IMG/VR virus record: IMGVR_UViG_3300027749_000149
Span: 1 to 52,184 of that record
Direction: 5' to 3' (one strand)
From: a virus
DNA length: 52,184 nt
Shown in pieces: positions 1 to 52,184 of this stretch. The position numbers and the translations under genes were made by a program. The notes beneath the pieces were generated by a model. That model did not search any database. It saw only the letters and a list, made by a program, of their open reading frames with translations, and was not told where the DNA came from. Positions within the stretch are counted from its first letter, which is position 1, and each line of letters opens with the position of its first letter.

Positions 1-318
1 CTTCAGCCCCACCCTGTGCAAGAGCTTGGCAAGAAACTCAAGGTCAAGCTCTCCGTCCTCTTCCAGCTTTGCCTGAAGGACATGGCCAAGGCTCAGGTTT
101 CGTTGGCCCCCGATGTGGTACCCGTCATGGCACTCGTTGCAGACGCAGAGTAAGTTTCGATGGTCTTGGTAGTCCAGACCACGGCGCCCGACGATGTGAT
201 GCAGGTGGAGCGCTCGACCGAACCGCCCTTTGCGCCACCAGCACACTGCACACCGGCAGCAAAGGTCTGCGTAGACCGCGAGTTGCCGGTGTGTCCTGTC
301 TCGCTTCTTGCTCACCAT
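1..318 (-). CDS. HNH homing-type endonuclease, partial (runs off left edge)
   Basis: The frame is open from an ATG at 318 to the window edge, giving 106 codons without a stop. It begins MVSKKRDRTHRQ and shows a classic HNH fold: a CxxC pair (CCRCAVC) near residues 19-25, then LHLHHIVGRRG, a DYQDHRNLLC block and a closing CNECHDGYH. The His pair, the Asn and the two Cys pairs are the expected metal and zinc ligands. Such proteins nick or cut DNA, as free-standing homing enzymes or in packaging. The ATG overlaps the stop of the upstream zinc-ribbon gene by one base (TGATG), so the two are probably co-translated. The C-terminus is unseen. Confidence 0.85.
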   Translation of the reverse strand, partial: MVSKKRDRTHRQLAVYADLCCRCAVCWWRKGRFGRALHLHHIVGRRGLDYQDHRNLLCVCNECHDGYHIGGQRNLSLGHVLQAKLEEDGELDLEFLAKLLHRVGLK

Positions 319-656
319 CAAAAGATTTCTCCGCCCGAGCTGTCGGGCTTCCACTGAACCCATCCGCCGTTGTCAAGCCGGTTGCCTTCTTTGTCTCGAC
401 GCCTCGGGTAAAGAACCCCGGTGTCGGTTTGCTTGCTGATCGTCAGCGTAGCGTTGCACTCCCGGCACTTGATCTCGTGGAAAGTGTACTTGCCGTTCTT
501 GCGGGTGATGAAGGCTGTGTCGTCCAGCCCGCAAGCTCCGCACGTCGTGCTTCCGAAAGCCTCGCCAGCATGCGAGAGTTCCTCGAAGGCTTCCTCGATG
601 GTCTTACCTTCGACCGTGACTTCGATCTTTCCGATCTTGTGCGTGACTCGTATCAT
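318..656 (-). CDS. Zinc-ribbon protein, 112 aa
   Basis: The product starts MIRVTHKIGKIEVTVEGKT. It has a beta-rich N-terminal half and a four-cysteine zinc ribbon, with CGACG near residue 40 and CRECN near residue 66, followed by a basic tail. I recall similar small phage proteins with the pattern of an acidic front followed by a Cys4 ribbon; they are often guessed to bind single-stranded DNA, but that is not shown here. GGAGA lies about nine bases before the ATG. The gene sits between the HNH gene and an untranslated stretch of about 345 bases, so it probably begins a transcription unit or follows a long leader. Confidence 0.75.
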   Translation of the reverse strand: MIRVTHKIGKIEVTVEGKTIEEAFEELSHAGEAFGSTTCGACGLDDTAFITRKNGKYTFHEIKCRECNATLTISKQTDTGVLYPRRRDKEGNRLDNGGWVQWKPDSSGGEIF

Positions 657-1001
657 GTCCCATCGTCTCCGTTGTGTGTCTTAGCTTCACTCTTAGAAAC
701 TACCCTAGACCCCATCCCTGCTGAAGGAGGAGGCAGCTCCTACTTCAGGGTACCATTACCAGGACCGACCCCCTGCCTTATCGAGGGGTTCCTTCAGCGT
801 GTGACCGGGGCGTTGGGGTTTGAATCTCAGCCACATCTACCAGTGGCCCGTTGCCCGGATTTCGTGCTGGGGTCGGGAGACTTGCGAGGACTAGCCTCTC
901 CTGCATGGGCAGGCGTTGTTTAGGCTCGGGAGGTTTTGATTTCTAAAGCGGTGGTCCGTCCGAGGAATCCATGACACCGCGTCTCCATCATAAGGGGCCT
1001 G
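657..1001. other. Long intergenic leader without a convincing gene
   Basis: I see no convincing protein gene in these 345 bases. On the minus strand a 42-codon frame (906 to 778, beginning MQERLVLASLPTP) is open but has no recognisable features. A 23-codon frame beginning MMETRCHG ends near 920. The stretch holds the hairpin at 721-748 and GC-rich partial inverted repeats near 800-860. It most likely serves as the 5' leader of the zinc-ribbon gene on the minus strand. A structured RNA is possible but cannot be assigned. Confidence 0.5.
721..748. other. Hairpin in the leader region
   Basis: The arms CTGAAG and CTTCAG, and AGGAG and CTCCT, form an 11-bp stem with one internal mismatch and a four-base loop. 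No T-run follows on either strand, so it does not look like an intrinsic terminator. It lies 65 bases upstream of the zinc-ribbon start on the minus strand and may be a leader structure. Confidence 0.5.
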
Positions 1002-1505
1002 TCAATATGGTGGCAGTAGATTCTCCATCTTACGCAGATTAACCTGGGGCACGAACCAGGAAGGTCGCCTGATGCCCGGGTCCTTCTTCCATCTCTCCTG
1101 CTTCGCCTCAAGCCCGGAGAGCCATCCACGCAGGATGACCCTCCCGTCCAGCGCAACACACGCCAGAACGAAACGTCGCTCGTCTGCGTCGTTGTTTCGG
1201 ACGATGAGACTCCCGGCCTTCAGGGCTGTGGACCGGACCTCAAACTCCCCGCAGTCCGGGATCGAGTGGAAGGTGTTGACCGAGTCCCCGCCGTAGACCC
1301 CGATCCACTTGGCGAAAGCCCGCTCACCGATGGCGCCCACCAGCTCCTCGTCTATGCGAGTTCGGATGGGCCGATCGTAGGTGGTGCGGTGGTTGAGCCC
1401 CTGCGCCTCTGATGCGGTGATCCGCTGGATGGCAGTGAAGAGGCAGGCCATGACCTCTTGGGTGGAGATGGACACGACAGTCGCCGGTCTTTCGGAAGAG
1501 ATCAT
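1002..1505 (-). CDS. Phage protein resembling PD-(D/E)XK nuclease, 167 aa
   Basis: The central part reads GAIGERAFAKWIG, then PDCGEFEVRST, which places Glu61, Asp84 and Glu89-Val-Arg91 in the spacing of a PD-(D/E)XK nuclease core. Lys is replaced by Arg in the last motif, so activity is uncertain. The conserved-looking tail includes RRPSWFVPQ. I recall similar unnamed phage proteins with the VGAxGExAF and FEVR signatures. A GGAGG-type ribosome site lies directly before the ATG, and the start overlaps the previous gene by four bases (ATGA). Its neighbours are a helicase and recombination genes, which suits a role in DNA handling. Confidence 0.65.
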   Translation of the reverse strand: MISSERPATVVSISTQEVMACLFTAIQRITASEAQGLNHRTTYDRPIRTRIDEELVGAIGERAFAKWIGVYGGDSVNTFHSIPDCGEFEVRSTALKAGSLIVRNNDADERRFVLACVALDGRVILRGWLSGLEAKQERWKKDPGIRRPSWFVPQVNLRKMENLLPPY

Positions 1506-1741
1506 TCCTCCCCCTCCGGCCCCGGCGGCTGCCGTTCCTCGCGGAGCTTCGCGTTCTCAGCCTCCAGGTTCTCCACCTTCTGCAACAACGTGGAAATCGA
1601 CCGCCGCTCCTCGCGGAGCCGAGTGATCTCGTCGTGCGCGATCTCGACCATGTCAGCAAGCCAGTTGTCATCGGTCATTTCGCGGACCTTCACGCTGACG
1701 CGATGGAGATCGTCAAGGTCGATTGGTTGATGATCACTCAC
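1502..1741 (-). CDS. Small coiled-coil protein, 79 aa
   Basis: The product begins MSDHQPIDLDDLHR. From about residue 35 to 72 it has heptad-like spacing of Leu, Val and Ile among many Glu and Arg residues (EITRLREERRSISTLL, then VENLEAENAKLREE), so a coiled coil is expected. The start is GTG, preceded by GGAGGTGGGGC, and overlaps the end of the helicase gene by eight bases. It is probably a partner or regulator of a neighbouring DNA protein, but no function is recognisable. Confidence 0.75.
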   Translation of the reverse strand: MSDHQPIDLDDLHRVSVKVREMTDDNWLADMVEIAHDEITRLREERRSISTLLQKVENLEAENAKLREERQPPGPEGEE

Positions 1742-3503
1742 GCCCCACCTCCTTCACCGCCACGTTGGTGTGAACTTCCGCGTTTCTCATGGCATACCTC
1801 CGGCCCTCTTCGAGCTGGCGTGCCGTTTCTTCTGCGCTCGGGAGGGATATCGATGAAGCTGAGAACAGCCTCTGCTTACGCTCGGATGGGGTCTCGTGCC
1901 TGTGCTTGTCATTTTGATTCGCTTGGATGTCGAACCTAGCTCTGTTCCTACGAGAGTCCAGTTCTTCCACGAACACCTTCCTCCACATGGGAGTGAGGTT
2001 GGCGCTCCGTAAGGCCCACTCGATCCACCCCTTGTCCACCACCTTCATGGGCTGTCCCTTCCACTTCTTCCCGAAGGGGCACCTCCACTCACGGCGTCTG
2101 GCATCCTGTCGATCCGGTTCAGCGAAGGCATCCCGATCCTCGGAGTCCCACTCCACTCCGACGACAATGCCCCTCCGTCGCTTTCTCTCGGCCTCTCGGT
2201 TGAGCTTCTGCTCCTGCCGCTCCTGCTCCATCTCTGCCGCGACAGCCGCATCCAGCTCCTCCAGCGAAGTCTCCTTCTCCTCCATGGCCTCGACCACCTT
2301 GGCTCGGGCCTTCCCCGTCTGCTCGGACAGAACGTCCAATGCGCTGCACAGCTTGTGGCACCGGCTCGAATCCGTGATGTCGTGGATCACGAAGCTGGGC
2401 TTTGCACTGGCAGCGATCGCCGCCCGCCTCTCCTCAGGCGGAGCCAGGTCGAGACCATCGAGAACCCCCTCCAGGGACCTCGTGGCTCGGCCGATCATCT
2501 GAGTGTATTTGTTGAGAGCCTTTGTTGGTTTAGCTAGAAATATTTCACTGAGAGGTGGGAAGTCCCAGCCTGTGGTTAAGATGCCAACATTGATTATGAG
2601 CTCCCTATCACCTACCATGAACTCCTTGAGCTCGCTAGCGTAGACTTCATCGGACTGCTTGCTATGCACCAAACTACAGGTCATCCCATGACGATCAACC
2701 ATGATGTCCCTGAGAAGGATCGCCTGCTTGATCGAGTGGGCAAACACGATCCCCTTCGCCCCCGCCCGGTGGTTTCGGGTGATGAGCGCCGCGAGGTCTT
2801 GCAAGGCTTCTTCGGACCGCAGGATTTTGTCCAGTTCCTCGGCCTGGAAGTCAGCCCCTGCCTTCTTGGCCAACCCGTCGAGGTTGATTGACTTGACGTA
2901 GTGGACCTTGACGCGAGGGGGCACTAGCCATCCGTCATCGATCGCCTTCCGCAGGGGCAAGCAGTAGGCCACCTCTTCGTAGAACCCGCAGAGAGCTTGC
3001 TTGTCCCCGCGGTAGGCCGTTGCCGTGACACCAAGGACCCGGGCCCCACCCTCCACCAGGGCATTGAGCATGTCCCTGGCGGAGGTGGTGAATCCCCAGT
3101 GAGCCTCGTCCACCACGACGAGATCGACCTTGCCGACGAACCGCTTGTAGCGGTCGTTGCGAATCAGGCTGTGCCACGAGGCGACAACGAACTCCGTCTC
3201 GGGCACTGCCCACAGACCAGCTTGCTCCACATCAGGCGAGCAGTTCCTTAGGCTTCTGATTGACTTCACGGTCTGTTCAATCAAAGTCAGCATTGGAACT
3301 ATGATGAGGCTCCGTGCTCCATCCTTTGGAAGCAGCGTGAAGGTCCTCGTCTTGCCAGTCCCGGTTGGGAGCTCGATCAAGATTCGCTTCTTACCTGTCC
3401 GGTATGAGTTGCGAATCGCCGTGTGAGACTCTCGCTGGTAGGGCCTGAGTCGGTGGTCAAACAGTGGCAAGGCTTCGGACTTGTTGACATCCCACGACGC
3501 CAT
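1734..3503 (-). CDS. Superfamily 2 DNA helicase, DEAH type, 589 aa
   Basis: All core helicase motifs are present: Q-like LRPYQRES near residue 19, Walker A LPTGTGKT at 45-52, DEAHWG at 132-137, VLGVTATAYRG soon after, and motif VI QMIGRATRS. The C-terminal third is highly charged. It should use ATP to unwind or translocate on DNA during phage replication or recombination. The longer open frame reaches 3545, but the ATG at 3503 is preferred because GGAGG lies eight bases upstream and because it overlaps the upstream stop as TGATG. It belongs with the ERF and exonuclease genes in the same minus-strand unit. Confidence 0.9.
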   Translation of the reverse strand: MASWDVNKSEALPLFDHRLRPYQRESHTAIRNSYRTGKKRILIELPTGTGKTRTFTLLPKDGARSLIIVPMLTLIEQTVKSIRSLRNCSPDVEQAGLWAVPETEFVVASWHSLIRNDRYKRFVGKVDLVVVDEAHWGFTTSARDMLNALVEGGARVLGVTATAYRGDKQALCGFYEEVAYCLPLRKAIDDGWLVPPRVKVHYVKSINLDGLAKKAGADFQAEELDKILRSEEALQDLAALITRNHRAGAKGIVFAHSIKQAILLRDIMVDRHGMTCSLVHSKQSDEVYASELKEFMVGDRELIINVGILTTGWDFPPLSEIFLAKPTKALNKYTQMIGRATRSLEGVLDGLDLAPPEERRAAIAASAKPSFVIHDITDSSRCHKLCSALDVLSEQTGKARAKVVEAMEEKETSLEELDAAVAAEMEQERQEQKLNREAERKRRRGIVVGVEWDSEDRDAFAEPDRQDARRREWRCPFGKKWKGQPMKVVDKGWIEWALRSANLTPMWRKVFVEELDSRRNRARFDIQANQNDKHRHETPSERKQRLFSASSISLPSAEETARQLEEGRRYAMRNAEVHTNVAVKEVGRE

Positions 3504-3637
3504 CACGCACCTCCTTCCGGCAAGGGCAACTGTCCTTCCAGGCACCGCGTAAGGGTGAACTCAGGGCAGCCGCACGCAGGGCACATTCCTTTCGCTCCTC
3601 GCACCACGCCGCACCTGGTGCAGCTACGGTTGTTCAT
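3503..3637 (-). CDS. Candidate 44-aa zinc-ribbon protein
   Basis: The frame begins MNNRSCTRCGVVRGAKG and continues MCPACGCPEF, a Cys4 zinc-ribbon pattern (CTRC and CPAC). The ATG overlaps the stop of the 110-aa gene as ATGA, and its own stop overlaps the helicase ATG as TGATG, so it fits a coupled operon. It is in the same reading frame as the long 3503-4135 frame, so it could instead be the C-terminus of that longer product. I favour a separate small protein, since the codon pattern between them supports the other frame. Confidence 0.5.
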   Translation of the reverse strand: MNNRSCTRCGVVRGAKGMCPACGCPEFTLTRCLEGQLPLPEGGA

Positions 3638-4135
3638 CGCTTCAATATCCTGGACAGCGCCTTCCCCGCTTCCTCGTACTTGCTCGACCTCCTCCCCACC
3701 CACCGGCTCCCCGTCTCCTCCGGCGACCACGAGTCCTTCGTAAGGTCCCTGAGCCGTTCGATTTCTTCGAGGCTTGGAGCGCTTTCCTCTTCCTTTGCCT
3801 TTGACCTCACCACCCCCTCCACCTGAAGCAGGCTGCGGATGAGACTCCTCGGCCACCGGCTCCACCTCTGTTGGACCTTGAGCATGCTCATGCCCGATTG
3901 GTAGTCCTTGATAATCGCTCGCTTGATTGGCTCCGGGATCATCGCTTGGTAGATCGGCTGAATCATCGGGTCCATCTCCAAAGAACTCGAACGCCTTTGC
4001 CTCCAGTGCTGACCTTGCAAGCCTCAGCTCAACGAACAAAACAGGCAGCCATTTCCCAACGAGGAGGGGCACTTCGTTTCTGTGTGCCCCAAACAGAATC
4101 CCCTCAAGGCTGTTGATTTCCTGATCACTCAGCAT
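3503..4135 (-). CDS. Long overlapping frame, 210 aa; N-terminal part credible
   Basis: The ATG at 4135 has GGAGG seven bases upstream and overlaps the ERF gene end by 11 bases. The first 60-70 residues (MLSDQEINSLEGILFG, then VLFVELRLARSALEA) look like a real helical protein. Beyond that the product becomes low-complexity (acidic, then Gly and Lys/Arg-rich) exactly where another frame encodes a better protein at 3634-3966. It ends with a zinc-ribbon segment. Three readings are possible: genuine dual coding, a +1 shift near 3970-3990 joining this N-terminus to the 110-aa frame, or a sequence error. Confidence 0.45.
   Translation of the reverse strand: MLSDQEINSLEGILFGAHRNEVPLLVGKWLPVLFVELRLARSALEAKAFEFFGDGPDDSADLPSDDPGANQASDYQGLPIGHEHAQGPTEVEPVAEESHPQPASGGGGGEVKGKGRGKRSKPRRNRTAQGPYEGLVVAGGDGEPVGGEEVEQVRGSGEGAVQDIEAMNNRSCTRCGVVRGAKGMCPACGCPEFTLTRCLEGQLPLPEGGA
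3634..3966 (-). CDS. Helix-turn-helix-like DNA-binding protein, 110 aa
   Basis: This frame lies inside the longer 3503-4135 frame but has the better codon pattern, with most third positions G or C. It begins MIQPIYQAMIPEPIKRAI and includes IIKDYQSGMSMLKVQQRW followed by SRSLIRSLLQVEGV-like text, the layout of a helix-turn-helix. The chosen ATG at 3966 has GGAG about eight bases upstream; in-frame ATGs at 3975 and 4020 are alternatives. The stop overlaps the next ATG (ATGA). It may be a transcription regulator or recombination accessory protein. If a +1 shift occurs upstream, it would be the C-terminal domain of a larger product. Confidence 0.65.
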   Translation of the reverse strand: MIQPIYQAMIPEPIKRAIIKDYQSGMSMLKVQQRWSRWPRSLIRSLLQVEGVVRSKAKEEESAPSLEEIERLRDLTKDSWSPEETGSRWVGRRSSKYEEAGKALSRILKR

Positions 4136-4955
4136 CGGGCACCTCCATCTGAAGCGTGCGAACAACCTCTGCATCGAAGACGTACTTCGCAGTCAGGATC
4201 ATCGCCTCACTGGAGGGAACGCTCCCCATGTCCACGAGGCTCTTGAGGTGGGTCACAACCTTCTTCGTCTGCTCAGGGCTGTCCTTGTGCTTGACGAACG
4301 CCGCTTCGGCACGCTTGAGAAGGTCGATCGCCGCCGCAGATGTCGGCTGTGACTTAGACTTCTTCTGCTGCTTCACGGGAGTAGGCAGGGAGACAGATGG
4401 CGTAACCTCTCCGCCCTCGGGAGAAGCTGCGATGTCCACTGCCACCCGGGGCACGGTGATCTTCTCGCTCACCATCTCCGTGACGGTTGGCTTTGCCGCT
4501 TCGGCCTGGGCCGCGACGTTCAGCTCTTCCTCAGATTCTTCGTCAGCGTCCATCCATCCGCCGCACAATCCCTGCATGAGGATTTTTTTGGCGTAAGTGA
4601 TGTTGATCTCCAGTAGCTGGATACCGGGGCGAGCATTCTCGTACCCCATCAGCAGCGGGCATGTAGAGCTGATCCACTCTCCGCTGGCGTGGTGCAGGGT
4701 GCCAACCCCAATCCACTGCCCAGTCTTCTCGTCACGCCCCATCTGAAACGTGGGCATCGTGAACCCGTTGGCCAGCAATCCCGGGAGCGTGGCGTCCACG
4801 ATGTCCCTGAGCGTTGCGTAGCGAAAGTCATCCATCTTGTTGAACCCCGACCGCTTGATCGGCTTGTACATGGCCTGAGCCTTGTTCAACGCCGAGTACA
4901 GCGCGCCGAGATCGTTCGAGCTACTCACGCCTGTCAGTGCCGAGTCGAGTTTCAT
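4125..4955 (-). CDS. ERF-family single-strand annealing protein, 276 aa
   Basis: The N-terminal 140 residues match the ERF layout: ALYSALNKAQAMYKPIKRSG, DDFRYATLRDIVDATLPGLL, LANGFTMPTF, then GTLHHASGEWIS and an ITYAKKILMQGLCGG core ending. ERF proteins pair complementary single strands in phage recombination and genome circularisation. The C-terminal half is acidic and Ala-rich, then helical, as is usual for species-specific tails. The ATG at 4955 is preferred because AAAGGA lies about nine bases upstream; the longer frame reaches 5027. It overlaps the exonuclease gene by 35 bases, matching the usual pairing of annealase and exonuclease. Confidence 0.85.
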   Translation of the reverse strand: MKLDSALTGVSSSNDLGALYSALNKAQAMYKPIKRSGFNKMDDFRYATLRDIVDATLPGLLANGFTMPTFQMGRDEKTGQWIGVGTLHHASGEWISSTCPLLMGYENARPGIQLLEINITYAKKILMQGLCGGWMDADEESEEELNVAAQAEAAKPTVTEMVSEKITVPRVAVDIAASPEGGEVTPSVSLPTPVKQQKKSKSQPTSAAAIDLLKRAEAAFVKHKDSPEQTKKVVTHLKSLVDMGSVPSSEAMILTAKYVFDAEVVRTLQMEVPDAE

Positions 4956-5829
4956 ATTCGTTTTCCTTTGTCCAGTTGGGCATAAACAATTCAGTGAGCT
5001 GGTCATCCTCCGGGGCAGACCAGTCATCCAGTGCCAGCCGGGAGTGAAGATCGCGGCAGGTCTCGATTACATGACGCTCGCTCATGGCGAGGTACTCTTC
5101 GGGCAACACGACTGCATGGCACTCGTAGGGAGCCACGGTCGATGAGACCACGAACACAAACTGCTTCGCATCGAAGCCAGCAGCGCGTGCCAACTTCGTG
5201 TACATGGCAGCCTGAAATCCGTATCCGTAATCATGCACCGCTTTGTGGAACATCTTGAGCGGTTGCTGATCTCTCGTCGTCTTCAGGTCCCAGACGTAGC
5301 TCTCAGTTGCTGCGTCAGGACGACACCGGACGTTCAGTCCAGAGTCCGGGCACTTCCACCTGATGGAGAACTCGCGGTGCTCCGTGCTCGCCGTGAGCAT
5401 GCGGAAGATGGCGTTTGACCCGATCATGCTCAGTTGGGCCCGGTAGGCGTCGGCCTCTTTGGGCTTGAGCAGGATCGCGTCTGGAGACTGGGATGCAACC
5501 CAGTCATCGCCCTTCTTCAGCACTGCACCGTTCGCTCCGACAAACTCGGCAGGGATGACGGCAACCCTGCTCCACCATGCCTCGTCACCGATCTCTGCCC
5601 ACAGATGGATCAGTGATCCCTTCGCCATCGCATCCGACTCAGTCGGCGGAATCGTCTTCGTGAGGTATCGCTCTCGAAACCAGAGCGGCCCCTTCGTCCT
5701 GAGACCCCAGAGCTGGGTCTTCGACCACCAGTCCGCGTCGGAGTGGTAGGCCTCATTCGTCTCATCAAATCGGAGAGTAGCTTGTGTACATACCGGCGGG
5801 CTACCCTCCCCATTACGGGAGGTTTGCAT
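4921..5829 (-). CDS. PD-(D/E)XK recombination exonuclease, 302 aa
   Basis: Catalytic motifs of the RecE/YqaJ-like nuclease class are visible: GSLIHLWAEI around 71-80 with His75, RPDAATESYVWDLKTT at 170-185 with Asp172, Asp181 and Lys183, and the QAAMY motif with Gln206. The enzyme should degrade one strand of linear double-stranded DNA to give overhangs for the adjacent ERF protein. The length is typical for the family. The start is the first ATG, with only a weak AGGT upstream. It is the first gene after the late region ends at 5935 and probably the first of the left-hand operon. Confidence 0.85.
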   Translation of the reverse strand: MQTSRNGEGSPPVCTQATLRFDETNEAYHSDADWWSKTQLWGLRTKGPLWFRERYLTKTIPPTESDAMAKGSLIHLWAEIGDEAWWSRVAVIPAEFVGANGAVLKKGDDWVASQSPDAILLKPKEADAYRAQLSMIGSNAIFRMLTASTEHREFSIRWKCPDSGLNVRCRPDAATESYVWDLKTTRDQQPLKMFHKAVHDYGYGFQAAMYTKLARAAGFDAKQFVFVVSSTVAPYECHAVVLPEEYLAMSERHVIETCRDLHSRLALDDWSAPEDDQLTELFMPNWTKENEYETRLGTDRRE

Positions 5830-5897
5830 GTGAGATACCTGGGTGTTGCTTTCGACTGGGTTGCCTCCGTGGCACCAGCCGACTTCCGACGAGACAG

Positions 5898-5923
5898 GTT
5901 ATAGACCTGACCGCAAAAGTCAA
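5898..5923 (-). promoter_or_regulatory. Possible sigma70-type promoter for the recombination operon
   Basis: On the minus strand TTGACT (5923-5918) and TATAAC (5903-5898) stand in the gap between the 1222-aa gene and the exonuclease gene. The spacer is only 14 bases, shorter than the usual 16-18, so the call is weak. The 105-base gap 5830-5934 shows nothing else of note. Confidence 0.3.
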
Positions 5924-5934
5924 GGCCACCGCAG

Positions 5935-8900
5935 CTACTCGAAGTAACTCGTTGGCTGCGTGTTCCTTGCGCGTCTCCGCTTCGTCGGGACAATGCCGTG
6001 CTGGAGGTCCCTCTCTGCCTTCAGCTCCCGTGAAAGCTGACGATCCAGAGACATGAGGTCCACCAGCTCGGGGTCTGCAAAGGGGATCGCTTCTTGCGGA
6101 ATGAAGGGTTGCGTGAAGGAGCGGACAAGGGGGTCGTCTTCGAGGAGCTCGCCAATTTTCTTGCGAGCATCTCTCCTTCTTGTTTGATCGTCTACGTTCT
6201 GGAACTTCACGCCGCTGAACATGTTGACGCCGGTCTGGAATGCACGGTCTCGAATGTCCGGGACCTTCTCTTCATCGATCATGCGGTTCATGATCTGAAG
6301 CACTCGGGGGGCGAAAGGGCTGGCGTCGAGGATCGGCTTGGCGGCCCGAATGGCCTGACCGTAAGAGCTGTCTGGGTGAATGCCGAGGAGTTCCTCAGCG
6401 ATCTGCCCGGCTGCCGTGTCCATGTCCTTGATCGGGCGCTTGGTGAAGGTGTCGACGCCGGTGCCCATCTCCCACGTTGCCTTGATGAGAGGGTTGGCGT
6501 TCTTGCCGATGATGTCTTCTGCGCTCTTGAACAAAGTGCCTGAAGCATCGAGCGCTCCATTGGAGTCGAAGACAGGCTGGAACATATTGATTTGATCTAT
6601 GCCCGGGATGTCCACGTCCGTGATCCAGGGCTGGACACCCTCTTTGGCGCCACCGAACGGAGTGCCAAAGCCGGAGCTCGGCATGCCGTAGCTGTTCCTG
6701 ATCGACTCCGGGACGTAGCCCTCGTCATCCTTCCCATTCTCCATGATGTCGCGGGGAGCACGCATCGTCAGTTGCGCGTACCGACCAGACGGATTCGCAC
6801 CGATCATCTCGGCTGCGTTCATCGACATCCGCGACGTGTAGGCGTAGAAGGGGGCAAGCCTTCTCAGGTAGTCTCGCTCGAACGTGGTGAGCGACGAGTA
6901 GTCGATGTGCAGCTTCTTCGCCTTGGCGGCAGCCACTCTCGGGTTGAACCCCTGGAGAAGCATGCCGTTGTACCCGGCGAGACGGTTGATTTTGTCGGTG
7001 ATGTCGCCTTGCCGTGACCCGTACCGGGTGATGGCATTGGTGTTGTTGCGCTCGTCAACCAAGCCCTTCACGAAGTTGCCGGGCTTCCACCCCTCGGGAT
7101 CGAAGAGCTCTGAGTAGGCAGCGTTCCTCGTGGGCAGTGGACCCTTGCCTCCAGCGAGTGCCCCCATGGCGTCGTAGGCCTGGTAGGCCAGCGTGGTGTC
7201 GGGGCTCGACCCCGGCAGGAACTGGTCGATCGTGTGCGTGCCCTTGGCAATATCCTGCGTGGCGCCAGCCATGTCCATGCTGCGGCCCCTACCCATCATG
7301 TCATAGGCAGCGAGGTCTTCCTGGTACCGGCGAATGCGGTCGGCTGGCGGGACGTTCTGGTACATGGGGACGCGGCTAAGGAAGTCATCCAGCTCATCAA
7401 GCCTGCCCTGCATCAGTGACTTCGTCGCACCGTATCCGCGCATCACATCACCGGGGCTGCCCAGCTCAACGATGTTCATGACCACGCCACCCAGCCAGTC
7501 CCTCGTGAACTTCGCGGGCCAGGCGAGTAAGGGCGCTTTCCACATGCGCGTGATTGCGTCGGTCGCTTTCGTCAGCGCGTTGTGGAGCTCGGGCTTGGCG
7601 TAGTATTCCTTCATCCTGGTGATTCGTCGGATCGTGTCGTCGTCCACCGAGACTGCGGACAAGTCCACCTGACCGTTGGCGTTGGCGAGACGGCCGAGGC
7701 GGTCCTCCATCTGCTGCTTGCCACCAGCGATTCGGCTCATGCCCGGCGGCAGTGGGCCGATCGCCCCACCCGACTCGTCCACCGAGTTGATGCCGAGGTT
7801 CCTGGTGAGGACGTTGGCCACTGAGTCGTGGTTGCCGCCCTTGATGTAGGCCGGGCCACCCTTCTTCGCTACCCCGTTCAGGATGTCGAAGGTGGCGTTG
7901 TTGACTCCCACTCCCTGGTAGTTGCCGACGATGTACCGAGAGAGGTCCTCCAAGGGCGAGGCACCGAAGAGGTCCACCTTGCCGATCGATGACGGGTCCA
8001 TCTGGTGCATGATGTCGGCAAGCCTGCGGGCGTCCCCGAGTCCGTACATCGGGATTGGATCGCCGTTCGGGAGCCTGCCGGTGGGGAACCTGCGGCCGAC
8101 TTCGCCCTGAATCTCCTGAAGGATGTAGCCCGCTGCCTCGTCGTCCGTGTTTGCCGTGCGAGCGCGGCCCGCGATTCTTTTGTCTCTGCTTAGACGGTTA
8201 AGGAAGTCTGTTCCGCCAGGGGTATACATAGGACTGACACGACCAAGCTGGTCCCCAGTCATGGCGGAGTGAGCCTTGGCCCCAACCGGCTGTGGCGCCA
8301 GGCCGAGCTCTTCAATCCGGTCCAGGAAGTTCTCGTCGTTGGTGTGGCGGGGGAAGTAGTCGCCGCCGTAGTTGTCGGTGAACTCGTTGCTGGCGAGACC
8401 GGCCGTCCGCCGCATCTTGTTCATCGTTTCCTTGAGGCCGCCAGGTCGGTGCCAGTTCGTGATGAACTGGCCGATCTCCGGGTTGGCAGCAAGGATGACT
8501 GCGTCCCCCGGGTCTGCGTATCCCTCGATCGCGCGACGAAGAACTCGATTAAGGGCGGCCGGGTCCTTGGAGGCATTGATGACCTTGGCAAGAGGAGCGA
8601 TGGTCTGGTTGACCAGGCGGCGACCCTCTTCCCCCATCTGCCGCTTGGTGTCATTGACCGCGAGACCAATGATCTGCCCCTTCTCGTCCATGGCCCCAGA
8701 CAGGTCGTTGCTGACCATGGCGTTGGCCGCCCGTCCGGGAGCCGACCATCGCAGCGACTGGCCTGCAAGGTCCATCCCTGCGGCCAGACGCTCGCCACCG
8801 GGGACGTTCATCCCGTAGAGGACCTGATCGGACAGGGGGAGCTTCAGGCCAATGTCATACCGGAGAGGCTGATCCAGGATGCCGTCGAGGTTCTTCTGCG

Positions 8901-9603
8901 ATCCGACGGTCCCCAGCAGCTCATCGTAAGCATCGGTGTTCGAGAAGGTCTTCGTCCCCCGGACGGCACCAGCCTGCGCGTCGGCCAGCTCTCTCAGGGT
9001 CTGGCCGCGGGAAGCCATCCTCGGACCTACCAGCGGTCTTGCCAGAAGGTCTTGGTCTGTCAGCAGATTTGCTGTCTTGCCGTTGAAGTTCTTGCTAAAA
9101 GACTCAAGAGCGTTCTTAGCATAGCTATCACCAACAGTATTAGCTGCAATCTTAGCTCGGCTTGCAGCAACCTGCGCTGTTCTCGGGAGCCCGGCCTTGA
9201 GTGCCGTGAGGCCAGCCTTGCTCGCTCCGCCGCCGATCACGTTCAGCGGGTCAACCAGCACTCCTGCACCGAACTCAGCGAGGGGTCGCCCCCACCCTCC
9301 GAGAGCATTCGCGTCCGGTTGCAGGTCCCACGATTCGAGCATTTGGCCCGGCGTGGTGCCGCTGCCAAGCTCTTGTCCAGACACCACGTCCCGGAGCCAT
9401 GAAGCAGGCGTGTCGATGAGGTCGAGCAAGGCGCTGGCGCCCTGCATGGTTCGTCCCGTCACCATCCCGAGCAGGGACTCACGCTCCGCCTCGGTGAGCG
9501 GATCGCTTGCCATCCGCGGGTCCACCGGGAAGTATCCCCCGGACCCATACCCGATCTGAGGAGCTCGCCTGCTAACGGGTTGATCGAAGTAGCCAGCGGA
9601 CAT
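5935..9603 (-). CDS. Large virion-associated protein, 1222 aa
   Basis: This is a very long Ala/Gly-rich protein. The N-terminal quarter has LDLIDTPASWLRDVVSG and FGAGVLVDPLNVIGG, sequences I associate with large internal or ejected virion proteins of short-tailed phages. Further on it has WKAPLLAWPAKFTRDWLGG (about residue 690) and PFYAYTSRMSMNAAEM (about 905), which resemble the polyvalent-protein-associated LPD38 region. It has no visible lysozyme motif. The gene is the last of the late minus-strand unit, and GAGGTGAGGC precedes the ATG. A role in genome ejection or internal core formation is inferred, not shown. Confidence 0.65.
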   Translation of the reverse strand: MSAGYFDQPVSRRAPQIGYGSGGYFPVDPRMASDPLTEAERESLLGMVTGRTMQGASALLDLIDTPASWLRDVVSGQELGSGTTPGQMLESWDLQPDANALGGWGRPLAEFGAGVLVDPLNVIGGGASKAGLTALKAGLPRTAQVAASRAKIAANTVGDSYAKNALESFSKNFNGKTANLLTDQDLLARPLVGPRMASRGQTLRELADAQAGAVRGTKTFSNTDAYDELLGTVGSQKNLDGILDQPLRYDIGLKLPLSDQVLYGMNVPGGERLAAGMDLAGQSLRWSAPGRAANAMVSNDLSGAMDEKGQIIGLAVNDTKRQMGEEGRRLVNQTIAPLAKVINASKDPAALNRVLRRAIEGYADPGDAVILAANPEIGQFITNWHRPGGLKETMNKMRRTAGLASNEFTDNYGGDYFPRHTNDENFLDRIEELGLAPQPVGAKAHSAMTGDQLGRVSPMYTPGGTDFLNRLSRDKRIAGRARTANTDDEAAGYILQEIQGEVGRRFPTGRLPNGDPIPMYGLGDARRLADIMHQMDPSSIGKVDLFGASPLEDLSRYIVGNYQGVGVNNATFDILNGVAKKGGPAYIKGGNHDSVANVLTRNLGINSVDESGGAIGPLPPGMSRIAGGKQQMEDRLGRLANANGQVDLSAVSVDDDTIRRITRMKEYYAKPELHNALTKATDAITRMWKAPLLAWPAKFTRDWLGGVVMNIVELGSPGDVMRGYGATKSLMQGRLDELDDFLSRVPMYQNVPPADRIRRYQEDLAAYDMMGRGRSMDMAGATQDIAKGTHTIDQFLPGSSPDTTLAYQAYDAMGALAGGKGPLPTRNAAYSELFDPEGWKPGNFVKGLVDERNNTNAITRYGSRQGDITDKINRLAGYNGMLLQGFNPRVAAAKAKKLHIDYSSLTTFERDYLRRLAPFYAYTSRMSMNAAEMIGANPSGRYAQLTMRAPRDIMENGKDDEGYVPESIRNSYGMPSSGFGTPFGGAKEGVQPWITDVDIPGIDQINMFQPVFDSNGALDASGTLFKSAEDIIGKNANPLIKATWEMGTGVDTFTKRPIKDMDTAAGQIAEELLGIHPDSSYGQAIRAAKPILDASPFAPRVLQIMNRMIDEEKVPDIRDRAFQTGVNMFSGVKFQNVDDQTRRRDARKKIGELLEDDPLVRSFTQPFIPQEAIPFADPELVDLMSLDRQLSRELKAERDLQHGIVPTKRRRARNTQPTSYFE

Positions 9604-9611
9604 GCCTCACC

Positions 9612-11054
9612 TCACGCTCCAGCATCGGGCTTCTGTCTCGGGTCGTTCATGAACGGCATGCCGTAGAACCAGTCGTCGGGGACAAGCGGGTTGTTCGTCT
9701 CTTCGATGTCCTGCCCCGTGGCAATTCTCCACAGCCTGCTTGCCTGCGGGCTCCATGGAGTCACGCCAATCATCTTTGCCCACTTGGTGTATCCGGCCTT
9801 GCCGACGGTGAGCTTGTTCTTTGCCAAGAACGCATTGGTCCATTCACGGATGTGGTGATGGTCGTCCTCGGTCATGTCCGGCTTGTTCGTCAATCCGCGA
9901 ACCGTGTCCACTTCTCCAGTGACGATCGCGTCGTTGATTGCTTCGGGCGGCGCTGCGCCACCGGGGAATCCATTCTTGACGAGAGTCTTCCTGGCTTCCA
10001 TGCGTGCCGCCCCGGGTGGCAGCGAGTTCATGGCGGCCAGGTCCTGCTGCGTTCTGGCCATGGGGTTCTGGGCAGCCAACTGGGCCTGCTGGTTCCTTCC
10101 CATGGCTTCCATGGAGCGGGCTTCGTCCTCGCCTCTCTGGGTGTATGCGGCCATGTTTCCAAGCCCAAGCTGCGGGTGCATGGCGTGGTAGGAAAGCAAC
10201 ACGCGAATACGATCTTCGGGGGTCTTGGCGTTGGCCAAGTCGTCGTGGAAGGTAACGGCGGCCCGGCTTGTTCCAAGGCGGCTGGCCATGTTGTCCTGCT
10301 TCGCCCGAGTTTCGATGGCGTCCTGGGTGTTCATCGCCCTGTCCGTTCGGAACTGGTTCACCACGTTGTCGTTGACGAATCGCATGCGCTCGTTGTGGGA
10401 CTTCCCGGCGTTGGCCGGATCGTCATAGGCAGCTTCGAGGTCAGCACTGGTGAAGTCCGGGACGCCGTCGTTGTTGTTGTCGGCCCTGATCTCCTTCTTA
10501 AATCGCGTTGCCAGGGTACGAAGAGCATCCGTCCTCTTCCGGCTTTCCTGCTGAGCGATCATGGGGGCGCCGGGCTTGTATCGGGAACCACCACCGGGAA
10601 TCTCCTCGACGGTGTACTTGCCGTCCTTCGTGAGGCGGTCGTGCCGCTGTCGGACGGCGGCTAAGTCGGCTGCGAGCTGCGCCGAGTCTGGCTCGTAGGC
10701 GGTTGGGTCGATGCCGAAAGCGGCTGCCATTCCCTTCACGCCGAGACCCTGGCCGGAGGCCAGAGCATGTTCGCTCGGTGCCCTCGGGACATAGCCTCCC
10801 GCCCCGTCGTTGACTCTTTGATCCCAGGCGTTCATGCCAGTGCGGGGCAGCCGGGGAACCCCCGGAGTGAACGGGGTGTAGTCCACAGCCTTGCGCTGGT
10901 CAGGGGTAAGCTCCGTCAGCGGGACCCCCTCTGCCACACCACGGCGCCCGGAGAGGACGCTGCCGGGTTGCGGACCCTCAGACGGCAGAAACTTCCTCCC
11001 CTGGCGAGCTCGCTCCTGGTTCTGGAGCATCTTGATTCGCTCTTGTTCGGTCAT
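9612..11054 (-). CDS. Unrecognised virion-region protein, 480 aa
   Basis: I do not recognise a family. The product starts MTEQERIKMLQNQERARQGR and is rich in Ala, Gln, Asn and Arg. Its predicted-helical middle includes an ADNNNDGVPDFTSADL segment that looks like a calcium-binding DxNxDG loop (near residues 195-210). It ends with WSPQASRLWRIATGQDI and DDWFYGMPFM. It lies between the 1314-aa and 1222-aa proteins with gaps of one and eight bases, so all three probably function together as internal or ejected virion proteins. Confidence 0.7.
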   Translation of the reverse strand: MTEQERIKMLQNQERARQGRKFLPSEGPQPGSVLSGRRGVAEGVPLTELTPDQRKAVDYTPFTPGVPRLPRTGMNAWDQRVNDGAGGYVPRAPSEHALASGQGLGVKGMAAAFGIDPTAYEPDSAQLAADLAAVRQRHDRLTKDGKYTVEEIPGGGSRYKPGAPMIAQQESRKRTDALRTLATRFKKEIRADNNNDGVPDFTSADLEAAYDDPANAGKSHNERMRFVNDNVVNQFRTDRAMNTQDAIETRAKQDNMASRLGTSRAAVTFHDDLANAKTPEDRIRVLLSYHAMHPQLGLGNMAAYTQRGEDEARSMEAMGRNQQAQLAAQNPMARTQQDLAAMNSLPPGAARMEARKTLVKNGFPGGAAPPEAINDAIVTGEVDTVRGLTNKPDMTEDDHHHIREWTNAFLAKNKLTVGKAGYTKWAKMIGVTPWSPQASRLWRIATGQDIEETNNPLVPDDWFYGMPFMNDPRQKPDAGA

Positions 11055-11055
11055 G

Positions 11056-14000
11056 TCAGTATGGCCTCGTCAACGTGGATGGGGTCGCCTGATTGTATCT
11101 GGTCCTCAGGAAGCGGATTCGTTCCTCGGGGGTCAGTGCGTGGAACGGTTTGCGCGACTGCATCTCTCTGGCAGTCATCGGGCCCATGCTGCCTGCCTCG
11201 CTTGCATCCTGATCACCTCCGCGTTTTCCTCCCGGCGCTGGGAAGAACGGATCGACATTGGTGTTGTTGATCCCCTGGCGAAGGGCATTGATGATCGCGC
11301 CTCCGCCAACGGCTGCCCCGGCAACGGCCGCCGTCTTCCAGGGGAACTTCCACTGACGCTTGGGCTTGCCAGCGGTGTCGGGCTTTGGCTGGTCCACGGC
11401 AGTCGCTGCGTCGGCATCAGCAGTCACATCCACATCGGGTGACGCGGCAGTGTCTCCTTCAGGGACCGATTTGGCATTCGGGTCTGGCGATGCCGCTTCG
11501 GCCTCTACAGGAACCTCAGCCTCACCCGGCTTGGGGCCTGCATCGGCACCCGTTTCTTTGGAGTCGGGGACGAACTCGGCATCGAGCTCGTCTTCCGGGG
11601 CGCCGTACATCGGGTCATCAAACTCGCTGGCCTTTTCCACTGGGGCAGCGTCTTCGCTGTCCGTCACGACCGGATCGGGGCGAGGCTCGTCCTGCGTCAT
11701 CTGCGCGTCGAAGTCTCCCCGGGCTGTGTCGATGTCTTTCACAGCGTCCGCGTAAGCCTTCTCGACAGCCTTGACTGCCGCTCCTTGCGTTGCGTCCCAC
11801 GACTTGTCGTTCGGGTCTCGATTCTTGTTCGACCAGTCAATCCATGCCTTTGCTCTGTCCAAATCCTCTTCGGTCACCATATCGCCCGAAAGAATGTCAA
11901 GGTGCTCATCGCTCGTGCCGTGCGGAAAGTTCTGCCTGAAGAGTTCTTCGCTGGTTAGCTTGGGGGCCGGGGCTTCGGGGTTGTCCTCATCGTTATTCAT
12001 GCCCCGCTCGAAGACCGCTTCGCGTTCCTCGGGGGTTAGCACGCGGGCTTCGGGGGCCGGAGAGGCGTCCGCCGGGTCAGCGGGAGCCTGCTTCTCCGAC
12101 ATGGACCCCAGGCCTGCGGTGTCATCCGCGGGGGCTGGGCCCACCTCCCTGGGCTCAGAGCCTTTCTTCGGAGCTGGCGTCTTCTTGGCGCCACGGGACG
12201 CTTCGAGCTTCTCGTTGATGTCGTCCAGCTTCCTCTGCATCGCCGGGTCGTCGGAGCCATTGACCAGCGTGGCCATGTACTCCTGAAGTGCGGCTGATTC
12301 CTTGGCGGTCCGCTTCGACTTTGAGGCCACCTTGGACATGGCGATGTGCGGGTCCGGGCCTAGCTTCTGTGGACGGGGTTTTGGGGTCTCCTTGGCAGCC
12401 ACCTTCTCCTGAAGCTCCGCCATGCGGCCTTTGCCAGCCGGGGCCGGGGCCTGCGAGCCAGACTGCTTCTCATACGCCTTGATCGCACCATCAAGACGCA
12501 AAAGTTCCTTGGACGCTGCCTTGGAGGAAGCAGTGCCGGAGTTCGTGGCGATCTCTCGCCTCATGCGATTGGCTTCGGCCTTGGCTGCCGCGAGTGCTTC
12601 GGGAGAAACCTGGCCAGAGCCGAGAGTGGCGATGTGATCCGATGCCGGTTGTGCCTTGGCGAACAGGCGGGACTTGGTGCTCCAGATTTGAGTGGGAGCT
12701 GGCATCCACTCTCCGCTCGCCATTTTGTTGAAGTTGTTGGGAACGCCTTCTGGAGCTAACGGGTTCTGCCCAAACTCGCGCATGTACATCGCGCGGATGG
12801 CTTCGTACTTGTCGTCCAGCGTCCCGGGCTCGATACCCTTTTCCGCAAGGGTGGCGGAGTCCTGGGTGAACTGCTGGTTCGGGCTGTCCACGATCGGCCG
12901 GTCCACGTTCCCCGTCTCGGCCCGTCGCTTCCTTGAGGCCTCTAACTGCCTGGCGTCCTGCGCAGCGAGTTCCTCGGACAGCCGCGCTTTATTGACGACG
13001 GGCTTCTTGGGGGCAGGTTCGTTTCGGTTGAAGTTCACCGGGTCACCTGCCAGCGTCTCAGGAAGAGAGCCGTCGTCGATCGGGACTTCGTCTTCTCCGA
13101 AGCCTACTTCCTCAGTTTCGTCACCAGTCCCCCTTGTTGCCTTCCTGGCTTGAGCATCTTCCATGAATTGCTCACGACGACCGGGCGTGAAGAAGTGGTC
13201 GTCCATCAGCTCTTGGCCGGACATTCTTCGGATGTCGGACACCTCGTCCATGAAGCCTGGGCTGGCTTGGCTGAACATGCTTTCGAGCAGGTTCCTGGAT
13301 TGCTCTTGAGGCGTCCTCCCGTTGATGCCGGAGCCCTCCTCCATGGGAGAGTTGGCAGTGGCGCCCTCAGCCTGCATGCGTTCCCACAGTCGCTCCAGTG
13401 CGTTTCGCCGGAGGTTGTCGCTCTCGCTGTAGAGGAAGTCGTGAAGGTTCTTGTCGAACTGTTCCTGCGGCGTCCTGTCCTGGGCCAGCATCGCGGGGAG
13501 CTCACGGTCAGACCGGGCCATGACCCTCGGCGGGATCGGTTCCCTGTCGGTCTCCCCTGCATCAAAGTCGGCCTTCTGCTGCTCGTACTTCCTAATCGCT
13601 TCGATCTGGCTAAAGGTCTTTGGGTCCACGAGATGGCGTGCATCTTTGTAGGGAACTTCATCCATGACGCGAACGGGCGTCGGTCGTGACGTGTCTGACA
13701 AGGCAGGAAGATCGGCGGGCGACTCCGGGAACGAAATGGAGTTCTCTCGGAGGATCGTCTGCATTTGGGGAATCGACATGCCCTGGGCTTGCTTGGTCAG
13801 GAACCTCCCCATGTCGCTGTTCGGGCTGACCGCATTCATCTTGCCGCCGGGCATGGTCTTGCCGGTCATGAGCTGCTGAGCGGTGAGCCTCTCCAGCTCC
13901 TGCCGGTATGCGCGAGCGTCCTGAGGCAGCCGCTCCGGGATGTCCACAACGGTGGTGTTGAAATACTTGTCAAGCGGCTTGTTGACCTGCGAGCCGGGCT

Positions 14001-15000
14001 CGGAGTGAAAGGCAGACTTGCCCTCCCGGTCTGTCTTGATGAGCTCGTCGTCCACGGCTCCAGCCGGGGCCGGGTACCGCGGCGGAGGGATCACGACACC
14101 GGGGTCCTGGGGGGCCCACTCGTCTGCCCCTGTTCCTCCAAGCGTCCGCTCTCTGAAGCTCTCGCCTGACGGCTCTTCGTCCGAAACTCGGTAGGCTTCT
14201 TCTCCCCCGCGTCCAGGCATTCGCTCTGTCCTGGGCGTGCTGTCGCCGCTGTTGACGCGATCAACCTCCGCCATTCGCTCGGGGTTCCACTCGCCGTCAT
14301 GGAGAACCTTGACGAGGTCGTCGGCCATCGAGGACCAGCCAACAGCCACTCGGCCACCGGCGCCGGTTGGCGAGGTCCGCTCGTTGGGGAACTCGTTGGC
14401 GATCGCCCGGTAGACATGATCCTTGCCCTCATCCGGGAGACGATCGAACTCGTCCTTGATGCGAACCGCGAACATCGGGTCTTCGTGAAACAGCGATTCC
14501 AAGAGAGCGTGAGCGCGGCCCCCGTCGCTGACGCCACGCTCCCTTGCGCGGATCGTCCGCTGCCCGGTCTTCGGGTCATACTGCAACCCGGTTTTGGTGG
14601 ACCGAGAAGTGCTCTTCTGGTGAAGGATGATGTCCATGAGCTGCTGAATGGCGGTCTTCTGCGCCCAGCCCATGCCACCGTCTTCGGTCGGAACATTCCG
14701 CAGCGCGCTAGTCCCGTGACCAAGATTAGCGTCTACGCGAGTCTCCCCTGGGTCTACAAATCGAATCCGCGAAACGCTGTCGCCGGGCTGTTGGTAGCTG
14801 ATCGGCGGGATGCCAAGCTCCGCTCGCATGGCGTTGATGTCCGCCTCGACCTCGGAGATGCGTGCGGGGTCTATGCCAGGAGAAAGTATGGGCGGCTCCA
14901 CCGGAAGCCTGGGTGCGGCCTTTCCCCGGATGGGGCGGTCGCCCTTGCTCACGCGCTGACCGGCATCAAGAGCCTTGGATACGTTCTTAGGAGTAGCCAT
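11056..15000 (-). CDS. Giant low-complexity virion-region protein, 1314 aa
   Basis: No catalytic family is recognised. The protein is rich in Pro, Ala, Glu and Asp, with long disordered-looking stretches and many charged helical blocks. Near the C-terminus (about residue 1235-1260) KTAAVAGAAVGGGAIINAL forms a probable single membrane segment or glycine-zipper helix. This suits a protein that contacts or crosses the host envelope during DNA ejection, but that is inference. The ATG overlaps the upstream stop as TGATG. It is the first of three large consecutive proteins at the end of the late unit. Confidence 0.7.
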   Translation of the reverse strand: MATPKNVSKALDAGQRVSKGDRPIRGKAAPRLPVEPPILSPGIDPARISEVEADINAMRAELGIPPISYQQPGDSVSRIRFVDPGETRVDANLGHGTSALRNVPTEDGGMGWAQKTAIQQLMDIILHQKSTSRSTKTGLQYDPKTGQRTIRARERGVSDGGRAHALLESLFHEDPMFAVRIKDEFDRLPDEGKDHVYRAIANEFPNERTSPTGAGGRVAVGWSSMADDLVKVLHDGEWNPERMAEVDRVNSGDSTPRTERMPGRGGEEAYRVSDEEPSGESFRERTLGGTGADEWAPQDPGVVIPPPRYPAPAGAVDDELIKTDREGKSAFHSEPGSQVNKPLDKYFNTTVVDIPERLPQDARAYRQELERLTAQQLMTGKTMPGGKMNAVSPNSDMGRFLTKQAQGMSIPQMQTILRENSISFPESPADLPALSDTSRPTPVRVMDEVPYKDARHLVDPKTFSQIEAIRKYEQQKADFDAGETDREPIPPRVMARSDRELPAMLAQDRTPQEQFDKNLHDFLYSESDNLRRNALERLWERMQAEGATANSPMEEGSGINGRTPQEQSRNLLESMFSQASPGFMDEVSDIRRMSGQELMDDHFFTPGRREQFMEDAQARKATRGTGDETEEVGFGEDEVPIDDGSLPETLAGDPVNFNRNEPAPKKPVVNKARLSEELAAQDARQLEASRKRRAETGNVDRPIVDSPNQQFTQDSATLAEKGIEPGTLDDKYEAIRAMYMREFGQNPLAPEGVPNNFNKMASGEWMPAPTQIWSTKSRLFAKAQPASDHIATLGSGQVSPEALAAAKAEANRMRREIATNSGTASSKAASKELLRLDGAIKAYEKQSGSQAPAPAGKGRMAELQEKVAAKETPKPRPQKLGPDPHIAMSKVASKSKRTAKESAALQEYMATLVNGSDDPAMQRKLDDINEKLEASRGAKKTPAPKKGSEPREVGPAPADDTAGLGSMSEKQAPADPADASPAPEARVLTPEEREAVFERGMNNDEDNPEAPAPKLTSEELFRQNFPHGTSDEHLDILSGDMVTEEDLDRAKAWIDWSNKNRDPNDKSWDATQGAAVKAVEKAYADAVKDIDTARGDFDAQMTQDEPRPDPVVTDSEDAAPVEKASEFDDPMYGAPEDELDAEFVPDSKETGADAGPKPGEAEVPVEAEAASPDPNAKSVPEGDTAASPDVDVTADADAATAVDQPKPDTAGKPKRQWKFPWKTAAVAGAAVGGGAIINALRQGINNTNVDPFFPAPGGKRGGDQDASEAGSMGPMTAREMQSRKPFHALTPEERIRFLRTRYNQATPSTLTRPY

Positions 15001-15302
15001 CAGGATTCCTTCTTGCCTTTGCCCTTGCCGTACTTCGTGAACTTCAAGCCCGCTGGCATGTCGTCCTTCGTGACCTTTGGAGACTTGCCGCCGCCCTGCT
15101 CCGCGGCGAGGTCCACGAGATCGTCGTTCTCTTTCGACTCCTCTTCGGCGTTGTCCTCCTCCTCCGGCTCATCTTTCTCCTCGGCCTCTTTCTTTTTCCT
15201 GGCGCCGTGCGTCATGGCTGCTGAAGCCGCGTGGCGAAGAGCCAGCCGGAGCTGCCTGGGCGTCATCTCGTCTGGATCGAGTCCAATGAAGTGGTGTGCC
15301 AT
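15000..15302 (-). CDS. Small acidic/lysine-rich protein, 100 aa
   Basis: The product begins MAHHFIGLDPDEMTPRQLRL. It has a long charged middle (KKKEAEEKDEPEEEDNAEEE) and ends in a basic GKGKGKKES tail. The ATG at 15302 lies four bases after the upstream stop. A longer frame to 15365 would overlap the upstream gene. I cannot assign a function; the neighbours suggest a virion or assembly accessory protein. Confidence 0.7.
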   Translation of the reverse strand: MAHHFIGLDPDEMTPRQLRLALRHAASAAMTHGARKKKEAEEKDEPEEEDNAEEESKENDDLVDLAAEQGGGKSPKVTKDDMPAGLKFTKYGKGKGKKES

Positions 15303-15306
15303 CGTG

Positions 15307-15828
15307 TCATTCCGTCCTGGAAAGGAGTGCGAGCCGGAGTTGCTGCCAGGCCTGCTGCTGGGCAAGGTTCATGTTCATGTTGCCGGACATCCGGGCCATC
15401 TGCTTCTGGAAGTTGGCCTGATTCATCCCAGTCTGGAGACCGTAGTTGCTGTTGAGTCGGCCTTGGACCCTCTGTTCGTATTCGCCTTGCTGATCGGCGT
15501 TGAACATCTGGTCTTCTGCCCTGATGCCAGCCGCTTGCTGAGCGCCCTCGCCAACACCGCTGGCCTGCTGCTGAGCTGCCTGCATCTGCTGCTGAGCTCC
15601 GGCAGAGAACCCCTGCGGAGCGACCATCCCGGGACGGACGGCACCCTTCCGGTACCCGGCGGCAGTGGCGTTGTTGGCCGCTGCTTCCGTGACGGAGTCG
15701 GCAATCTTCCTGGGAGGTGCAAGTCCGGCGAGCGCAGATACCTGGTACGGCTTCTGTGCTGCCTTGGGAGGCGTCATTCGCGGGTCGGATGAGATCACGA
15801 GAGCAGACCGATCAATCCGGTCCTCCAT
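15307..15828 (-). CDS. Gln/Ala-rich protein, 173 aa
   Basis: The product begins MEDRIDRSALVISSDPRMTP. The second half is very rich in Gln, Ala, Met and Asn (for example QQQMQAAQQQASGVGEG and MSGNMNMNLAQQQAWQQL), which suggests long helices or a disordered assembly region. It overlaps the upstream gene by 34 bases. It is the middle one of three similar-composition small genes before the giant proteins. The role is unknown, probably virion-related. Confidence 0.7.
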   Translation of the reverse strand: MEDRIDRSALVISSDPRMTPPKAAQKPYQVSALAGLAPPRKIADSVTEAAANNATAAGYRKGAVRPGMVAPQGFSAGAQQQMQAAQQQASGVGEGAQQAAGIRAEDQMFNADQQGEYEQRVQGRLNSNYGLQTGMNQANFQKQMARMSGNMNMNLAQQQAWQQLRLALLSRTE

Positions 15829-16247
15829 TGGTTTTGCATCTCCATCCTCTGACGCGCGACCTCTTGGGCCATCCCCAACTGACTCACCTGCTGGCTCACC
15901 GCTTGCTGGTATCGCTGCATCCGCTGGGCTCGCCCTTGCTGCGTGAGCTGCTCTTTCTGGGACTGAAGCTGGCCTTGAAGCTGTGCGTTCTGGGTTGCGG
16001 CGCCGCGAGCCACGTTCGCATTGCCCTGCATCATCTGGCCTTTGGCGAAGTCCTGGACGGCTTGGTTGCCGGTCGCAGTCCCCGTGTTCGGCTTGACCTG
16101 GGTGTCGTGCTGATACCCCTGAAGAACGGCGCCCGTGTTGATGCCCTGGCCATTGGCATTCATCTGCGCCTGGTAGCCCTGCGGAGAAGGCATCCGCGGG
16201 CTGGGCATCTTGGGGAGCTTTTGGTTGATCATCGGTTGGTTGATCAT
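15795..16247 (-). CDS. Gln/Met-rich protein, 150 aa
   Basis: From the ATG at 16247 it reads MINQPMINQKLPKMPSPRMP, then a Gln-rich helical C-terminal half (QLQGQLQSQKEQLTQQGR). A longer frame to 16289 overlaps the upstream gene more and is less likely. The repeat of MINQ at the start mirrors a short direct repeat in the DNA. It has the same unusual composition as its two neighbours, so they may be diverged copies or parts of one assembly. No function is recognised. Confidence 0.65.
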   Translation of the reverse strand: MINQPMINQKLPKMPSPRMPSPQGYQAQMNANGQGINTGAVLQGYQHDTQVKPNTGTATGNQAVQDFAKGQMMQGNANVARGAATQNAQLQGQLQSQKEQLTQQGRAQRMQRYQQAVSQQVSQLGMAQEVARQRMEMQNQWRTGLIGLLS

Positions 16248-16251
16248 CGGG

Positions 16252-16824
16252 TTACCCGAGGAGTGAGCTGCGGAGAGGGTCGAACGCATCGACCGGCTTC
16301 CCGTTGACGATTGTCTGTCCGCCGAGACCAGCCGCCCGCATGAGGGCTGCGTTCTTTGCTTGCTTGGCCTGGAGGTTTTGCTGGTTCATGGCCATGCTGG
16401 CTTGATTCCCGGCCATCTCTGACTGGTACTTCATGTTTGCCAGATACTCCTCGTGGGCCATCTGATCCGAGTCGCGCGCCTGGTCAACGCGGCTGTCCAT
16501 TTCTTTGGCGATGGCGTCGTTCGTCTGCTGGAGCGATGACGCCTGGTTGTTGAAGTGCTCCCGGGCGGCTGGGTGCATGTAGTCCATGTAGTCCATCTGC
16601 GTCGGATCAGGCATTTGATGCGGCATCTGATGAACTCCGGGCTGCTGCTGCGGCGGGGGCGTGTGATTGCCGAATAGGCCTGGAGGAGCGACCTTCATCG
16701 GGCGGGCTGGGGCTGGCTTGCTCGGCTTTCGGGTCGGCTTGGCTGGCGGCCCGCCTGGCGCAAAGCCTGGCATCCGCATCAGGTCGGAAACGTCATCTCC
16801 GAATATCGGGAAGTTTTCGCTCAT
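16252..16824 (-). CDS. Met/Gln-rich protein behind a phage-type promoter, 190 aa
   Basis: The product starts MSENFPIFGDDVSDLMRMPG, has a Pro/Lys/Arg-rich linker, a short MDYMDYM repeat and then a helical Gln/Met-rich region (SMAMNQQNLQAKQAKNAALM). It ends with GGQTIVNGKPVDAFDPLRSS. AGGAGG lies eight bases before the ATG, in the leader of a putative phage promoter at 16839-16861. It is thus the first gene of the unit that runs to 5935. No family is recognised. Confidence 0.7.
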   Translation of the reverse strand: MSENFPIFGDDVSDLMRMPGFAPGGPPAKPTRKPSKPAPARPMKVAPPGLFGNHTPPPQQQPGVHQMPHQMPDPTQMDYMDYMHPAAREHFNNQASSLQQTNDAIAKEMDSRVDQARDSDQMAHEEYLANMKYQSEMAGNQASMAMNQQNLQAKQAKNAALMRAAGLGGQTIVNGKPVDAFDPLRSSLLG

Positions 16825-16838
16825 GGTTGCTCCTGCCT

Positions 16839-16861
16839 CCTATTTATGTCGCCATGACGCC
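16839..16861 (-). promoter_or_regulatory. Putative phage RNA-polymerase promoter, copy 1
   Basis: On the minus strand this 23-base block contains GTCATGGCGACATAAATAGG. Twenty-three bases are identical to copy 2 at 29129-29155, and GTGGCGACATAAATA is shared by copy 3 with one change. It ends in ATAGG, like the initiation end of T7-type promoters, and lies 15 bases before the 190-aa gene. It also carries the TAA stop of the upstream gene. Confidence 0.65.
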
Positions 16862-17278
16862 GCTTTGTCCCTCGGCGTTCTTGCATGCCATCAAGATCAT
16901 GGACTTGGCCCACGTCCGATTGAAAGCTAGGTTTGCGAACACGCCTCTTTTTCTAGCTTCTTCCTCTATCCAATTGATCACAGTTTCGATGTTGTCTCGA
17001 ACCCATTGTGATCCAAGCTGATCCATTTTGGCGGCGTGGGCATTGCACTCGCAGTCCCCCTTGGGAACGATCCTGAGCCACGCGAACATCTTCTTTAGCT
17101 CTGTTCCCGGACCTGCTGGCAGAGTCGCTTCTTCTCGCTTGCGTGGGTATGCGTAGTGAGTCTCATCGACCGTGATCATTTCTCCGTCTCTGGAGACGAT
17201 GCACATCTCTACTTCGTCCCAGGTGTAGCCGCGCTCGGTGAGCCTGGCCTCAAACTGAGAGACTGGTCCTGTGATCAC
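16844..17278 (-). CDS. Conserved-type phage protein with DCECN motif, 144 aa
   Basis: The GTG at 17278 is chosen because it overlaps the upstream stop as GTGA and has an AGGTG site upstream; the open frame reaches 17329. The product begins MITGPVSQFEARLTERGY. Its second half (GDCECNAHAAKMDQLG, then ETVINWIEEEARKRGV and KSMILMACKNA) resembles a pattern I remember from Planctomycete genomes and their phages, with Cys-x-Cys, KMD and a WxxEEAxxRG helix. The function is unknown. Its stop codon lies within the putative promoter of the next unit. Confidence 0.75.
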   Translation of the reverse strand: MITGPVSQFEARLTERGYTWDEVEMCIVSRDGEMITVDETHYAYPRKREEATLPAGPGTELKKMFAWLRIVPKGDCECNAHAAKMDQLGSQWVRDNIETVINWIEEEARKRGVFANLAFNRTWAKSMILMACKNAEGQSGVMAT

Positions 17279-17832
17279 GGAAACACCTGCGCTGGGCAGC
17301 CTCCAAAGACAACGTCGTTCGGATAGCACCTGCCGTCACCGCACGCGATCCCGTTGACGGCTGTGCCGGACTTGTAGGTCAGCGTCTGGCTTCTTGTCAT
17401 GCCGCCGCCGATGTAGGTCGCCATCTCCTGGGACCCAAGACGGCAACTGTCAGCCGGGTCAGTACCGGCCATGGTCAAGGACATTGTTGGGTAGTAGATG
17501 CGGCACATGGTGACGCCGACTCCAGAGAGATAGCTCTTGACGTAAGTTCCGGTCAAGCAGACACCACCCCTTTGGTCGATGTCGAAGTAGCAAAACGTCG
17601 GGCAACCGATCTGGCACGCTGCCTGGCACTCGGCCTGAGTGGCGTACCCACCGGCGTTGGCCTGGAGAGAGCAGACCCCCGTAACGCGATCGCAGACCCA
17701 CAATTGCGGTGGAGGTGGCGGCGGGGGTAAGCAGCACTCGCATGGCGGGGCCGGGTTCAGGTCGATGGCTGATCGAGTCAGCTTGCCTCCCTTCCTGAGC
17801 AGCTTGCTCTTTCGCCTCACCAGCTTGGCCAT
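17275..17832 (-). CDS. Cysteine-rich tail-region protein, 185 aa
   Basis: The N-terminus is strongly basic (MAKLVRRKSKLLRKGGKL), then comes a CECCLPPPPPPP stretch and a disulfide-rich domain with repeated short Cys motifs (CDRVTGVCSL, QAECQAACQIGC, CFYFD-like). The pattern of CxxxxGxC followed by T-x-AECQxxC is one I recall in phage tail or virion proteins. It may be a small structural protein exposed on the particle, though paired cysteines are unusual for a cytoplasm-assembled virion. It lies directly downstream of the collagen-like protein. Confidence 0.7.
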   Translation of the reverse strand: MAKLVRRKSKLLRKGGKLTRSAIDLNPAPPCECCLPPPPPPPQLWVCDRVTGVCSLQANAGGYATQAECQAACQIGCPTFCYFDIDQRGGVCLTGTYVKSYLSGVGVTMCRIYYPTMSLTMAGTDPADSCRLGSQEMATYIGGGMTRSQTLTYKSGTAVNGIACGDGRCYPNDVVFGGCPAQVFP

Positions 17833-17834
17833 GG

Positions 17835-18482
17835 TCAGGACTCGCAGTCAGTGGTGTTGCTCAGGTCTTTCTCGATAGCTTTGATCCGCTTCTCAAGGTC
17901 CTTGATCTTGACGATGTCTGGTCGCCATTCGAGCAAAATGCTGCAAATGTCCTGGCCTTTGAGCTCTTTAAGAGACTCACGATTGCAGCACTTCGGGCAC
18001 CCGCCGGGGTCTCCGCCTGTCACCAGACGAATGCAGTCGTCCATCTTCTTGCGGAACCAAGAGCAGTTGAGCCGCTCAAGGATTCTTACCTCGAAGCTGG
18101 CAAATGCCGCCTCAATCGCAGAGGAGATCATTGACTCGATCAGGTCCTTGATGGAGTCCCAGTCGATGTCGCCAGGGGTTCCCGGAATGCCCGGAATGCC
18201 GTCCTTGCCGTCGGTGCCGATGCCGTTGTATCCCGGCAGCCCGTCCTTCCCTGCCCTCCCAGCGGCCCCGTCCCGGGAGTTGGCTTCCTTCGCTTTGTTG
18301 GCATTGAAGAAGTTGGGATTGTTGGCTGTCGTGGAGTCGTAGGACCGAGGCCCTTGGCTTGTCGGCGCCGGGGTGTTGGACATGGACAGAAGCCGCTGGG
18401 CGATATCCAGGCTGTGACCGGCCGGGATGCCCGCTTGCGTGAACAGGCCAGCAATTTGCTGTGCAGAGACGTTGTTGCTCAT
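17835..18482 (-). CDS. Collagen-like tail-region protein, 215 aa
   Basis: Residues about 70-105 form Gly-X-Y repeats (GAAGRAGKDGLPG and DGKDGIPGIPGTPGD), typical of trimeric phage fibre segments. The part after the repeats is predicted helical, with Cys pairs (CPKCCNRES), and ends in a coiled-coil-like stretch (IKDLEKRIKAIEKDLS). The N-terminal 60 residues could anchor it to the tail. The ATG overlaps the stop of the 1010-aa gene (ATGA), so it is probably an appendage of the nozzle protein. Confidence 0.7.
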   Translation of the reverse strand: MSNNVSAQQIAGLFTQAGIPAGHSLDIAQRLLSMSNTPAPTSQGPRSYDSTTANNPNFFNANKAKEANSRDGAAGRAGKDGLPGYNGIGTDGKDGIPGIPGTPGDIDWDSIKDLIESMISSAIEAAFASFEVRILERLNCSWFRKKMDDCIRLVTGGDPGGCPKCCNRESLKELKGQDICSILLEWRPDIVKIKDLEKRIKAIEKDLSNTTDCES

Positions 18483-21400
18483 TCTCCCTCTACTCCCATG
18501 ACTTCAATTCCGTGAAGGATCACTGGGCCTGAGTCGTCTTGCTGGCCGAACAGCTTGACTGCAACGTGAGCATCTGAGCCACTGAAGTCCCTGATCGTTC
18601 TTCCGGCGAACACGGCGCGAGCAACTCCGTTTGAGTCACCTTCCTGGTGCGGATTGATCTCCAGGTTGACGTAGGACTGCGGCTGCGTTTGGTCTGCGAT
18701 GAAACCCACGCCGCGATCTCTTCCGGCCACGTTCTTTCTCGGCGTGGTCGAGTTGTTGTAGAAGAGCTGGAGATAAAGCATGCACTTGGAGAGCGTGGTG
18801 CGATGAATCACTGAGACCGTTCTGCTGTTCTGCTGGTCGCCGTTCTTTGCGGTCTCATCTGTGATGAAGGCAAAGTTCCCTGACTTCCATGACCACGACA
18901 CTGGTGTTCCATCGTCGGTCAGGCCTTGGCCAAACTGCACGACTCCTGGCTTGGCAGACAACTTGCCCACGCTGGCTGTGATCTGCGTGATCTGGCCGTC
19001 CGCGCCTCTGATCTCCGTTGCGCTGAAGAATTGCGACGGATATCCCTCCAGCCACGAGGTTTTCGTGTCCGGGTCATAGACGATCTGCCTGGTCGGAAAC
19101 TCGCCTTCGTCTCCTGTGAAGCAGACATGGATGCGGATGACGCTGTAGTTCCTGTCCGCTCTCAAGAAAAACCATTTCCTCTTGGAGAAGTCGATGGTCG
19201 GAAGGCTTGAGTCGGTATTGGTTCTAACCATGGTATCGAGAGCATCGAAGAGGCTTTCTGTATGCCCATGTTCGTTGATCTTGTAGAGCCCGAAGTCATC
19301 GAAGACATAGGCTTCCCCCATGTAGATGTCCCAGCACCGCTGATTCAAGCATCCGCGATAGGCAACGAGGGATGTCGTTGCATTCATGGCTGGGTTGTTC
19401 ACCCAATTCAGCCTGTTGCAGTGCCGTGCCTGCATGACAAGAACTGCGCCTGCGTAAGGAATCATGGATGTGATGTAGTCCGTGTCCCTCACGTTGGTTT
19501 GAAGAACCAGCTCGTTTGTTTCGGGCATGGACTCGGGCTCGTCGGCCTCTGAGTACATGATCGTGTTGGGCCTCTTGCCGGTTGTGTCCACTGCCAGAAG
19601 AGTGCGGTCCTGGAACACGATGCCGACCGAGAAGTCTGTGGACGCCACCCCGAATCTGTTTGCGTTGAGACTGCCATCGTCCAGGAGAATCGGTAAGGCC
19701 AGGAACCCGTCCCTGTTCACGTCCGTCAGGTCATAGTCGGAGAGCGTGTCCTCAAAGGGGAGCGTTGCGTCGAGGAGCGTGGTCACCCTGAAGAGCGTGA
19801 TTGCTTGATTGCTGGTGCTTCTCCATAGCTCAGCTCCCGTCGCCCACTCAGGCTTTGGGTCCGGGATACGCCATGTGAGTTTTGCAGCGTGATCTCCGCA
19901 GTTCACCTCGTTGACTGGAGAAAGGCTCGACAGGACTGGGCCGCCAGCGTCCTTCGACACCCCTGCGTTCACCCACCTGTAGTAGCACTGGTATTTTCCG
20001 CGAAGAGTTGCTCGCATGATCGCAAGACCGCGAGCTCCTCCTACGTCGCCTTCTGTGTTGAGCAACTTGGGAGCGAACAAATATGTCTTGTTGGGTTGCT
20101 CAAGAAGCAGTTTCGTTATCCTGCCGTAGCAGTCCACTTCTGTGTTGATCGTGTCTCCGTCTTCGGTGGTGAAGACGGGCGGGGTCATGTAGCCCTTGCC
20201 TGCGTTTGCTGGCAACGGGTCAATCTGCCGCTGCTTGTAGGTGTTGAGCTGCGAGATGGTCAGTTTGTCAGGGCACCGCGGGTCTGAAATGCAGTAACCG
20301 CGAGCTCGGAGCTGGCACGTCGCGGTGGTGTTGCAGTTCGGGCCGTTCAAGTATCCAGCCATGAATCCAGATGCGGTGTGCAGCGTGGCGACGATCTCGT
20401 CCCCGGGCTCATACCCAGACCCAAAGTCATAGACTTGAGCTGTTATCGTGTAGTTAGCGAGATCAGTTCCGTCGCCAGCCGGGTAGCACTTAAACTTTCC
20501 CCAGAAGGCATCCGGGAACATGAAGATGACCTTCGCTCCCCCGCCTTTGCCTCCCGTGGCTGGAACGATGACGCCGTTACCCTCTCTGGTGTACTCAGAC
20601 AAGCAGAGCCAGTAGTAGAGCGGGTACTCGAATATCTCCCAGAAAATTGCTCCGGTGTCTGGGTCTCCTGCCGCAAACCCCTTCTTCAGCTTCAGGGCGG
20701 CGGCGGCGCCTGTCCCTGTGACTGCAAGCCCTGGTTGATCCCGGAACTGCACGCACGCAGTGGAAGTGTATCCAGTCCCTCCGTCAGTGACCTCAACTTC
20801 TGATATCTGAGCATTGCCTATGCGGGCGATGGCCTTTGCCTGCCTGCCTCCGACGACAACCGGGTCTATCGGGGAGTCAATCAAGAATATGCTGCTGAGT
20901 GGCGTCAGGTCGATAGCCTTCGGTGAGCCACCTCCTGCGGTGCTAGACACAAGAGCGCCAGACTGGCCTGGCGGAGGGCCGATGTACACAGACGGCGGCA
21001 GGTGATACCCGTTGCCAACATCCGTTAGATCGATGCGGGCAACGTAGAAGCTGGGGCTGGAGTCGATTGCGATGACTGGCTTCGTGGCTGGGGCAGCCAA
21101 GCCCACTGGTCTAAGGCTTCCGTCACGGCTGCGTACAAGCCCCTGATTGCCGTGCCCCTGGTAGATGTAGACTTCGCCCCTCCGCCCCTGACAGAACGAG
21201 ACCGGAAACTCCGGCCTGAGCGCGGTGCGCTTTTGGGAAACAGTCGCTTCAGTTCCGACAAGGTTTGTGATCTCCAGGATGTTTCCAGCGTCATCGAACG
21301 CCATGACAGTGTCCGTGCTCCCGGACCCCACCGACAGCCCCCACATCTCCAGGAGCTTGTTTGCCACGCTCAGGATGGTCTTCATCCCGCCCCTGACAGT

Positions 21401-21511
21401 GAGCTGACCGGGGATCAGCGACATGACATTGAACTGCTCGGTGGCTGCACCGGGAGGGAGTTTGTAGGCGCTGGCAGCCTGGTACAGGCCAAGGAAGTTG
21501 GAGATTTTCAT
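18479..21511 (-). CDS. Tail tube / nozzle protein, 1010 aa
   Basis: The N-terminus (NFLGLYQAASAYKLPPGA, then LIPGQLTVRGGMKT) matches the start seen in tail tubular B or nozzle proteins of short-tailed phages, where a PxGxxTxxxN element is followed by PGxLTVRxG. The rest is beta-rich, with several Cys-containing loops. It should form the hexameric distal tube below the adaptor. Its position next to the adaptor gene, with a 4-base overlap (ATGA), supports this. It is longer than the roughly 800-residue T7 protein, with added domains. Confidence 0.75.
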   Translation of the reverse strand: MKISNFLGLYQAASAYKLPPGAATEQFNVMSLIPGQLTVRGGMKTILSVANKLLEMWGLSVGSGSTDTVMAFDDAGNILEITNLVGTEATVSQKRTALRPEFPVSFCQGRRGEVYIYQGHGNQGLVRSRDGSLRPVGLAAPATKPVIAIDSSPSFYVARIDLTDVGNGYHLPPSVYIGPPPGQSGALVSSTAGGGSPKAIDLTPLSSIFLIDSPIDPVVVGGRQAKAIARIGNAQISEVEVTDGGTGYTSTACVQFRDQPGLAVTGTGAAAALKLKKGFAAGDPDTGAIFWEIFEYPLYYWLCLSEYTREGNGVIVPATGGKGGGAKVIFMFPDAFWGKFKCYPAGDGTDLANYTITAQVYDFGSGYEPGDEIVATLHTASGFMAGYLNGPNCNTTATCQLRARGYCISDPRCPDKLTISQLNTYKQRQIDPLPANAGKGYMTPPVFTTEDGDTINTEVDCYGRITKLLLEQPNKTYLFAPKLLNTEGDVGGARGLAIMRATLRGKYQCYYRWVNAGVSKDAGGPVLSSLSPVNEVNCGDHAAKLTWRIPDPKPEWATGAELWRSTSNQAITLFRVTTLLDATLPFEDTLSDYDLTDVNRDGFLALPILLDDGSLNANRFGVASTDFSVGIVFQDRTLLAVDTTGKRPNTIMYSEADEPESMPETNELVLQTNVRDTDYITSMIPYAGAVLVMQARHCNRLNWVNNPAMNATTSLVAYRGCLNQRCWDIYMGEAYVFDDFGLYKINEHGHTESLFDALDTMVRTNTDSSLPTIDFSKRKWFFLRADRNYSVIRIHVCFTGDEGEFPTRQIVYDPDTKTSWLEGYPSQFFSATEIRGADGQITQITASVGKLSAKPGVVQFGQGLTDDGTPVSWSWKSGNFAFITDETAKNGDQQNSRTVSVIHRTTLSKCMLYLQLFYNNSTTPRKNVAGRDRGVGFIADQTQPQSYVNLEINPHQEGDSNGVARAVFAGRTIRDFSGSDAHVAVKLFGQQDDSGPVILHGIEVMGVEGE

Positions 21512-22563
21512 GGGTAGCTACCGGGTGCCCCTCCGTCGAGGATCAGTGATCCTGGGCTGGATGACGAGCCGCCGTCCAGCGTGTTTCCTGAGGTCGATCC
21601 GCTGCTTCCCGAAGACCCGGGCCCGGAGCCTGCGTTGTCTGCCCCTGGCCTCAGGTACCAGTACGAGTAGTAGCCAAACCGAGAGTCACGGCGACCCGAG
21701 ATAGGAGCCTTGGAGTCTCGCTCAAACGCCAGCCTCAGGTCTCTTCCGTAGATTCCCATTGCCCCTTCGATGTTTTTTCCAGTCAGCCTTGCCAACCATG
21801 TTTCGGCGCCCGACAACAAAGCAGTGTACATCTGGGGAGAAATGTCCAAGTAGTCAGTGATGATGTACTTGGTGTTCTGGTACTGAAGCGGTGCGGCCGG
21901 GCTCCATGCAGAAAGCTCGCCCGCACTGGTGACTGCATAAATCAACGCCTCATCGGCGTACCCGTTCATGCCAGCGAGGCTTTCTGGATGAATTGCCGGG
22001 TCTCCTGAAAATCGGATCAGGCTTCCCGTCATCAGCTTTGAGAACTTCGTGTCTGTTCCGTGGGTGATGACGCCGTCTGTTGTCACGGTTCCACACCTGG
22101 CTTGATCCTCCCATCCGGTGAATCTCAAGTCCCTCGGACGACGACGGTAGGTGAGCGTCATCGACGTGTCATAGGCCCATCCGTTGAAGACCCTCATCTC
22201 CCATCGGTCTGGCATGGAGATCGAAGGAGTGATCGTCCACACGATGTGAACCAACGACCTGAAAGCGGTGTTGATCAGTCGCTCAAACTCCATCGGGGAG
22301 ACGTATTCGGCAACGATTCCCGTGGTTGGGAGAGCGACAGCATCGACGGAGCTTACGCCCCACGGGAGCTTGTAGCTGATGACTTTGTTAGAGGACGGAA
22401 GGGAAATGTTGTCCGTGCTGTGATACCAATCCCAAGCTCGCACTTCCACCAAGTCTCTGTAGGCATGGAACAGGGACTGCCTAAGAACTCGATGCTCTTG
22501 GTCTTGAGCTCCTCCGCCCACTGAAGACATGAGGTATTCGATGGCGTCGATCGCGGCGTACAT
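21508..22563 (-). CDS. Head-tail adaptor protein, 351 aa
   Basis: The start (YAAIDAIEYLMSSVGGGAQDQ, without its Met) and the helical core around residues 230-290 (ITDYLDISPQMYTALLSGA, ETWLARLTGKN, AFERDSKAP) resemble gp11- or gp4-type adaptors that dock below the portal. The middle carries a beta domain (residues about 60-215). The last 55 residues are Ser/Gly-rich and low-complexity. It precedes the nozzle gene, the usual order in short-tailed phages. GGGGTGATCC precedes the ATG. Confidence 0.7.
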   Translation of the reverse strand: MYAAIDAIEYLMSSVGGGAQDQEHRVLRQSLFHAYRDLVEVRAWDWYHSTDNISLPSSNKVISYKLPWGVSSVDAVALPTTGIVAEYVSPMEFERLINTAFRSLVHIVWTITPSISMPDRWEMRVFNGWAYDTSMTLTYRRRPRDLRFTGWEDQARCGTVTTDGVITHGTDTKFSKLMTGSLIRFSGDPAIHPESLAGMNGYADEALIYAVTSAGELSAWSPAAPLQYQNTKYIITDYLDISPQMYTALLSGAETWLARLTGKNIEGAMGIYGRDLRLAFERDSKAPISGRRDSRFGYYSYWYLRPGADNAGSGPGSSGSSGSTSGNTLDGGSSSSPGSLILDGGAPGSYP

Positions 22564-22566
22564 GGA

Positions 22567-24900
22567 TCACCCCGTGTAGCAGATGTTGTTGACAAACGGG
22601 CTGACGCGATAGTTCGTCGTCACCTGAGAGCCAGCCGCGACGAACTTATTGGCGCCGTAGGCCAGACCGTTCCATGCCGGAACCGCATTAGACTGGATCG
22701 GCATAGCTGTGCTGCGGATGGTCCATGTCACGCCGTTTGCGCTTGTGATGCAGGTAGCCTGCCCGTCCGTCGCCATGAAGAGACTGTTTCCGTAGGTGCA
22801 CCCCCTCCATGACGCCGTGGTGCCGATGGTCTGGGCGGTCCAGGCCGTACCGTTTGTTGAGGTGTAGGCAGTTCCTCCTCCGCATGGGACCAAGACGTAG
22901 AGCGATCCGCTGTAGGCGACCTCAAACGGGGCCGCTGCGGCGGTGCCGAAGTAGAAGTCGGCTCCGGCCAGCGTAGCCCTCGTCCAGACAGCGCCGTCGG
23001 TCGAGCTGTAGAGGTACCCGTCAACGAGCCGACCAAACCACCGTCCGCCGGAGTACCGGACTTCTGCGTTGTTCCACACGGTGTTGTTGGTAGTGCCGGA
23101 AATGCTCGTGGAGATAGCGGAAAGCTGACCGTTGAAATACTGCCACAAGGCACCCGAGGGAGCCGAGACGGCGCCTGCCCATCCAGCGTCCGACGGCTTC
23201 GCAGTGATGAGGAAGCGGTTCACCCCGAAATCATATGACTGCGCCTCTGAAAATCCAGGAGCCCCGGCAGTCCACGACGGAGCGGCCACACCCCAGGTGA
23301 TACCGTTGCTGGAGCTGCTGACCGACATCGATGCCCTGCCGAGGACGTAGCAGTCGTTGATGGCGAAAAACAGGCCGCCGCCACGAGCAATCCGGCTGAA
23401 CCGAGACGACACTGGGACTGGTGCCGGGCATGCCTGCCAGGCAACACCGTCCACTGAGTACGCATACCCGGTCGTGAACAGGCCCCCAGCAATGTCGCCA
23501 TCCGGGGCGTAGCTCAGGGCACCGAGCCTGCTGTATCCAGAGGTGTTCCATGGGTAATCGACGGTCCCGGAGGCGAGCTTCCAGGACGATCCGTTGACCG
23601 TTGGAGCGGACCCAACAGTGAGGGTGGCGATCTGGCTGTAGACCGTGCCCACGGCTGTGGTCGTGGCTGACAGGCGGTACTTGGCGCCGTTGTCTCCCGA
23701 GGAGACCGTGACCGTGAGCGTGGTCGCGTTTGCCCCGGAGATAGCTGCCCAGGTAGAGCCACCGGCAGCAAACTTTTGCCAGGCGTAGTTGATGGGGCTC
23801 TCTGTGGACTGAGCAATGGCAGTGAACGTGACAGACAGACCTGCGGTGGTTGTGGTGTCTGAGGGGTTGGTCGTGAACACTGTGGACTGCTGCGTTGCTG
23901 CGGCACTGGGGAGGACCAGATTCAGCGTCCAGGTTGGTGCCGTGCCAGTGATCGAGGCAGAGGCCACGGCTCCGGTGGTGACCGAGCCAATGGTCAGTGT
24001 TGGGGTCGGGCCAGCGGGACCTTGGCTTCCGGCCACACCCTGGATTCCCTGTGAGCCTTGTGGGCCAGTCGGTCCCTGGACTCCAGCCGCACCGGCAGCT
24101 CCAGCCGCGCCGACTGGGCCACGCATCTGGCCGAAATTGAGCCAGCCGTTTGCCTGAGTCGTGCTGGCCGTGCTGCCCCCGACGTAGACAAACCCGTCGC
24201 CCACCAACGTGGCAGATGGGGTGCCGGTAGGCAGGGTCGATCCCGAGAAAATCCAGATGTCCCCCACTGCCATTCCCGTCGAAACAGGCGGCCATGTGGT
24301 GGTGAAAGTGCCTTTGACCACACCGGCCCCACCTCGATCGCCTTGCGGACCCTGTGCCCCAGTCGGGCCAGCCACTCCCTGAGGGCCAGCCGCACCGGCA
24401 CTTCCGGTAGCACCAACAGGCAGGACGAGGTTCAGGACTTGGTTGGGAGCAGTGCCCGAGAACGTAGCTGACGGCGTGCTGCTAGATGTGACCGTGCCGA
24501 TCGTGAGGCTGGTGGCCGCTCCGGCACTTCCGGCGTCACCCTTTGGCAGCACCAGATTGAGGATCGGGTTCTGTGGCGTACCGCTGATCGAAGCGCTTGG
24601 GGCGGTCCCCTGCGAGACAGATCCGATGGCCATCGTGGCGGCACTGCCAGTCGGGCCAGCGGGACCGGCAGGGCCAGCGACACCGGCAGGCCCGGAGGAC
24701 CCCTGCGGGCCTGCAACACCGGGCAGTCCACGGTCTGATCGGTAGGCCAGGCTGTTCCAGGTGGTTGTCCCGTCGCCCAACTTGAATCGTCCGGTGTCGG
24801 TCTCAACCCCCAGCTCGGCAGCACCGAGGATCGAGTTTGCGGCGGCCCACTCTAGGGCTGTGCCTCGCCGCATCAAGATTTGCTGGTAGATCGTTGGCAT
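22567..24900 (-). CDS. Collagen-containing tail fibre, 777 aa
   Basis: The first 55 residues (LMRRGTALEWAAANSIL, ELGVETDTGRFKLGDG, then TTTWNSLAY) are the N-terminal anchor domain known from Mtd-like and other fibre proteins. Several collagen-like Gly-X-Y blocks follow (about 58-95, 160-190 and 260-300). An immunoglobulin-like domain lies at about 340-425 (TNPSDTTTTAGLSVTFTAIA). The C-terminal 330 residues have repeated aromatic Gly blades such as YSSTDGAVWTR and TSTNGTAWTAQ, as in beta-propeller proteins. It is probably a trimeric host-recognition fibre. AAAGGAG precedes the ATG. Confidence 0.8.
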   Translation of the reverse strand: MPTIYQQILMRRGTALEWAAANSILGAAELGVETDTGRFKLGDGTTTWNSLAYRSDRGLPGVAGPQGSSGPAGVAGPAGPAGPTGSAATMAIGSVSQGTAPSASISGTPQNPILNLVLPKGDAGSAGAATSLTIGTVTSSSTPSATFSGTAPNQVLNLVLPVGATGSAGAAGPQGVAGPTGAQGPQGDRGGAGVVKGTFTTTWPPVSTGMAVGDIWIFSGSTLPTGTPSATLVGDGFVYVGGSTASTTQANGWLNFGQMRGPVGAAGAAGAAGVQGPTGPQGSQGIQGVAGSQGPAGPTPTLTIGSVTTGAVASASITGTAPTWTLNLVLPSAAATQQSTVFTTNPSDTTTTAGLSVTFTAIAQSTESPINYAWQKFAAGGSTWAAISGANATTLTVTVSSGDNGAKYRLSATTTAVGTVYSQIATLTVGSAPTVNGSSWKLASGTVDYPWNTSGYSRLGALSYAPDGDIAGGLFTTGYAYSVDGVAWQACPAPVPVSSRFSRIARGGGLFFAINDCYVLGRASMSVSSSSNGITWGVAAPSWTAGAPGFSEAQSYDFGVNRFLITAKPSDAGWAGAVSAPSGALWQYFNGQLSAISTSISGTTNNTVWNNAEVRYSGGRWFGRLVDGYLYSSTDGAVWTRATLAGADFYFGTAAAAPFEVAYSGSLYVLVPCGGGTAYTSTNGTAWTAQTIGTTASWRGCTYGNSLFMATDGQATCITSANGVTWTIRSTAMPIQSNAVPAWNGLAYGANKFVAAGSQVTTNYRVSPFVNNICYTG

Positions 24901-24968
24901 GTCATTGCTCCTTTGAAGTATTCATGTGCGGCAGAGGGGAGTGCTGGTCACGCCTCTAACGGCATCGG

Positions 24969-26183
24969 CTAAAACGTAGCGTCAGCAATCTGTTGGCCTG
25001 TTGTCGCCGTTGTTGCAACGTCAGCGAGCCTCCCACTTGCGAACGCCGTAAGCGCCGACGCACACGCCGACTGGATTGCTGACGATGTGATTGCTGCGGT
25101 CCCAGTAGTCGCGTCGACAGCCACGCCAGACGCGACCAGCGAAGCGGCAGGGACTGCGAGCGTTCCAGTCCTCGCGCCCGCTGCGTAAGAGGTGCCGCTG
25201 CGAACGTCACCTGTCGGCGGGTAATATCCTGTCGAGATCGGATCGACAATCGTTTTCTTTGAGCCAGCCGACGATCCGCCAACCACCTGCACTATGGCAA
25301 AGTTTCCCGTTGACACAGTGAACAGCACAATTCCAGTGACTGGGGAAAATCCGTTGTCGGCATATTCCACCTCGGTCACTCGCACCCCCCATGTTGATGC
25401 AGTCACTCCCGGCTGAGTGCTGCTAGCCTTTGCTCGCGTGACGGTATACGTTCCAGAGGACCCTAGTATCATCCCAGGGCCACCTACTCCCCCGACGCAA
25501 GTCCCGTTGATCGTCACGGTGCTAGCTACCCCTGCCGCCACCTGCACGCCCGCGTACGAGCCGCTCGATCCAGACACTGTGCCTGTGATGGTTAGTGGCA
25601 CATTACCCTGCACGGCCACCCCCGGTCCGTTGCTCCCAGCCGTTACGTCTCCGGTGATACTGATTACGGCACCTTGCGCTTGCAACCCACCGCCAACATT
25701 ACCGCTCGCGCCACCAGTCACGTTTCCGGTGATGTTAAGCACCGCTGCTCCGGTGACCGTAAATACTGCCGATCCGTAATTGCCGGTTGTGTGCTGCAAA
25801 GATCCAGTGATGTTCAGCGTTCCAGCCGACTGAAATACGCAAGAGCCTGTCCCATTGGATGTCACAGATCCGATAATTGTGTATGTGCCCGACGAACTGA
25901 TAGCAATCAGATTCGTGTTTTGGCAAATCAGATTCGCCGTCAGCGTCACGCCAGACACGAGCGCAAACGCCCCGCCAGCCGTGGCTGTGTTGCTGCCGTC
26001 GTTGAAGGCATCGTTTCGGATCGTCGCAACTGTCGTGGCGACGTTGATCGTGATTGTTGAAATGCCGTTGGCACATAAAACGTCTGCCGCAGTAAACGTG
26101 GCGGTGGCCGCAGTTCCTGTTGGCGTGGTAGCCCAGATGGCTCCGTTAATGTTTCCCGACGCGCGGGCGAAATACGTCGCCAT
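24969..26183 (-). CDS. Beta-helix tail spike / fibre protein, 404 aa
   Basis: The opening MATYFARASGNINGAIWATT is followed by short repeats rich in Thr, Ile, Val, Gly and Asn (ITGNVTGGASGNVGG, ITGDVTAGSNGPG, ITGTVSGSSGS), the signature of a right-handed beta-solenoid. I recall such starts in many phage structural proteins. The C-terminal 130 residues leave the repeats and end in an Ala/Thr-rich helical part (ITSSAIQSACASALTAF). The 68-base gap down to 24900 shows nothing notable. It probably forms a spike or fibre exposed on the tail. Confidence 0.7.
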   Translation of the reverse strand: MATYFARASGNINGAIWATTPTGTAATATFTAADVLCANGISTITINVATTVATIRNDAFNDGSNTATAGGAFALVSGVTLTANLICQNTNLIAISSSGTYTIIGSVTSNGTGSCVFQSAGTLNITGSLQHTTGNYGSAVFTVTGAAVLNITGNVTGGASGNVGGGLQAQGAVISITGDVTAGSNGPGVAVQGNVPLTITGTVSGSSGSYAGVQVAAGVASTVTINGTCVGGVGGPGMILGSSGTYTVTRAKASSTQPGVTASTWGVRVTEVEYADNGFSPVTGIVLFTVSTGNFAIVQVVGGSSAGSKKTIVDPISTGYYPPTGDVRSGTSYAAGARTGTLAVPAASLVASGVAVDATTGTAAITSSAIQSACASALTAFASGRLADVATTATTGQQIADATF

Positions 26184-26186
26184 TGC

Positions 26187-26474
26187 TCACAGCCCTTTCG
26201 ACCGGAGGAACTCGACCACGGCGGACTGCATGGCAGAAAACGCTGCTTGCTCTTGCGGGTCAGTGATTTCGTTTTCCCGGCCACGCACGATCGAAATTGA
26301 CGCGCTATCGAGACGTTGCTTTTGGCCTTGCTCATCAAAGCGGACGGGGACGCAGTTTAGAGAAAACGATACTGGCTCCGTACCGTCTTCGTTTAGCCTT
26401 TGGCTGACGGCAAGCGAAACGTCCCAGGAAGCGAACGTCCTGCCGTCTGATTCGATGATTGCGTTGGATTTCAT
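26187..26474 (-). CDS. Small tail-region protein, 95 aa
   Basis: From the ATG at 26474 it reads MKSNAIIESDGRTFASWDVS and ends QSAVVEFLRSKGL. The first part is beta-like, with a predicted C-terminal helix (DPQEQAAFSAMQSAVVEFL). A longer frame to 26513 overlaps the upstream gene and lacks a better start. It sits among fibre genes, five bases after the upstream stop. It could be a chaperone or small tail part; the family is not recognised. Confidence 0.7.
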   Translation of the reverse strand: MKSNAIIESDGRTFASWDVSLAVSQRLNEDGTEPVSFSLNCVPVRFDEQGQKQRLDSASISIVRGRENEITDPQEQAAFSAMQSAVVEFLRSKGL

Positions 26475-26479
26475 TTCGC

Positions 26480-27226
26480 TCACGAATAGGTGGCAGAGGC
26501 AAAGGCGTCCCATGCGACATTTGTCGCCGTGAGTGTTGCGGTGACAGACCCAGACGCGGAAATCTGTGATCTCTTAATCGTCCACACCGAAGCCGAGGTC
26601 GCGGACCCGGTGACGGCGCGGCCGGAGTAGGAATATGGAGAGGCCCAGGCAAAACGGCGATCGTAGATCGTCGGCTTGCCCGACAGATCGGCATACGCGC
26701 CGCTGGTCGCAACGGTCGAAAGCTGCGTCTTGATGTACGGAACGTCGGCCTTAATTGAGTCGTCTTCAAGGACGATCCCCACGCCCACCGCCGATGTCAC
26801 GATTAAGCCATCGGTGTCCGTGGTAAGAATCGACCCTGCCACCGTTCCAATCGCCCCAGCGCTGGTAATGTTGCCGTGCGCGTGGGAGGTCGGAATGAAG
26901 CTCGTCGGCTTGTCAGTCAGGTCGTTCCATGAGGAGACGCCTCCGCCACCGGATGGGGCCGGGAAAAAACTGGCGTCATACTCGTCCTGAGTAAGCTCCT
27001 TGGCCTTCTTCACTAGGGCCAGACCCGAGAACGCAGCTAGGAGCGATGCGTAGCCTGGCTGGTTGTCGGTGAGGGAAAGCAGCACTCTCCCCTTCTGGTC
27101 CTGCGGGGCCGTGGCGTAGGGGCTGATGCAGGTCAGGCTGCCGGAGTAGCCGATCTGGCTGTCCACGCTGGCCCGGATCGCTTCGTACTCTGAGTCGGTG
27201 CTGAGGTTGAGCCTGAGAAATCTCAT
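26480..27226 (-). CDS. Tail fibre / baseplate-like protein, 248 aa
   Basis: The N-terminal 80 residues (MRFLRLNLSTDSEYEAIRAS) are a globular unit. Then come fibre-type elements: SSWNDLTDKPTSFIP, SHAHGNITSAGAIG, and later AYADLSGKPTIYDRRF, the LxxKPxxF and HxHxxI patterns common in phage fibres. The ATG at 27226 overlaps the upstream stop as ATGA and is preferred over 27238. It is probably a fibre segment that works with the adjacent lectin-like and fibre genes. Confidence 0.75.
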   Translation of the reverse strand: MRFLRLNLSTDSEYEAIRASVDSQIGYSGSLTCISPYATAPQDQKGRVLLSLTDNQPGYASLLAAFSGLALVKKAKELTQDEYDASFFPAPSGGGGVSSWNDLTDKPTSFIPTSHAHGNITSAGAIGTVAGSILTTDTDGLIVTSAVGVGIVLEDDSIKADVPYIKTQLSTVATSGAYADLSGKPTIYDRRFAWASPYSYSGRAVTGSATSASVWTIKRSQISASGSVTATLTATNVAWDAFASATYS

Positions 27227-27879
27227 GCGACCCCCCATTTCTCGGCCAACTCGGCGTAGATCGACGCTTCCTGGCTGGCGGTGAGGCTGGAGTACAGGCG
27301 GATTTCGTTGATGCTGCCGTCAAAGAACCGAATGGGAGCGTTGGAGTTGGCCGCCCCGATCATCGAGAGCGATCCTGTGACGGTGATCGGTGACGAGACC
27401 GCTGAGGTCGATGCAGCAAAGCTGTTCTGCTTCACCAGGCTTGGGCCAACGGTGAGGATTCTCCGTGACCCTGTCGCTAAGACCCCGCCTTTGACATGCG
27501 TGGAGCCGGACGAGACCAGGACTGGCCCCTGGGTGGCGTCGTTGTTGCTGGCCACCATGGCGGCCTGGGTGCTGGCGCCACTGAGAAGCTGGAAGAAGGT
27601 GCCGTAGGTCGAGCCACCAGCCCGGGAGCCCACGATGAAGGCCTTCCAGGTTGACCCGGGAGTGATCTGCGGCAGCGTCAGGTAGCTGTACTCGCCGTCG
27701 AACACGACCGCCGGGTACTGACCGAGGGTGGCTATGGGGCGGCTGAACTTGGACGGGGCACTGGAGACACCCCATGAATCCAAGGGGCCTTCCTTGGCAA
27801 TGGACTCAGCGTCCAGCCACAGAAGCAACCCGGATACAGCCCGGGGGTTTCTCCTGATGGAAGCAGCGGTGGAGAGCAT
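27223..27879 (-). CDS. LamG / concanavalin-type lectin-like protein, 218 aa
   Basis: The sequence has the layout of a LamG jellyroll: GLLLWLDAESI at the start, YPAVVFDGEYSYLTLP, a run of beta strands, then INEIRLYSSLTASQEASIYA and ELAEKWGV, the typical ending. Such domains bind sugars or proteins, so this is a good candidate for a receptor-recognition module. It begins at an ATG that overlaps the stop of the preceding fibre gene by one base (TGATG). It lies between two fibre genes, so the three probably form one tail appendage. Confidence 0.75.
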   Translation of the reverse strand: MLSTAASIRRNPRAVSGLLLWLDAESIAKEGPLDSWGVSSAPSKFSRPIATLGQYPAVVFDGEYSYLTLPQITPGSTWKAFIVGSRAGGSTYGTFFQLLSGASTQAAMVASNNDATQGPVLVSSGSTHVKGGVLATGSRRILTVGPSLVKQNSFAASTSAVSSPITVTGSLSMIGAANSNAPIRFFDGSINEIRLYSSLTASQEASIYAELAEKWGVA

Positions 27880-28646
27880 CAGGCCCTCCAGCGGCTAACA
27901 ACAGAGGAGTTCGAGAGCCAGACCTGCCCGCCGTCTGGCTGGAGGACGATGTCCCCGCCGGTTTGCGAGCGAACCCGGTTGGCCGCCGTCGAGGATGCGG
28001 ACTCGTGGGCCAGAGTGATCGTGCCGCCGCCGGTGGCGTTCTCGTTGACGATCAACACTGGCGCCGTAGCCACGATGCCAGTGATCGTGATGTTGCCAGA
28101 GCTGGTCACTCGGACAATGTCGTAGCCCGTGACATCCAGGTTGTTGCTGGAAGTGATGGTCGTGGCAAGGACACGAGGCAGGATCGGATCGCTGCCGTTG
28201 AGCTGGTGATTGGTGGCGTGCGAGGTTGGGGCCCGTGCGTTGGTCAGCCGCGAGTCGCCCGTGACGATGGCGTCGGTGATCCCGTATCCGGTCACGGTGG
28301 TCGGGGTGCCGGTGATCGTCCCCCAGGCCTGGTTGTGGGAGGCCGGGGTGAACGTGGAGGGGACGCCGGACAGGCTGCCATAGGCCACCGCAGGACTGGT
28401 GCCAGCGGTGACGCGACCGTAGACATCTACCGTCACTGAGGTGTAGACGCCCGCCGTCACGCCGCTGGTTGGGAGCTGAGCCACCGGGAGGGTGCCGGTG
28501 GTGAGCTGCGAGGCGTTCGTCATCAGCGACAACAAGGCACTGACCGCGCAACTGAACGTCGCTGAGCCAGCGGCGTTGTCGAACACGATCACGGAGCCCG
28601 ATGTGGGAGTTCCCGCTGTAAACGCTGAGATTGTAGAGTCTGGCAT
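27879..28646 (-). CDS. Tail fibre protein, 255 aa
   Basis: The start MPDSTISAFTAGTPTSGSVI is a common opening of phage fibre proteins. The middle has short repeats (QLTTGTLPVAQLP, AYGSLSGVPSTFTPASHNQ, NARAPTSHATNHQLNGSDPI), the fibre shaft and hinge elements known from other phages. The C-terminal region is beta-rich. It ends one base into the lectin-like gene start. Many SHxxNH/Q motifs may bind metal ions along the trimer axis, as in other fibres. Confidence 0.75.
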   Translation of the reverse strand: MPDSTISAFTAGTPTSGSVIVFDNAAGSATFSCAVSALLSLMTNASQLTTGTLPVAQLPTSGVTAGVYTSVTVDVYGRVTAGTSPAVAYGSLSGVPSTFTPASHNQAWGTITGTPTTVTGYGITDAIVTGDSRLTNARAPTSHATNHQLNGSDPILPRVLATTITSSNNLDVTGYDIVRVTSSGNITITGIVATAPVLIVNENATGGGTITLAHESASSTAANRVRSQTGGDIVLQPDGGQVWLSNSSVVSRWRA

Positions 28647-28649
28647 GGC

Positions 28650-28775
28650 TTACTTCTTGCCGATGATGTAGGTGCCGTCTTGGGCAATAAGCCTGTTCGC
28701 ATTCTGCCCGGTGACGTTGAACGGGGATGTTGGTGTGGTCGGCACACCGGCAGGGGTCATGGTTCCCTTGCTCAT
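28650..28775 (-). CDS. Tiny fibre-region protein, 41 aa
   Basis: The frame begins MSKGTMTPAGVPTTPTSP and ends AQDGTYIIGKK. The ATG overlaps the stop of the upstream 110-aa gene as ATGA, and the next gene begins three bases after its stop. Its size is typical of a small head or tail completion protein. A longer in-frame extension to 28916 is just the shadow of the upstream gene. Confidence 0.6.
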   Translation of the reverse strand: MSKGTMTPAGVPTTPTSPFNVTGQNANRLIAQDGTYIIGKK

Positions 28776-29104
28776 GCTTTCACCACAGCCTGAGCAGTGC
28801 AGGTGCCAGCGTTGATGACGGCGCAGACCTGAACGGCCCCGTAGGCCGCGTCCGGGATTGCGTAGGCCTTGCCCGTAACGACAGGCGTTGTCAGAGCGTT
28901 CCCAGAAGCATCGCACAGGGGCACCGGGGTGCCTCCGTCGTCAGAGCAGACGTGCCAAGTGATCGTCGTCCCGGTGACCAGCGAATTGATGAACAGGAGC
29001 CCACCGGCAGACGCTCGGTACGGAATGCGGTAGGCCGTGGCCGCGGTCGTTCCTACAGTCCCGGCCGGAATCTGGGAGAACGATCGCAAAATCATGCATG
29101 CCAT
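28772..29104 (-). CDS. Small beta-rich virion protein, 110 aa
   Basis: The product begins MACMILRSFSQIPAGTVGTT and is rich in Thr, Ala, Gly and Val, with a few Cys. I cannot name the family, but the composition and place suggest a decoration or fibre-associated protein. It is the first gene after putative phage promoter copy 2, with GAGAGGCC before the ATG, so it would head a second late transcript. Confidence 0.65.
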   Translation of the reverse strand: MACMILRSFSQIPAGTVGTTAATAYRIPYRASAGGLLFINSLVTGTTITWHVCSDDGGTPVPLCDASGNALTTPVVTGKAYAIPDAAYGAVQVCAVINAGTCTAQAVVKA

Positions 29105-29128
29105 GGGTTGGCCTCTCGTGTGGTTCTT

Positions 29129-29155
29129 TCTCCCTATTTATGTCGCCATGACGCC
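29129..29155 (-). promoter_or_regulatory. Putative phage RNA-polymerase promoter, copy 2
   Basis: The minus strand reads GGCGTCATGGCGACATAA then ATAGGGAGA. The block GGCGACATAAATAGGGAGA closely recalls the end of T7-class promoters, where ATAGGGAGA surrounds the start site. It lies in the 62-base gap between two genes and outside any reading frame. Copies occur at 16839-16861 and 43612-43635. Confidence 0.7.
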
Positions 29156-29166
29156 AGATTGACGCA

Positions 29167-29706
29167 CTACCTCTTCTTCTTCCAGGAAGGGGTGTGCTTT
29201 TCGACCACGAGGGCCCTGGCGTCGGATTTCTTCAAGTCCGGGTTCTTGGCCATCGCGGCTTTCGTGAGTCGCGCGATTGCCCGATTGCTGAGGGCTTTGG
29301 GCTCGGGCTTCGGTCGCTCGCTGCCCTCGTGATTGACTATGCCTTGCACCGTTAGGTTTCTGGCCTTAGCAACTTTCAATACGTCGCTCGTGTCGCTGAC
29401 CCAGGCCATCGGGTCCATGTGACCCCGCTTGTCTGCTATTCCTGAGATGTACTGCTTGCCAGAGACGCTGATCCCGACAGCCTGGGCCTCGCGGACGATC
29501 TTGTTCGCTTGGTGGACCGGCATGTCGTTGAGCCAGCTTCCGTCCAGCCTCCCTTCCTGGAACGCGCGGTCCGTTCCCTTGGTGCCAGGGGGCTGCTGGA
29601 GAGCGCACATGATGGCAAACGCCTCCGTCTGGCCATCGAGGATCATGCGTCGATAGTGCAGCTTGACGTGCATCGGCGCGCGGGCAAGCTCGTGCGGGAA
29701 TATCAC
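29167..29706 (-). CDS. Unrecognised protein downstream of portal, 179 aa
   Basis: The start is GTG at 29706, overlapping the portal stop (GTGA) with a CGGAG site upstream. The product begins MIFPHELARAPMHVKLHYRR and has a helical, basic C-terminus (DLKKSDARALVVEKHTPSWK). A middle part (ISGIADKRGHMDPMAWVSD) looks like a conserved core. I know proteins of this size next to portal genes in phages but not their role. It ends just before the putative promoter copy 2. Confidence 0.7.
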   Translation of the reverse strand: MIFPHELARAPMHVKLHYRRMILDGQTEAFAIMCALQQPPGTKGTDRAFQEGRLDGSWLNDMPVHQANKIVREAQAVGISVSGKQYISGIADKRGHMDPMAWVSDTSDVLKVAKARNLTVQGIVNHEGSERPKPEPKALSNRAIARLTKAAMAKNPDLKKSDARALVVEKHTPSWKKKR

Positions 29707-31841
29707 GGGTTGAGCTCCGGTGGAATCTGAGGAGAAGGGGGGCCCCCGCCGCCGCCGTCACCGGGCGGAGGTGGACCGCTCGGGCCAGACGGAGGCAAGC
29801 CCGGGTCCCCGGGAGGCAGCGGCGGGGGAGGAGGTGGAGGTTCCGGCAAGAGGTAGGGCGTCGGGTCAATGTCGAGGCTCTTTGCCCAATCGGATATCAG
29901 GGCGTTCCACACCGTCACCATGCCGGTGGAGGCGAGCTGCTGTGCGATCGGGCCGATGGTCTGCATGGCCATCTGCATCTGCTCGACCTTCCCGGCCTTG
30001 TTGGGCTTGCGGGCGGAGCCTGCTTCGATGCGGTACTGGAACTCTCGGGCGATGGCGTTGATGCCGATCGGGATGATCCTCTTGTCCCAGGCCTCGGCGC
30101 CGAGAGGGCCAATGATTGGGGCCACGTCCTTGCCTTCGAGGAGCCAGCGTGCCGCCAGTGCCTCTCGCCTTGCCAACATGCTCATGGCGTCTTCTAAGAC
30201 GTTTGCCATGTCGTCAGGACGGACGCTGATCTGCTCTGACTTGACCTGGGCTTCAGCAGCACTTCTAAACTGATTTCTGGTCATACCGTAAACTAATTCG
30301 GTAAGACCGACCCGTTTGTCAAACAACTCCATAAGAGCTGTGAGAATCTCCCAGATGTCGCGGTTCACCGACGGCATCGTCAGCACCGAGACAATCTCGT
30401 TGATGTTCCGCCCCATGGTCTCCGAGAGCTCCACCAGCGTGAAGCCGCCCTGCTCGTGCTTGAGAATCTGGTCCTTGAAATCCTGCTCGGCCGCCTTGTT
30501 GACGGCGATGACCGTCTTGCACGACACCATGATCCTGGAGATCAAGAACGAGATGATCCAGTTGATGCACTTCAGTTCTGGAATGCCCGGCTTGATGTGG
30601 CTGATTGGCCAGGAGTATCCGGTCTTGCGGTGGAACTGGAGCGCAACAAACGGCCACCCGTTGTTCTCGGTGTAGAAGGGGATCGGCCACCGGGTTCGAC
30701 CGAACAGCGTTTCCGGCATTCCGGTCTCGGGATCGATCTGCTCAAGAGCCACTGCCTTTGGCGCATTCAACGGAAAATCCACGCCTTCCGCGACCACGAT
30801 GTAGCAGTTGTCACCCAAGGAATCGAATCGATCTCGGAACTCCTTTGGGGACCCCTTGAGGGTGTGGCCGAAGCCGGTCTTGGACCAGATTTTCCAGTAA
30901 ACCACCAGGTCATTCGTCTGGCCGTTCTTCTTCTTGTTTCGATAGCCACGACCACCGATTGCGACCTCGGATTCGTAGCTCTCGATGTGGCCCTTGAGGG
31001 CTTCGTCGTCGAGCTGATACTTCTTCTTCAGGTATCCAATTGGGTGAACGCACCGTCTTGCGCACCAGAGGATATCTTCTTGCTCGTCAGCGTCAGGGTC
31101 CCACTGGATGTTGTCACTGGAGTCGAAGAAGCTGCCGATCACGCTGTAAGGCTCACCCTCGTCGCCTTCGAGATCGATGGATTCCGTCCACCACAAGCCG
31201 AGTCCGGTGACGATCGCCTCATCGACACATTTCCTGGACTGCTCTTTGAGGTTGAGCTCGACGGGCGTGTAGTTCAGGTAGGCCTCCATCAGGCTTGCGA
31301 CCGTTTTTCGGCTGTCCTCTTCCGCGGCTATGGCGTTGGACGCCGCGATGAACTTCTGCATCGGGTCTTCGACCGGCATCCCCGTGTTCGGGTCGATCTG
31401 CGGCATCCCCGTCATGGGGTCAACCGGCGGCGGCGCCGATGGGTCAATGCCGAGCGTGAGCGGGGAGACCACCGGGAACTTCCGGGGAGTCACCGTGCGA
31501 ACTGGGTTGCGGTGGTAGATCACGCTCGCAAAGAGCTTGACTGCCTCAAACACCTTGTTCACCACGACCTTGAACGCTGGCGTGACGTTCTTGGCGATTG
31601 GCGATACGGCGAGCTTGTCCGAATCAGCCCAGAACCAGTCGCCCTGCCCGTCGAAGAAGTTGCGTGCTTCGTGGGCATCGTCGGTGAATATCTGCTTGTG
31701 CTCTTGCGACTTCTTGATCTTTCCCAGCCACGATGTAGCGATGGCGCGAAGGGCATCCTCCATGTCTTTCGCAGACGCCTCTCCCTCCATGCCTTCGGCA
31801 GGGTTGTCGCTTTGGAGTCGGAGGTCTTCTTCGAGGCTCAT
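29703..31841 (-). CDS. Portal protein, 712 aa
   Basis: It has the size and layout of a short-tailed phage portal. The helical start (DALRAIATSWLGKIKKSQ) is followed by a wing region with FDGQGDWFWAD, a stem (VIYHRNPVRTVTP), and a clip and crown made of helical segments (WIISFLISRIMVSCKT, ITALMELFDKRVGLTEL). The YGMTRNQFRSAAEAQVKSEQ element resembles portal proteins of related phages. The C-terminal 50 residues are a Pro/Gly tract. It forms the dodecameric ring through which DNA enters. AGGGG precedes the ATG, and the gene lies between the terminase and fibre genes. Confidence 0.85.
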   Translation of the reverse strand: MSLEEDLRLQSDNPAEGMEGEASAKDMEDALRAIATSWLGKIKKSQEHKQIFTDDAHEARNFFDGQGDWFWADSDKLAVSPIAKNVTPAFKVVVNKVFEAVKLFASVIYHRNPVRTVTPRKFPVVSPLTLGIDPSAPPPVDPMTGMPQIDPNTGMPVEDPMQKFIAASNAIAAEEDSRKTVASLMEAYLNYTPVELNLKEQSRKCVDEAIVTGLGLWWTESIDLEGDEGEPYSVIGSFFDSSDNIQWDPDADEQEDILWCARRCVHPIGYLKKKYQLDDEALKGHIESYESEVAIGGRGYRNKKKNGQTNDLVVYWKIWSKTGFGHTLKGSPKEFRDRFDSLGDNCYIVVAEGVDFPLNAPKAVALEQIDPETGMPETLFGRTRWPIPFYTENNGWPFVALQFHRKTGYSWPISHIKPGIPELKCINWIISFLISRIMVSCKTVIAVNKAAEQDFKDQILKHEQGGFTLVELSETMGRNINEIVSVLTMPSVNRDIWEILTALMELFDKRVGLTELVYGMTRNQFRSAAEAQVKSEQISVRPDDMANVLEDAMSMLARREALAARWLLEGKDVAPIIGPLGAEAWDKRIIPIGINAIAREFQYRIEAGSARKPNKAGKVEQMQMAMQTIGPIAQQLASTGMVTVWNALISDWAKSLDIDPTPYLLPEPPPPPPPLPPGDPGLPPSGPSGPPPPGDGGGGGPPSPQIPPELNP

Positions 31842-31856
31842 GTGTTCCCCTGCCGA

Positions 31857-31910
31857 CCGGCGGCCGGTGTTTTCCTATGGATGCAATCACAAGTATCCAC
31901 CGGCCGCCGG
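31857..31910. other. Perfect 13-bp inverted repeat with 28-base loop
   Basis: CCGGCGGCCGGTG (31857-31869) is matched by CACCGGCCGCCGG (31898-31910) without mismatch. It fills the gap between the 120-aa gene stop and the portal start on the minus strand. There is no T-run, so it is not a standard terminator. It may be an mRNA processing, stability or coupling element in the late transcript. Confidence 0.6.
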
Positions 31911-31914
31911 GAGC

Positions 31915-32277
31915 TTACGCCTTCTGCTTCGCCGCCCTGACCTTCAGCTCTGTCAGGAGCTGCCGCACGTCGTGCAGCGCCTTCTGGTTGGGGTGAAGCT
32001 CCCAAGCTCCCCACCTCATCCAGTTCCCTGCCAGCTCGCTTTCTCGCCAGAACGGGTCATCAACATGGCGAACGCTCGTCTTCTCGATGAACCCAAACGT
32101 CGGTGACCAGATCAGCACCGTCAGCGTGCTGGACCCTGGCGCCTGAGAAACCCATCCGTTTGCTGCTTGAAGCGGGTTCCTGTCAGCCGGGTTGACGTGG
32201 AACAGAATCTGGTCGCCCGGAATCACTTCGGGCATCTTAAAGGGCTGTGCTTCTTCGTTGGCCTGCGACTCTGACAT
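31915..32277 (-). CDS. Small protein between terminase and portal, 120 aa
   Basis: The ATG at 32277 has AGGAGG six bases upstream, a strong site. The product begins MSESQANEEAQPFKMPEVIP and has a beta-rich core (DQILFHVNPADRNPLQ, SSTLTVLIWSPTFGFIEKT) and a C-terminal helix (HDVRQLLTELKVRAAKQKA). Short, tightly spaced genes here are common between terminase and portal. It could be a portal or head completion factor; the family is not recognised. Confidence 0.7.
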   Translation of the reverse strand: MSESQANEEAQPFKMPEVIPGDQILFHVNPADRNPLQAANGWVSQAPGSSTLTVLIWSPTFGFIEKTSVRHVDDPFWRESELAGNWMRWGAWELHPNQKALHDVRQLLTELKVRAAKQKA

Positions 32278-32350
32278 TGGAGCCTCCTGTGTGAAATTGC
32301 CTCCGCGGGCAGACAAGACATCACAGAAACTGAGATCGTGCAACCGTCAT

Positions 32351-34045
32351 TCACGCCACCCAGGACTTGGTATATGAATTAGGAGTAAGGTACACGGACT
32401 CGTTCACGTTCTTAGCTTCGTCTCTTTGCTTCTTCCATGCGTATCCCCACCATTCGTCTTTCTGGACGACCGGGACGTGGTATCGCGGTTCGTAAGCGCA
32501 GAGGTAGCGAAGACAGTCCACGAGGTGGAAGTCTCCTCGCTTGTTTGGCTCGTCCTTCACGACAGTTTGAGTGCCGACGTGCTCGACCTTTTTCTTGTAC
32601 CTCTTCATCTCGTTTTCGAGATTTGGCATAGCGCCGCGCAGGACCCTGAGCCTGGGAGTCCCGTCTGGTCGAATGTGGAGAGCGGTGCGAACCGAATGCA
32701 GTCCGGCCTGAATGTTGTCCACGCCGGGGATGAAGCTGGAGCCCGTGGCCTGGGAGCGAACGCCAAGGCTGGCAAGCTGCTCGGTGTACTGGTCCTGCGG
32801 GCTTCGGCCAGACCCGATGTCCGTGAGCCGACCTCCGTGCGAATCGATGAGGAAGGCGTAGAACTGCGTGCCTTGGGTCTTCTTCAGCATTTCCTGAGCG
32901 AAGATCACCGCATCGCAATTGCGGATGTAGAGCTCGTCATAGAGCAGGATCATCGTTCCTTCAGGCGGCACTGCGGCGAACGTGACCGCGGTGACCGAGT
33001 GCCCCGGATCGATCGAGGCGTACCGGCACCACTCCGCCGGAACCTGGCCTCCCGGAAGGGAGGACTGATCGTAACCGTGGATCGACATGCTGAAGTTCGG
33101 GTAGACCTTGATCGAGTCGATGTTGAACTCGCCCTCGGATCGTTGACGGAGCACGTTCTCACCGGCTGCCGACCAACGCTCCAGCATCTTCCTCTTCTCG
33201 TCCTCGGAGATGTGCGGGTTGTCCATGAAGCGAAGGATGTATCGCTTGATGTCTTTGTTGCCCGTCTCCATCGCCTTCTCAGCCCGCTCGTTGAGGCTCA
33301 TCAGCGCGTCATTCTTCGAGTGCGGCATGGCGGACCACGCGAAGTTCCCCGCGAGGTCAGGGAGGCGGGCCTGCATCTCAAGGACCCAGTCCTCGTTCTC
33401 GATGTCCTCATCGATGTGGACTCGATTCGCCTTGAAGCCCTGCTGCGGCTTGGCTTCGCTGGAGAAGAAGTGAATCGTCCAGCCGTTGACCAGCTCGCAG
33501 ACGTTGAGATAGTTGGCGGACTTCAGGAGCCACGACATGCTCTTGATGAGTCGCGGCGGAATCAGGGGCGGGGCTGGCTTCGTTTCCTTCTCCCGACCGG
33601 CATCGGCCACGGGGTCAAACGCCCGCCAGTGTCCGGTCGCCTTGTCCCGGATCATCTTGAATGCGCCTGCCTTGAAGAGCATCGGGACGACTGTCAGGCC
33701 GATGTGCTTCCATCCGGCGCCGATGATGACGAGGACCCCGTTTTCCGTGGGGTACTTTCCAGGGACGGGGTGGGTTCCTGTTACAGCCCATGCGTCCTCG
33801 ATAAACGTGCAGAGGGACTTGCCAGATCGATTGCCGCCGACCACGAGGATTTCACTCGCCGGGTCCTGGTGATACTCCCACTGCAACGCCGATGGACGGT
33901 ACATCTTGAGGGCTTCCGCCCGCCGAGAGGAAAGCTCGCTCTGCAAGCTCCTGAGTTCGTCTATCTGAAAGGTTGATAGGGAACTGACCAAAGGGAGCGG
34001 CTGAGGACCCGGCTGGGGCTGGGGCTGGGATTTGGGAGACAACAT
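32351..34045 (-). CDS. terL: Terminase large subunit, 564 aa
   Basis: It has the ATPase and nuclease halves of a TerL. Walker A GGNRSGKS is at residues 70-77, and HIDEDIENEDW carries Walker B with adjacent acidic residues. The C-terminal nuclease has SIDPGHS, LIDSHGGR and DCLRYLCAY acidic motifs. It packages and cuts phage DNA. The ATG at 34045 is chosen for GAGGG eight bases upstream. It overlaps the preceding gene by 194 bases, but the segment FQIDELRSLQSELSSRRAEA within the overlap looks like a normal TerL front. Confidence 0.9.
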   Translation of the reverse strand: MLSPKSQPQPQPGPQPLPLVSSLSTFQIDELRSLQSELSSRRAEALKMYRPSALQWEYHQDPASEILVVGGNRSGKSLCTFIEDAWAVTGTHPVPGKYPTENGVLVIIGAGWKHIGLTVVPMLFKAGAFKMIRDKATGHWRAFDPVADAGREKETKPAPPLIPPRLIKSMSWLLKSANYLNVCELVNGWTIHFFSSEAKPQQGFKANRVHIDEDIENEDWVLEMQARLPDLAGNFAWSAMPHSKNDALMSLNERAEKAMETGNKDIKRYILRFMDNPHISEDEKRKMLERWSAAGENVLRQRSEGEFNIDSIKVYPNFSMSIHGYDQSSLPGGQVPAEWCRYASIDPGHSVTAVTFAAVPPEGTMILLYDELYIRNCDAVIFAQEMLKKTQGTQFYAFLIDSHGGRLTDIGSGRSPQDQYTEQLASLGVRSQATGSSFIPGVDNIQAGLHSVRTALHIRPDGTPRLRVLRGAMPNLENEMKRYKKKVEHVGTQTVVKDEPNKRGDFHLVDCLRYLCAYEPRYHVPVVQKDEWWGYAWKKQRDEAKNVNESVYLTPNSYTKSWVA

Positions 34046-34550
34046 CGTGGACCCTCTTGGCGTTGGTGAGGTGCAGGATGCTCTCGATTCGCTTGTCGAT
34101 TTCCGACTGCAACTCCTCTTCGGAGTAGAGGTCGATCGGCTTGCGGGCACCCCCCTGTTCGGTGTTTTTGATGGTGACCCTGGAGATCATCTCCAGCACA
34201 CCAGACCTGATCCGTGACCCTGGCTTGGCGTCCCAGAACTGCTTCATGAGGAGCGCGGAGAACCCGTTCACTCCCCCGAAGTTGTTCATGATCGCTTCGG
34301 TGAGCTCAGCGGTGTGCGGGATGTTCGTGCCGCCAGAAATCTGCCTGCTCACGAACGACTCGACCGCATTGCTCTCGATCTTCTCCAGGTCCGACTGCCG
34401 CTTCCTTTTCTTCTGGCACTTCCGGCACACGCGACGGAACTTGTGCGTGCAACCCGGCGCACGGGCGAAGTGCTTTTTGGTCAGCGGGTACGGGAGCTCG
34501 CACGCCTCGCATTGCTGCATCAAGATGTCATCGCTATCGTCTTCGCTCAC
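33852..34550 (-). CDS. Zinc-finger protein upstream of TerL, possible small terminase, 232 aa
   Basis: The GTG start at 34550 has AGGTG seven bases upstream. The N-terminus has a Cys4 finger (CEACELPYPLTKKHFAR, then CTHKFRRVCRKCQKK). The middle (IPHTAELTEAIMNNFGGV, NGFSALLMKQFWDAKPGS, KNTEQGGARKPIDLYSEE) is a pattern I remember from Planctomycete genomes and their phages. The last 60 residues are Pro/Ala-rich and overlap TerL. By position it could be the DNA-recognition subunit of the terminase, but that is inferred only from context. Confidence 0.7.
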   Translation of the reverse strand: MSEDDSDDILMQQCEACELPYPLTKKHFARAPGCTHKFRRVCRKCQKKRKRQSDLEKIESNAVESFVSRQISGGTNIPHTAELTEAIMNNFGGVNGFSALLMKQFWDAKPGSRIRSGVLEMISRVTIKNTEQGGARKPIDLYSEEELQSEIDKRIESILHLTNAKRVHDVVSQIPAPAPAGSSAAPFGQFPINLSDRRTQELAERAFLSAGGSPQDVPSIGVAVGVSPGPGE

Positions 34551-34554
34551 GGAT

Positions 34555-34866
34555 TCACCTGTCGAGCTGCATGACCGAAGCGATCATGGGCCGCATGAGC
34601 TGGCCCTCGTCGCCTTGATTCAGCGCTCTTTGAAGGGTTCGCTCTCGCCAGTTTCCGTACTGGTCGAGAATCTGGCTGGCCATGGAAGGCCCGAGCAGGG
34701 AATGGTTGAGAGATTCCAGCATGTCCTGATCCAGCGGGATCGGGGACGTGGAAGTTCCCTGAGCAAGCTCGTTGAAATCGTCTGTCATGGACGCATCGGC
34801 AGCCGCCAGGTCAATGGGGCGTCCGCCCTGCCGCTCTCGGAGCAAGGCTCGAATGGTGTTGCTCAT
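34555..34866 (-). CDS. Small helical protein, 103 aa
   Basis: The ATG at 34866 overlaps the upstream stop (ATGA). It begins MSNTIRALLRERQGGRPIDL and has a helical C-terminus (QILDQYGNWRERTLQRAL). The longer frame to 34899 only adds unconvincing sequence. No family is recognised. It is one of several short genes between the signal-bearing proteins and the terminase. Confidence 0.65.
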   Translation of the reverse strand: MSNTIRALLRERQGGRPIDLAAADASMTDDFNELAQGTSTSPIPLDQDMLESLNHSLLGPSMASQILDQYGNWRERTLQRALNQGDEGQLMRPMIASVMQLDR

Positions 34867-35078
34867 GGTGCCACCAGAATGGTTTTCGGGACCTCGCACT
34901 CATCCCCCTCGCACTCCCCGGACATCTTGGCCTCGTCGGCCGGGGTCGGTTCGCCCGGGGTCATCGAAGCGGCAGCCACTGCCACGGCGGCAGCAGCGCG
35001 GGGGCGAGCGGCTTCGATTGCGTCCGGCTCAGCAGCCATGGAGGCCAAGGCAGCCAGGAGGTAGTTCCAGATGGTCAT
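34863..35078 (-). CDS. Small Ala-rich protein with possible membrane start, 71 aa
   Basis: The product starts MTIWNYLLAALASMAAEPDA with a hydrophobic first 16 residues, then an Ala-rich helix and an acidic tail with two Cys (CEGDECEVP). I recall similar short phage proteins, some with a zinc-like CxxC tail. The ATG overlaps the stop of the lipoprotein gene (ATGA). It may be part of the membrane-associated cluster at 34863-37581. Confidence 0.6.
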   Translation of the reverse strand: MTIWNYLLAALASMAAEPDAIEAARPRAAAAVAVAAASMTPGEPTPADEAKMSGECEGDECEVPKTILVAP

Positions 35079-35362
35079 TTGTCATCCTCTTTGCTGGCCC
35101 TCAGGTCATCTTTCCACAGCTCGAAACCCTGCTCGCACAGGGGAGGCGGGCCGCCTTCCTCGCTGGGGATATCGCCGCGGCACTGCGGGCAATCTTTCCT
35201 GTGACGGTCAAACAGCGGAGTCAGGATTGGCCTGGGGCGATCGGGGCGATGGGCGGGCGATGGCTTGGGTGCTGGCTTGGGGGCGGGCGGCGGGCGGAGC
35301 TGGCACCCAATAAGTGCAAGCCCAGAGAAGGCGGCGGCGAGGATGCAGTTTCGCATGCTCAT
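35075..35362 (-). CDS. Proline-rich lipoprotein, 95 aa, possible spanin-like
   Basis: From the ATG at 35362 it reads MSMRNCILAAAFSGLALIGC, a short basic start, a hydrophobic stretch and a lipobox (LIGC) around Cys20. A Pro-rich segment (PPPAPKPAPKPSP) follows. Lipid-anchored, Pro-rich small proteins are typical of outer-membrane spanins, but the extra CPQC and CEQG motifs are unusual. Its ATG overlaps the stop of the 36-aa membrane protein by four bases. An alternative start, MRNC, lies two codons later. Confidence 0.6.
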   Translation of the reverse strand: MSMRNCILAAAFSGLALIGCQLRPPPAPKPAPKPSPAHRPDRPRPILTPLFDRHRKDCPQCRGDIPSEEGGPPPLCEQGFELWKDDLRASKEDDK

Positions 35363-35469
35363 CGATCGGCTATCCGAAAGACGGACACCGCGATAGCAGT
35401 GCCGACCACAGAGCCAAGGAGGGCACCAACGAAAGCCAGCCCGCCGACAAGCAAGAACATCTCGAACAT
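35359..35469 (-). CDS. 36-aa single-span membrane protein
   Basis: This gene is short: MFEMFLLVGGLAFVGALL, then GSVVGTAIAVSVFRIADR. Most of it is hydrophobic, so it should span the inner membrane once or twice as a glycine-rich helix. The ATG overlaps the upstream stop as TGATG, and its own stop overlaps the lipoprotein start (ATGA), so it is firmly in the operon. A holin or spanin partner role is a reasonable guess. Confidence 0.65.
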   Translation of the reverse strand: MFEMFLLVGGLAFVGALLGSVVGTAIAVSVFRIADR

Positions 35470-35750
35470 CACCAACCTCCCTCGTGATTGAGAATGCGGT
35501 TGCCCTGCTCGTCATACTTCACGATCGAGCCGATGGCATCCTGGGACGGATCGTGCTCTTCACTGAGCGGCGCCTTCTCGGCTGCCAGCGCAAACCACAG
35601 CCCGAACTTGGCAATCCTCGACAAAAACTTGAGGACCGGCCGGGGCTTGTCGTGAGGAATGAACGGCGAATGATCCGAGTGCGTGGCCCACCAGCCGAAC
35701 GTGGCAGCGAGGATGGCGGCAGCGACAAAGATGCGAGTGGTCTTGTCCAT
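35469..35750 (-). CDS. Membrane-anchored small protein, 93 aa
   Basis: The ATG at 35750 follows GAGGAAGAC. It starts MDKTTRIFVAAAILAATFGW with a hydrophobic anchor of about 17 residues. A Pro-rich part (PHDKPRPVLKFL) and a second amphipathic stretch (FGLWFALAAEKAPLSE) follow. I remember similar phage proteins with the start xRxxRxxVAAAxLAAxxGWW and a PRPVLKFL element. It probably acts at the host inner membrane, perhaps with the neighbouring protease or lysis proteins. Confidence 0.65.
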   Translation of the reverse strand: MDKTTRIFVAAAILAATFGWWATHSDHSPFIPHDKPRPVLKFLSRIAKFGLWFALAAEKAPLSEEHDPSQDAIGSIVKYDEQGNRILNHEGGW

Positions 35751-35757
35751 GTCTTCC

Positions 35758-36873
35758 TCAGAACGCAAGCGACAGTGACGCGGGATCGGCCTGCATCATC
35801 CAGTCGAAGTGATTCAGGTCTCGGTACTTAAACCCATCGACTCCGCCTATGGCGAAGCTGTCGCCCTGGCTGATGATGGCGATGGCATCTTCTTTGCTGA
35901 TCCAGAAAGAACCGTCTGGTTGGTCAGATGGCCACTTAGGACCTGTTACCCAGGTGCTCCCCCAAGAGTTCATAATGAGTATGCCGTCCCTCTTGCCGTC
36001 GTTCTTGGCATACCTCACAGAAATAGCGACCATACAATGAGACCAGTTTCCTCCCCTAGGAAGGAATCCGTCTTGATCTCTTACCTTGGTCTTGGCAAAT
36101 CCAATGTTGGAGCACACGGGCACTGGGTACCCGGACTCCAGCGCGGCACACAGGCCCTCCCACGTCTCGATCAAGGCCACCTTCTGTGCCTTGTGGAGGT
36201 TGGCCTCTTTGGCAAGCTCCGCCGGAACCCCGTTGCGGCCCCAGTCCCTGGAGAGCGGGATAGAGTAGGTGGTGAGGTCAACTTTGCCGTACTTCTGGCG
36301 ATAGAGGATGCCCCCTTGCCCGTTCTTCAGGCCTGACACCCACCTTGCAGCCGCTGCGCCGTAGCTCCCGTCGCCTCCCGAGTTCACGGATATTGGAGGA
36401 AGCCTGGCGGCTGTTCTTGATCCACCGTAAATTGGCTCAGTTGCCACCATAGGAGGCGGTCGTGCCAATCGTCCTTGTGTCCAGTCTACGCACTGACCCA
36501 CATAAGACCCCATGGCCCAGCCCATACTGACGCACGTTCCCGCGTCACCCTGGTTCAGCGGGCCAAAGGGTTTCGAGTAGACCGCCTGGTGAGCCTTGAT
36601 CGCGGCTCGGTACGGGAAGGTATCCACTCCCCGGGCCTTCTGGATCACCTCCTCTCCAGCTTCCCGAAAGGTCGGCTTGTCCAGCTCACCCAAGAACTGA
36701 CGCACGCCGTCGGGATCGGGCGTGTAGCCGTAGTTTGAAGTGCTGGTGCGCAGACGGATGCTCACGTCCTCCATAGCCCTGGTCAGGCTCCAGCCGAGGA
36801 GTGAGATGGCGATGCCAGCAAAAATCCACTTCCAGTGAAGGGGATTGCTCTGGGGGTCGTTACTTGGCGGCAC
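35758..36873 (-). CDS. Papain-like cysteine protease, membrane-anchored, 371 aa
   Basis: The GTG at 36873 is preferred: AAGGAG lies seven bases upstream, and the longer ATG frames at 36918 and 36894 lack such a site. A single transmembrane segment lies at about residues 14-30 (WKWIFAGIAISLLGWSL). The catalytic set of the papain family is present: Gln108 and Cys114 in NQGDAGTCVSMGWA, His in GGNWSHCMVAI, Asn in LIMNSWGSTW. A protease in a phage late region could mature virion proteins or act on the cell envelope; its substrate is unknown. It overlaps the upstream gene by 14 bases. Confidence 0.8.
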   Translation of the reverse strand: MPPSNDPQSNPLHWKWIFAGIAISLLGWSLTRAMEDVSIRLRTSTSNYGYTPDPDGVRQFLGELDKPTFREAGEEVIQKARGVDTFPYRAAIKAHQAVYSKPFGPLNQGDAGTCVSMGWAMGSYVGQCVDWTQGRLARPPPMVATEPIYGGSRTAARLPPISVNSGGDGSYGAAAARWVSGLKNGQGGILYRQKYGKVDLTTYSIPLSRDWGRNGVPAELAKEANLHKAQKVALIETWEGLCAALESGYPVPVCSNIGFAKTKVRDQDGFLPRGGNWSHCMVAISVRYAKNDGKRDGILIMNSWGSTWVTGPKWPSDQPDGSFWISKEDAIAIISQGDSFAIGGVDGFKYRDLNHFDWMMQADPASLSLAF

Positions 36874-37312
36874 GAGCGCTCTCCTTGGCGACATCGCGGA
36901 GGGCGGAGACCCAGGCATCTCGATTCACGAGGGGCCCCGGATCGACCCCCAGCTTGGCAGTCAGGTAGTCCCCGACGATTTTCTTGACGTGCGGCTGACG
37001 AGTCCCGATCGACTCGCCGTTCATCATGGCAATGCGAACGCGGCTTCGGAGCTCCTCGACCTGAAGCCCGGTGGTGTACCAGGGGCTTGGCCGCTTGCCG
37101 TCGTCCGACAGCTCGTGGGCAATCTCGTCTACCATCACGGAGAAGTCGGCTGCATCCTTGGCCGCAGTCGGACCGATGAACTGTCCCCTGAGGGTCAGGC
37201 CAGTGACTGCGTCCGGCACCACCTCCGGCTTCGGCGCCGAGTTCTTGCCGATGTTCCACGCCGCGAAGGCGAGGACTGCCGCCACAAGGTAGGGTTTGAG
37301 GTCCTGATTCAC
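36860..37312 (-). CDS. Membrane-anchored protein, 150 aa
   Basis: The GTG start at 37312 overlaps the stop of the previous gene (GTGA) and has GGAGG upstream. It begins MNQDLKPYLVAAVLAFAAWN with one hydrophobic segment at about residues 7-22. A soluble domain (VMVDEIAHELSDDGKRPSPW, SALRDVAKESARAAK) follows. The family is not recognised. Its topology, with an N-terminal anchor followed by a helical part, matches neighbouring genes, so it may belong to one envelope-directed complex. Confidence 0.65.
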   Translation of the reverse strand: MNQDLKPYLVAAVLAFAAWNIGKNSAPKPEVVPDAVTGLTLRGQFIGPTAAKDAADFSVMVDEIAHELSDDGKRPSPWYTTGLQVEELRSRVRIAMMNGESIGTRQPHVKKIVGDYLTAKLGVDPGPLVNRDAWVSALRDVAKESARAAK

Positions 37313-37581
37313 TTTTCCTCCAGTGCCGCCTGGATGAGGTCGAACGCTGCCTTGAGCTCCGGCGTCAGCTTCTCGTCGGCAGCGAGCCGCTTGCGGAGAG
37401 ATTGCAGCGTGCTGGTGGATGGCGCGGCTGGCAACGGCGGCCCGATGGGTTCCTGGCGCGACGGGACTGGTGCCGAGGCAGCCGTGGATGCGAACTGCTG
37501 CGGCTTGCCGGGTTCGTTGACTGCCGAGAGGATTTTCCACGCGACGTAGAGGCCCACGCACACAACAATGGTCTCGGTCAC
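37309..37581 (-). CDS. Small membrane-anchored protein, 90 aa
   Basis: The GTG start at 37581 overlaps the upstream stop (GTGA) with GAGGGCC just before. It reads MTETIVVCVGLYVAWKILSA, a single hydrophobic anchor of about 16 residues, then a Pro/Ala/Ser linker and a C-terminal helix (LQSLRKRLAADEKLTPELKA). The long frame to 37704 is not supported. No family is recognised. It forms part of the chain of coupled membrane-protein genes. Confidence 0.65.
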   Translation of the reverse strand: MTETIVVCVGLYVAWKILSAVNEPGKPQQFASTAASAPVPSRQEPIGPPLPAAPSTSTLQSLRKRLAADEKLTPELKAAFDLIQAALEEK

Positions 37582-37931
37582 GTTGAGGCCCTCACGTCGG
37601 GAAGCGATCTGTCCAGAACGCCGGACAGGATGGCGATGATGAGCGATCGCGCGACAGGCTTGACGAATGGCCAGACCGTCCACCTGGCAAGAACCGGGAC
37701 GCACTGGTCGGCCACGGCATCAAAGAGCATGCCGATGGCGATTTCCACGTCCTTTTTCTTGACCTTGCCTGGGACATTGAGGTCGTCCAAGCCAAGCGCC
37801 ACCGTCTTCAGAAGTGCAAATGCCAGGCTTCCAAAGTCAGCGAAGGAGAGGCCATCCTTGGCCTTCTCCCTCGCCTCATCGATGAACGTCTGGACCCGTT
37901 GCTCAAGCGTGAGAACCGGGCTGTCGCCCAT
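37578..37931 (-). CDS. Helical protein, 117 aa
   Basis: The product begins MGDSPVLTLEQRVQTFIDEA and is mostly helical, with hydrophobic segments (FADFGSLAFALLKTVALG and VARSLIIAILSGVLDRSL). A DEAREKAKDGLSFADFGSLA core resembles a phage pattern I recall without a known role. It is the first gene downstream of the tRNA and begins the run of GTGA-coupled small membrane proteins. It could be peripheral to the membrane. Confidence 0.7.
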   Translation of the reverse strand: MGDSPVLTLEQRVQTFIDEAREKAKDGLSFADFGSLAFALLKTVALGLDDLNVPGKVKKKDVEIAIGMLFDAVADQCVPVLARWTVWPFVKPVARSLIIAILSGVLDRSLPDVRAST

Positions 37932-37956
37932 CGGCTGTCTCCTCGTGTCGCTTCAG

Positions 37957-38029
37957 TGGGGGCGGCCGGACTCGAACCGGCGGCCTCCTGGTTATGAGCC
38001 AGGTGAGCTACCAACTGCTCCACGCCCCG
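37957..38029 (-). tRNA. tRNA-Met (CAT anticodon), initiator-like
   Basis: A complete 73-base cloverleaf lies in the 104-base gap between genes. The acceptor arm is CGGGGCG with CGCCCCC. The D-arm is GGAGCAGTTGGTAGCTC, matching bacterial initiator tRNA closely. The anticodon stem is CCTGG/CCAGG around CTCATAA, and the T-arm is GCCGG-TTCGAGT-CCGGC. The first acceptor pair is C-C, unpaired as in initiator tRNAs, which have C1-A72. The three-GC anticodon stem of true initiators is only partial (GG/CC). No CCA is encoded. Confidence 0.9.
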
Positions 38030-38035
38030 CCAGAA

Positions 38036-38596
38036 TCAGGTTGCCGTCGGGATGTGTGCGCTGTTGGCCGTTCCGCCGACGATGATCCTCACCAGGCTGT
38101 TCGCTGCGGTGGCGATGGTCTCGCCCAAGCCGATGCCAGCGATGGCGGCCCCGGACGTGCCGACTGCCATCTTCGTCCCGACGCTGGGAGTGGCCGCGGT
38201 GGACACCGAAGTCGGGCCCTGGATGACACCCCAGAAAACATCCTTGATCGCAACGCTCCCGGACGTGCCGTCGGGAAGCGTAGACGGAAGGTACTCGTCC
38301 ACCACAGCCACCTGGAAGTCGGTGGTCACGGCGAGCGAGAGGGCGTCAGTGGTGCGGAACTTCACCAACTGGCCCTTGGTGAGCGCGGCGCCCGTGTTGT
38401 TCCGCAGTGCGATGCAGCGGACGTACCGCGTCGGGAAGTTGACGATCCCGACCGGATAGGTGGCAGGGTTCTGGTCCAGGAAGACCTTCTCGAACCCGGC
38501 CGTTCCCACTCCGAAGGTCGCGTCGGAGAGGTTGACGATTCCGCCGCCAAGGGTCTGGCCTCGCCCGAACTGTGGGTCTGCTGTGGTCGTGGGCAT
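38036..38596 (-). CDS. Capsid decoration protein, 186 aa
   Basis: The product begins MPTTTADPQFGRGQTLGGGI and is beta-rich, with VRCIALRNNTGAALTKGQLV, the type of sequence seen in phage head decoration proteins. The repeated VGTKMAVGTSGAAIAGIG end is also typical of a small jellyroll. It lies directly downstream of the major capsid gene, the usual order. GAGGTAG precedes the ATG at a slightly long spacing. Confidence 0.7.
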   Translation of the reverse strand: MPTTTADPQFGRGQTLGGGIVNLSDATFGVGTAGFEKVFLDQNPATYPVGIVNFPTRYVRCIALRNNTGAALTKGQLVKFRTTDALSLAVTTDFQVAVVDEYLPSTLPDGTSGSVAIKDVFWGVIQGPTSVSTAATPSVGTKMAVGTSGAAIAGIGLGETIATAANSLVRIIVGGTANSAHIPTAT

Positions 38597-38655
38597 TGCT
38601 GTTGTCTACCTCGAAGGAATGGATGTGTGGTGAAAACTCTCGGTGGAACCTTGGC

Positions 38656-39783
38656 TCAGGCAATGGCCTTGAGACAGAAGAAGTTCCTGGGGGATCGAAA
38701 CCGGAGGTTGGCCAGGGTGCTCACGACGTACTTGTAGCTCTGGTTGCCCACGTCGTAGACCGGCCCCTCGACCACGAAGAGCGTGTCTTCCATGCACCGG
38801 AGTTCGAGGTTGTCGATCGAGAGCCCGTATCCGCACCCGACCGGCACGCCGTATTCGGTGGAAACATCCACGCCGTCCTGCTGGAAGACATCCTTGAAGC
38901 CATAGCTTCGAAGTCCCTCGTTGTTGTTGGCGAGGATTCTTTCCTTGGAGTCGAGCTTGGTCTTGTAGTCGATGAACATCCGGCGATCCACCAACACCAC
39001 GTCGATCTGGCTTTCCTTGGTGTCGTTGCGCTGAGCCTGGTTGATGCCCTCGCGGACCGCGAGCGAGCAGTTGTCGAACCAGGTGTAGGAGCTGCCACCG
39101 TTCTTGAAGGCGCTGGACGTGTAGTTGATGATGATCGGGGAGTAGAAGTCATACTCCGGGTCGGCCGTACCGTTCGGCCAAGGCACGCCGGGCTGCTGCG
39201 AGCCAGCGATGGCCCCGAGTCCCGTGTTGACGGTGGCGTAGGTGTCGACCGGCCAGCCGTACATGTCAGCCTGATTCGCCGTGGACCGCTTGCTGCCGTC
39301 GGTGATGTTCACCGTGCCGCTATACCCGAGAAACGACTCCATTCCGTGGAACCGCGTCTCGTTACCAACGGCATCGCCGTCGGTGTATATCTCCTTCGAG
39401 AGATACTGCTTGAGGCTCGTGGTGAGCCGGTTCTGCATCTTCGAGGCGACCTGCACGAGGGCCGAAGCACCCGTGTTTTCCTTGAGCTCCTTGCGGTAAA
39501 TCATGTCCGTGGTTTGGTATCCACGGTACGGGAGCTGCGCGTCCACCCAGAGGTTCTGGCGAGCGAAGATGCGGGGCGTTTCGCCGTTGTTGCCGGTCAC
39601 AGGCTGGTTGCGGTACTGCACCTGCCAGTCGATCCCGCGCCCGCCCTGATTCATCAGGACGTTGCCGGACCCTTCCAGCAGCGCGAAGATTTTGAACGAC
39701 CGAAGCATCGCCAGCTCCTCCTGACGGAGGTAGTTGACGGTCGTCGTTCCAATTGTCCGTGCCCAGTCTGTGCTCGAAGGCAT
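38656..39783 (-). CDS. Major capsid protein, 375 aa
   Basis: It is a globular protein of typical length for an HK97-fold coat. The start MPSSTDWARTIGTTTVNYLR is followed by NQPVTGNNGETPRIFARQN, RGYQTTDMIYRKELKENTG, VVLVDRRMFIDYKTKLDSK and GYGLSIDNLELRCMEDTL. The IFARQNLWVDAQLPYRGYQ part resembles coat proteins of related phages. It builds the icosahedral head. Its gene follows the scaffold candidate directly, with AAAGG before the ATG. No obvious N-terminal delta domain is present, which suits a separate scaffold. Confidence 0.85.
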   Translation of the reverse strand: MPSSTDWARTIGTTTVNYLRQEELAMLRSFKIFALLEGSGNVLMNQGGRGIDWQVQYRNQPVTGNNGETPRIFARQNLWVDAQLPYRGYQTTDMIYRKELKENTGASALVQVASKMQNRLTTSLKQYLSKEIYTDGDAVGNETRFHGMESFLGYSGTVNITDGSKRSTANQADMYGWPVDTYATVNTGLGAIAGSQQPGVPWPNGTADPEYDFYSPIIINYTSSAFKNGGSSYTWFDNCSLAVREGINQAQRNDTKESQIDVVLVDRRMFIDYKTKLDSKERILANNNEGLRSYGFKDVFQQDGVDVSTEYGVPVGCGYGLSIDNLELRCMEDTLFVVEGPVYDVGNQSYKYVVSTLANLRFRSPRNFFCLKAIA

Positions 39784-39794
39784 GCTTCAACCTT

Positions 39795-40970
39795 TCAAAG
39801 GAGTCCGCGCTTCGCTGCCGTGTCGAGGAGCATTTGCTCGTAGCTCGCTGGCCTTGAAGCGCGTGGGTCGTTGTTGGTGGTTCCCGCCGATCGATTCGGA
39901 GACCTGGATGCTTCTCGGCGGAGGAAGTCCATGTTGGCTTGTGCTCGGGCTGCTCTTGCTGCGTCCTGGCTCGACGTGTCTTGCTGGGGCGGAGCAGGGG
40001 GAGCAGGGGGGGCGAACTGTTGGGCTTGCTGTGGCTGCCGAAAGAACTCGGGTTGCTGGTCAACTTCCATTCTTGCCGCGTAGTCGCGGAGCAGAAGGTC
40101 GTGTTCCACCTTGTCTCTTGCGTACTGCCATCTCTTCTCTGGGCTTGTGATCCCCATGGATCGCCCTTGCTCGACGTATTTATGTACGGCAATAGCTTCC
40201 GTTGTCACACTTCCGTCTTCGTTGAAGAGCCAGTCCTTGTTTTCGTCGCGGATTTGGTCCACGAACGACTCGTTGTCGCGCTGCGTCATCGTCTGCTGGA
40301 CGATCTCTTGGGCGATCTGCTTGGCTCGCCCTTCGACCATGGGACCCAGGGCTGCCTCCGGGTCTTCGAGGAACTTCCTGGCGAAGTCCTGCTTGAATGC
40401 CATCTGCTCTTCGAGCGACTGCCGGGCGTCGATCGGGGCGTCCGGGGAGATGACCTCGCGTCCCGTCTCGGGATCGCGGACGAGGAACCGCTTGTGCGAG
40501 TCGCGGACCTGCGGGGGATTCCACCAGGGCTTCTTCTCCTCGGCGGGCTTGGCCCCGGGGTGCTGCGCGGCGGCGGGCGGCGCCATGCGTGCCTTCTGCC
40601 ACTCATCGAACTGCGGTTTGTCGGCCAGGTACTTCTGGATGTTCGGGTAGAGCTGCTGGAACTGCGTGAGCTGCTGCGATGCGGCACGCTCCCTGACCGT
40701 CGTCTGGTAGAGGGAGTGAGCGATCTGCTGCTCCGAGAGGTCCCTGAACTGAGGCAGTTGCCGGAAGTTGTTCATCACCTCCCAGTTCGACCGCGCAACT
40801 TGGGCGGCGGCTTGCGGCGACTGGCCCGGGGCGGCTTGCTGCGGAGCCCGCTGCTGAGGGGCAGAAGACTGGGGCGTTGCACCTGAATCAGATGACCCGG
40901 AGTCCTGCGATCCCGAGACATCGACATCCTGATCCACAACGTCTGCCGAACCGTCAGTGGGCATTGCCAT
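39795..40970 (-). CDS. Scaffolding protein, 391 aa
   Basis: The protein is strongly charged and Gln/Pro-rich, with a long disordered start (DQDVDVSGSQDSGSSDSG), a helical middle (LTQFQQLYPNIQKYLADKPQ, DFARKFLEDPEAAL, IAQEIVQQTMTQRDNESFVD) and a Pro/Gln-rich tail with a final helix. This is the typical layout of an internal scaffold. Its place directly upstream of the capsid gene supports the call. AAGGAG lies before the ATG. It is released or digested on head maturation in other phages; the method here is unknown. Confidence 0.75.
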   Translation of the reverse strand: MAMPTDGSADVVDQDVDVSGSQDSGSSDSGATPQSSAPQQRAPQQAAPGQSPQAAAQVARSNWEVMNNFRQLPQFRDLSEQQIAHSLYQTTVRERAASQQLTQFQQLYPNIQKYLADKPQFDEWQKARMAPPAAAQHPGAKPAEEKKPWWNPPQVRDSHKRFLVRDPETGREVISPDAPIDARQSLEEQMAFKQDFARKFLEDPEAALGPMVEGRAKQIAQEIVQQTMTQRDNESFVDQIRDENKDWLFNEDGSVTTEAIAVHKYVEQGRSMGITSPEKRWQYARDKVEHDLLLRDYAARMEVDQQPEFFRQPQQAQQFAPPAPPAPPQQDTSSQDAARAARAQANMDFLRREASRSPNRSAGTTNNDPRASRPASYEQMLLDTAAKRGLL

Positions 40971-41032
40971 GAAAAGTTCTCCTTGGGTTGACGAAGATCA
41001 CAACCTATGGAAGACGATCACGCAATGGTAAT

Positions 41033-42511
41033 TCACATGGGGCCAAAGCCAGACCACTCCCTAAGCAAGGGATGGAGGTCGCTTGTCGGGGTCTTTTTGG
41101 CTGGCGGCATGGTGTTCGCTTTGTAGTTGCGGCGCTGACGCAGTCTGTCGTTCGTTTCTTTCATGTTTGCGTCATACCCATTCATCTGTTCTTTGAACTG
41201 GTCGTCGGGTAGATAGCTTCCTTCAAGGTCAGGCCTGTTCTCTATTCCTGATTTCATCATCTGCCCAGCCGAAGGGATCGCTGGCGACAACGCTGCGCTC
41301 GCCCCGAACGTCAGAGGCAGCGACGTGACTCCTTCCTCGACAATTTCCTTGCCAACTCCCCCGCCAAGTGGAGCGGTCAGGAGGGTGAGCGGGTCGAAGG
41401 GGGCGTCCGAGAGGGCCGAGGCCGTGTTTGATCCCACCCAACTCGGGACCTGACCTGTCTTCGCGCGGTGGTAGTCGTCAAACCCCATGCCCTGCTGCGA
41501 GTCCGAGGCGTCTGCGAGCGCCCCGCCGACAGCCCTGTGCCGCTCGTCCGCGGTCGCAGCGGGCTCGGTGAGCACCGGGGAGATAGCCCGGGACCACTGG
41601 TTGTTGAGCTGGCCCGCCGAAGCTCCCATCTGATCGGCCAGTTCCGATGGCTTGAGCAGGCTCGCCCCGAGGTTGCGGGCGAAGTCATACCCCGTAGCGG
41701 CCAGATGCCCCAGGGCGTTGCTGTTCCTGGAGTTGGTGACCCACTCCGGCTCAGCCGCCGTCGGGTCCTTCATGGTCATGGAGTGCATGAAATGCGACAG
41801 CGGGGACGACGCCGCCCCCACCATCCCGGCGGCGAACTCCGGGTTGTAGAGGGCATCGAACTCCGCCTGCGGCGTCGAGTGGTGTTTGAAGTTCGCAGTC
41901 GCCCAGACCCCGTTGTCGCCGGGGCTGTAGGCGTGCGTGGCGTTCTCGCCGCGGTTGTAGTAGTGCAGGGCGTCTTCGATCGGCCGCCGCGCGGCACCCA
42001 TCCCTGGGTTGGGAGCGAAGTACTGCATCACCGACTTGAGCTCGGCGTCCTTCTCGGCGGCCGAGTCAAGGCTCCGGTCGCGGTTGGCCAACGCTTCGAG
42101 GTATTCGCGGTCGCGCATCCAGGCGTGATTCTGCTGATCGCCCGGGGAGAGCTTGAACTTCTCCGGCTCGCCCTGCTCGGCACGGTCTTCGGGAGTCCAG
42201 CCGGGGCCCGCTTCGCCCCGCCGCATCTGCTCACGCCACTGCGGAATCTTCTTCTTGGGGGTGTTGAAGAGCCAGTTCACGTCGTGCGGCTGCTCGGCAC
42301 GCGGATCACCGGCGCGAGCCAGCTTGATCCAGTCCTCTTGACGCAAGAACGGGCTGTTAGCTGGGAACGGACCCTGGGACTTCCCGTGATAGATGTGGTC
42401 TGCCACTTGATTGAGATGCTCAGGGCTCATGCCCAAGCCAGCTCGCTTCGCTAGGCGACCAACAACGTCACGCAGTTCCGGGAGCCCCTTCGGTTCAGAC
42501 GGCGGGGGCAT
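41033..42511 (-). CDS. Unrecognised late protein, 492 aa
   Basis: The ATG at 42511 has CAGGAG seven bases upstream and overlaps the previous gene by 17 bases. The product starts MPPPSEPKGLPELRDVVGRL, is rich in Pro, Asn and Ala, and has a mixed helical composition. A region (LTLLTAPLGGGVGKEIVEEG, LPLTFGASAALSPAIPSAG) is fairly hydrophobic and glycine-rich. The family is not recognised. It is produced before the scaffold, so it may be an internal head or portal-vertex protein. Confidence 0.65.
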   Translation of the reverse strand: MPPPSEPKGLPELRDVVGRLAKRAGLGMSPEHLNQVADHIYHGKSQGPFPANSPFLRQEDWIKLARAGDPRAEQPHDVNWLFNTPKKKIPQWREQMRRGEAGPGWTPEDRAEQGEPEKFKLSPGDQQNHAWMRDREYLEALANRDRSLDSAAEKDAELKSVMQYFAPNPGMGAARRPIEDALHYYNRGENATHAYSPGDNGVWATANFKHHSTPQAEFDALYNPEFAAGMVGAASSPLSHFMHSMTMKDPTAAEPEWVTNSRNSNALGHLAATGYDFARNLGASLLKPSELADQMGASAGQLNNQWSRAISPVLTEPAATADERHRAVGGALADASDSQQGMGFDDYHRAKTGQVPSWVGSNTASALSDAPFDPLTLLTAPLGGGVGKEIVEEGVTSLPLTFGASAALSPAIPSAGQMMKSGIENRPDLEGSYLPDDQFKEQMNGYDANMKETNDRLRQRRNYKANTMPPAKKTPTSDLHPLLREWSGFGPM

Positions 42512-43595
42512 CAGGCGACTCCTGGTTCGAGGCAATGTGGGGGCCCAAGCTGAGCAGCAAGTCGCGGTCTTTTTTCAGCAGGCCCCTTTGAATCTGGTCC
42601 CAGTAGAACTGGAGCTGGTTCCAGCCTGAGGCAGGCTGACCGGCCCGGGGGCCGTACTTCATGATCGGATCGTCCGGGAACGGAGTAAGGGCACCCGGGA
42701 AGAAGTTCTTCAGGTCGAGATTTGGGGTTCTCTGCACCGGCCGCATCGGGTTCTCAAGCATTCGGTCGAACATGTGGCCCCACTCATCCGGCTCGATCGG
42801 GATTTCCCCGGTGAGGCCGTAGTTGAGCGCCCGAGTCAGGCCCATGTCAGCGGTGATCTCGTTGATGTCGTTCTTGTGGCCAAGCTGGCCATACATCTGC
42901 ATCCGCTGACCGGCCAGTGGATTCTCGCCGGACTGCTTCCAGGCACGATCGATGCTCTTTTCGATCGTGCCCCGCCGACCGTCCGAGGTAAAGGCCATAG
43001 GGTCCCCGTTGTAGAGCTTCGAGTTCAGCCGCGTTCCTGAGAAGAACTTCGACGGAAAGTTCCCGGAGTGAAATGCCTCGTGGCCCAAGACTCCCATGAG
43101 CGGGAACCCAGGCTCTTGCATGTGCATGCCCTGGGGGTTGGCCTCGATGAGGTTCAGCCACGGCATGAATCCGCCGTTGTGGGTCGTGTCTCCGATCACC
43201 GTGTAGAGCGGTTCCTGGAAGTGCATGTCCCGTTCATGGGGAGACATCCCGTCCGAGACCATCGGGTGGGAACCCGCGTCGAGAAGCGACTGCCTGATCG
43301 GGTCCCACTCGTCGCCGTACTGGTCATAGGCGAAGTCATCGAAAGTGGTGCGGGCGATCTTCGCGGCACCCGGGTCACCTGTTCCGCCGTCCTCTTGGAT
43401 CGATGAATAGTCTTCGAGTGGATAGAAACCATTCCCATCTGGCTGCCGGTGCTGTTTGGCATACTCGTAGGCATTGCCGAGCTGAAACCTGCCACTCTGC
43501 ATCGACATGCGGGCGGAAGGCTGCGGAGGGAGCGGAGCGGTTGGAGCACGCACCGGCCGGGACAGCTTCCGGGCAACCTGATTCGGGAACGCCAT
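42495..43595 (-). CDS. Late protein with HExxH metalloprotease motif, 366 aa
   Basis: The ATG at 43595 follows CAGGAG, in the leader of putative promoter copy 3. The first 60 residues are Pro- and Gln-rich. A zinc-protease motif, GVLGHEAFHSGNF, lies at residues 168-180 (His172, Glu173, His176). A later acidic segment, NDINEITADMG, about 65 residues on, could supply the third ligand, as in gluzincin-type enzymes. The protein is the first gene of the late unit. It may cut scaffold or other virion proteins, or the motif may be degenerate; activity is not proven. Confidence 0.65.
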   Translation of the reverse strand: MAFPNQVARKLSRPVRAPTAPLPPQPSARMSMQSGRFQLGNAYEYAKQHRQPDGNGFYPLEDYSSIQEDGGTGDPGAAKIARTTFDDFAYDQYGDEWDPIRQSLLDAGSHPMVSDGMSPHERDMHFQEPLYTVIGDTTHNGGFMPWLNLIEANPQGMHMQEPGFPLMGVLGHEAFHSGNFPSKFFSGTRLNSKLYNGDPMAFTSDGRRGTIEKSIDRAWKQSGENPLAGQRMQMYGQLGHKNDINEITADMGLTRALNYGLTGEIPIEPDEWGHMFDRMLENPMRPVQRTPNLDLKNFFPGALTPFPDDPIMKYGPRAGQPASGWNQLQFYWDQIQRGLLKKDRDLLLSLGPHIASNQESPDAPAV

Positions 43596-43611
43596 GAGGT
43601 GATCTCCTGTT

Positions 43612-43635
43612 CCCGTATTTATGTCGCCACGAAGC
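43612..43635 (-). promoter_or_regulatory. Putative phage RNA-polymerase promoter, copy 3
   Basis: The minus strand reads CGTGGCGACATAAATACGGG, sharing GTGGCGACATAAATA with copies 1 and 2 apart from one base. The start site would be at the GGG, 18 bases upstream of the HExxH gene's ATG. It begins the left-directed late transcription. Confidence 0.65.
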
Positions 43636-44090
43636 ATCGGTGTCGCAGGGGCCAATGCTTGCTGAAGGCTGGGTTCTGGGAGTTTCGCCGTGCTGGTGAA
43701 CACCTGTCCACGCCCCTGTTGAAAACGGGAAAAAAATGAGGAGGTGAACGTGACTAGGGACCAGCATCGCCCGGGGGGGCGCGGGTGGGCCCCCTGATCC
43801 GCGGGATCGATCGCCCGAAGGTCTTGCTACGCAAGGACTTAGGTCTGCCATCATACGTTGACGGACCGGGCCAGACATGGAAAAACACCCTGTTTTGACG
43901 ACCTTCACCCCCCCCGATCGATCGATCGTGGCACCCTGGGCGGGGGCGCGCAGAACTGCGGGCGGATGCGTGCGGTGCTCCGCGTGCGTGTGCGTGATCG
44001 CGTCGTGTGATCGCGTGCGCCCAGGCCACTTCGTGGAAGGCCACGGGGTTTCAGTGTCGGTTCGCTTCACCACCCCACGGAGTCAGTGCC
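43636..44090. other. Gene-free divergent control region
   Basis: These 455 bases separate the minus-strand late arm from the plus-strand arm. I find no convincing gene. A 15-codon frame at 43750-43797 (GTG start, GAGGAGG before it) could be a leader peptide. The stretch has G-rich runs near 43772 and 43790, an imperfect palindrome CTTGC-tac-GCAAG near 43835, and several GATCGATC repeats, and it merges with the first copy of the intergenic module (from 43916). It is a reasonable place for early promoters or a replication origin, but no sigma70 promoter stands out. Confidence 0.5.
43916..44059 (+). repeat. Intergenic repeat module R1 (divergent copy)
   Basis: It contains CGATCGATCGATCG, a run of GTGTGCGTG-type sequence, then CCAC-TTC-GTGG followed by AAGGCCACGGGGTTTC. 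The stem pairs CCAC with GTGG, where the other copies have CCCC with GGGG, a compensatory change that supports a real RNA hairpin. It lies about 30 bases before the first plus-strand gene. Confidence 0.7.
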
Positions 44091-44378
44091 ATGTGTGCTC
44101 GTCGTCGCCTTCAGGCTTTCCTTGCCAGCAACCACCCGGACGCAGTTCTCCGCCTGCGGAAGCACCGGAGGTTTGCAGGCTACATGGCCACGCTGGAGAT
44201 CCCGACCCCGGAGGGGTCACTGCTCGTGGAGTCTGGCTGTTCGACCAAGCCTTCGGATTGCTACCGGGACATCCTGACCTCCCTTCGGGAGGATGAGGCC
44301 ATGTTCGGGGGGTTCGAGCGTGAGGAGGCTCGTTTCCAGTCCTACCTCGAAGAGGTAGCTCAGCAGGAAGTCGCCTGA
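44091..44378 (+). CDS. Small plus-arm protein, 95 aa
   Basis: The product begins MCARRRLQAFLASNHPDAVL and continues ATLEIPTPEGSLLVESGCST, with an acidic helical end (EEARFQSYLEEVAQQEV). The ATG at 44091 is preferred to upstream starts, because GGAG lies nine bases before it. The basic start and acidic end do not fit any family I know. It is the first gene of the plus-strand arm and follows repeat module R1 directly, so it may be produced early in infection. Confidence 0.65.
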   Translation: MCARRRLQAFLASNHPDAVLRLRKHRRFAGYMATLEIPTPEGSLLVESGCSTKPSDCYRDILTSLREDEAMFGGFEREEARFQSYLEEVAQQEVA

Positions 44379-44449
44379 TCGATCGGTCGCCCGGAGGGGT
44401 CGCGTGTGTGCGGCCCCTTCGGGGTAGGCCACGGGTTTTCAGTGTCGCC
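44378..44449 (+). repeat. Intergenic repeat module R2
   Basis: It begins at the stop of the 95-aa gene with GATCGATCGGTCG and CGTGTGTGCG, then GGCCCCTTCGGGGTAGGCC and ACGGGTTTTC. The hairpin pairs CCCC with GGGG around TTC, and an outer GGCC with GGCC. It lies upstream of the 144-aa gene and shares its order of parts with R1, R3, R4 and R5. Confidence 0.75.
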
Positions 44450-44504
44450 GTCGGTTGTTGCCGATGGTCGTTCGGTTCGGTTCTCTCACGCAAAGGTTTC
44501 TCAC

Positions 44505-44939
44505 ATGGCTGCTACTCTCGACATGGTCAAGCTGATGGGTCTCCCGGTCGCTGCTCTGGAGGGCATGAAGACCGTCTTCGACGGTGACAACCTCAAGCTG
44601 ATCGAGGCCGCTCTGGCGGTCCACACGGCGAAGCCGGGCAAGGCCAAGAAGGCCGCTCCTCCGAAGGAGGAGGAGGAGGCCACGTTCATCCCGGAGAAGG
44701 CTCCCAAGGCCAAGGCCGCTCCGGCCAAGCCTGTCGCTCCCCCCGCTCCGCCGAAGGTCTACGTCCAGAGGGTCGAGGTCTACAGGGGCCGGGCCCGCAT
44801 CAAGGGTGGCATCTGCAAGGAGCAGATTCGCAACGTGATCGCCCAACTCCAAGCCTTGGAGTCTCACCCGTCGATCCTGACCTACGCTGAGTGTCAGGTC
44901 CAGTTCCCTTGGGACAAGGCTGCGAACCAGCCCGCCTGA
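44505..44939 (+). CDS. Protein with Lys/Ala/Pro linker, 144 aa
   Basis: The ATG at 44505 has AAAGG about eight bases upstream. The product begins MAATLDMVKLMGLPVAALEG and has a short helical domain (residues 1-45), a Lys/Ala/Pro/Glu linker (about 45-85) and a C-terminal domain (VYVQRVEVYRGRARIKGGIC) that looks like a small nucleic-acid binding or beta domain. The linker layout is common in host-interaction or DNA-binding phage proteins. Strong terminator T1 lies downstream. No family is recognised. Confidence 0.7.
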   Translation: MAATLDMVKLMGLPVAALEGMKTVFDGDNLKLIEAALAVHTAKPGKAKKAAPPKEEEEATFIPEKAPKAKAAPAKPVAPPAPPKVYVQRVEVYRGRARIKGGICKEQIRNVIAQLQALESHPSILTYAECQVQFPWDKAANQPA

Positions 44940-44964
44940 CCCCTTCGGGGATCGCAGTCTCTGA

Positions 44965-45007
44965 CCCCCCAGTCACTGGAGAAATCCGGTGGCTGGGGGG
45001 TTTTTTT
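44965..45007 (+). terminator. Rho-independent terminator T1
   Basis: CCCCCCAG at the start pairs with CTGGGGGG at 44993-45000, and inner pairs extend the stem to about 15 bp, including wobbles, around the loop AGAAAT. Seven T residues follow (45001-45007). This is a strong intrinsic terminator for the first plus-strand cassette. Confidence 0.9.
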
Positions 45008-45039
45008 GTTGACCTACCCCCCTAACAGAAGGTGAAGAA

Positions 45040-45312
45040 ATGGCCCATACACCTGGACCGTGGACTGTCAGCGGCAACGAAATCAATGTCAAAGACAAGG
45101 ATGGTGACTTCGTTGCCACCACTCTGAAGTATGACGAGGCCGTTGGCACTCAACAGGACTACGACAACGCCAAGCTCATCGCAGCAGCACCAGACCTGCT
45201 GGCTGCCCTCGAATCCATGATCCAGCTTGTGGAACAGGACTATTCGGGATTCGACGCCATCGATCAATGGCAGAAGGCTGTCGGTGCCGTGAATAAAGCA
45301 AAGAATCTGTGA
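45040..45312 (+). CDS. Small conserved-type phage protein (IAAAPDLLAAL), 90 aa
   Basis: The product begins MAHTPGPWTVSGNEINVKDK and contains NAKLIAAAPDLLAALESM, a pattern very common in phage and prophage proteins of unknown role, where HTPGPW opens the protein and NAxLIAAAPxLL ends the core. It ends with a short helix (QKAVGAVNKAKNL). AGAAGGTG lies before the ATG. It follows terminator T1, so it begins the second plus-strand cassette. Confidence 0.85.
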   Translation: MAHTPGPWTVSGNEINVKDKDGDFVATTLKYDEAVGTQQDYDNAKLIAAAPDLLAALESMIQLVEQDYSGFDAIDQWQKAVGAVNKAKNL

Positions 45313-45353
45313 TCGTCTATTGCCCTATCCCACCCTTTTTCGGAGTCAGTCTC

Positions 45354-45590
45354 ATGATTTCACCGCGTGTCGATGCCTTGCAGAGCCTTCGGGAGTATGC
45401 ACAGGAGACCTACCCCGAAGGGGGCTACTCGATCGAGACTCAAGTCGTCAGGCCGGGACAGTACTGCGTGGCCTTCTGGGTCTTTGGAGAGGCCGACCAC
45501 GGCGAGGATGACAAGGTCCACTACTCCCCGGTCTGCAAGACCATCCTGGAGGCTGCTGAAAGCATTCGGGAGGAGCTTTGCTGCGTGTGA
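45354..45590 (+). CDS. Small acidic protein, 78 aa
   Basis: The ATG at 45354 has GGAG nine bases upstream; a longer frame to 45309 is not needed. The product reads MISPRVDALQSLREYAQETY, then a beta-like core (GQYCVAFWVFGEADH) and a short helix (TILEAAESIREELCCV) with two terminal Cys. It is part of the small-gene cassette between T1 and T2 and ends at repeat module R3. The function is unknown. Confidence 0.7.
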   Translation: MISPRVDALQSLREYAQETYPEGGYSIETQVVRPGQYCVAFWVFGEADHGEDDKVHYSPVCKTILEAAESIREELCCV

Positions 45591-45640
45591 TCGATCCCCC
45601 GTGTGCCCGCTGCCCCTTCGGGGTGGGCCACGGGGTTTTG
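45588..45640 (+). repeat. Intergenic repeat module R3
   Basis: It starts at the stop codon with TGATCGATCCCC and GTGTGCCCGC, then CCCCTTCGGGG and TGGGCCACGGGGTTTTGG. The arrangement matches R2, R4 and R5. It lies about 45 bases before the 54-aa gene. Confidence 0.75.
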
Positions 45641-45681
45641 GCGGCGACGACGGTGGTTCCCCATCAACCCAAAGGTGCCCC

Positions 45682-45846
45682 ATGCCAGATCCCGTGTTTG
45701 ACAGTGTCGAGCAGCTTTTGGAAGTGGCCTCGGAGGAAGGACTGCTCACCGAAGTGGTGGTGTTTGCCCTCCGGGCGATGAAAGAAAACCCTGAACTGGC
45801 AGTCGAGGATGCCATGGCCGATGGCTTTTACGAGTGGGTCAAGTGA
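45682..45846 (+). CDS. Small acidic protein, 54 aa
   Basis: From the ATG at 45682, preceded by AAAGGTG, it reads MPDPVFDSVEQLLEVASEEG and ends EDAMADGFYEWVK. It is helical and acidic. Longer frames begin in the upstream gene and are shadows. It belongs to the second plus-strand cassette. The function is unknown; its size and charge suit a host-interaction peptide. Confidence 0.65.
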   Translation: MPDPVFDSVEQLLEVASEEGLLTEVVVFALRAMKENPELAVEDAMADGFYEWVK

Positions 45847-45858
45847 ATCAGTCTTAGT

Positions 45859-45900
45859 TGTTTCCCTATCCATTTCCACAGGAGAGTTTCATGTCTGTCA
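45859..45900 (+). promoter_or_regulatory. Shared translation start element, copy 1
   Basis: The leader TGTTTCCCTATCCATTTCC followed by ACAGGAGAGTTTCATGTCTG is nearly repeated before the gene at 46155 and in part before that at 46469. It has a strong AGGAG seven bases from the ATG. The sequence is more than a ribosome site and may be bound by a phage or host factor. Confidence 0.6.
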
Positions 45901-46109
45901 AGATTGTTGGCCCGGATTCCCCGACTCCAATCCTGATCTCGCCGAAAGACGCAGCCAGATTGCTGTCGGTTTCGCCCCGCAAGCTGTGGTCAATGACGTT
46001 TGAAGAGACCCCAGGGATTCCGCACGTCAAGTTTGGAAGGTTGCTTCGATACAGCCCTTCTGACCTACAGAAATGGGTGGCTTCGCAGAAGGTTGTGGAG
46101 GGCAAGTAG
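45891..46109 (+). CDS. MerR/AlpA-type helix-turn-helix protein, 72 aa
   Basis: The ATG at 45891 has AGGAG seven bases upstream. The core DAARLLSVSPRKLWSMTF, then PHVKFGRLLRYSPSDLQ and KWVASQK, matches excisionase or AlpA-like winged helix-turn-helix domains. There, a helix-turn-helix is followed by a beta wing with VKFGR and an end helix. It probably binds DNA as a small regulator or recombination directionality factor. No integrase is visible in the window. It is a member of the second plus-strand cassette. Confidence 0.75.
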   Translation: MSVKIVGPDSPTPILISPKDAARLLSVSPRKLWSMTFEETPGIPHVKFGRLLRYSPSDLQKWVASQKVVEGK

Positions 46110-46121
46110 TTCGATCGATTT

Positions 46122-46164
46122 CTGTTTCCCTATCCCTTTCCCTAGGAGAGTTTCATGTCTGTCA
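46122..46164 (+). promoter_or_regulatory. Shared translation start element, copy 2
   Basis: CTGTTTCCCTATCCCTTTCC and then CTAGGAGAGTTTCATGTCTG repeat the leader found at 45859-45900, with only a few changes. The first two codons after ATG (TCT GTC) are also the same. It lies directly before the 71-aa gene. Confidence 0.6.
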
Positions 46165-46370
46165 ATCGTGGTCGGCCGATCCTTCGCATCTTTACCAGCA
46201 CCTTTACCCTCATGGTCAAGCACAGCAGGACTGATGCTTGGCAGTCCGTCGACAGTATCTCAGCGATCTCCAAGGTGGAGGCGCTGAAGGGGTTCCGTTC
46301 CCGGCGGGTCAAAGGTCTGGATTCCTTGGAGCGGAGCTTCTACCGATGGAAGGTCAAGACTGGCAGGTAG
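46155..46370 (+). CDS. Small basic protein, 71 aa
   Basis: The product begins MSVNRGRPILRIFTSTFTLM and has a basic second half (VEALKGFRSRRVKGLDSLER, then FYRWKVKTGR). A pI above 10 is expected, so it could bind nucleic acid. The start region copies that of the preceding gene, including the first two codons after ATG. The family is not recognised. Repeat module R4 follows. Confidence 0.65.
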   Translation: MSVNRGRPILRIFTSTFTLMVKHSRTDAWQSVDSISAISKVEALKGFRSRRVKGLDSLERSFYRWKVKTGR

Positions 46371-46425
46371 TTCGATCGATCGCACGCTCACGCTGCCCCT
46401 TCGGGGAGGGCCACGGGGTTTTTCC
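46370..46425 (+). repeat. Intergenic repeat module R4
   Basis: It starts in the stop codon with TTCGATCGATCGCACGCTCA, then CCCCTTCGGGG and AGGGCCACGGGGTTTTT. It lies 43 bases before the 77-aa gene. The order of parts is the same as in the other copies. Confidence 0.75.
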
Positions 46426-46454
46426 AGTGGCGACGGTTCGGTTTCACTTCGTTT

Positions 46455-46475
46455 CACAGGAGAGTTTCATGTCTT
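46455..46475 (+). promoter_or_regulatory. Shared translation start element, copy 3 (partial)
   Basis: CACAGGAGAGTTTCATGTCT repeats the ribosome site and first codon of copies 1 and 2, but the upstream Pyr-rich leader is different (GTTTCACTTCGTTTC). It sits directly before the 77-aa gene. Confidence 0.55.
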
Positions 46476-46702
46476 CATCGATGGTCAAGCAGCTTCGTCT
46501 AGCCTCCCGTGTCCTCGGCAGGCGTTCGGTCCTCAACACCCTTCAGGCCATTCGCCAGTCGGACCTGCTGGGTGGTGATGTTCATGCTGCCAACGAGATC
46601 TCTGACGTTCAAAGGGCGATCCGCCGTGTCATCAAGGTCACCCGTCAGCTCGACAACCTGATGGCTGTCCACAACTTCAAGCCAGGAAAGGAGGTGGCCT
46701 GA
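46469..46702 (+). CDS. Small basic helical protein, 77 aa
   Basis: From the ATG at 46469 it reads MSSSMVKQLRLASRVLGRRS and then DVQRAIRRVIKVTRQLDNLM. Most of it is amphipathic basic helix. The start is preferred for its AGGAG site; longer frames come from the upstream leader. It ends as TGATG with the next gene, so the two are coupled. No family is recognised; a DNA- or RNA-binding role is possible. Confidence 0.65.
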   Translation: MSSSMVKQLRLASRVLGRRSVLNTLQAIRQSDLLGGDVHAANEISDVQRAIRRVIKVTRQLDNLMAVHNFKPGKEVA

Positions 46703-46929
46703 TGGCACCAGTCTGCCAGTGCTGCGATCGAGGCTGTCCGATCCACTCCGGGAAGAGCGCCTGCGACAAGAAGGCTAGCACCGTGGCCGTCCGAATCGAC
46801 ATGGACAACGGGACTGGCATGGATACCGGCATGCCGATGTGCGAAGGCTGTGCTACCGACGCCATGGAGTCCGGTGTGTTTTCTCTGAGGCCATGGTTGC
46901 TGATGCACCACAGAAAGGCGGTGGTCTGA
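46702..46929 (+). CDS. Cys-rich small protein, 75 aa
   Basis: The product begins MAPVCQCCDRGCPIHSGKSA with Cys at residues 5, 7, 8 and 12, followed by CDKKASTVAVRIDMDNGTGM and MCEGCATDAM. Such Cys/His spacing suggests one or two zinc-binding knuckles. It is coupled to both neighbours through TGATG overlaps. No family is recognised; small zinc proteins in phage early regions often bind host factors or nucleic acid. Confidence 0.65.
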   Translation: MAPVCQCCDRGCPIHSGKSACDKKASTVAVRIDMDNGTGMDTGMPMCEGCATDAMESGVFSLRPWLLMHHRKAVV

Positions 46930-47354
46930 TGGATAAAGACAAAGTCTTCGGTGTCGCCCTTACCAAGAGCATCTGTCCATGCTGCTGTTCAACGACTGAC
47001 GATACCATCATCATGAACACCAGTCTTACGAAGAAATGGGCTGACAAGGTCAAGTCTCTTCATGGTCAAGTGACGGAGACTCAGTGGTGCAAGGATTGCC
47101 AGGCTGTCGTTGACGGTGGAGGCGTCTGGCTTATCGAGGTTGACCCAGACAAGTCCAAGAGCGAATCCAATGGCATGCTCAAAATCGAGAATGCTCATCG
47201 AACTGGCAGGGTTTGGGCTATCAGACGGGAGGCGGCGGAGAGAATCTTCAACCAGCCCCCAGAACCGATGGTGTTCATAGACCCGCAAGCGGCGGAGAAG
47301 ATCGGACTGCCTGACCACGGTGGAGGAGCTGATGGGCAAGACACCGCTTCGTGA
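46929..47354 (+). CDS. Zinc-binding-like protein, 141 aa
   Basis: The product begins MDKDKVFGVALTKSICPCCC, with a later WCKDCQAVVDGGGVW segment. CPCC and CKDC form a likely Cys4 zinc site split by about 45 residues. The second half (VWAIRREAAERIFNQPPEPM, VFIDPQAAEKIGLPD) resembles small phage proteins of unknown role. The ATG at 46929 overlaps the upstream stop (TGATG). The gene overlaps the next by 23 bases. Confidence 0.7.
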   Translation: MDKDKVFGVALTKSICPCCCSTTDDTIIMNTSLTKKWADKVKSLHGQVTETQWCKDCQAVVDGGGVWLIEVDPDKSKSESNGMLKIENAHRTGRVWAIRREAAERIFNQPPEPMVFIDPQAAEKIGLPDHGGGADGQDTAS

Positions 47355-47664
47355 AATGCGAGACCTTGTGAAGGGTCACAAGGAGTTTCTCGGCAACAAC
47401 GTCTACGGTAAGTGGTTCGACAAGTTGTACGTTGTGTATTCCTATGGAATGCACTGGCCAATGTTTCTTTATGACTCCCAATGTCGGGAGTGGTTCGAGA
47501 ACGAGGGCGAGTATTCGGCGACAACTAGCAGGCACAGGATGGCTACCCATCCCCACTGCGACACGAAGCTCAGGTCATGCCAGTGGATGAAGGATTGCAT
47601 CGACCATGGTGGGGAGGAGATGCTTGAACAAGAACGTCTTCTAGCTTCATTCCCCATGCTTTGA
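47332..47664 (+). CDS. Unrecognised aromatic-rich protein, 110 aa
   Basis: The ATG at 47332 is preferred because GGTGGAGGAG lies before it; a GTG at 47320 is the alternative. The product begins MGKTPLREMRDLVKGHKEFL and has an unusually aromatic middle (WFDKLYVVYSYGMHWPMFLY) with later Cys and His residues (HPHCDTKLRSCQWMKDCID). The Cys/His cluster could bind a metal. It is the last gene of the second cassette and precedes terminator T2. The function is unknown. Confidence 0.7.
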   Translation: MGKTPLREMRDLVKGHKEFLGNNVYGKWFDKLYVVYSYGMHWPMFLYDSQCREWFENEGEYSATTSRHRMATHPHCDTKLRSCQWMKDCIDHGGEEMLEQERLLASFPML

Positions 47665-47698
47665 CCAGACCGACTTAGACCTCACTGAGTCACCACGA

Positions 47699-47735
47699 CC
47701 CCTGCCATCCTTCACTGGGTGGCAGGGGTTTTTTT
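47699..47735 (+). terminator. Rho-independent terminator T2
   Basis: CCCCTGCCATCC pairs with GGGTGGCAGGGG around the loop TTCACT, a 12-bp stem with one wobble. Seven T residues follow (47729-47735). It closes the second plus-strand cassette. Confidence 0.9.
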
Positions 47736-47769
47736 GTTGCCCGACTTTCCACCACCAACAGGAGTTCCC

Positions 47770-48126
47770 ATGCCCACCACGATGCTGCGACCGACGAAGA
47801 CAGTCAGTCATGTCGAGATGATCGAAGTCCGCAAGGCCGATGCCGCTGCACGACTTGACTATCACCAAGACCGGCAGCTTCAGGCTCAGAACCTGCGGAA
47901 AGAGTTCGGATATCTGGGGGACGACGAGACCATCTTCGCCATGCACTGGCTGGCTGTCGCCTTCACCGCTGTCCCAAGTCTGGCCAAGTGGGCTGCCACC
48001 AAGACCGTCGATGGCCGGAAGCCCAGTCCGGTGCAGCTTCAGAAGCTGGCCTTCAAGTGGTTGCTCCAGCCAGTCTGTGCTGCTTCGAGGGGGAAGGTCT
48101 TCGGTGCCCTCACCGGAGCAGCGTGA
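47770..48126 (+). CDS. Unrecognised helical protein, 118 aa
   Basis: The ATG at 47770 has CAGGAG before it. The product begins MPTTMLRPTKTVSHVEMIEV and is largely helical (RLDYHQDRQLQAQNLRKEFG, AMHWLAVAFTAVPSLAKWAA). No family is recognised. It opens the third cassette and is followed immediately, without a gap, by a membrane protein gene. A role linked to the membrane is possible. Confidence 0.65.
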   Translation: MPTTMLRPTKTVSHVEMIEVRKADAAARLDYHQDRQLQAQNLRKEFGYLGDDETIFAMHWLAVAFTAVPSLAKWAATKTVDGRKPSPVQLQKLAFKWLLQPVCAASRGKVFGALTGAA

Positions 48127-48306
48127 ATGAGCGAGGCCGCCCTGATTGGTGGTCTTGCCTGCTTGATCTTGTACTCCCTCGGTCCATTGGTCTTTGGTGT
48201 GGCCATTGGATTCATTCTTGTTGCCTGTTTCCTAGCTCTAGTCCTCTACATCACTGGTCAGTTTTTCGTGTTGATTGGTTTCCTAGTTCGGTCCTTTCAC
48301 CCATAG
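48127..48306 (+). CDS. Small two-span membrane protein, 59 aa
   Basis: The frame begins MSEAALIGGLACLILYSLGP and continues LVFGVAIGFILVACFLALVL, then a second hydrophobic run ending ITGQFFVLIGFLVRSFHP. Two or three membrane passes are likely. It starts directly after the stop of the 118-aa gene, with CGGAG before it. Holin-like size and topology make it a lysis or superinfection-exclusion candidate, though its place in the plus-strand arm argues against a late role. Confidence 0.7.
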   Translation: MSEAALIGGLACLILYSLGPLVFGVAIGFILVACFLALVLYITGQFFVLIGFLVRSFHP

Positions 48307-48314
48307 AGAACATC

Positions 48315-48692
48315 ATGCCCAAGAACGAAACCGTCGATGAGTTTTCCGCCCTCATGGCAGACATCTGCAAGGACAACCCTGATGTGGTGGAGGCTGTCAA
48401 GCTGGCTGTCGAAGCTCCGGTGGCTGTCGCTACCCCGAAGCCTGCTGCCGACAAGGTCGATGCCAAGAAGCAGCGTGACCCCGTTGCCAAGACCCTGATC
48501 GATTTCCCCGGCTGTCCCTTCGAGTCCTCGGTGGCCGACGACAAGGGCTACCTGAACATGGGGTTCACCAAGTACAGCCGGGCCTTCCTCTACGAGGACA
48601 AGCTGGAGCAGGTGATTCGATTCTTCCAGCAGCATGGCGATGCCTACCTCGCCGTGGCCAAGGCCTCTGGACTGCGTAACCCCGGCAAGTGA
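48315..48692 (+). CDS. Unrecognised protein, 125 aa
   Basis: The ATG at 48315 is chosen as the first of a good frame after the membrane gene; the longer frame is a shadow. The product begins MPKNETVDEFSALMADICKD and has a Lys/Ala/Pro/Val linker (about 35-60). It ends with a compact region (GYLNMGFTKYSRAFLYEDKL, EQVIRFFQQHGDAYLAVA). The layout, helix then linker then small C-terminal domain, is like that of the 144-aa protein at 44505. Terminator T3 follows. Confidence 0.65.
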   Translation: MPKNETVDEFSALMADICKDNPDVVEAVKLAVEAPVAVATPKPAADKVDAKKQRDPVAKTLIDFPGCPFESSVADDKGYLNMGFTKYSRAFLYEDKLEQVIRFFQQHGDAYLAVAKASGLRNPGK

Positions 48693-48698
48693 CCACTG

Positions 48699-48740
48699 CC
48701 ACTGGGGTAGAGGAATGGATGCCTCTATCCCAGTGGTTTT
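48699..48740 (+). terminator. Rho-independent terminator T3
   Basis: CCACTGGGGTAGAGG pairs with CCTCTATCCCAGTGG, a 15-bp stem with one wobble, around an eight-base loop. It is followed by TTTTCTTTT. It closes the third plus-strand cassette. Confidence 0.85.
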
Positions 48741-48775
48741 CTTTTCCTTCCTTCCTTCAACCAATGAGGTGACTC

Positions 48776-48838
48776 GTGGACTGGTTTGACGACATCGTGG
48801 ATTTCATGAACACACATGCCTTTGATGAGGACGAGTGA
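48776..48838 (+). CDS. Possible 20-aa acidic peptide
   Basis: The GTG at 48776 has GAGGTGACTC before it and gives MDWFDDIVDFMNTHAFDEDE. It lies right after terminator T3 and just before the next gene start. The frame is short and weakly supported, but its charge and ribosome site make it more likely than chance. Confidence 0.4.
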   Translation: MDWFDDIVDFMNTHAFDEDE

Positions 48839-48841
48839 AGT

Positions 48842-52184: not shown

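Follow-up and report, generated by a model that had tools for sequence, protein, structure and literature searches.

Late promoters read by gp55 of phage T4 consist of a single box, TATAAATA, and depend on a sliding clamp and a co-activator, and MotA of the same phage is an activator that occupies the -35 region. Promoters of the T7 class end near position -17. A phage sigma factor that reads bipartite late promoters together with the host core enzyme is likewise a known kind of regulator, exemplified by gp47 of Salmonella phage 7-11. The report on these phages (PMC8948821) describes SaPh711_gp47 as a sigma factor in which region 4 is present and which uses host core RNA polymerase; its late promoters are bipartite (GTAAtg-16-aCTA) and lie upstream of late genes. 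The same report presents gp36 of phiEco32 as a phage sigma factor that serves middle and late genes with the host core at tAATGTAtA promoters (PMC8948821).

Which of these arrangements does the locus described here resemble? We analysed a stretch of 52,184 bases (the window), the whole of one IMG/VR phage record, which has no end repeats and is therefore likely a fragment. Three sites on its minus strand, A, B and C, precede blocks of late genes, and we put the probability at roughly 85% that they are bipartite late promoters of a phage-encoded sigma factor acting on the host RNA polymerase core, judging from sequence comparison. Phage 7-11 is like the family of the window phage in having a phage sigma factor with region 4, bipartite late promoters and a sigma gene deep in a leftward cluster, but unlike it in its boxes (here TGCGWCA and [GT]ACATAAA). 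The two sigma factors are hardly alike (gp47 against the sigma profile of the family: 13% identity over 52 columns, E=0.006), and the window family is a different, uncultured group of phages. In the same source, phiEco32 shares with the proposed system a phage sigma factor that works with the host core, whereas its promoters have a single element and gp36 is without region 4 homology. As for T4, the -10 element of the window, CATAAATA, is one base away from TATAAATA, and region 2 of some family members matches PHROG 234 ('late sigma transcription factor'; E=7e-6 for the relative G003). In contrast to gp55-type promoters, which lack a -35 box, those of the window family have a conserved -35-like box, and a region 4 is present in the sigma factor. 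A literature search found no work on the sigma factor or promoters of this phage family.

Leftward genes (minus strand) extend from 43.6 kb to the start of the window and comprise major head protein-like, terminase-like, portal-like and tail genes, followed by those for ERF, a PD-(D/E)XK nuclease and a helicase; rightward genes (plus strand) begin at 44.2 kb and include small genes, DUF6744 and an AAA ATPase. A terminase scan returned 21 relatives of the window phage, a portal scan 228 in IMG/VR (80 retained) and a head-protein scan 102 (80 retained). Neither portal nor head protein matched any cultured phage, and the terminase is about 24-28% identical to those of cultured phages among the matches listed. 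A nucleotide search with the first 25 kb of the window gave no match, nor did a scan of genome contigs for portal relatives find any. Two relatives serve as main references, G001 (60,562 bases, end repeat of 127) and the close relative G002 (62,019 bases, end repeat of 87); direct end repeats are present in 8 of 11 relatives. The window is without the stretch of about 8.3 kb that corresponds to G001 6663-14959.

All three sites carry the extended -10 element GGCGACATAAATA, preceded by a -35-like box at the offset found across the family. At site A the element occupies 43616..43628 and the box, TGCGACA, 43641..43647 (both on the minus strand, as are all features of this paragraph), and orthologous sites exist in G001 and G002. 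The first gene after it (42495..43595) encodes 366 aa with no family match, and the block contains a major head protein-like gene (38656-39783), a terminase-like gene (32351-33904) and a portal-like gene (29703-31841). Site B, with its element at 29135..29147 and the box TGCGTCA at 29160..29166, is followed by a gene for 110 aa (28772..29104) and then by tail-fibre and structural genes. Site C (element 16841..16853; box AGGGACA, 16866..16872), also conserved in G001 and G002, precedes a gene for 190 aa (16252..16824), after which come large proteins of 1314, 480 and 1222 aa; our guess is that these are ejection-type proteins. A degenerate fourth site, TGACCAG...CACATGAATA at 24921..24950, is a tentative candidate 21 nt before the tail-fibre gene 22567-24900, and G001 has a full site in the same place, at 40047, before its tail-fibre gene. 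A tRNA-Met gene (CAT) lies within the late block at 37956-38029.

The preliminary description of this DNA had reported one 15-base motif in three copies, and three minus-strand copies do exist, at 16841-16855, 29135-29149 and 43616-43630 (copies 1, 2 and 3, at sites C, B and A). The exact 15-mer GTGGCGACATAAATA is confined to copy 3; copies 1 and 2 read ATGGCGACATAAATA, with a different first base. The 23 identical bases ascribed to copies 1 and 2 are there (GGCGTCATGGCGACATAAATAGG). Allowing up to three mismatches, the 15-mer matches three times in the window, whereas 100 shuffles averaged 0.40 matches and one of them reached three; the 16-mer CATGGCGACATAAATA occurs three times, a count reached by none of 100 shuffles. 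Between the end of the motif and the called start codon there are 17, 31 and 21 nt at copies 1, 2 and 3, so that two distances agree with the 15-30 bases given before, and copy 2 falls slightly outside. The leaders that contain the sites are short, and the sites overlap purine-rich stretches used in ribosome binding.

Sites A, B and C are all kept in G001 and G002, where the flanks have diverged, and more distant relatives have GGACATAAA, TACATAAA or comparable forms in equivalent positions. Across eight genomes, 23 of 38 late-strand copies of ACATAAA lie 10-60 nt upstream of a gene, where 1.6 are expected; of 41 permuted 7-mers, the highest-scoring has 5 such copies. On the other strand of the same genomes there are five copies, none of them upstream of a gene. 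At portal-anchored loci with enough sequence, ACATAAA follows the portal gene, the place of site B, in 60 of 70 (66 copies in total), against a background of four copies in the 1500 nt that precede the end of the portal gene and none on the other strand; it is absent from the other 10. The -10 consensus across the family is [GT]ACATAAA. Among the four most distant genomes, G015 and G018 have, by eye, only CCATAAA-type variants, and G016 and G017 show no clear set of sites. In G018 another repeated motif, approximately GCGCTTGACACGCCC[ATG]TA, stands before three minus-strand genes that start at 12319, 56513 and 59926 and may be that genome's own promoter.

The second box stands at a fixed distance: TGCG(A/T)CA or GGGACA in the window, then 17 or 18 nt, depending on the hexamer boundaries chosen, then CATAAA. 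The preliminary description had found no -35 element. This was right insofar as a scan with the canonical sigma-70 consensus (window 43300-47000, 28500-29700 and 16300-17300) gave no promoter and no TTGACA-like hexamer, but it overlooked the different upstream box. Two boxes at sigma-type spacing upstream of late genes are what a late promoter of a phage sigma factor would display. The key base of the box is a G at -21, present in 83% of 59 non-redundant GACATAAA sites (up to about half of which, by our estimate, are perhaps chance matches), in 87% of 30 non-redundant portal-anchored sites and in 16 of 20 non-redundant sites of the eight-genome set (binomial P=1.2e-5, uncorrected for about 176 choices of column and base); one late site of G003 lacks it. 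Site B taken alone is confounded, since it coincides with the end of the upstream gene and TGA stops are frequent at -22 to -20; we therefore relied on sites A and C and on the within-genome comparison below. A first motif matrix obtained by EM drifted into coding sequence, with GACATCAAG-type codons, and was discarded in favour of anchored counts.

Do the sites of one genome resemble each other more than they resemble those of other genomes? The comparison covered 15 sites in six groups and was made only between different site classes (A against B, for instance), which were assigned from position; two G002 rows of the 20-site set were omitted. Likeness of the -35 box is 59% within genomes versus 34% between them (P=5e-5), and the difference persists in an 18-row version that includes the G003 X, G006 X and fourth G001 sites left aside in the 15-row test (P=0.002). 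The -10 flanks behave in the same way (68% versus 45%, P=0.002), and the spacer shows a slight excess (38% versus 28%, P=0.04), while sequence far upstream does not differ (29% versus 28%, P=0.48). The excess within genomes at both boxes, absent far upstream, argues for one genome-specific factor as their common reader: a single protein that touches every site of a genome at two points should leave such a pattern, although different hosts could give a similar one. The earlier proposal of a promoter family that serves one trans-acting, phage-specific factor before late gene blocks is supported.

The factor itself had been taken for a single-subunit RNA polymerase, and here the proposal is not supported: a search with PF00940 found nothing in 12 records (the window fragment and 11 relatives, eight with end repeats) and recovered the T7 (E=1e-109) and N4 (E=1e-14) enzymes used as controls. 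The lack of such a polymerase, named beforehand as what would refute the proposal, holds as far as the relatives of the window fragment can show. What all 11 relatives do encode is a sigma factor of about 170 aa. The Pfam matches are weak: Sigma70_r2 matches 11 of the 12 records, five over the cut-off, and the sole miss is the window fragment. Region 4 is matched at the sigma gene in six (G001, G006, G014, G016, G017 and G018), two of them over the cut-off; other region 4 matches fall outside that gene. As controls for region 2, 7-11 matches (2.8e-7) and T4 does so weakly (0.004); T7, N4, CRP-1, HTVC115P and Brad, unrelated or remotely related phages, gave none (0/5). The 11 proteins align over both regions, each genome having its own diverged sigma factor, and a search of viral contigs yielded 65 sigma relatives.

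Searched against the PDB, the sigma profile finds the ECF sigma factor RpoE best (E=1.7e-8), then WhiG, FliA, SigK and RpoS. In a model of the G001 protein (171 aa; mean pLDDT 84, pTM 0.48), residues 3-84 match sigma region 2 and residues 105-170 match -35-binding domains, with a linker of low confidence at 88-103; single domains superpose at an rmsd of about 2-4 Å, and the whole-chain rmsd is large, since the placement of the domains is uncertain. The modelled protein, which shows the helices of both domains, has the ECF-type build, two domains with regions 2 and 4 within about 170-200 aa. Its gene lies at G001 12893-13408 (minus strand, like the late genes), past the helicase block and within the 6663-14959 stretch missing from the window; no sigma gene exists in the window itself, and we infer that the window phage's own copy belongs to its missing segment. 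No canonical promoter for the sigma gene was found in G001 12800-17300. A serine recombinase of G001 (12086-13021, plus strand; Resolvase, E=2e-30) suggests a temperate or plasmid-like stage; the end of its gene overlaps the oppositely oriented sigma gene.

The sigma factor of the relatives is the presumed reader of these sites. It would bind the host RNA polymerase core; its region 2 would read and open the extended -10 element (GGCGACATAAATA in the window, [GT]ACATAAA across the family), and its region 4 would hold the box 17-18 nt upstream (TGCGWCA or GGGACA in the window). Transcription would probably begin a few bases beyond the motif, at purines that overlap leader and ribosome binding site, the exact start being predicted from this arrangement. 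From each of the three sites it would proceed leftward, into the blocks of head, tail and ejection genes.

Could the sites instead be read by a sigma factor of the host, housekeeping or alternative, possibly with a phage activator at the -35 region, as MotA is in T4, the phage sigma factor doing something else? We regard this as unlikely, although it is the most probable of the alternatives. The core of the -10 element, CATAAA, agrees with TATAAT in four of six positions, the spacing would suit a bacterial sigma factor, and a small HTH protein is encoded in the early region (G001 10722-11201), though considered as a regulator it gave only weak HTH matches. Against a host factor, no site passes the sigma-70 consensus scan, and from one phage genome to another the boxes change in concert at unrelated sites, each genome having its own diverged sigma factor. 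Far less probable is a binding site for a phage repressor, or another non-promoter signal in the leaders: the location in short leaders and the overlap with ribosome binding sequences would suit it, but the sites are directional, confined to one strand, close to gene starts and made of two boxes at promoter spacing.

Promoters of a T7-like or N4-like single-subunit polymerase are the least probable alternative of all, for although the sites have an AT-rich core followed by GGG, lack a TTGACA hexamer and in copy 2 end in ATAGGGAGA, which resembles a T7 start, that ending becomes ATAGGGAGC in G001 and ATAGGAGGC in G002, GGGAGA is not conserved in either, conservation is bipartite in place of a contiguous block from about -17 to +6 with a fixed GGG start, a T7-class promoter would not be expected to have a conserved box about 30 nt upstream of the start region and 17-18 nt ahead of the -10 core, and neither the window fragment nor, as far as they show, its relatives have the polymerase gene. 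The large proteins after site C, tried as virion polymerases, matched nothing in Pfam, PHROGs or NCBIfam, no other large protein scanned matched a polymerase, and multi-subunit RNA polymerase (PF00623) was likewise found in none of the 12 records.

Under the phage-sigma reading, what looked like a T7-like polymerase system becomes a sigma switch, and looking for a new polymerase in it would be wasted effort. An abundant phage family whose portal and head proteins have no cultured match gains a predicted late regulator together with a promoter consensus. We further consider it rather probable that this large uncultured family carries its own two-domain sigma factors and that, in each genome, both boxes (-35 and -10) of every late promoter have moved together with the sigma factor. 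If so, dozens of sigma/promoter pairs would form a natural series for the recognition code of regions 2 and 4, with a T4-late-like -10 element joined to a -35 box. How sigma factors and their promoters change together could be tested directly on pairs drawn from many genomes.

Some features of the early region and of replication deserve mention. Among the proteins scanned in the window and G001, a subset of the genes, no DNA polymerase family match was obtained, except for a weak match of a fibre-like protein to one PHROG named DNA polymerase; ERF, helicase and nuclease are nevertheless present. A 443-aa early protein of G001 (8907-10238, plus strand) has no Pfam or PHROGs match and has counterparts of similar size in G003 and G006. 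Genes for a MoxR-type AAA ATPase, DUF6744 and a DUF2201 metallopeptidase/VWA protein adjoin in the early region (window 50018-51184 and 49032-49928; G001 6347-8086; all on the plus strand), a row in the window and G001 to which the N4 ATPase gene gp24, followed by gp25, may be a parallel.
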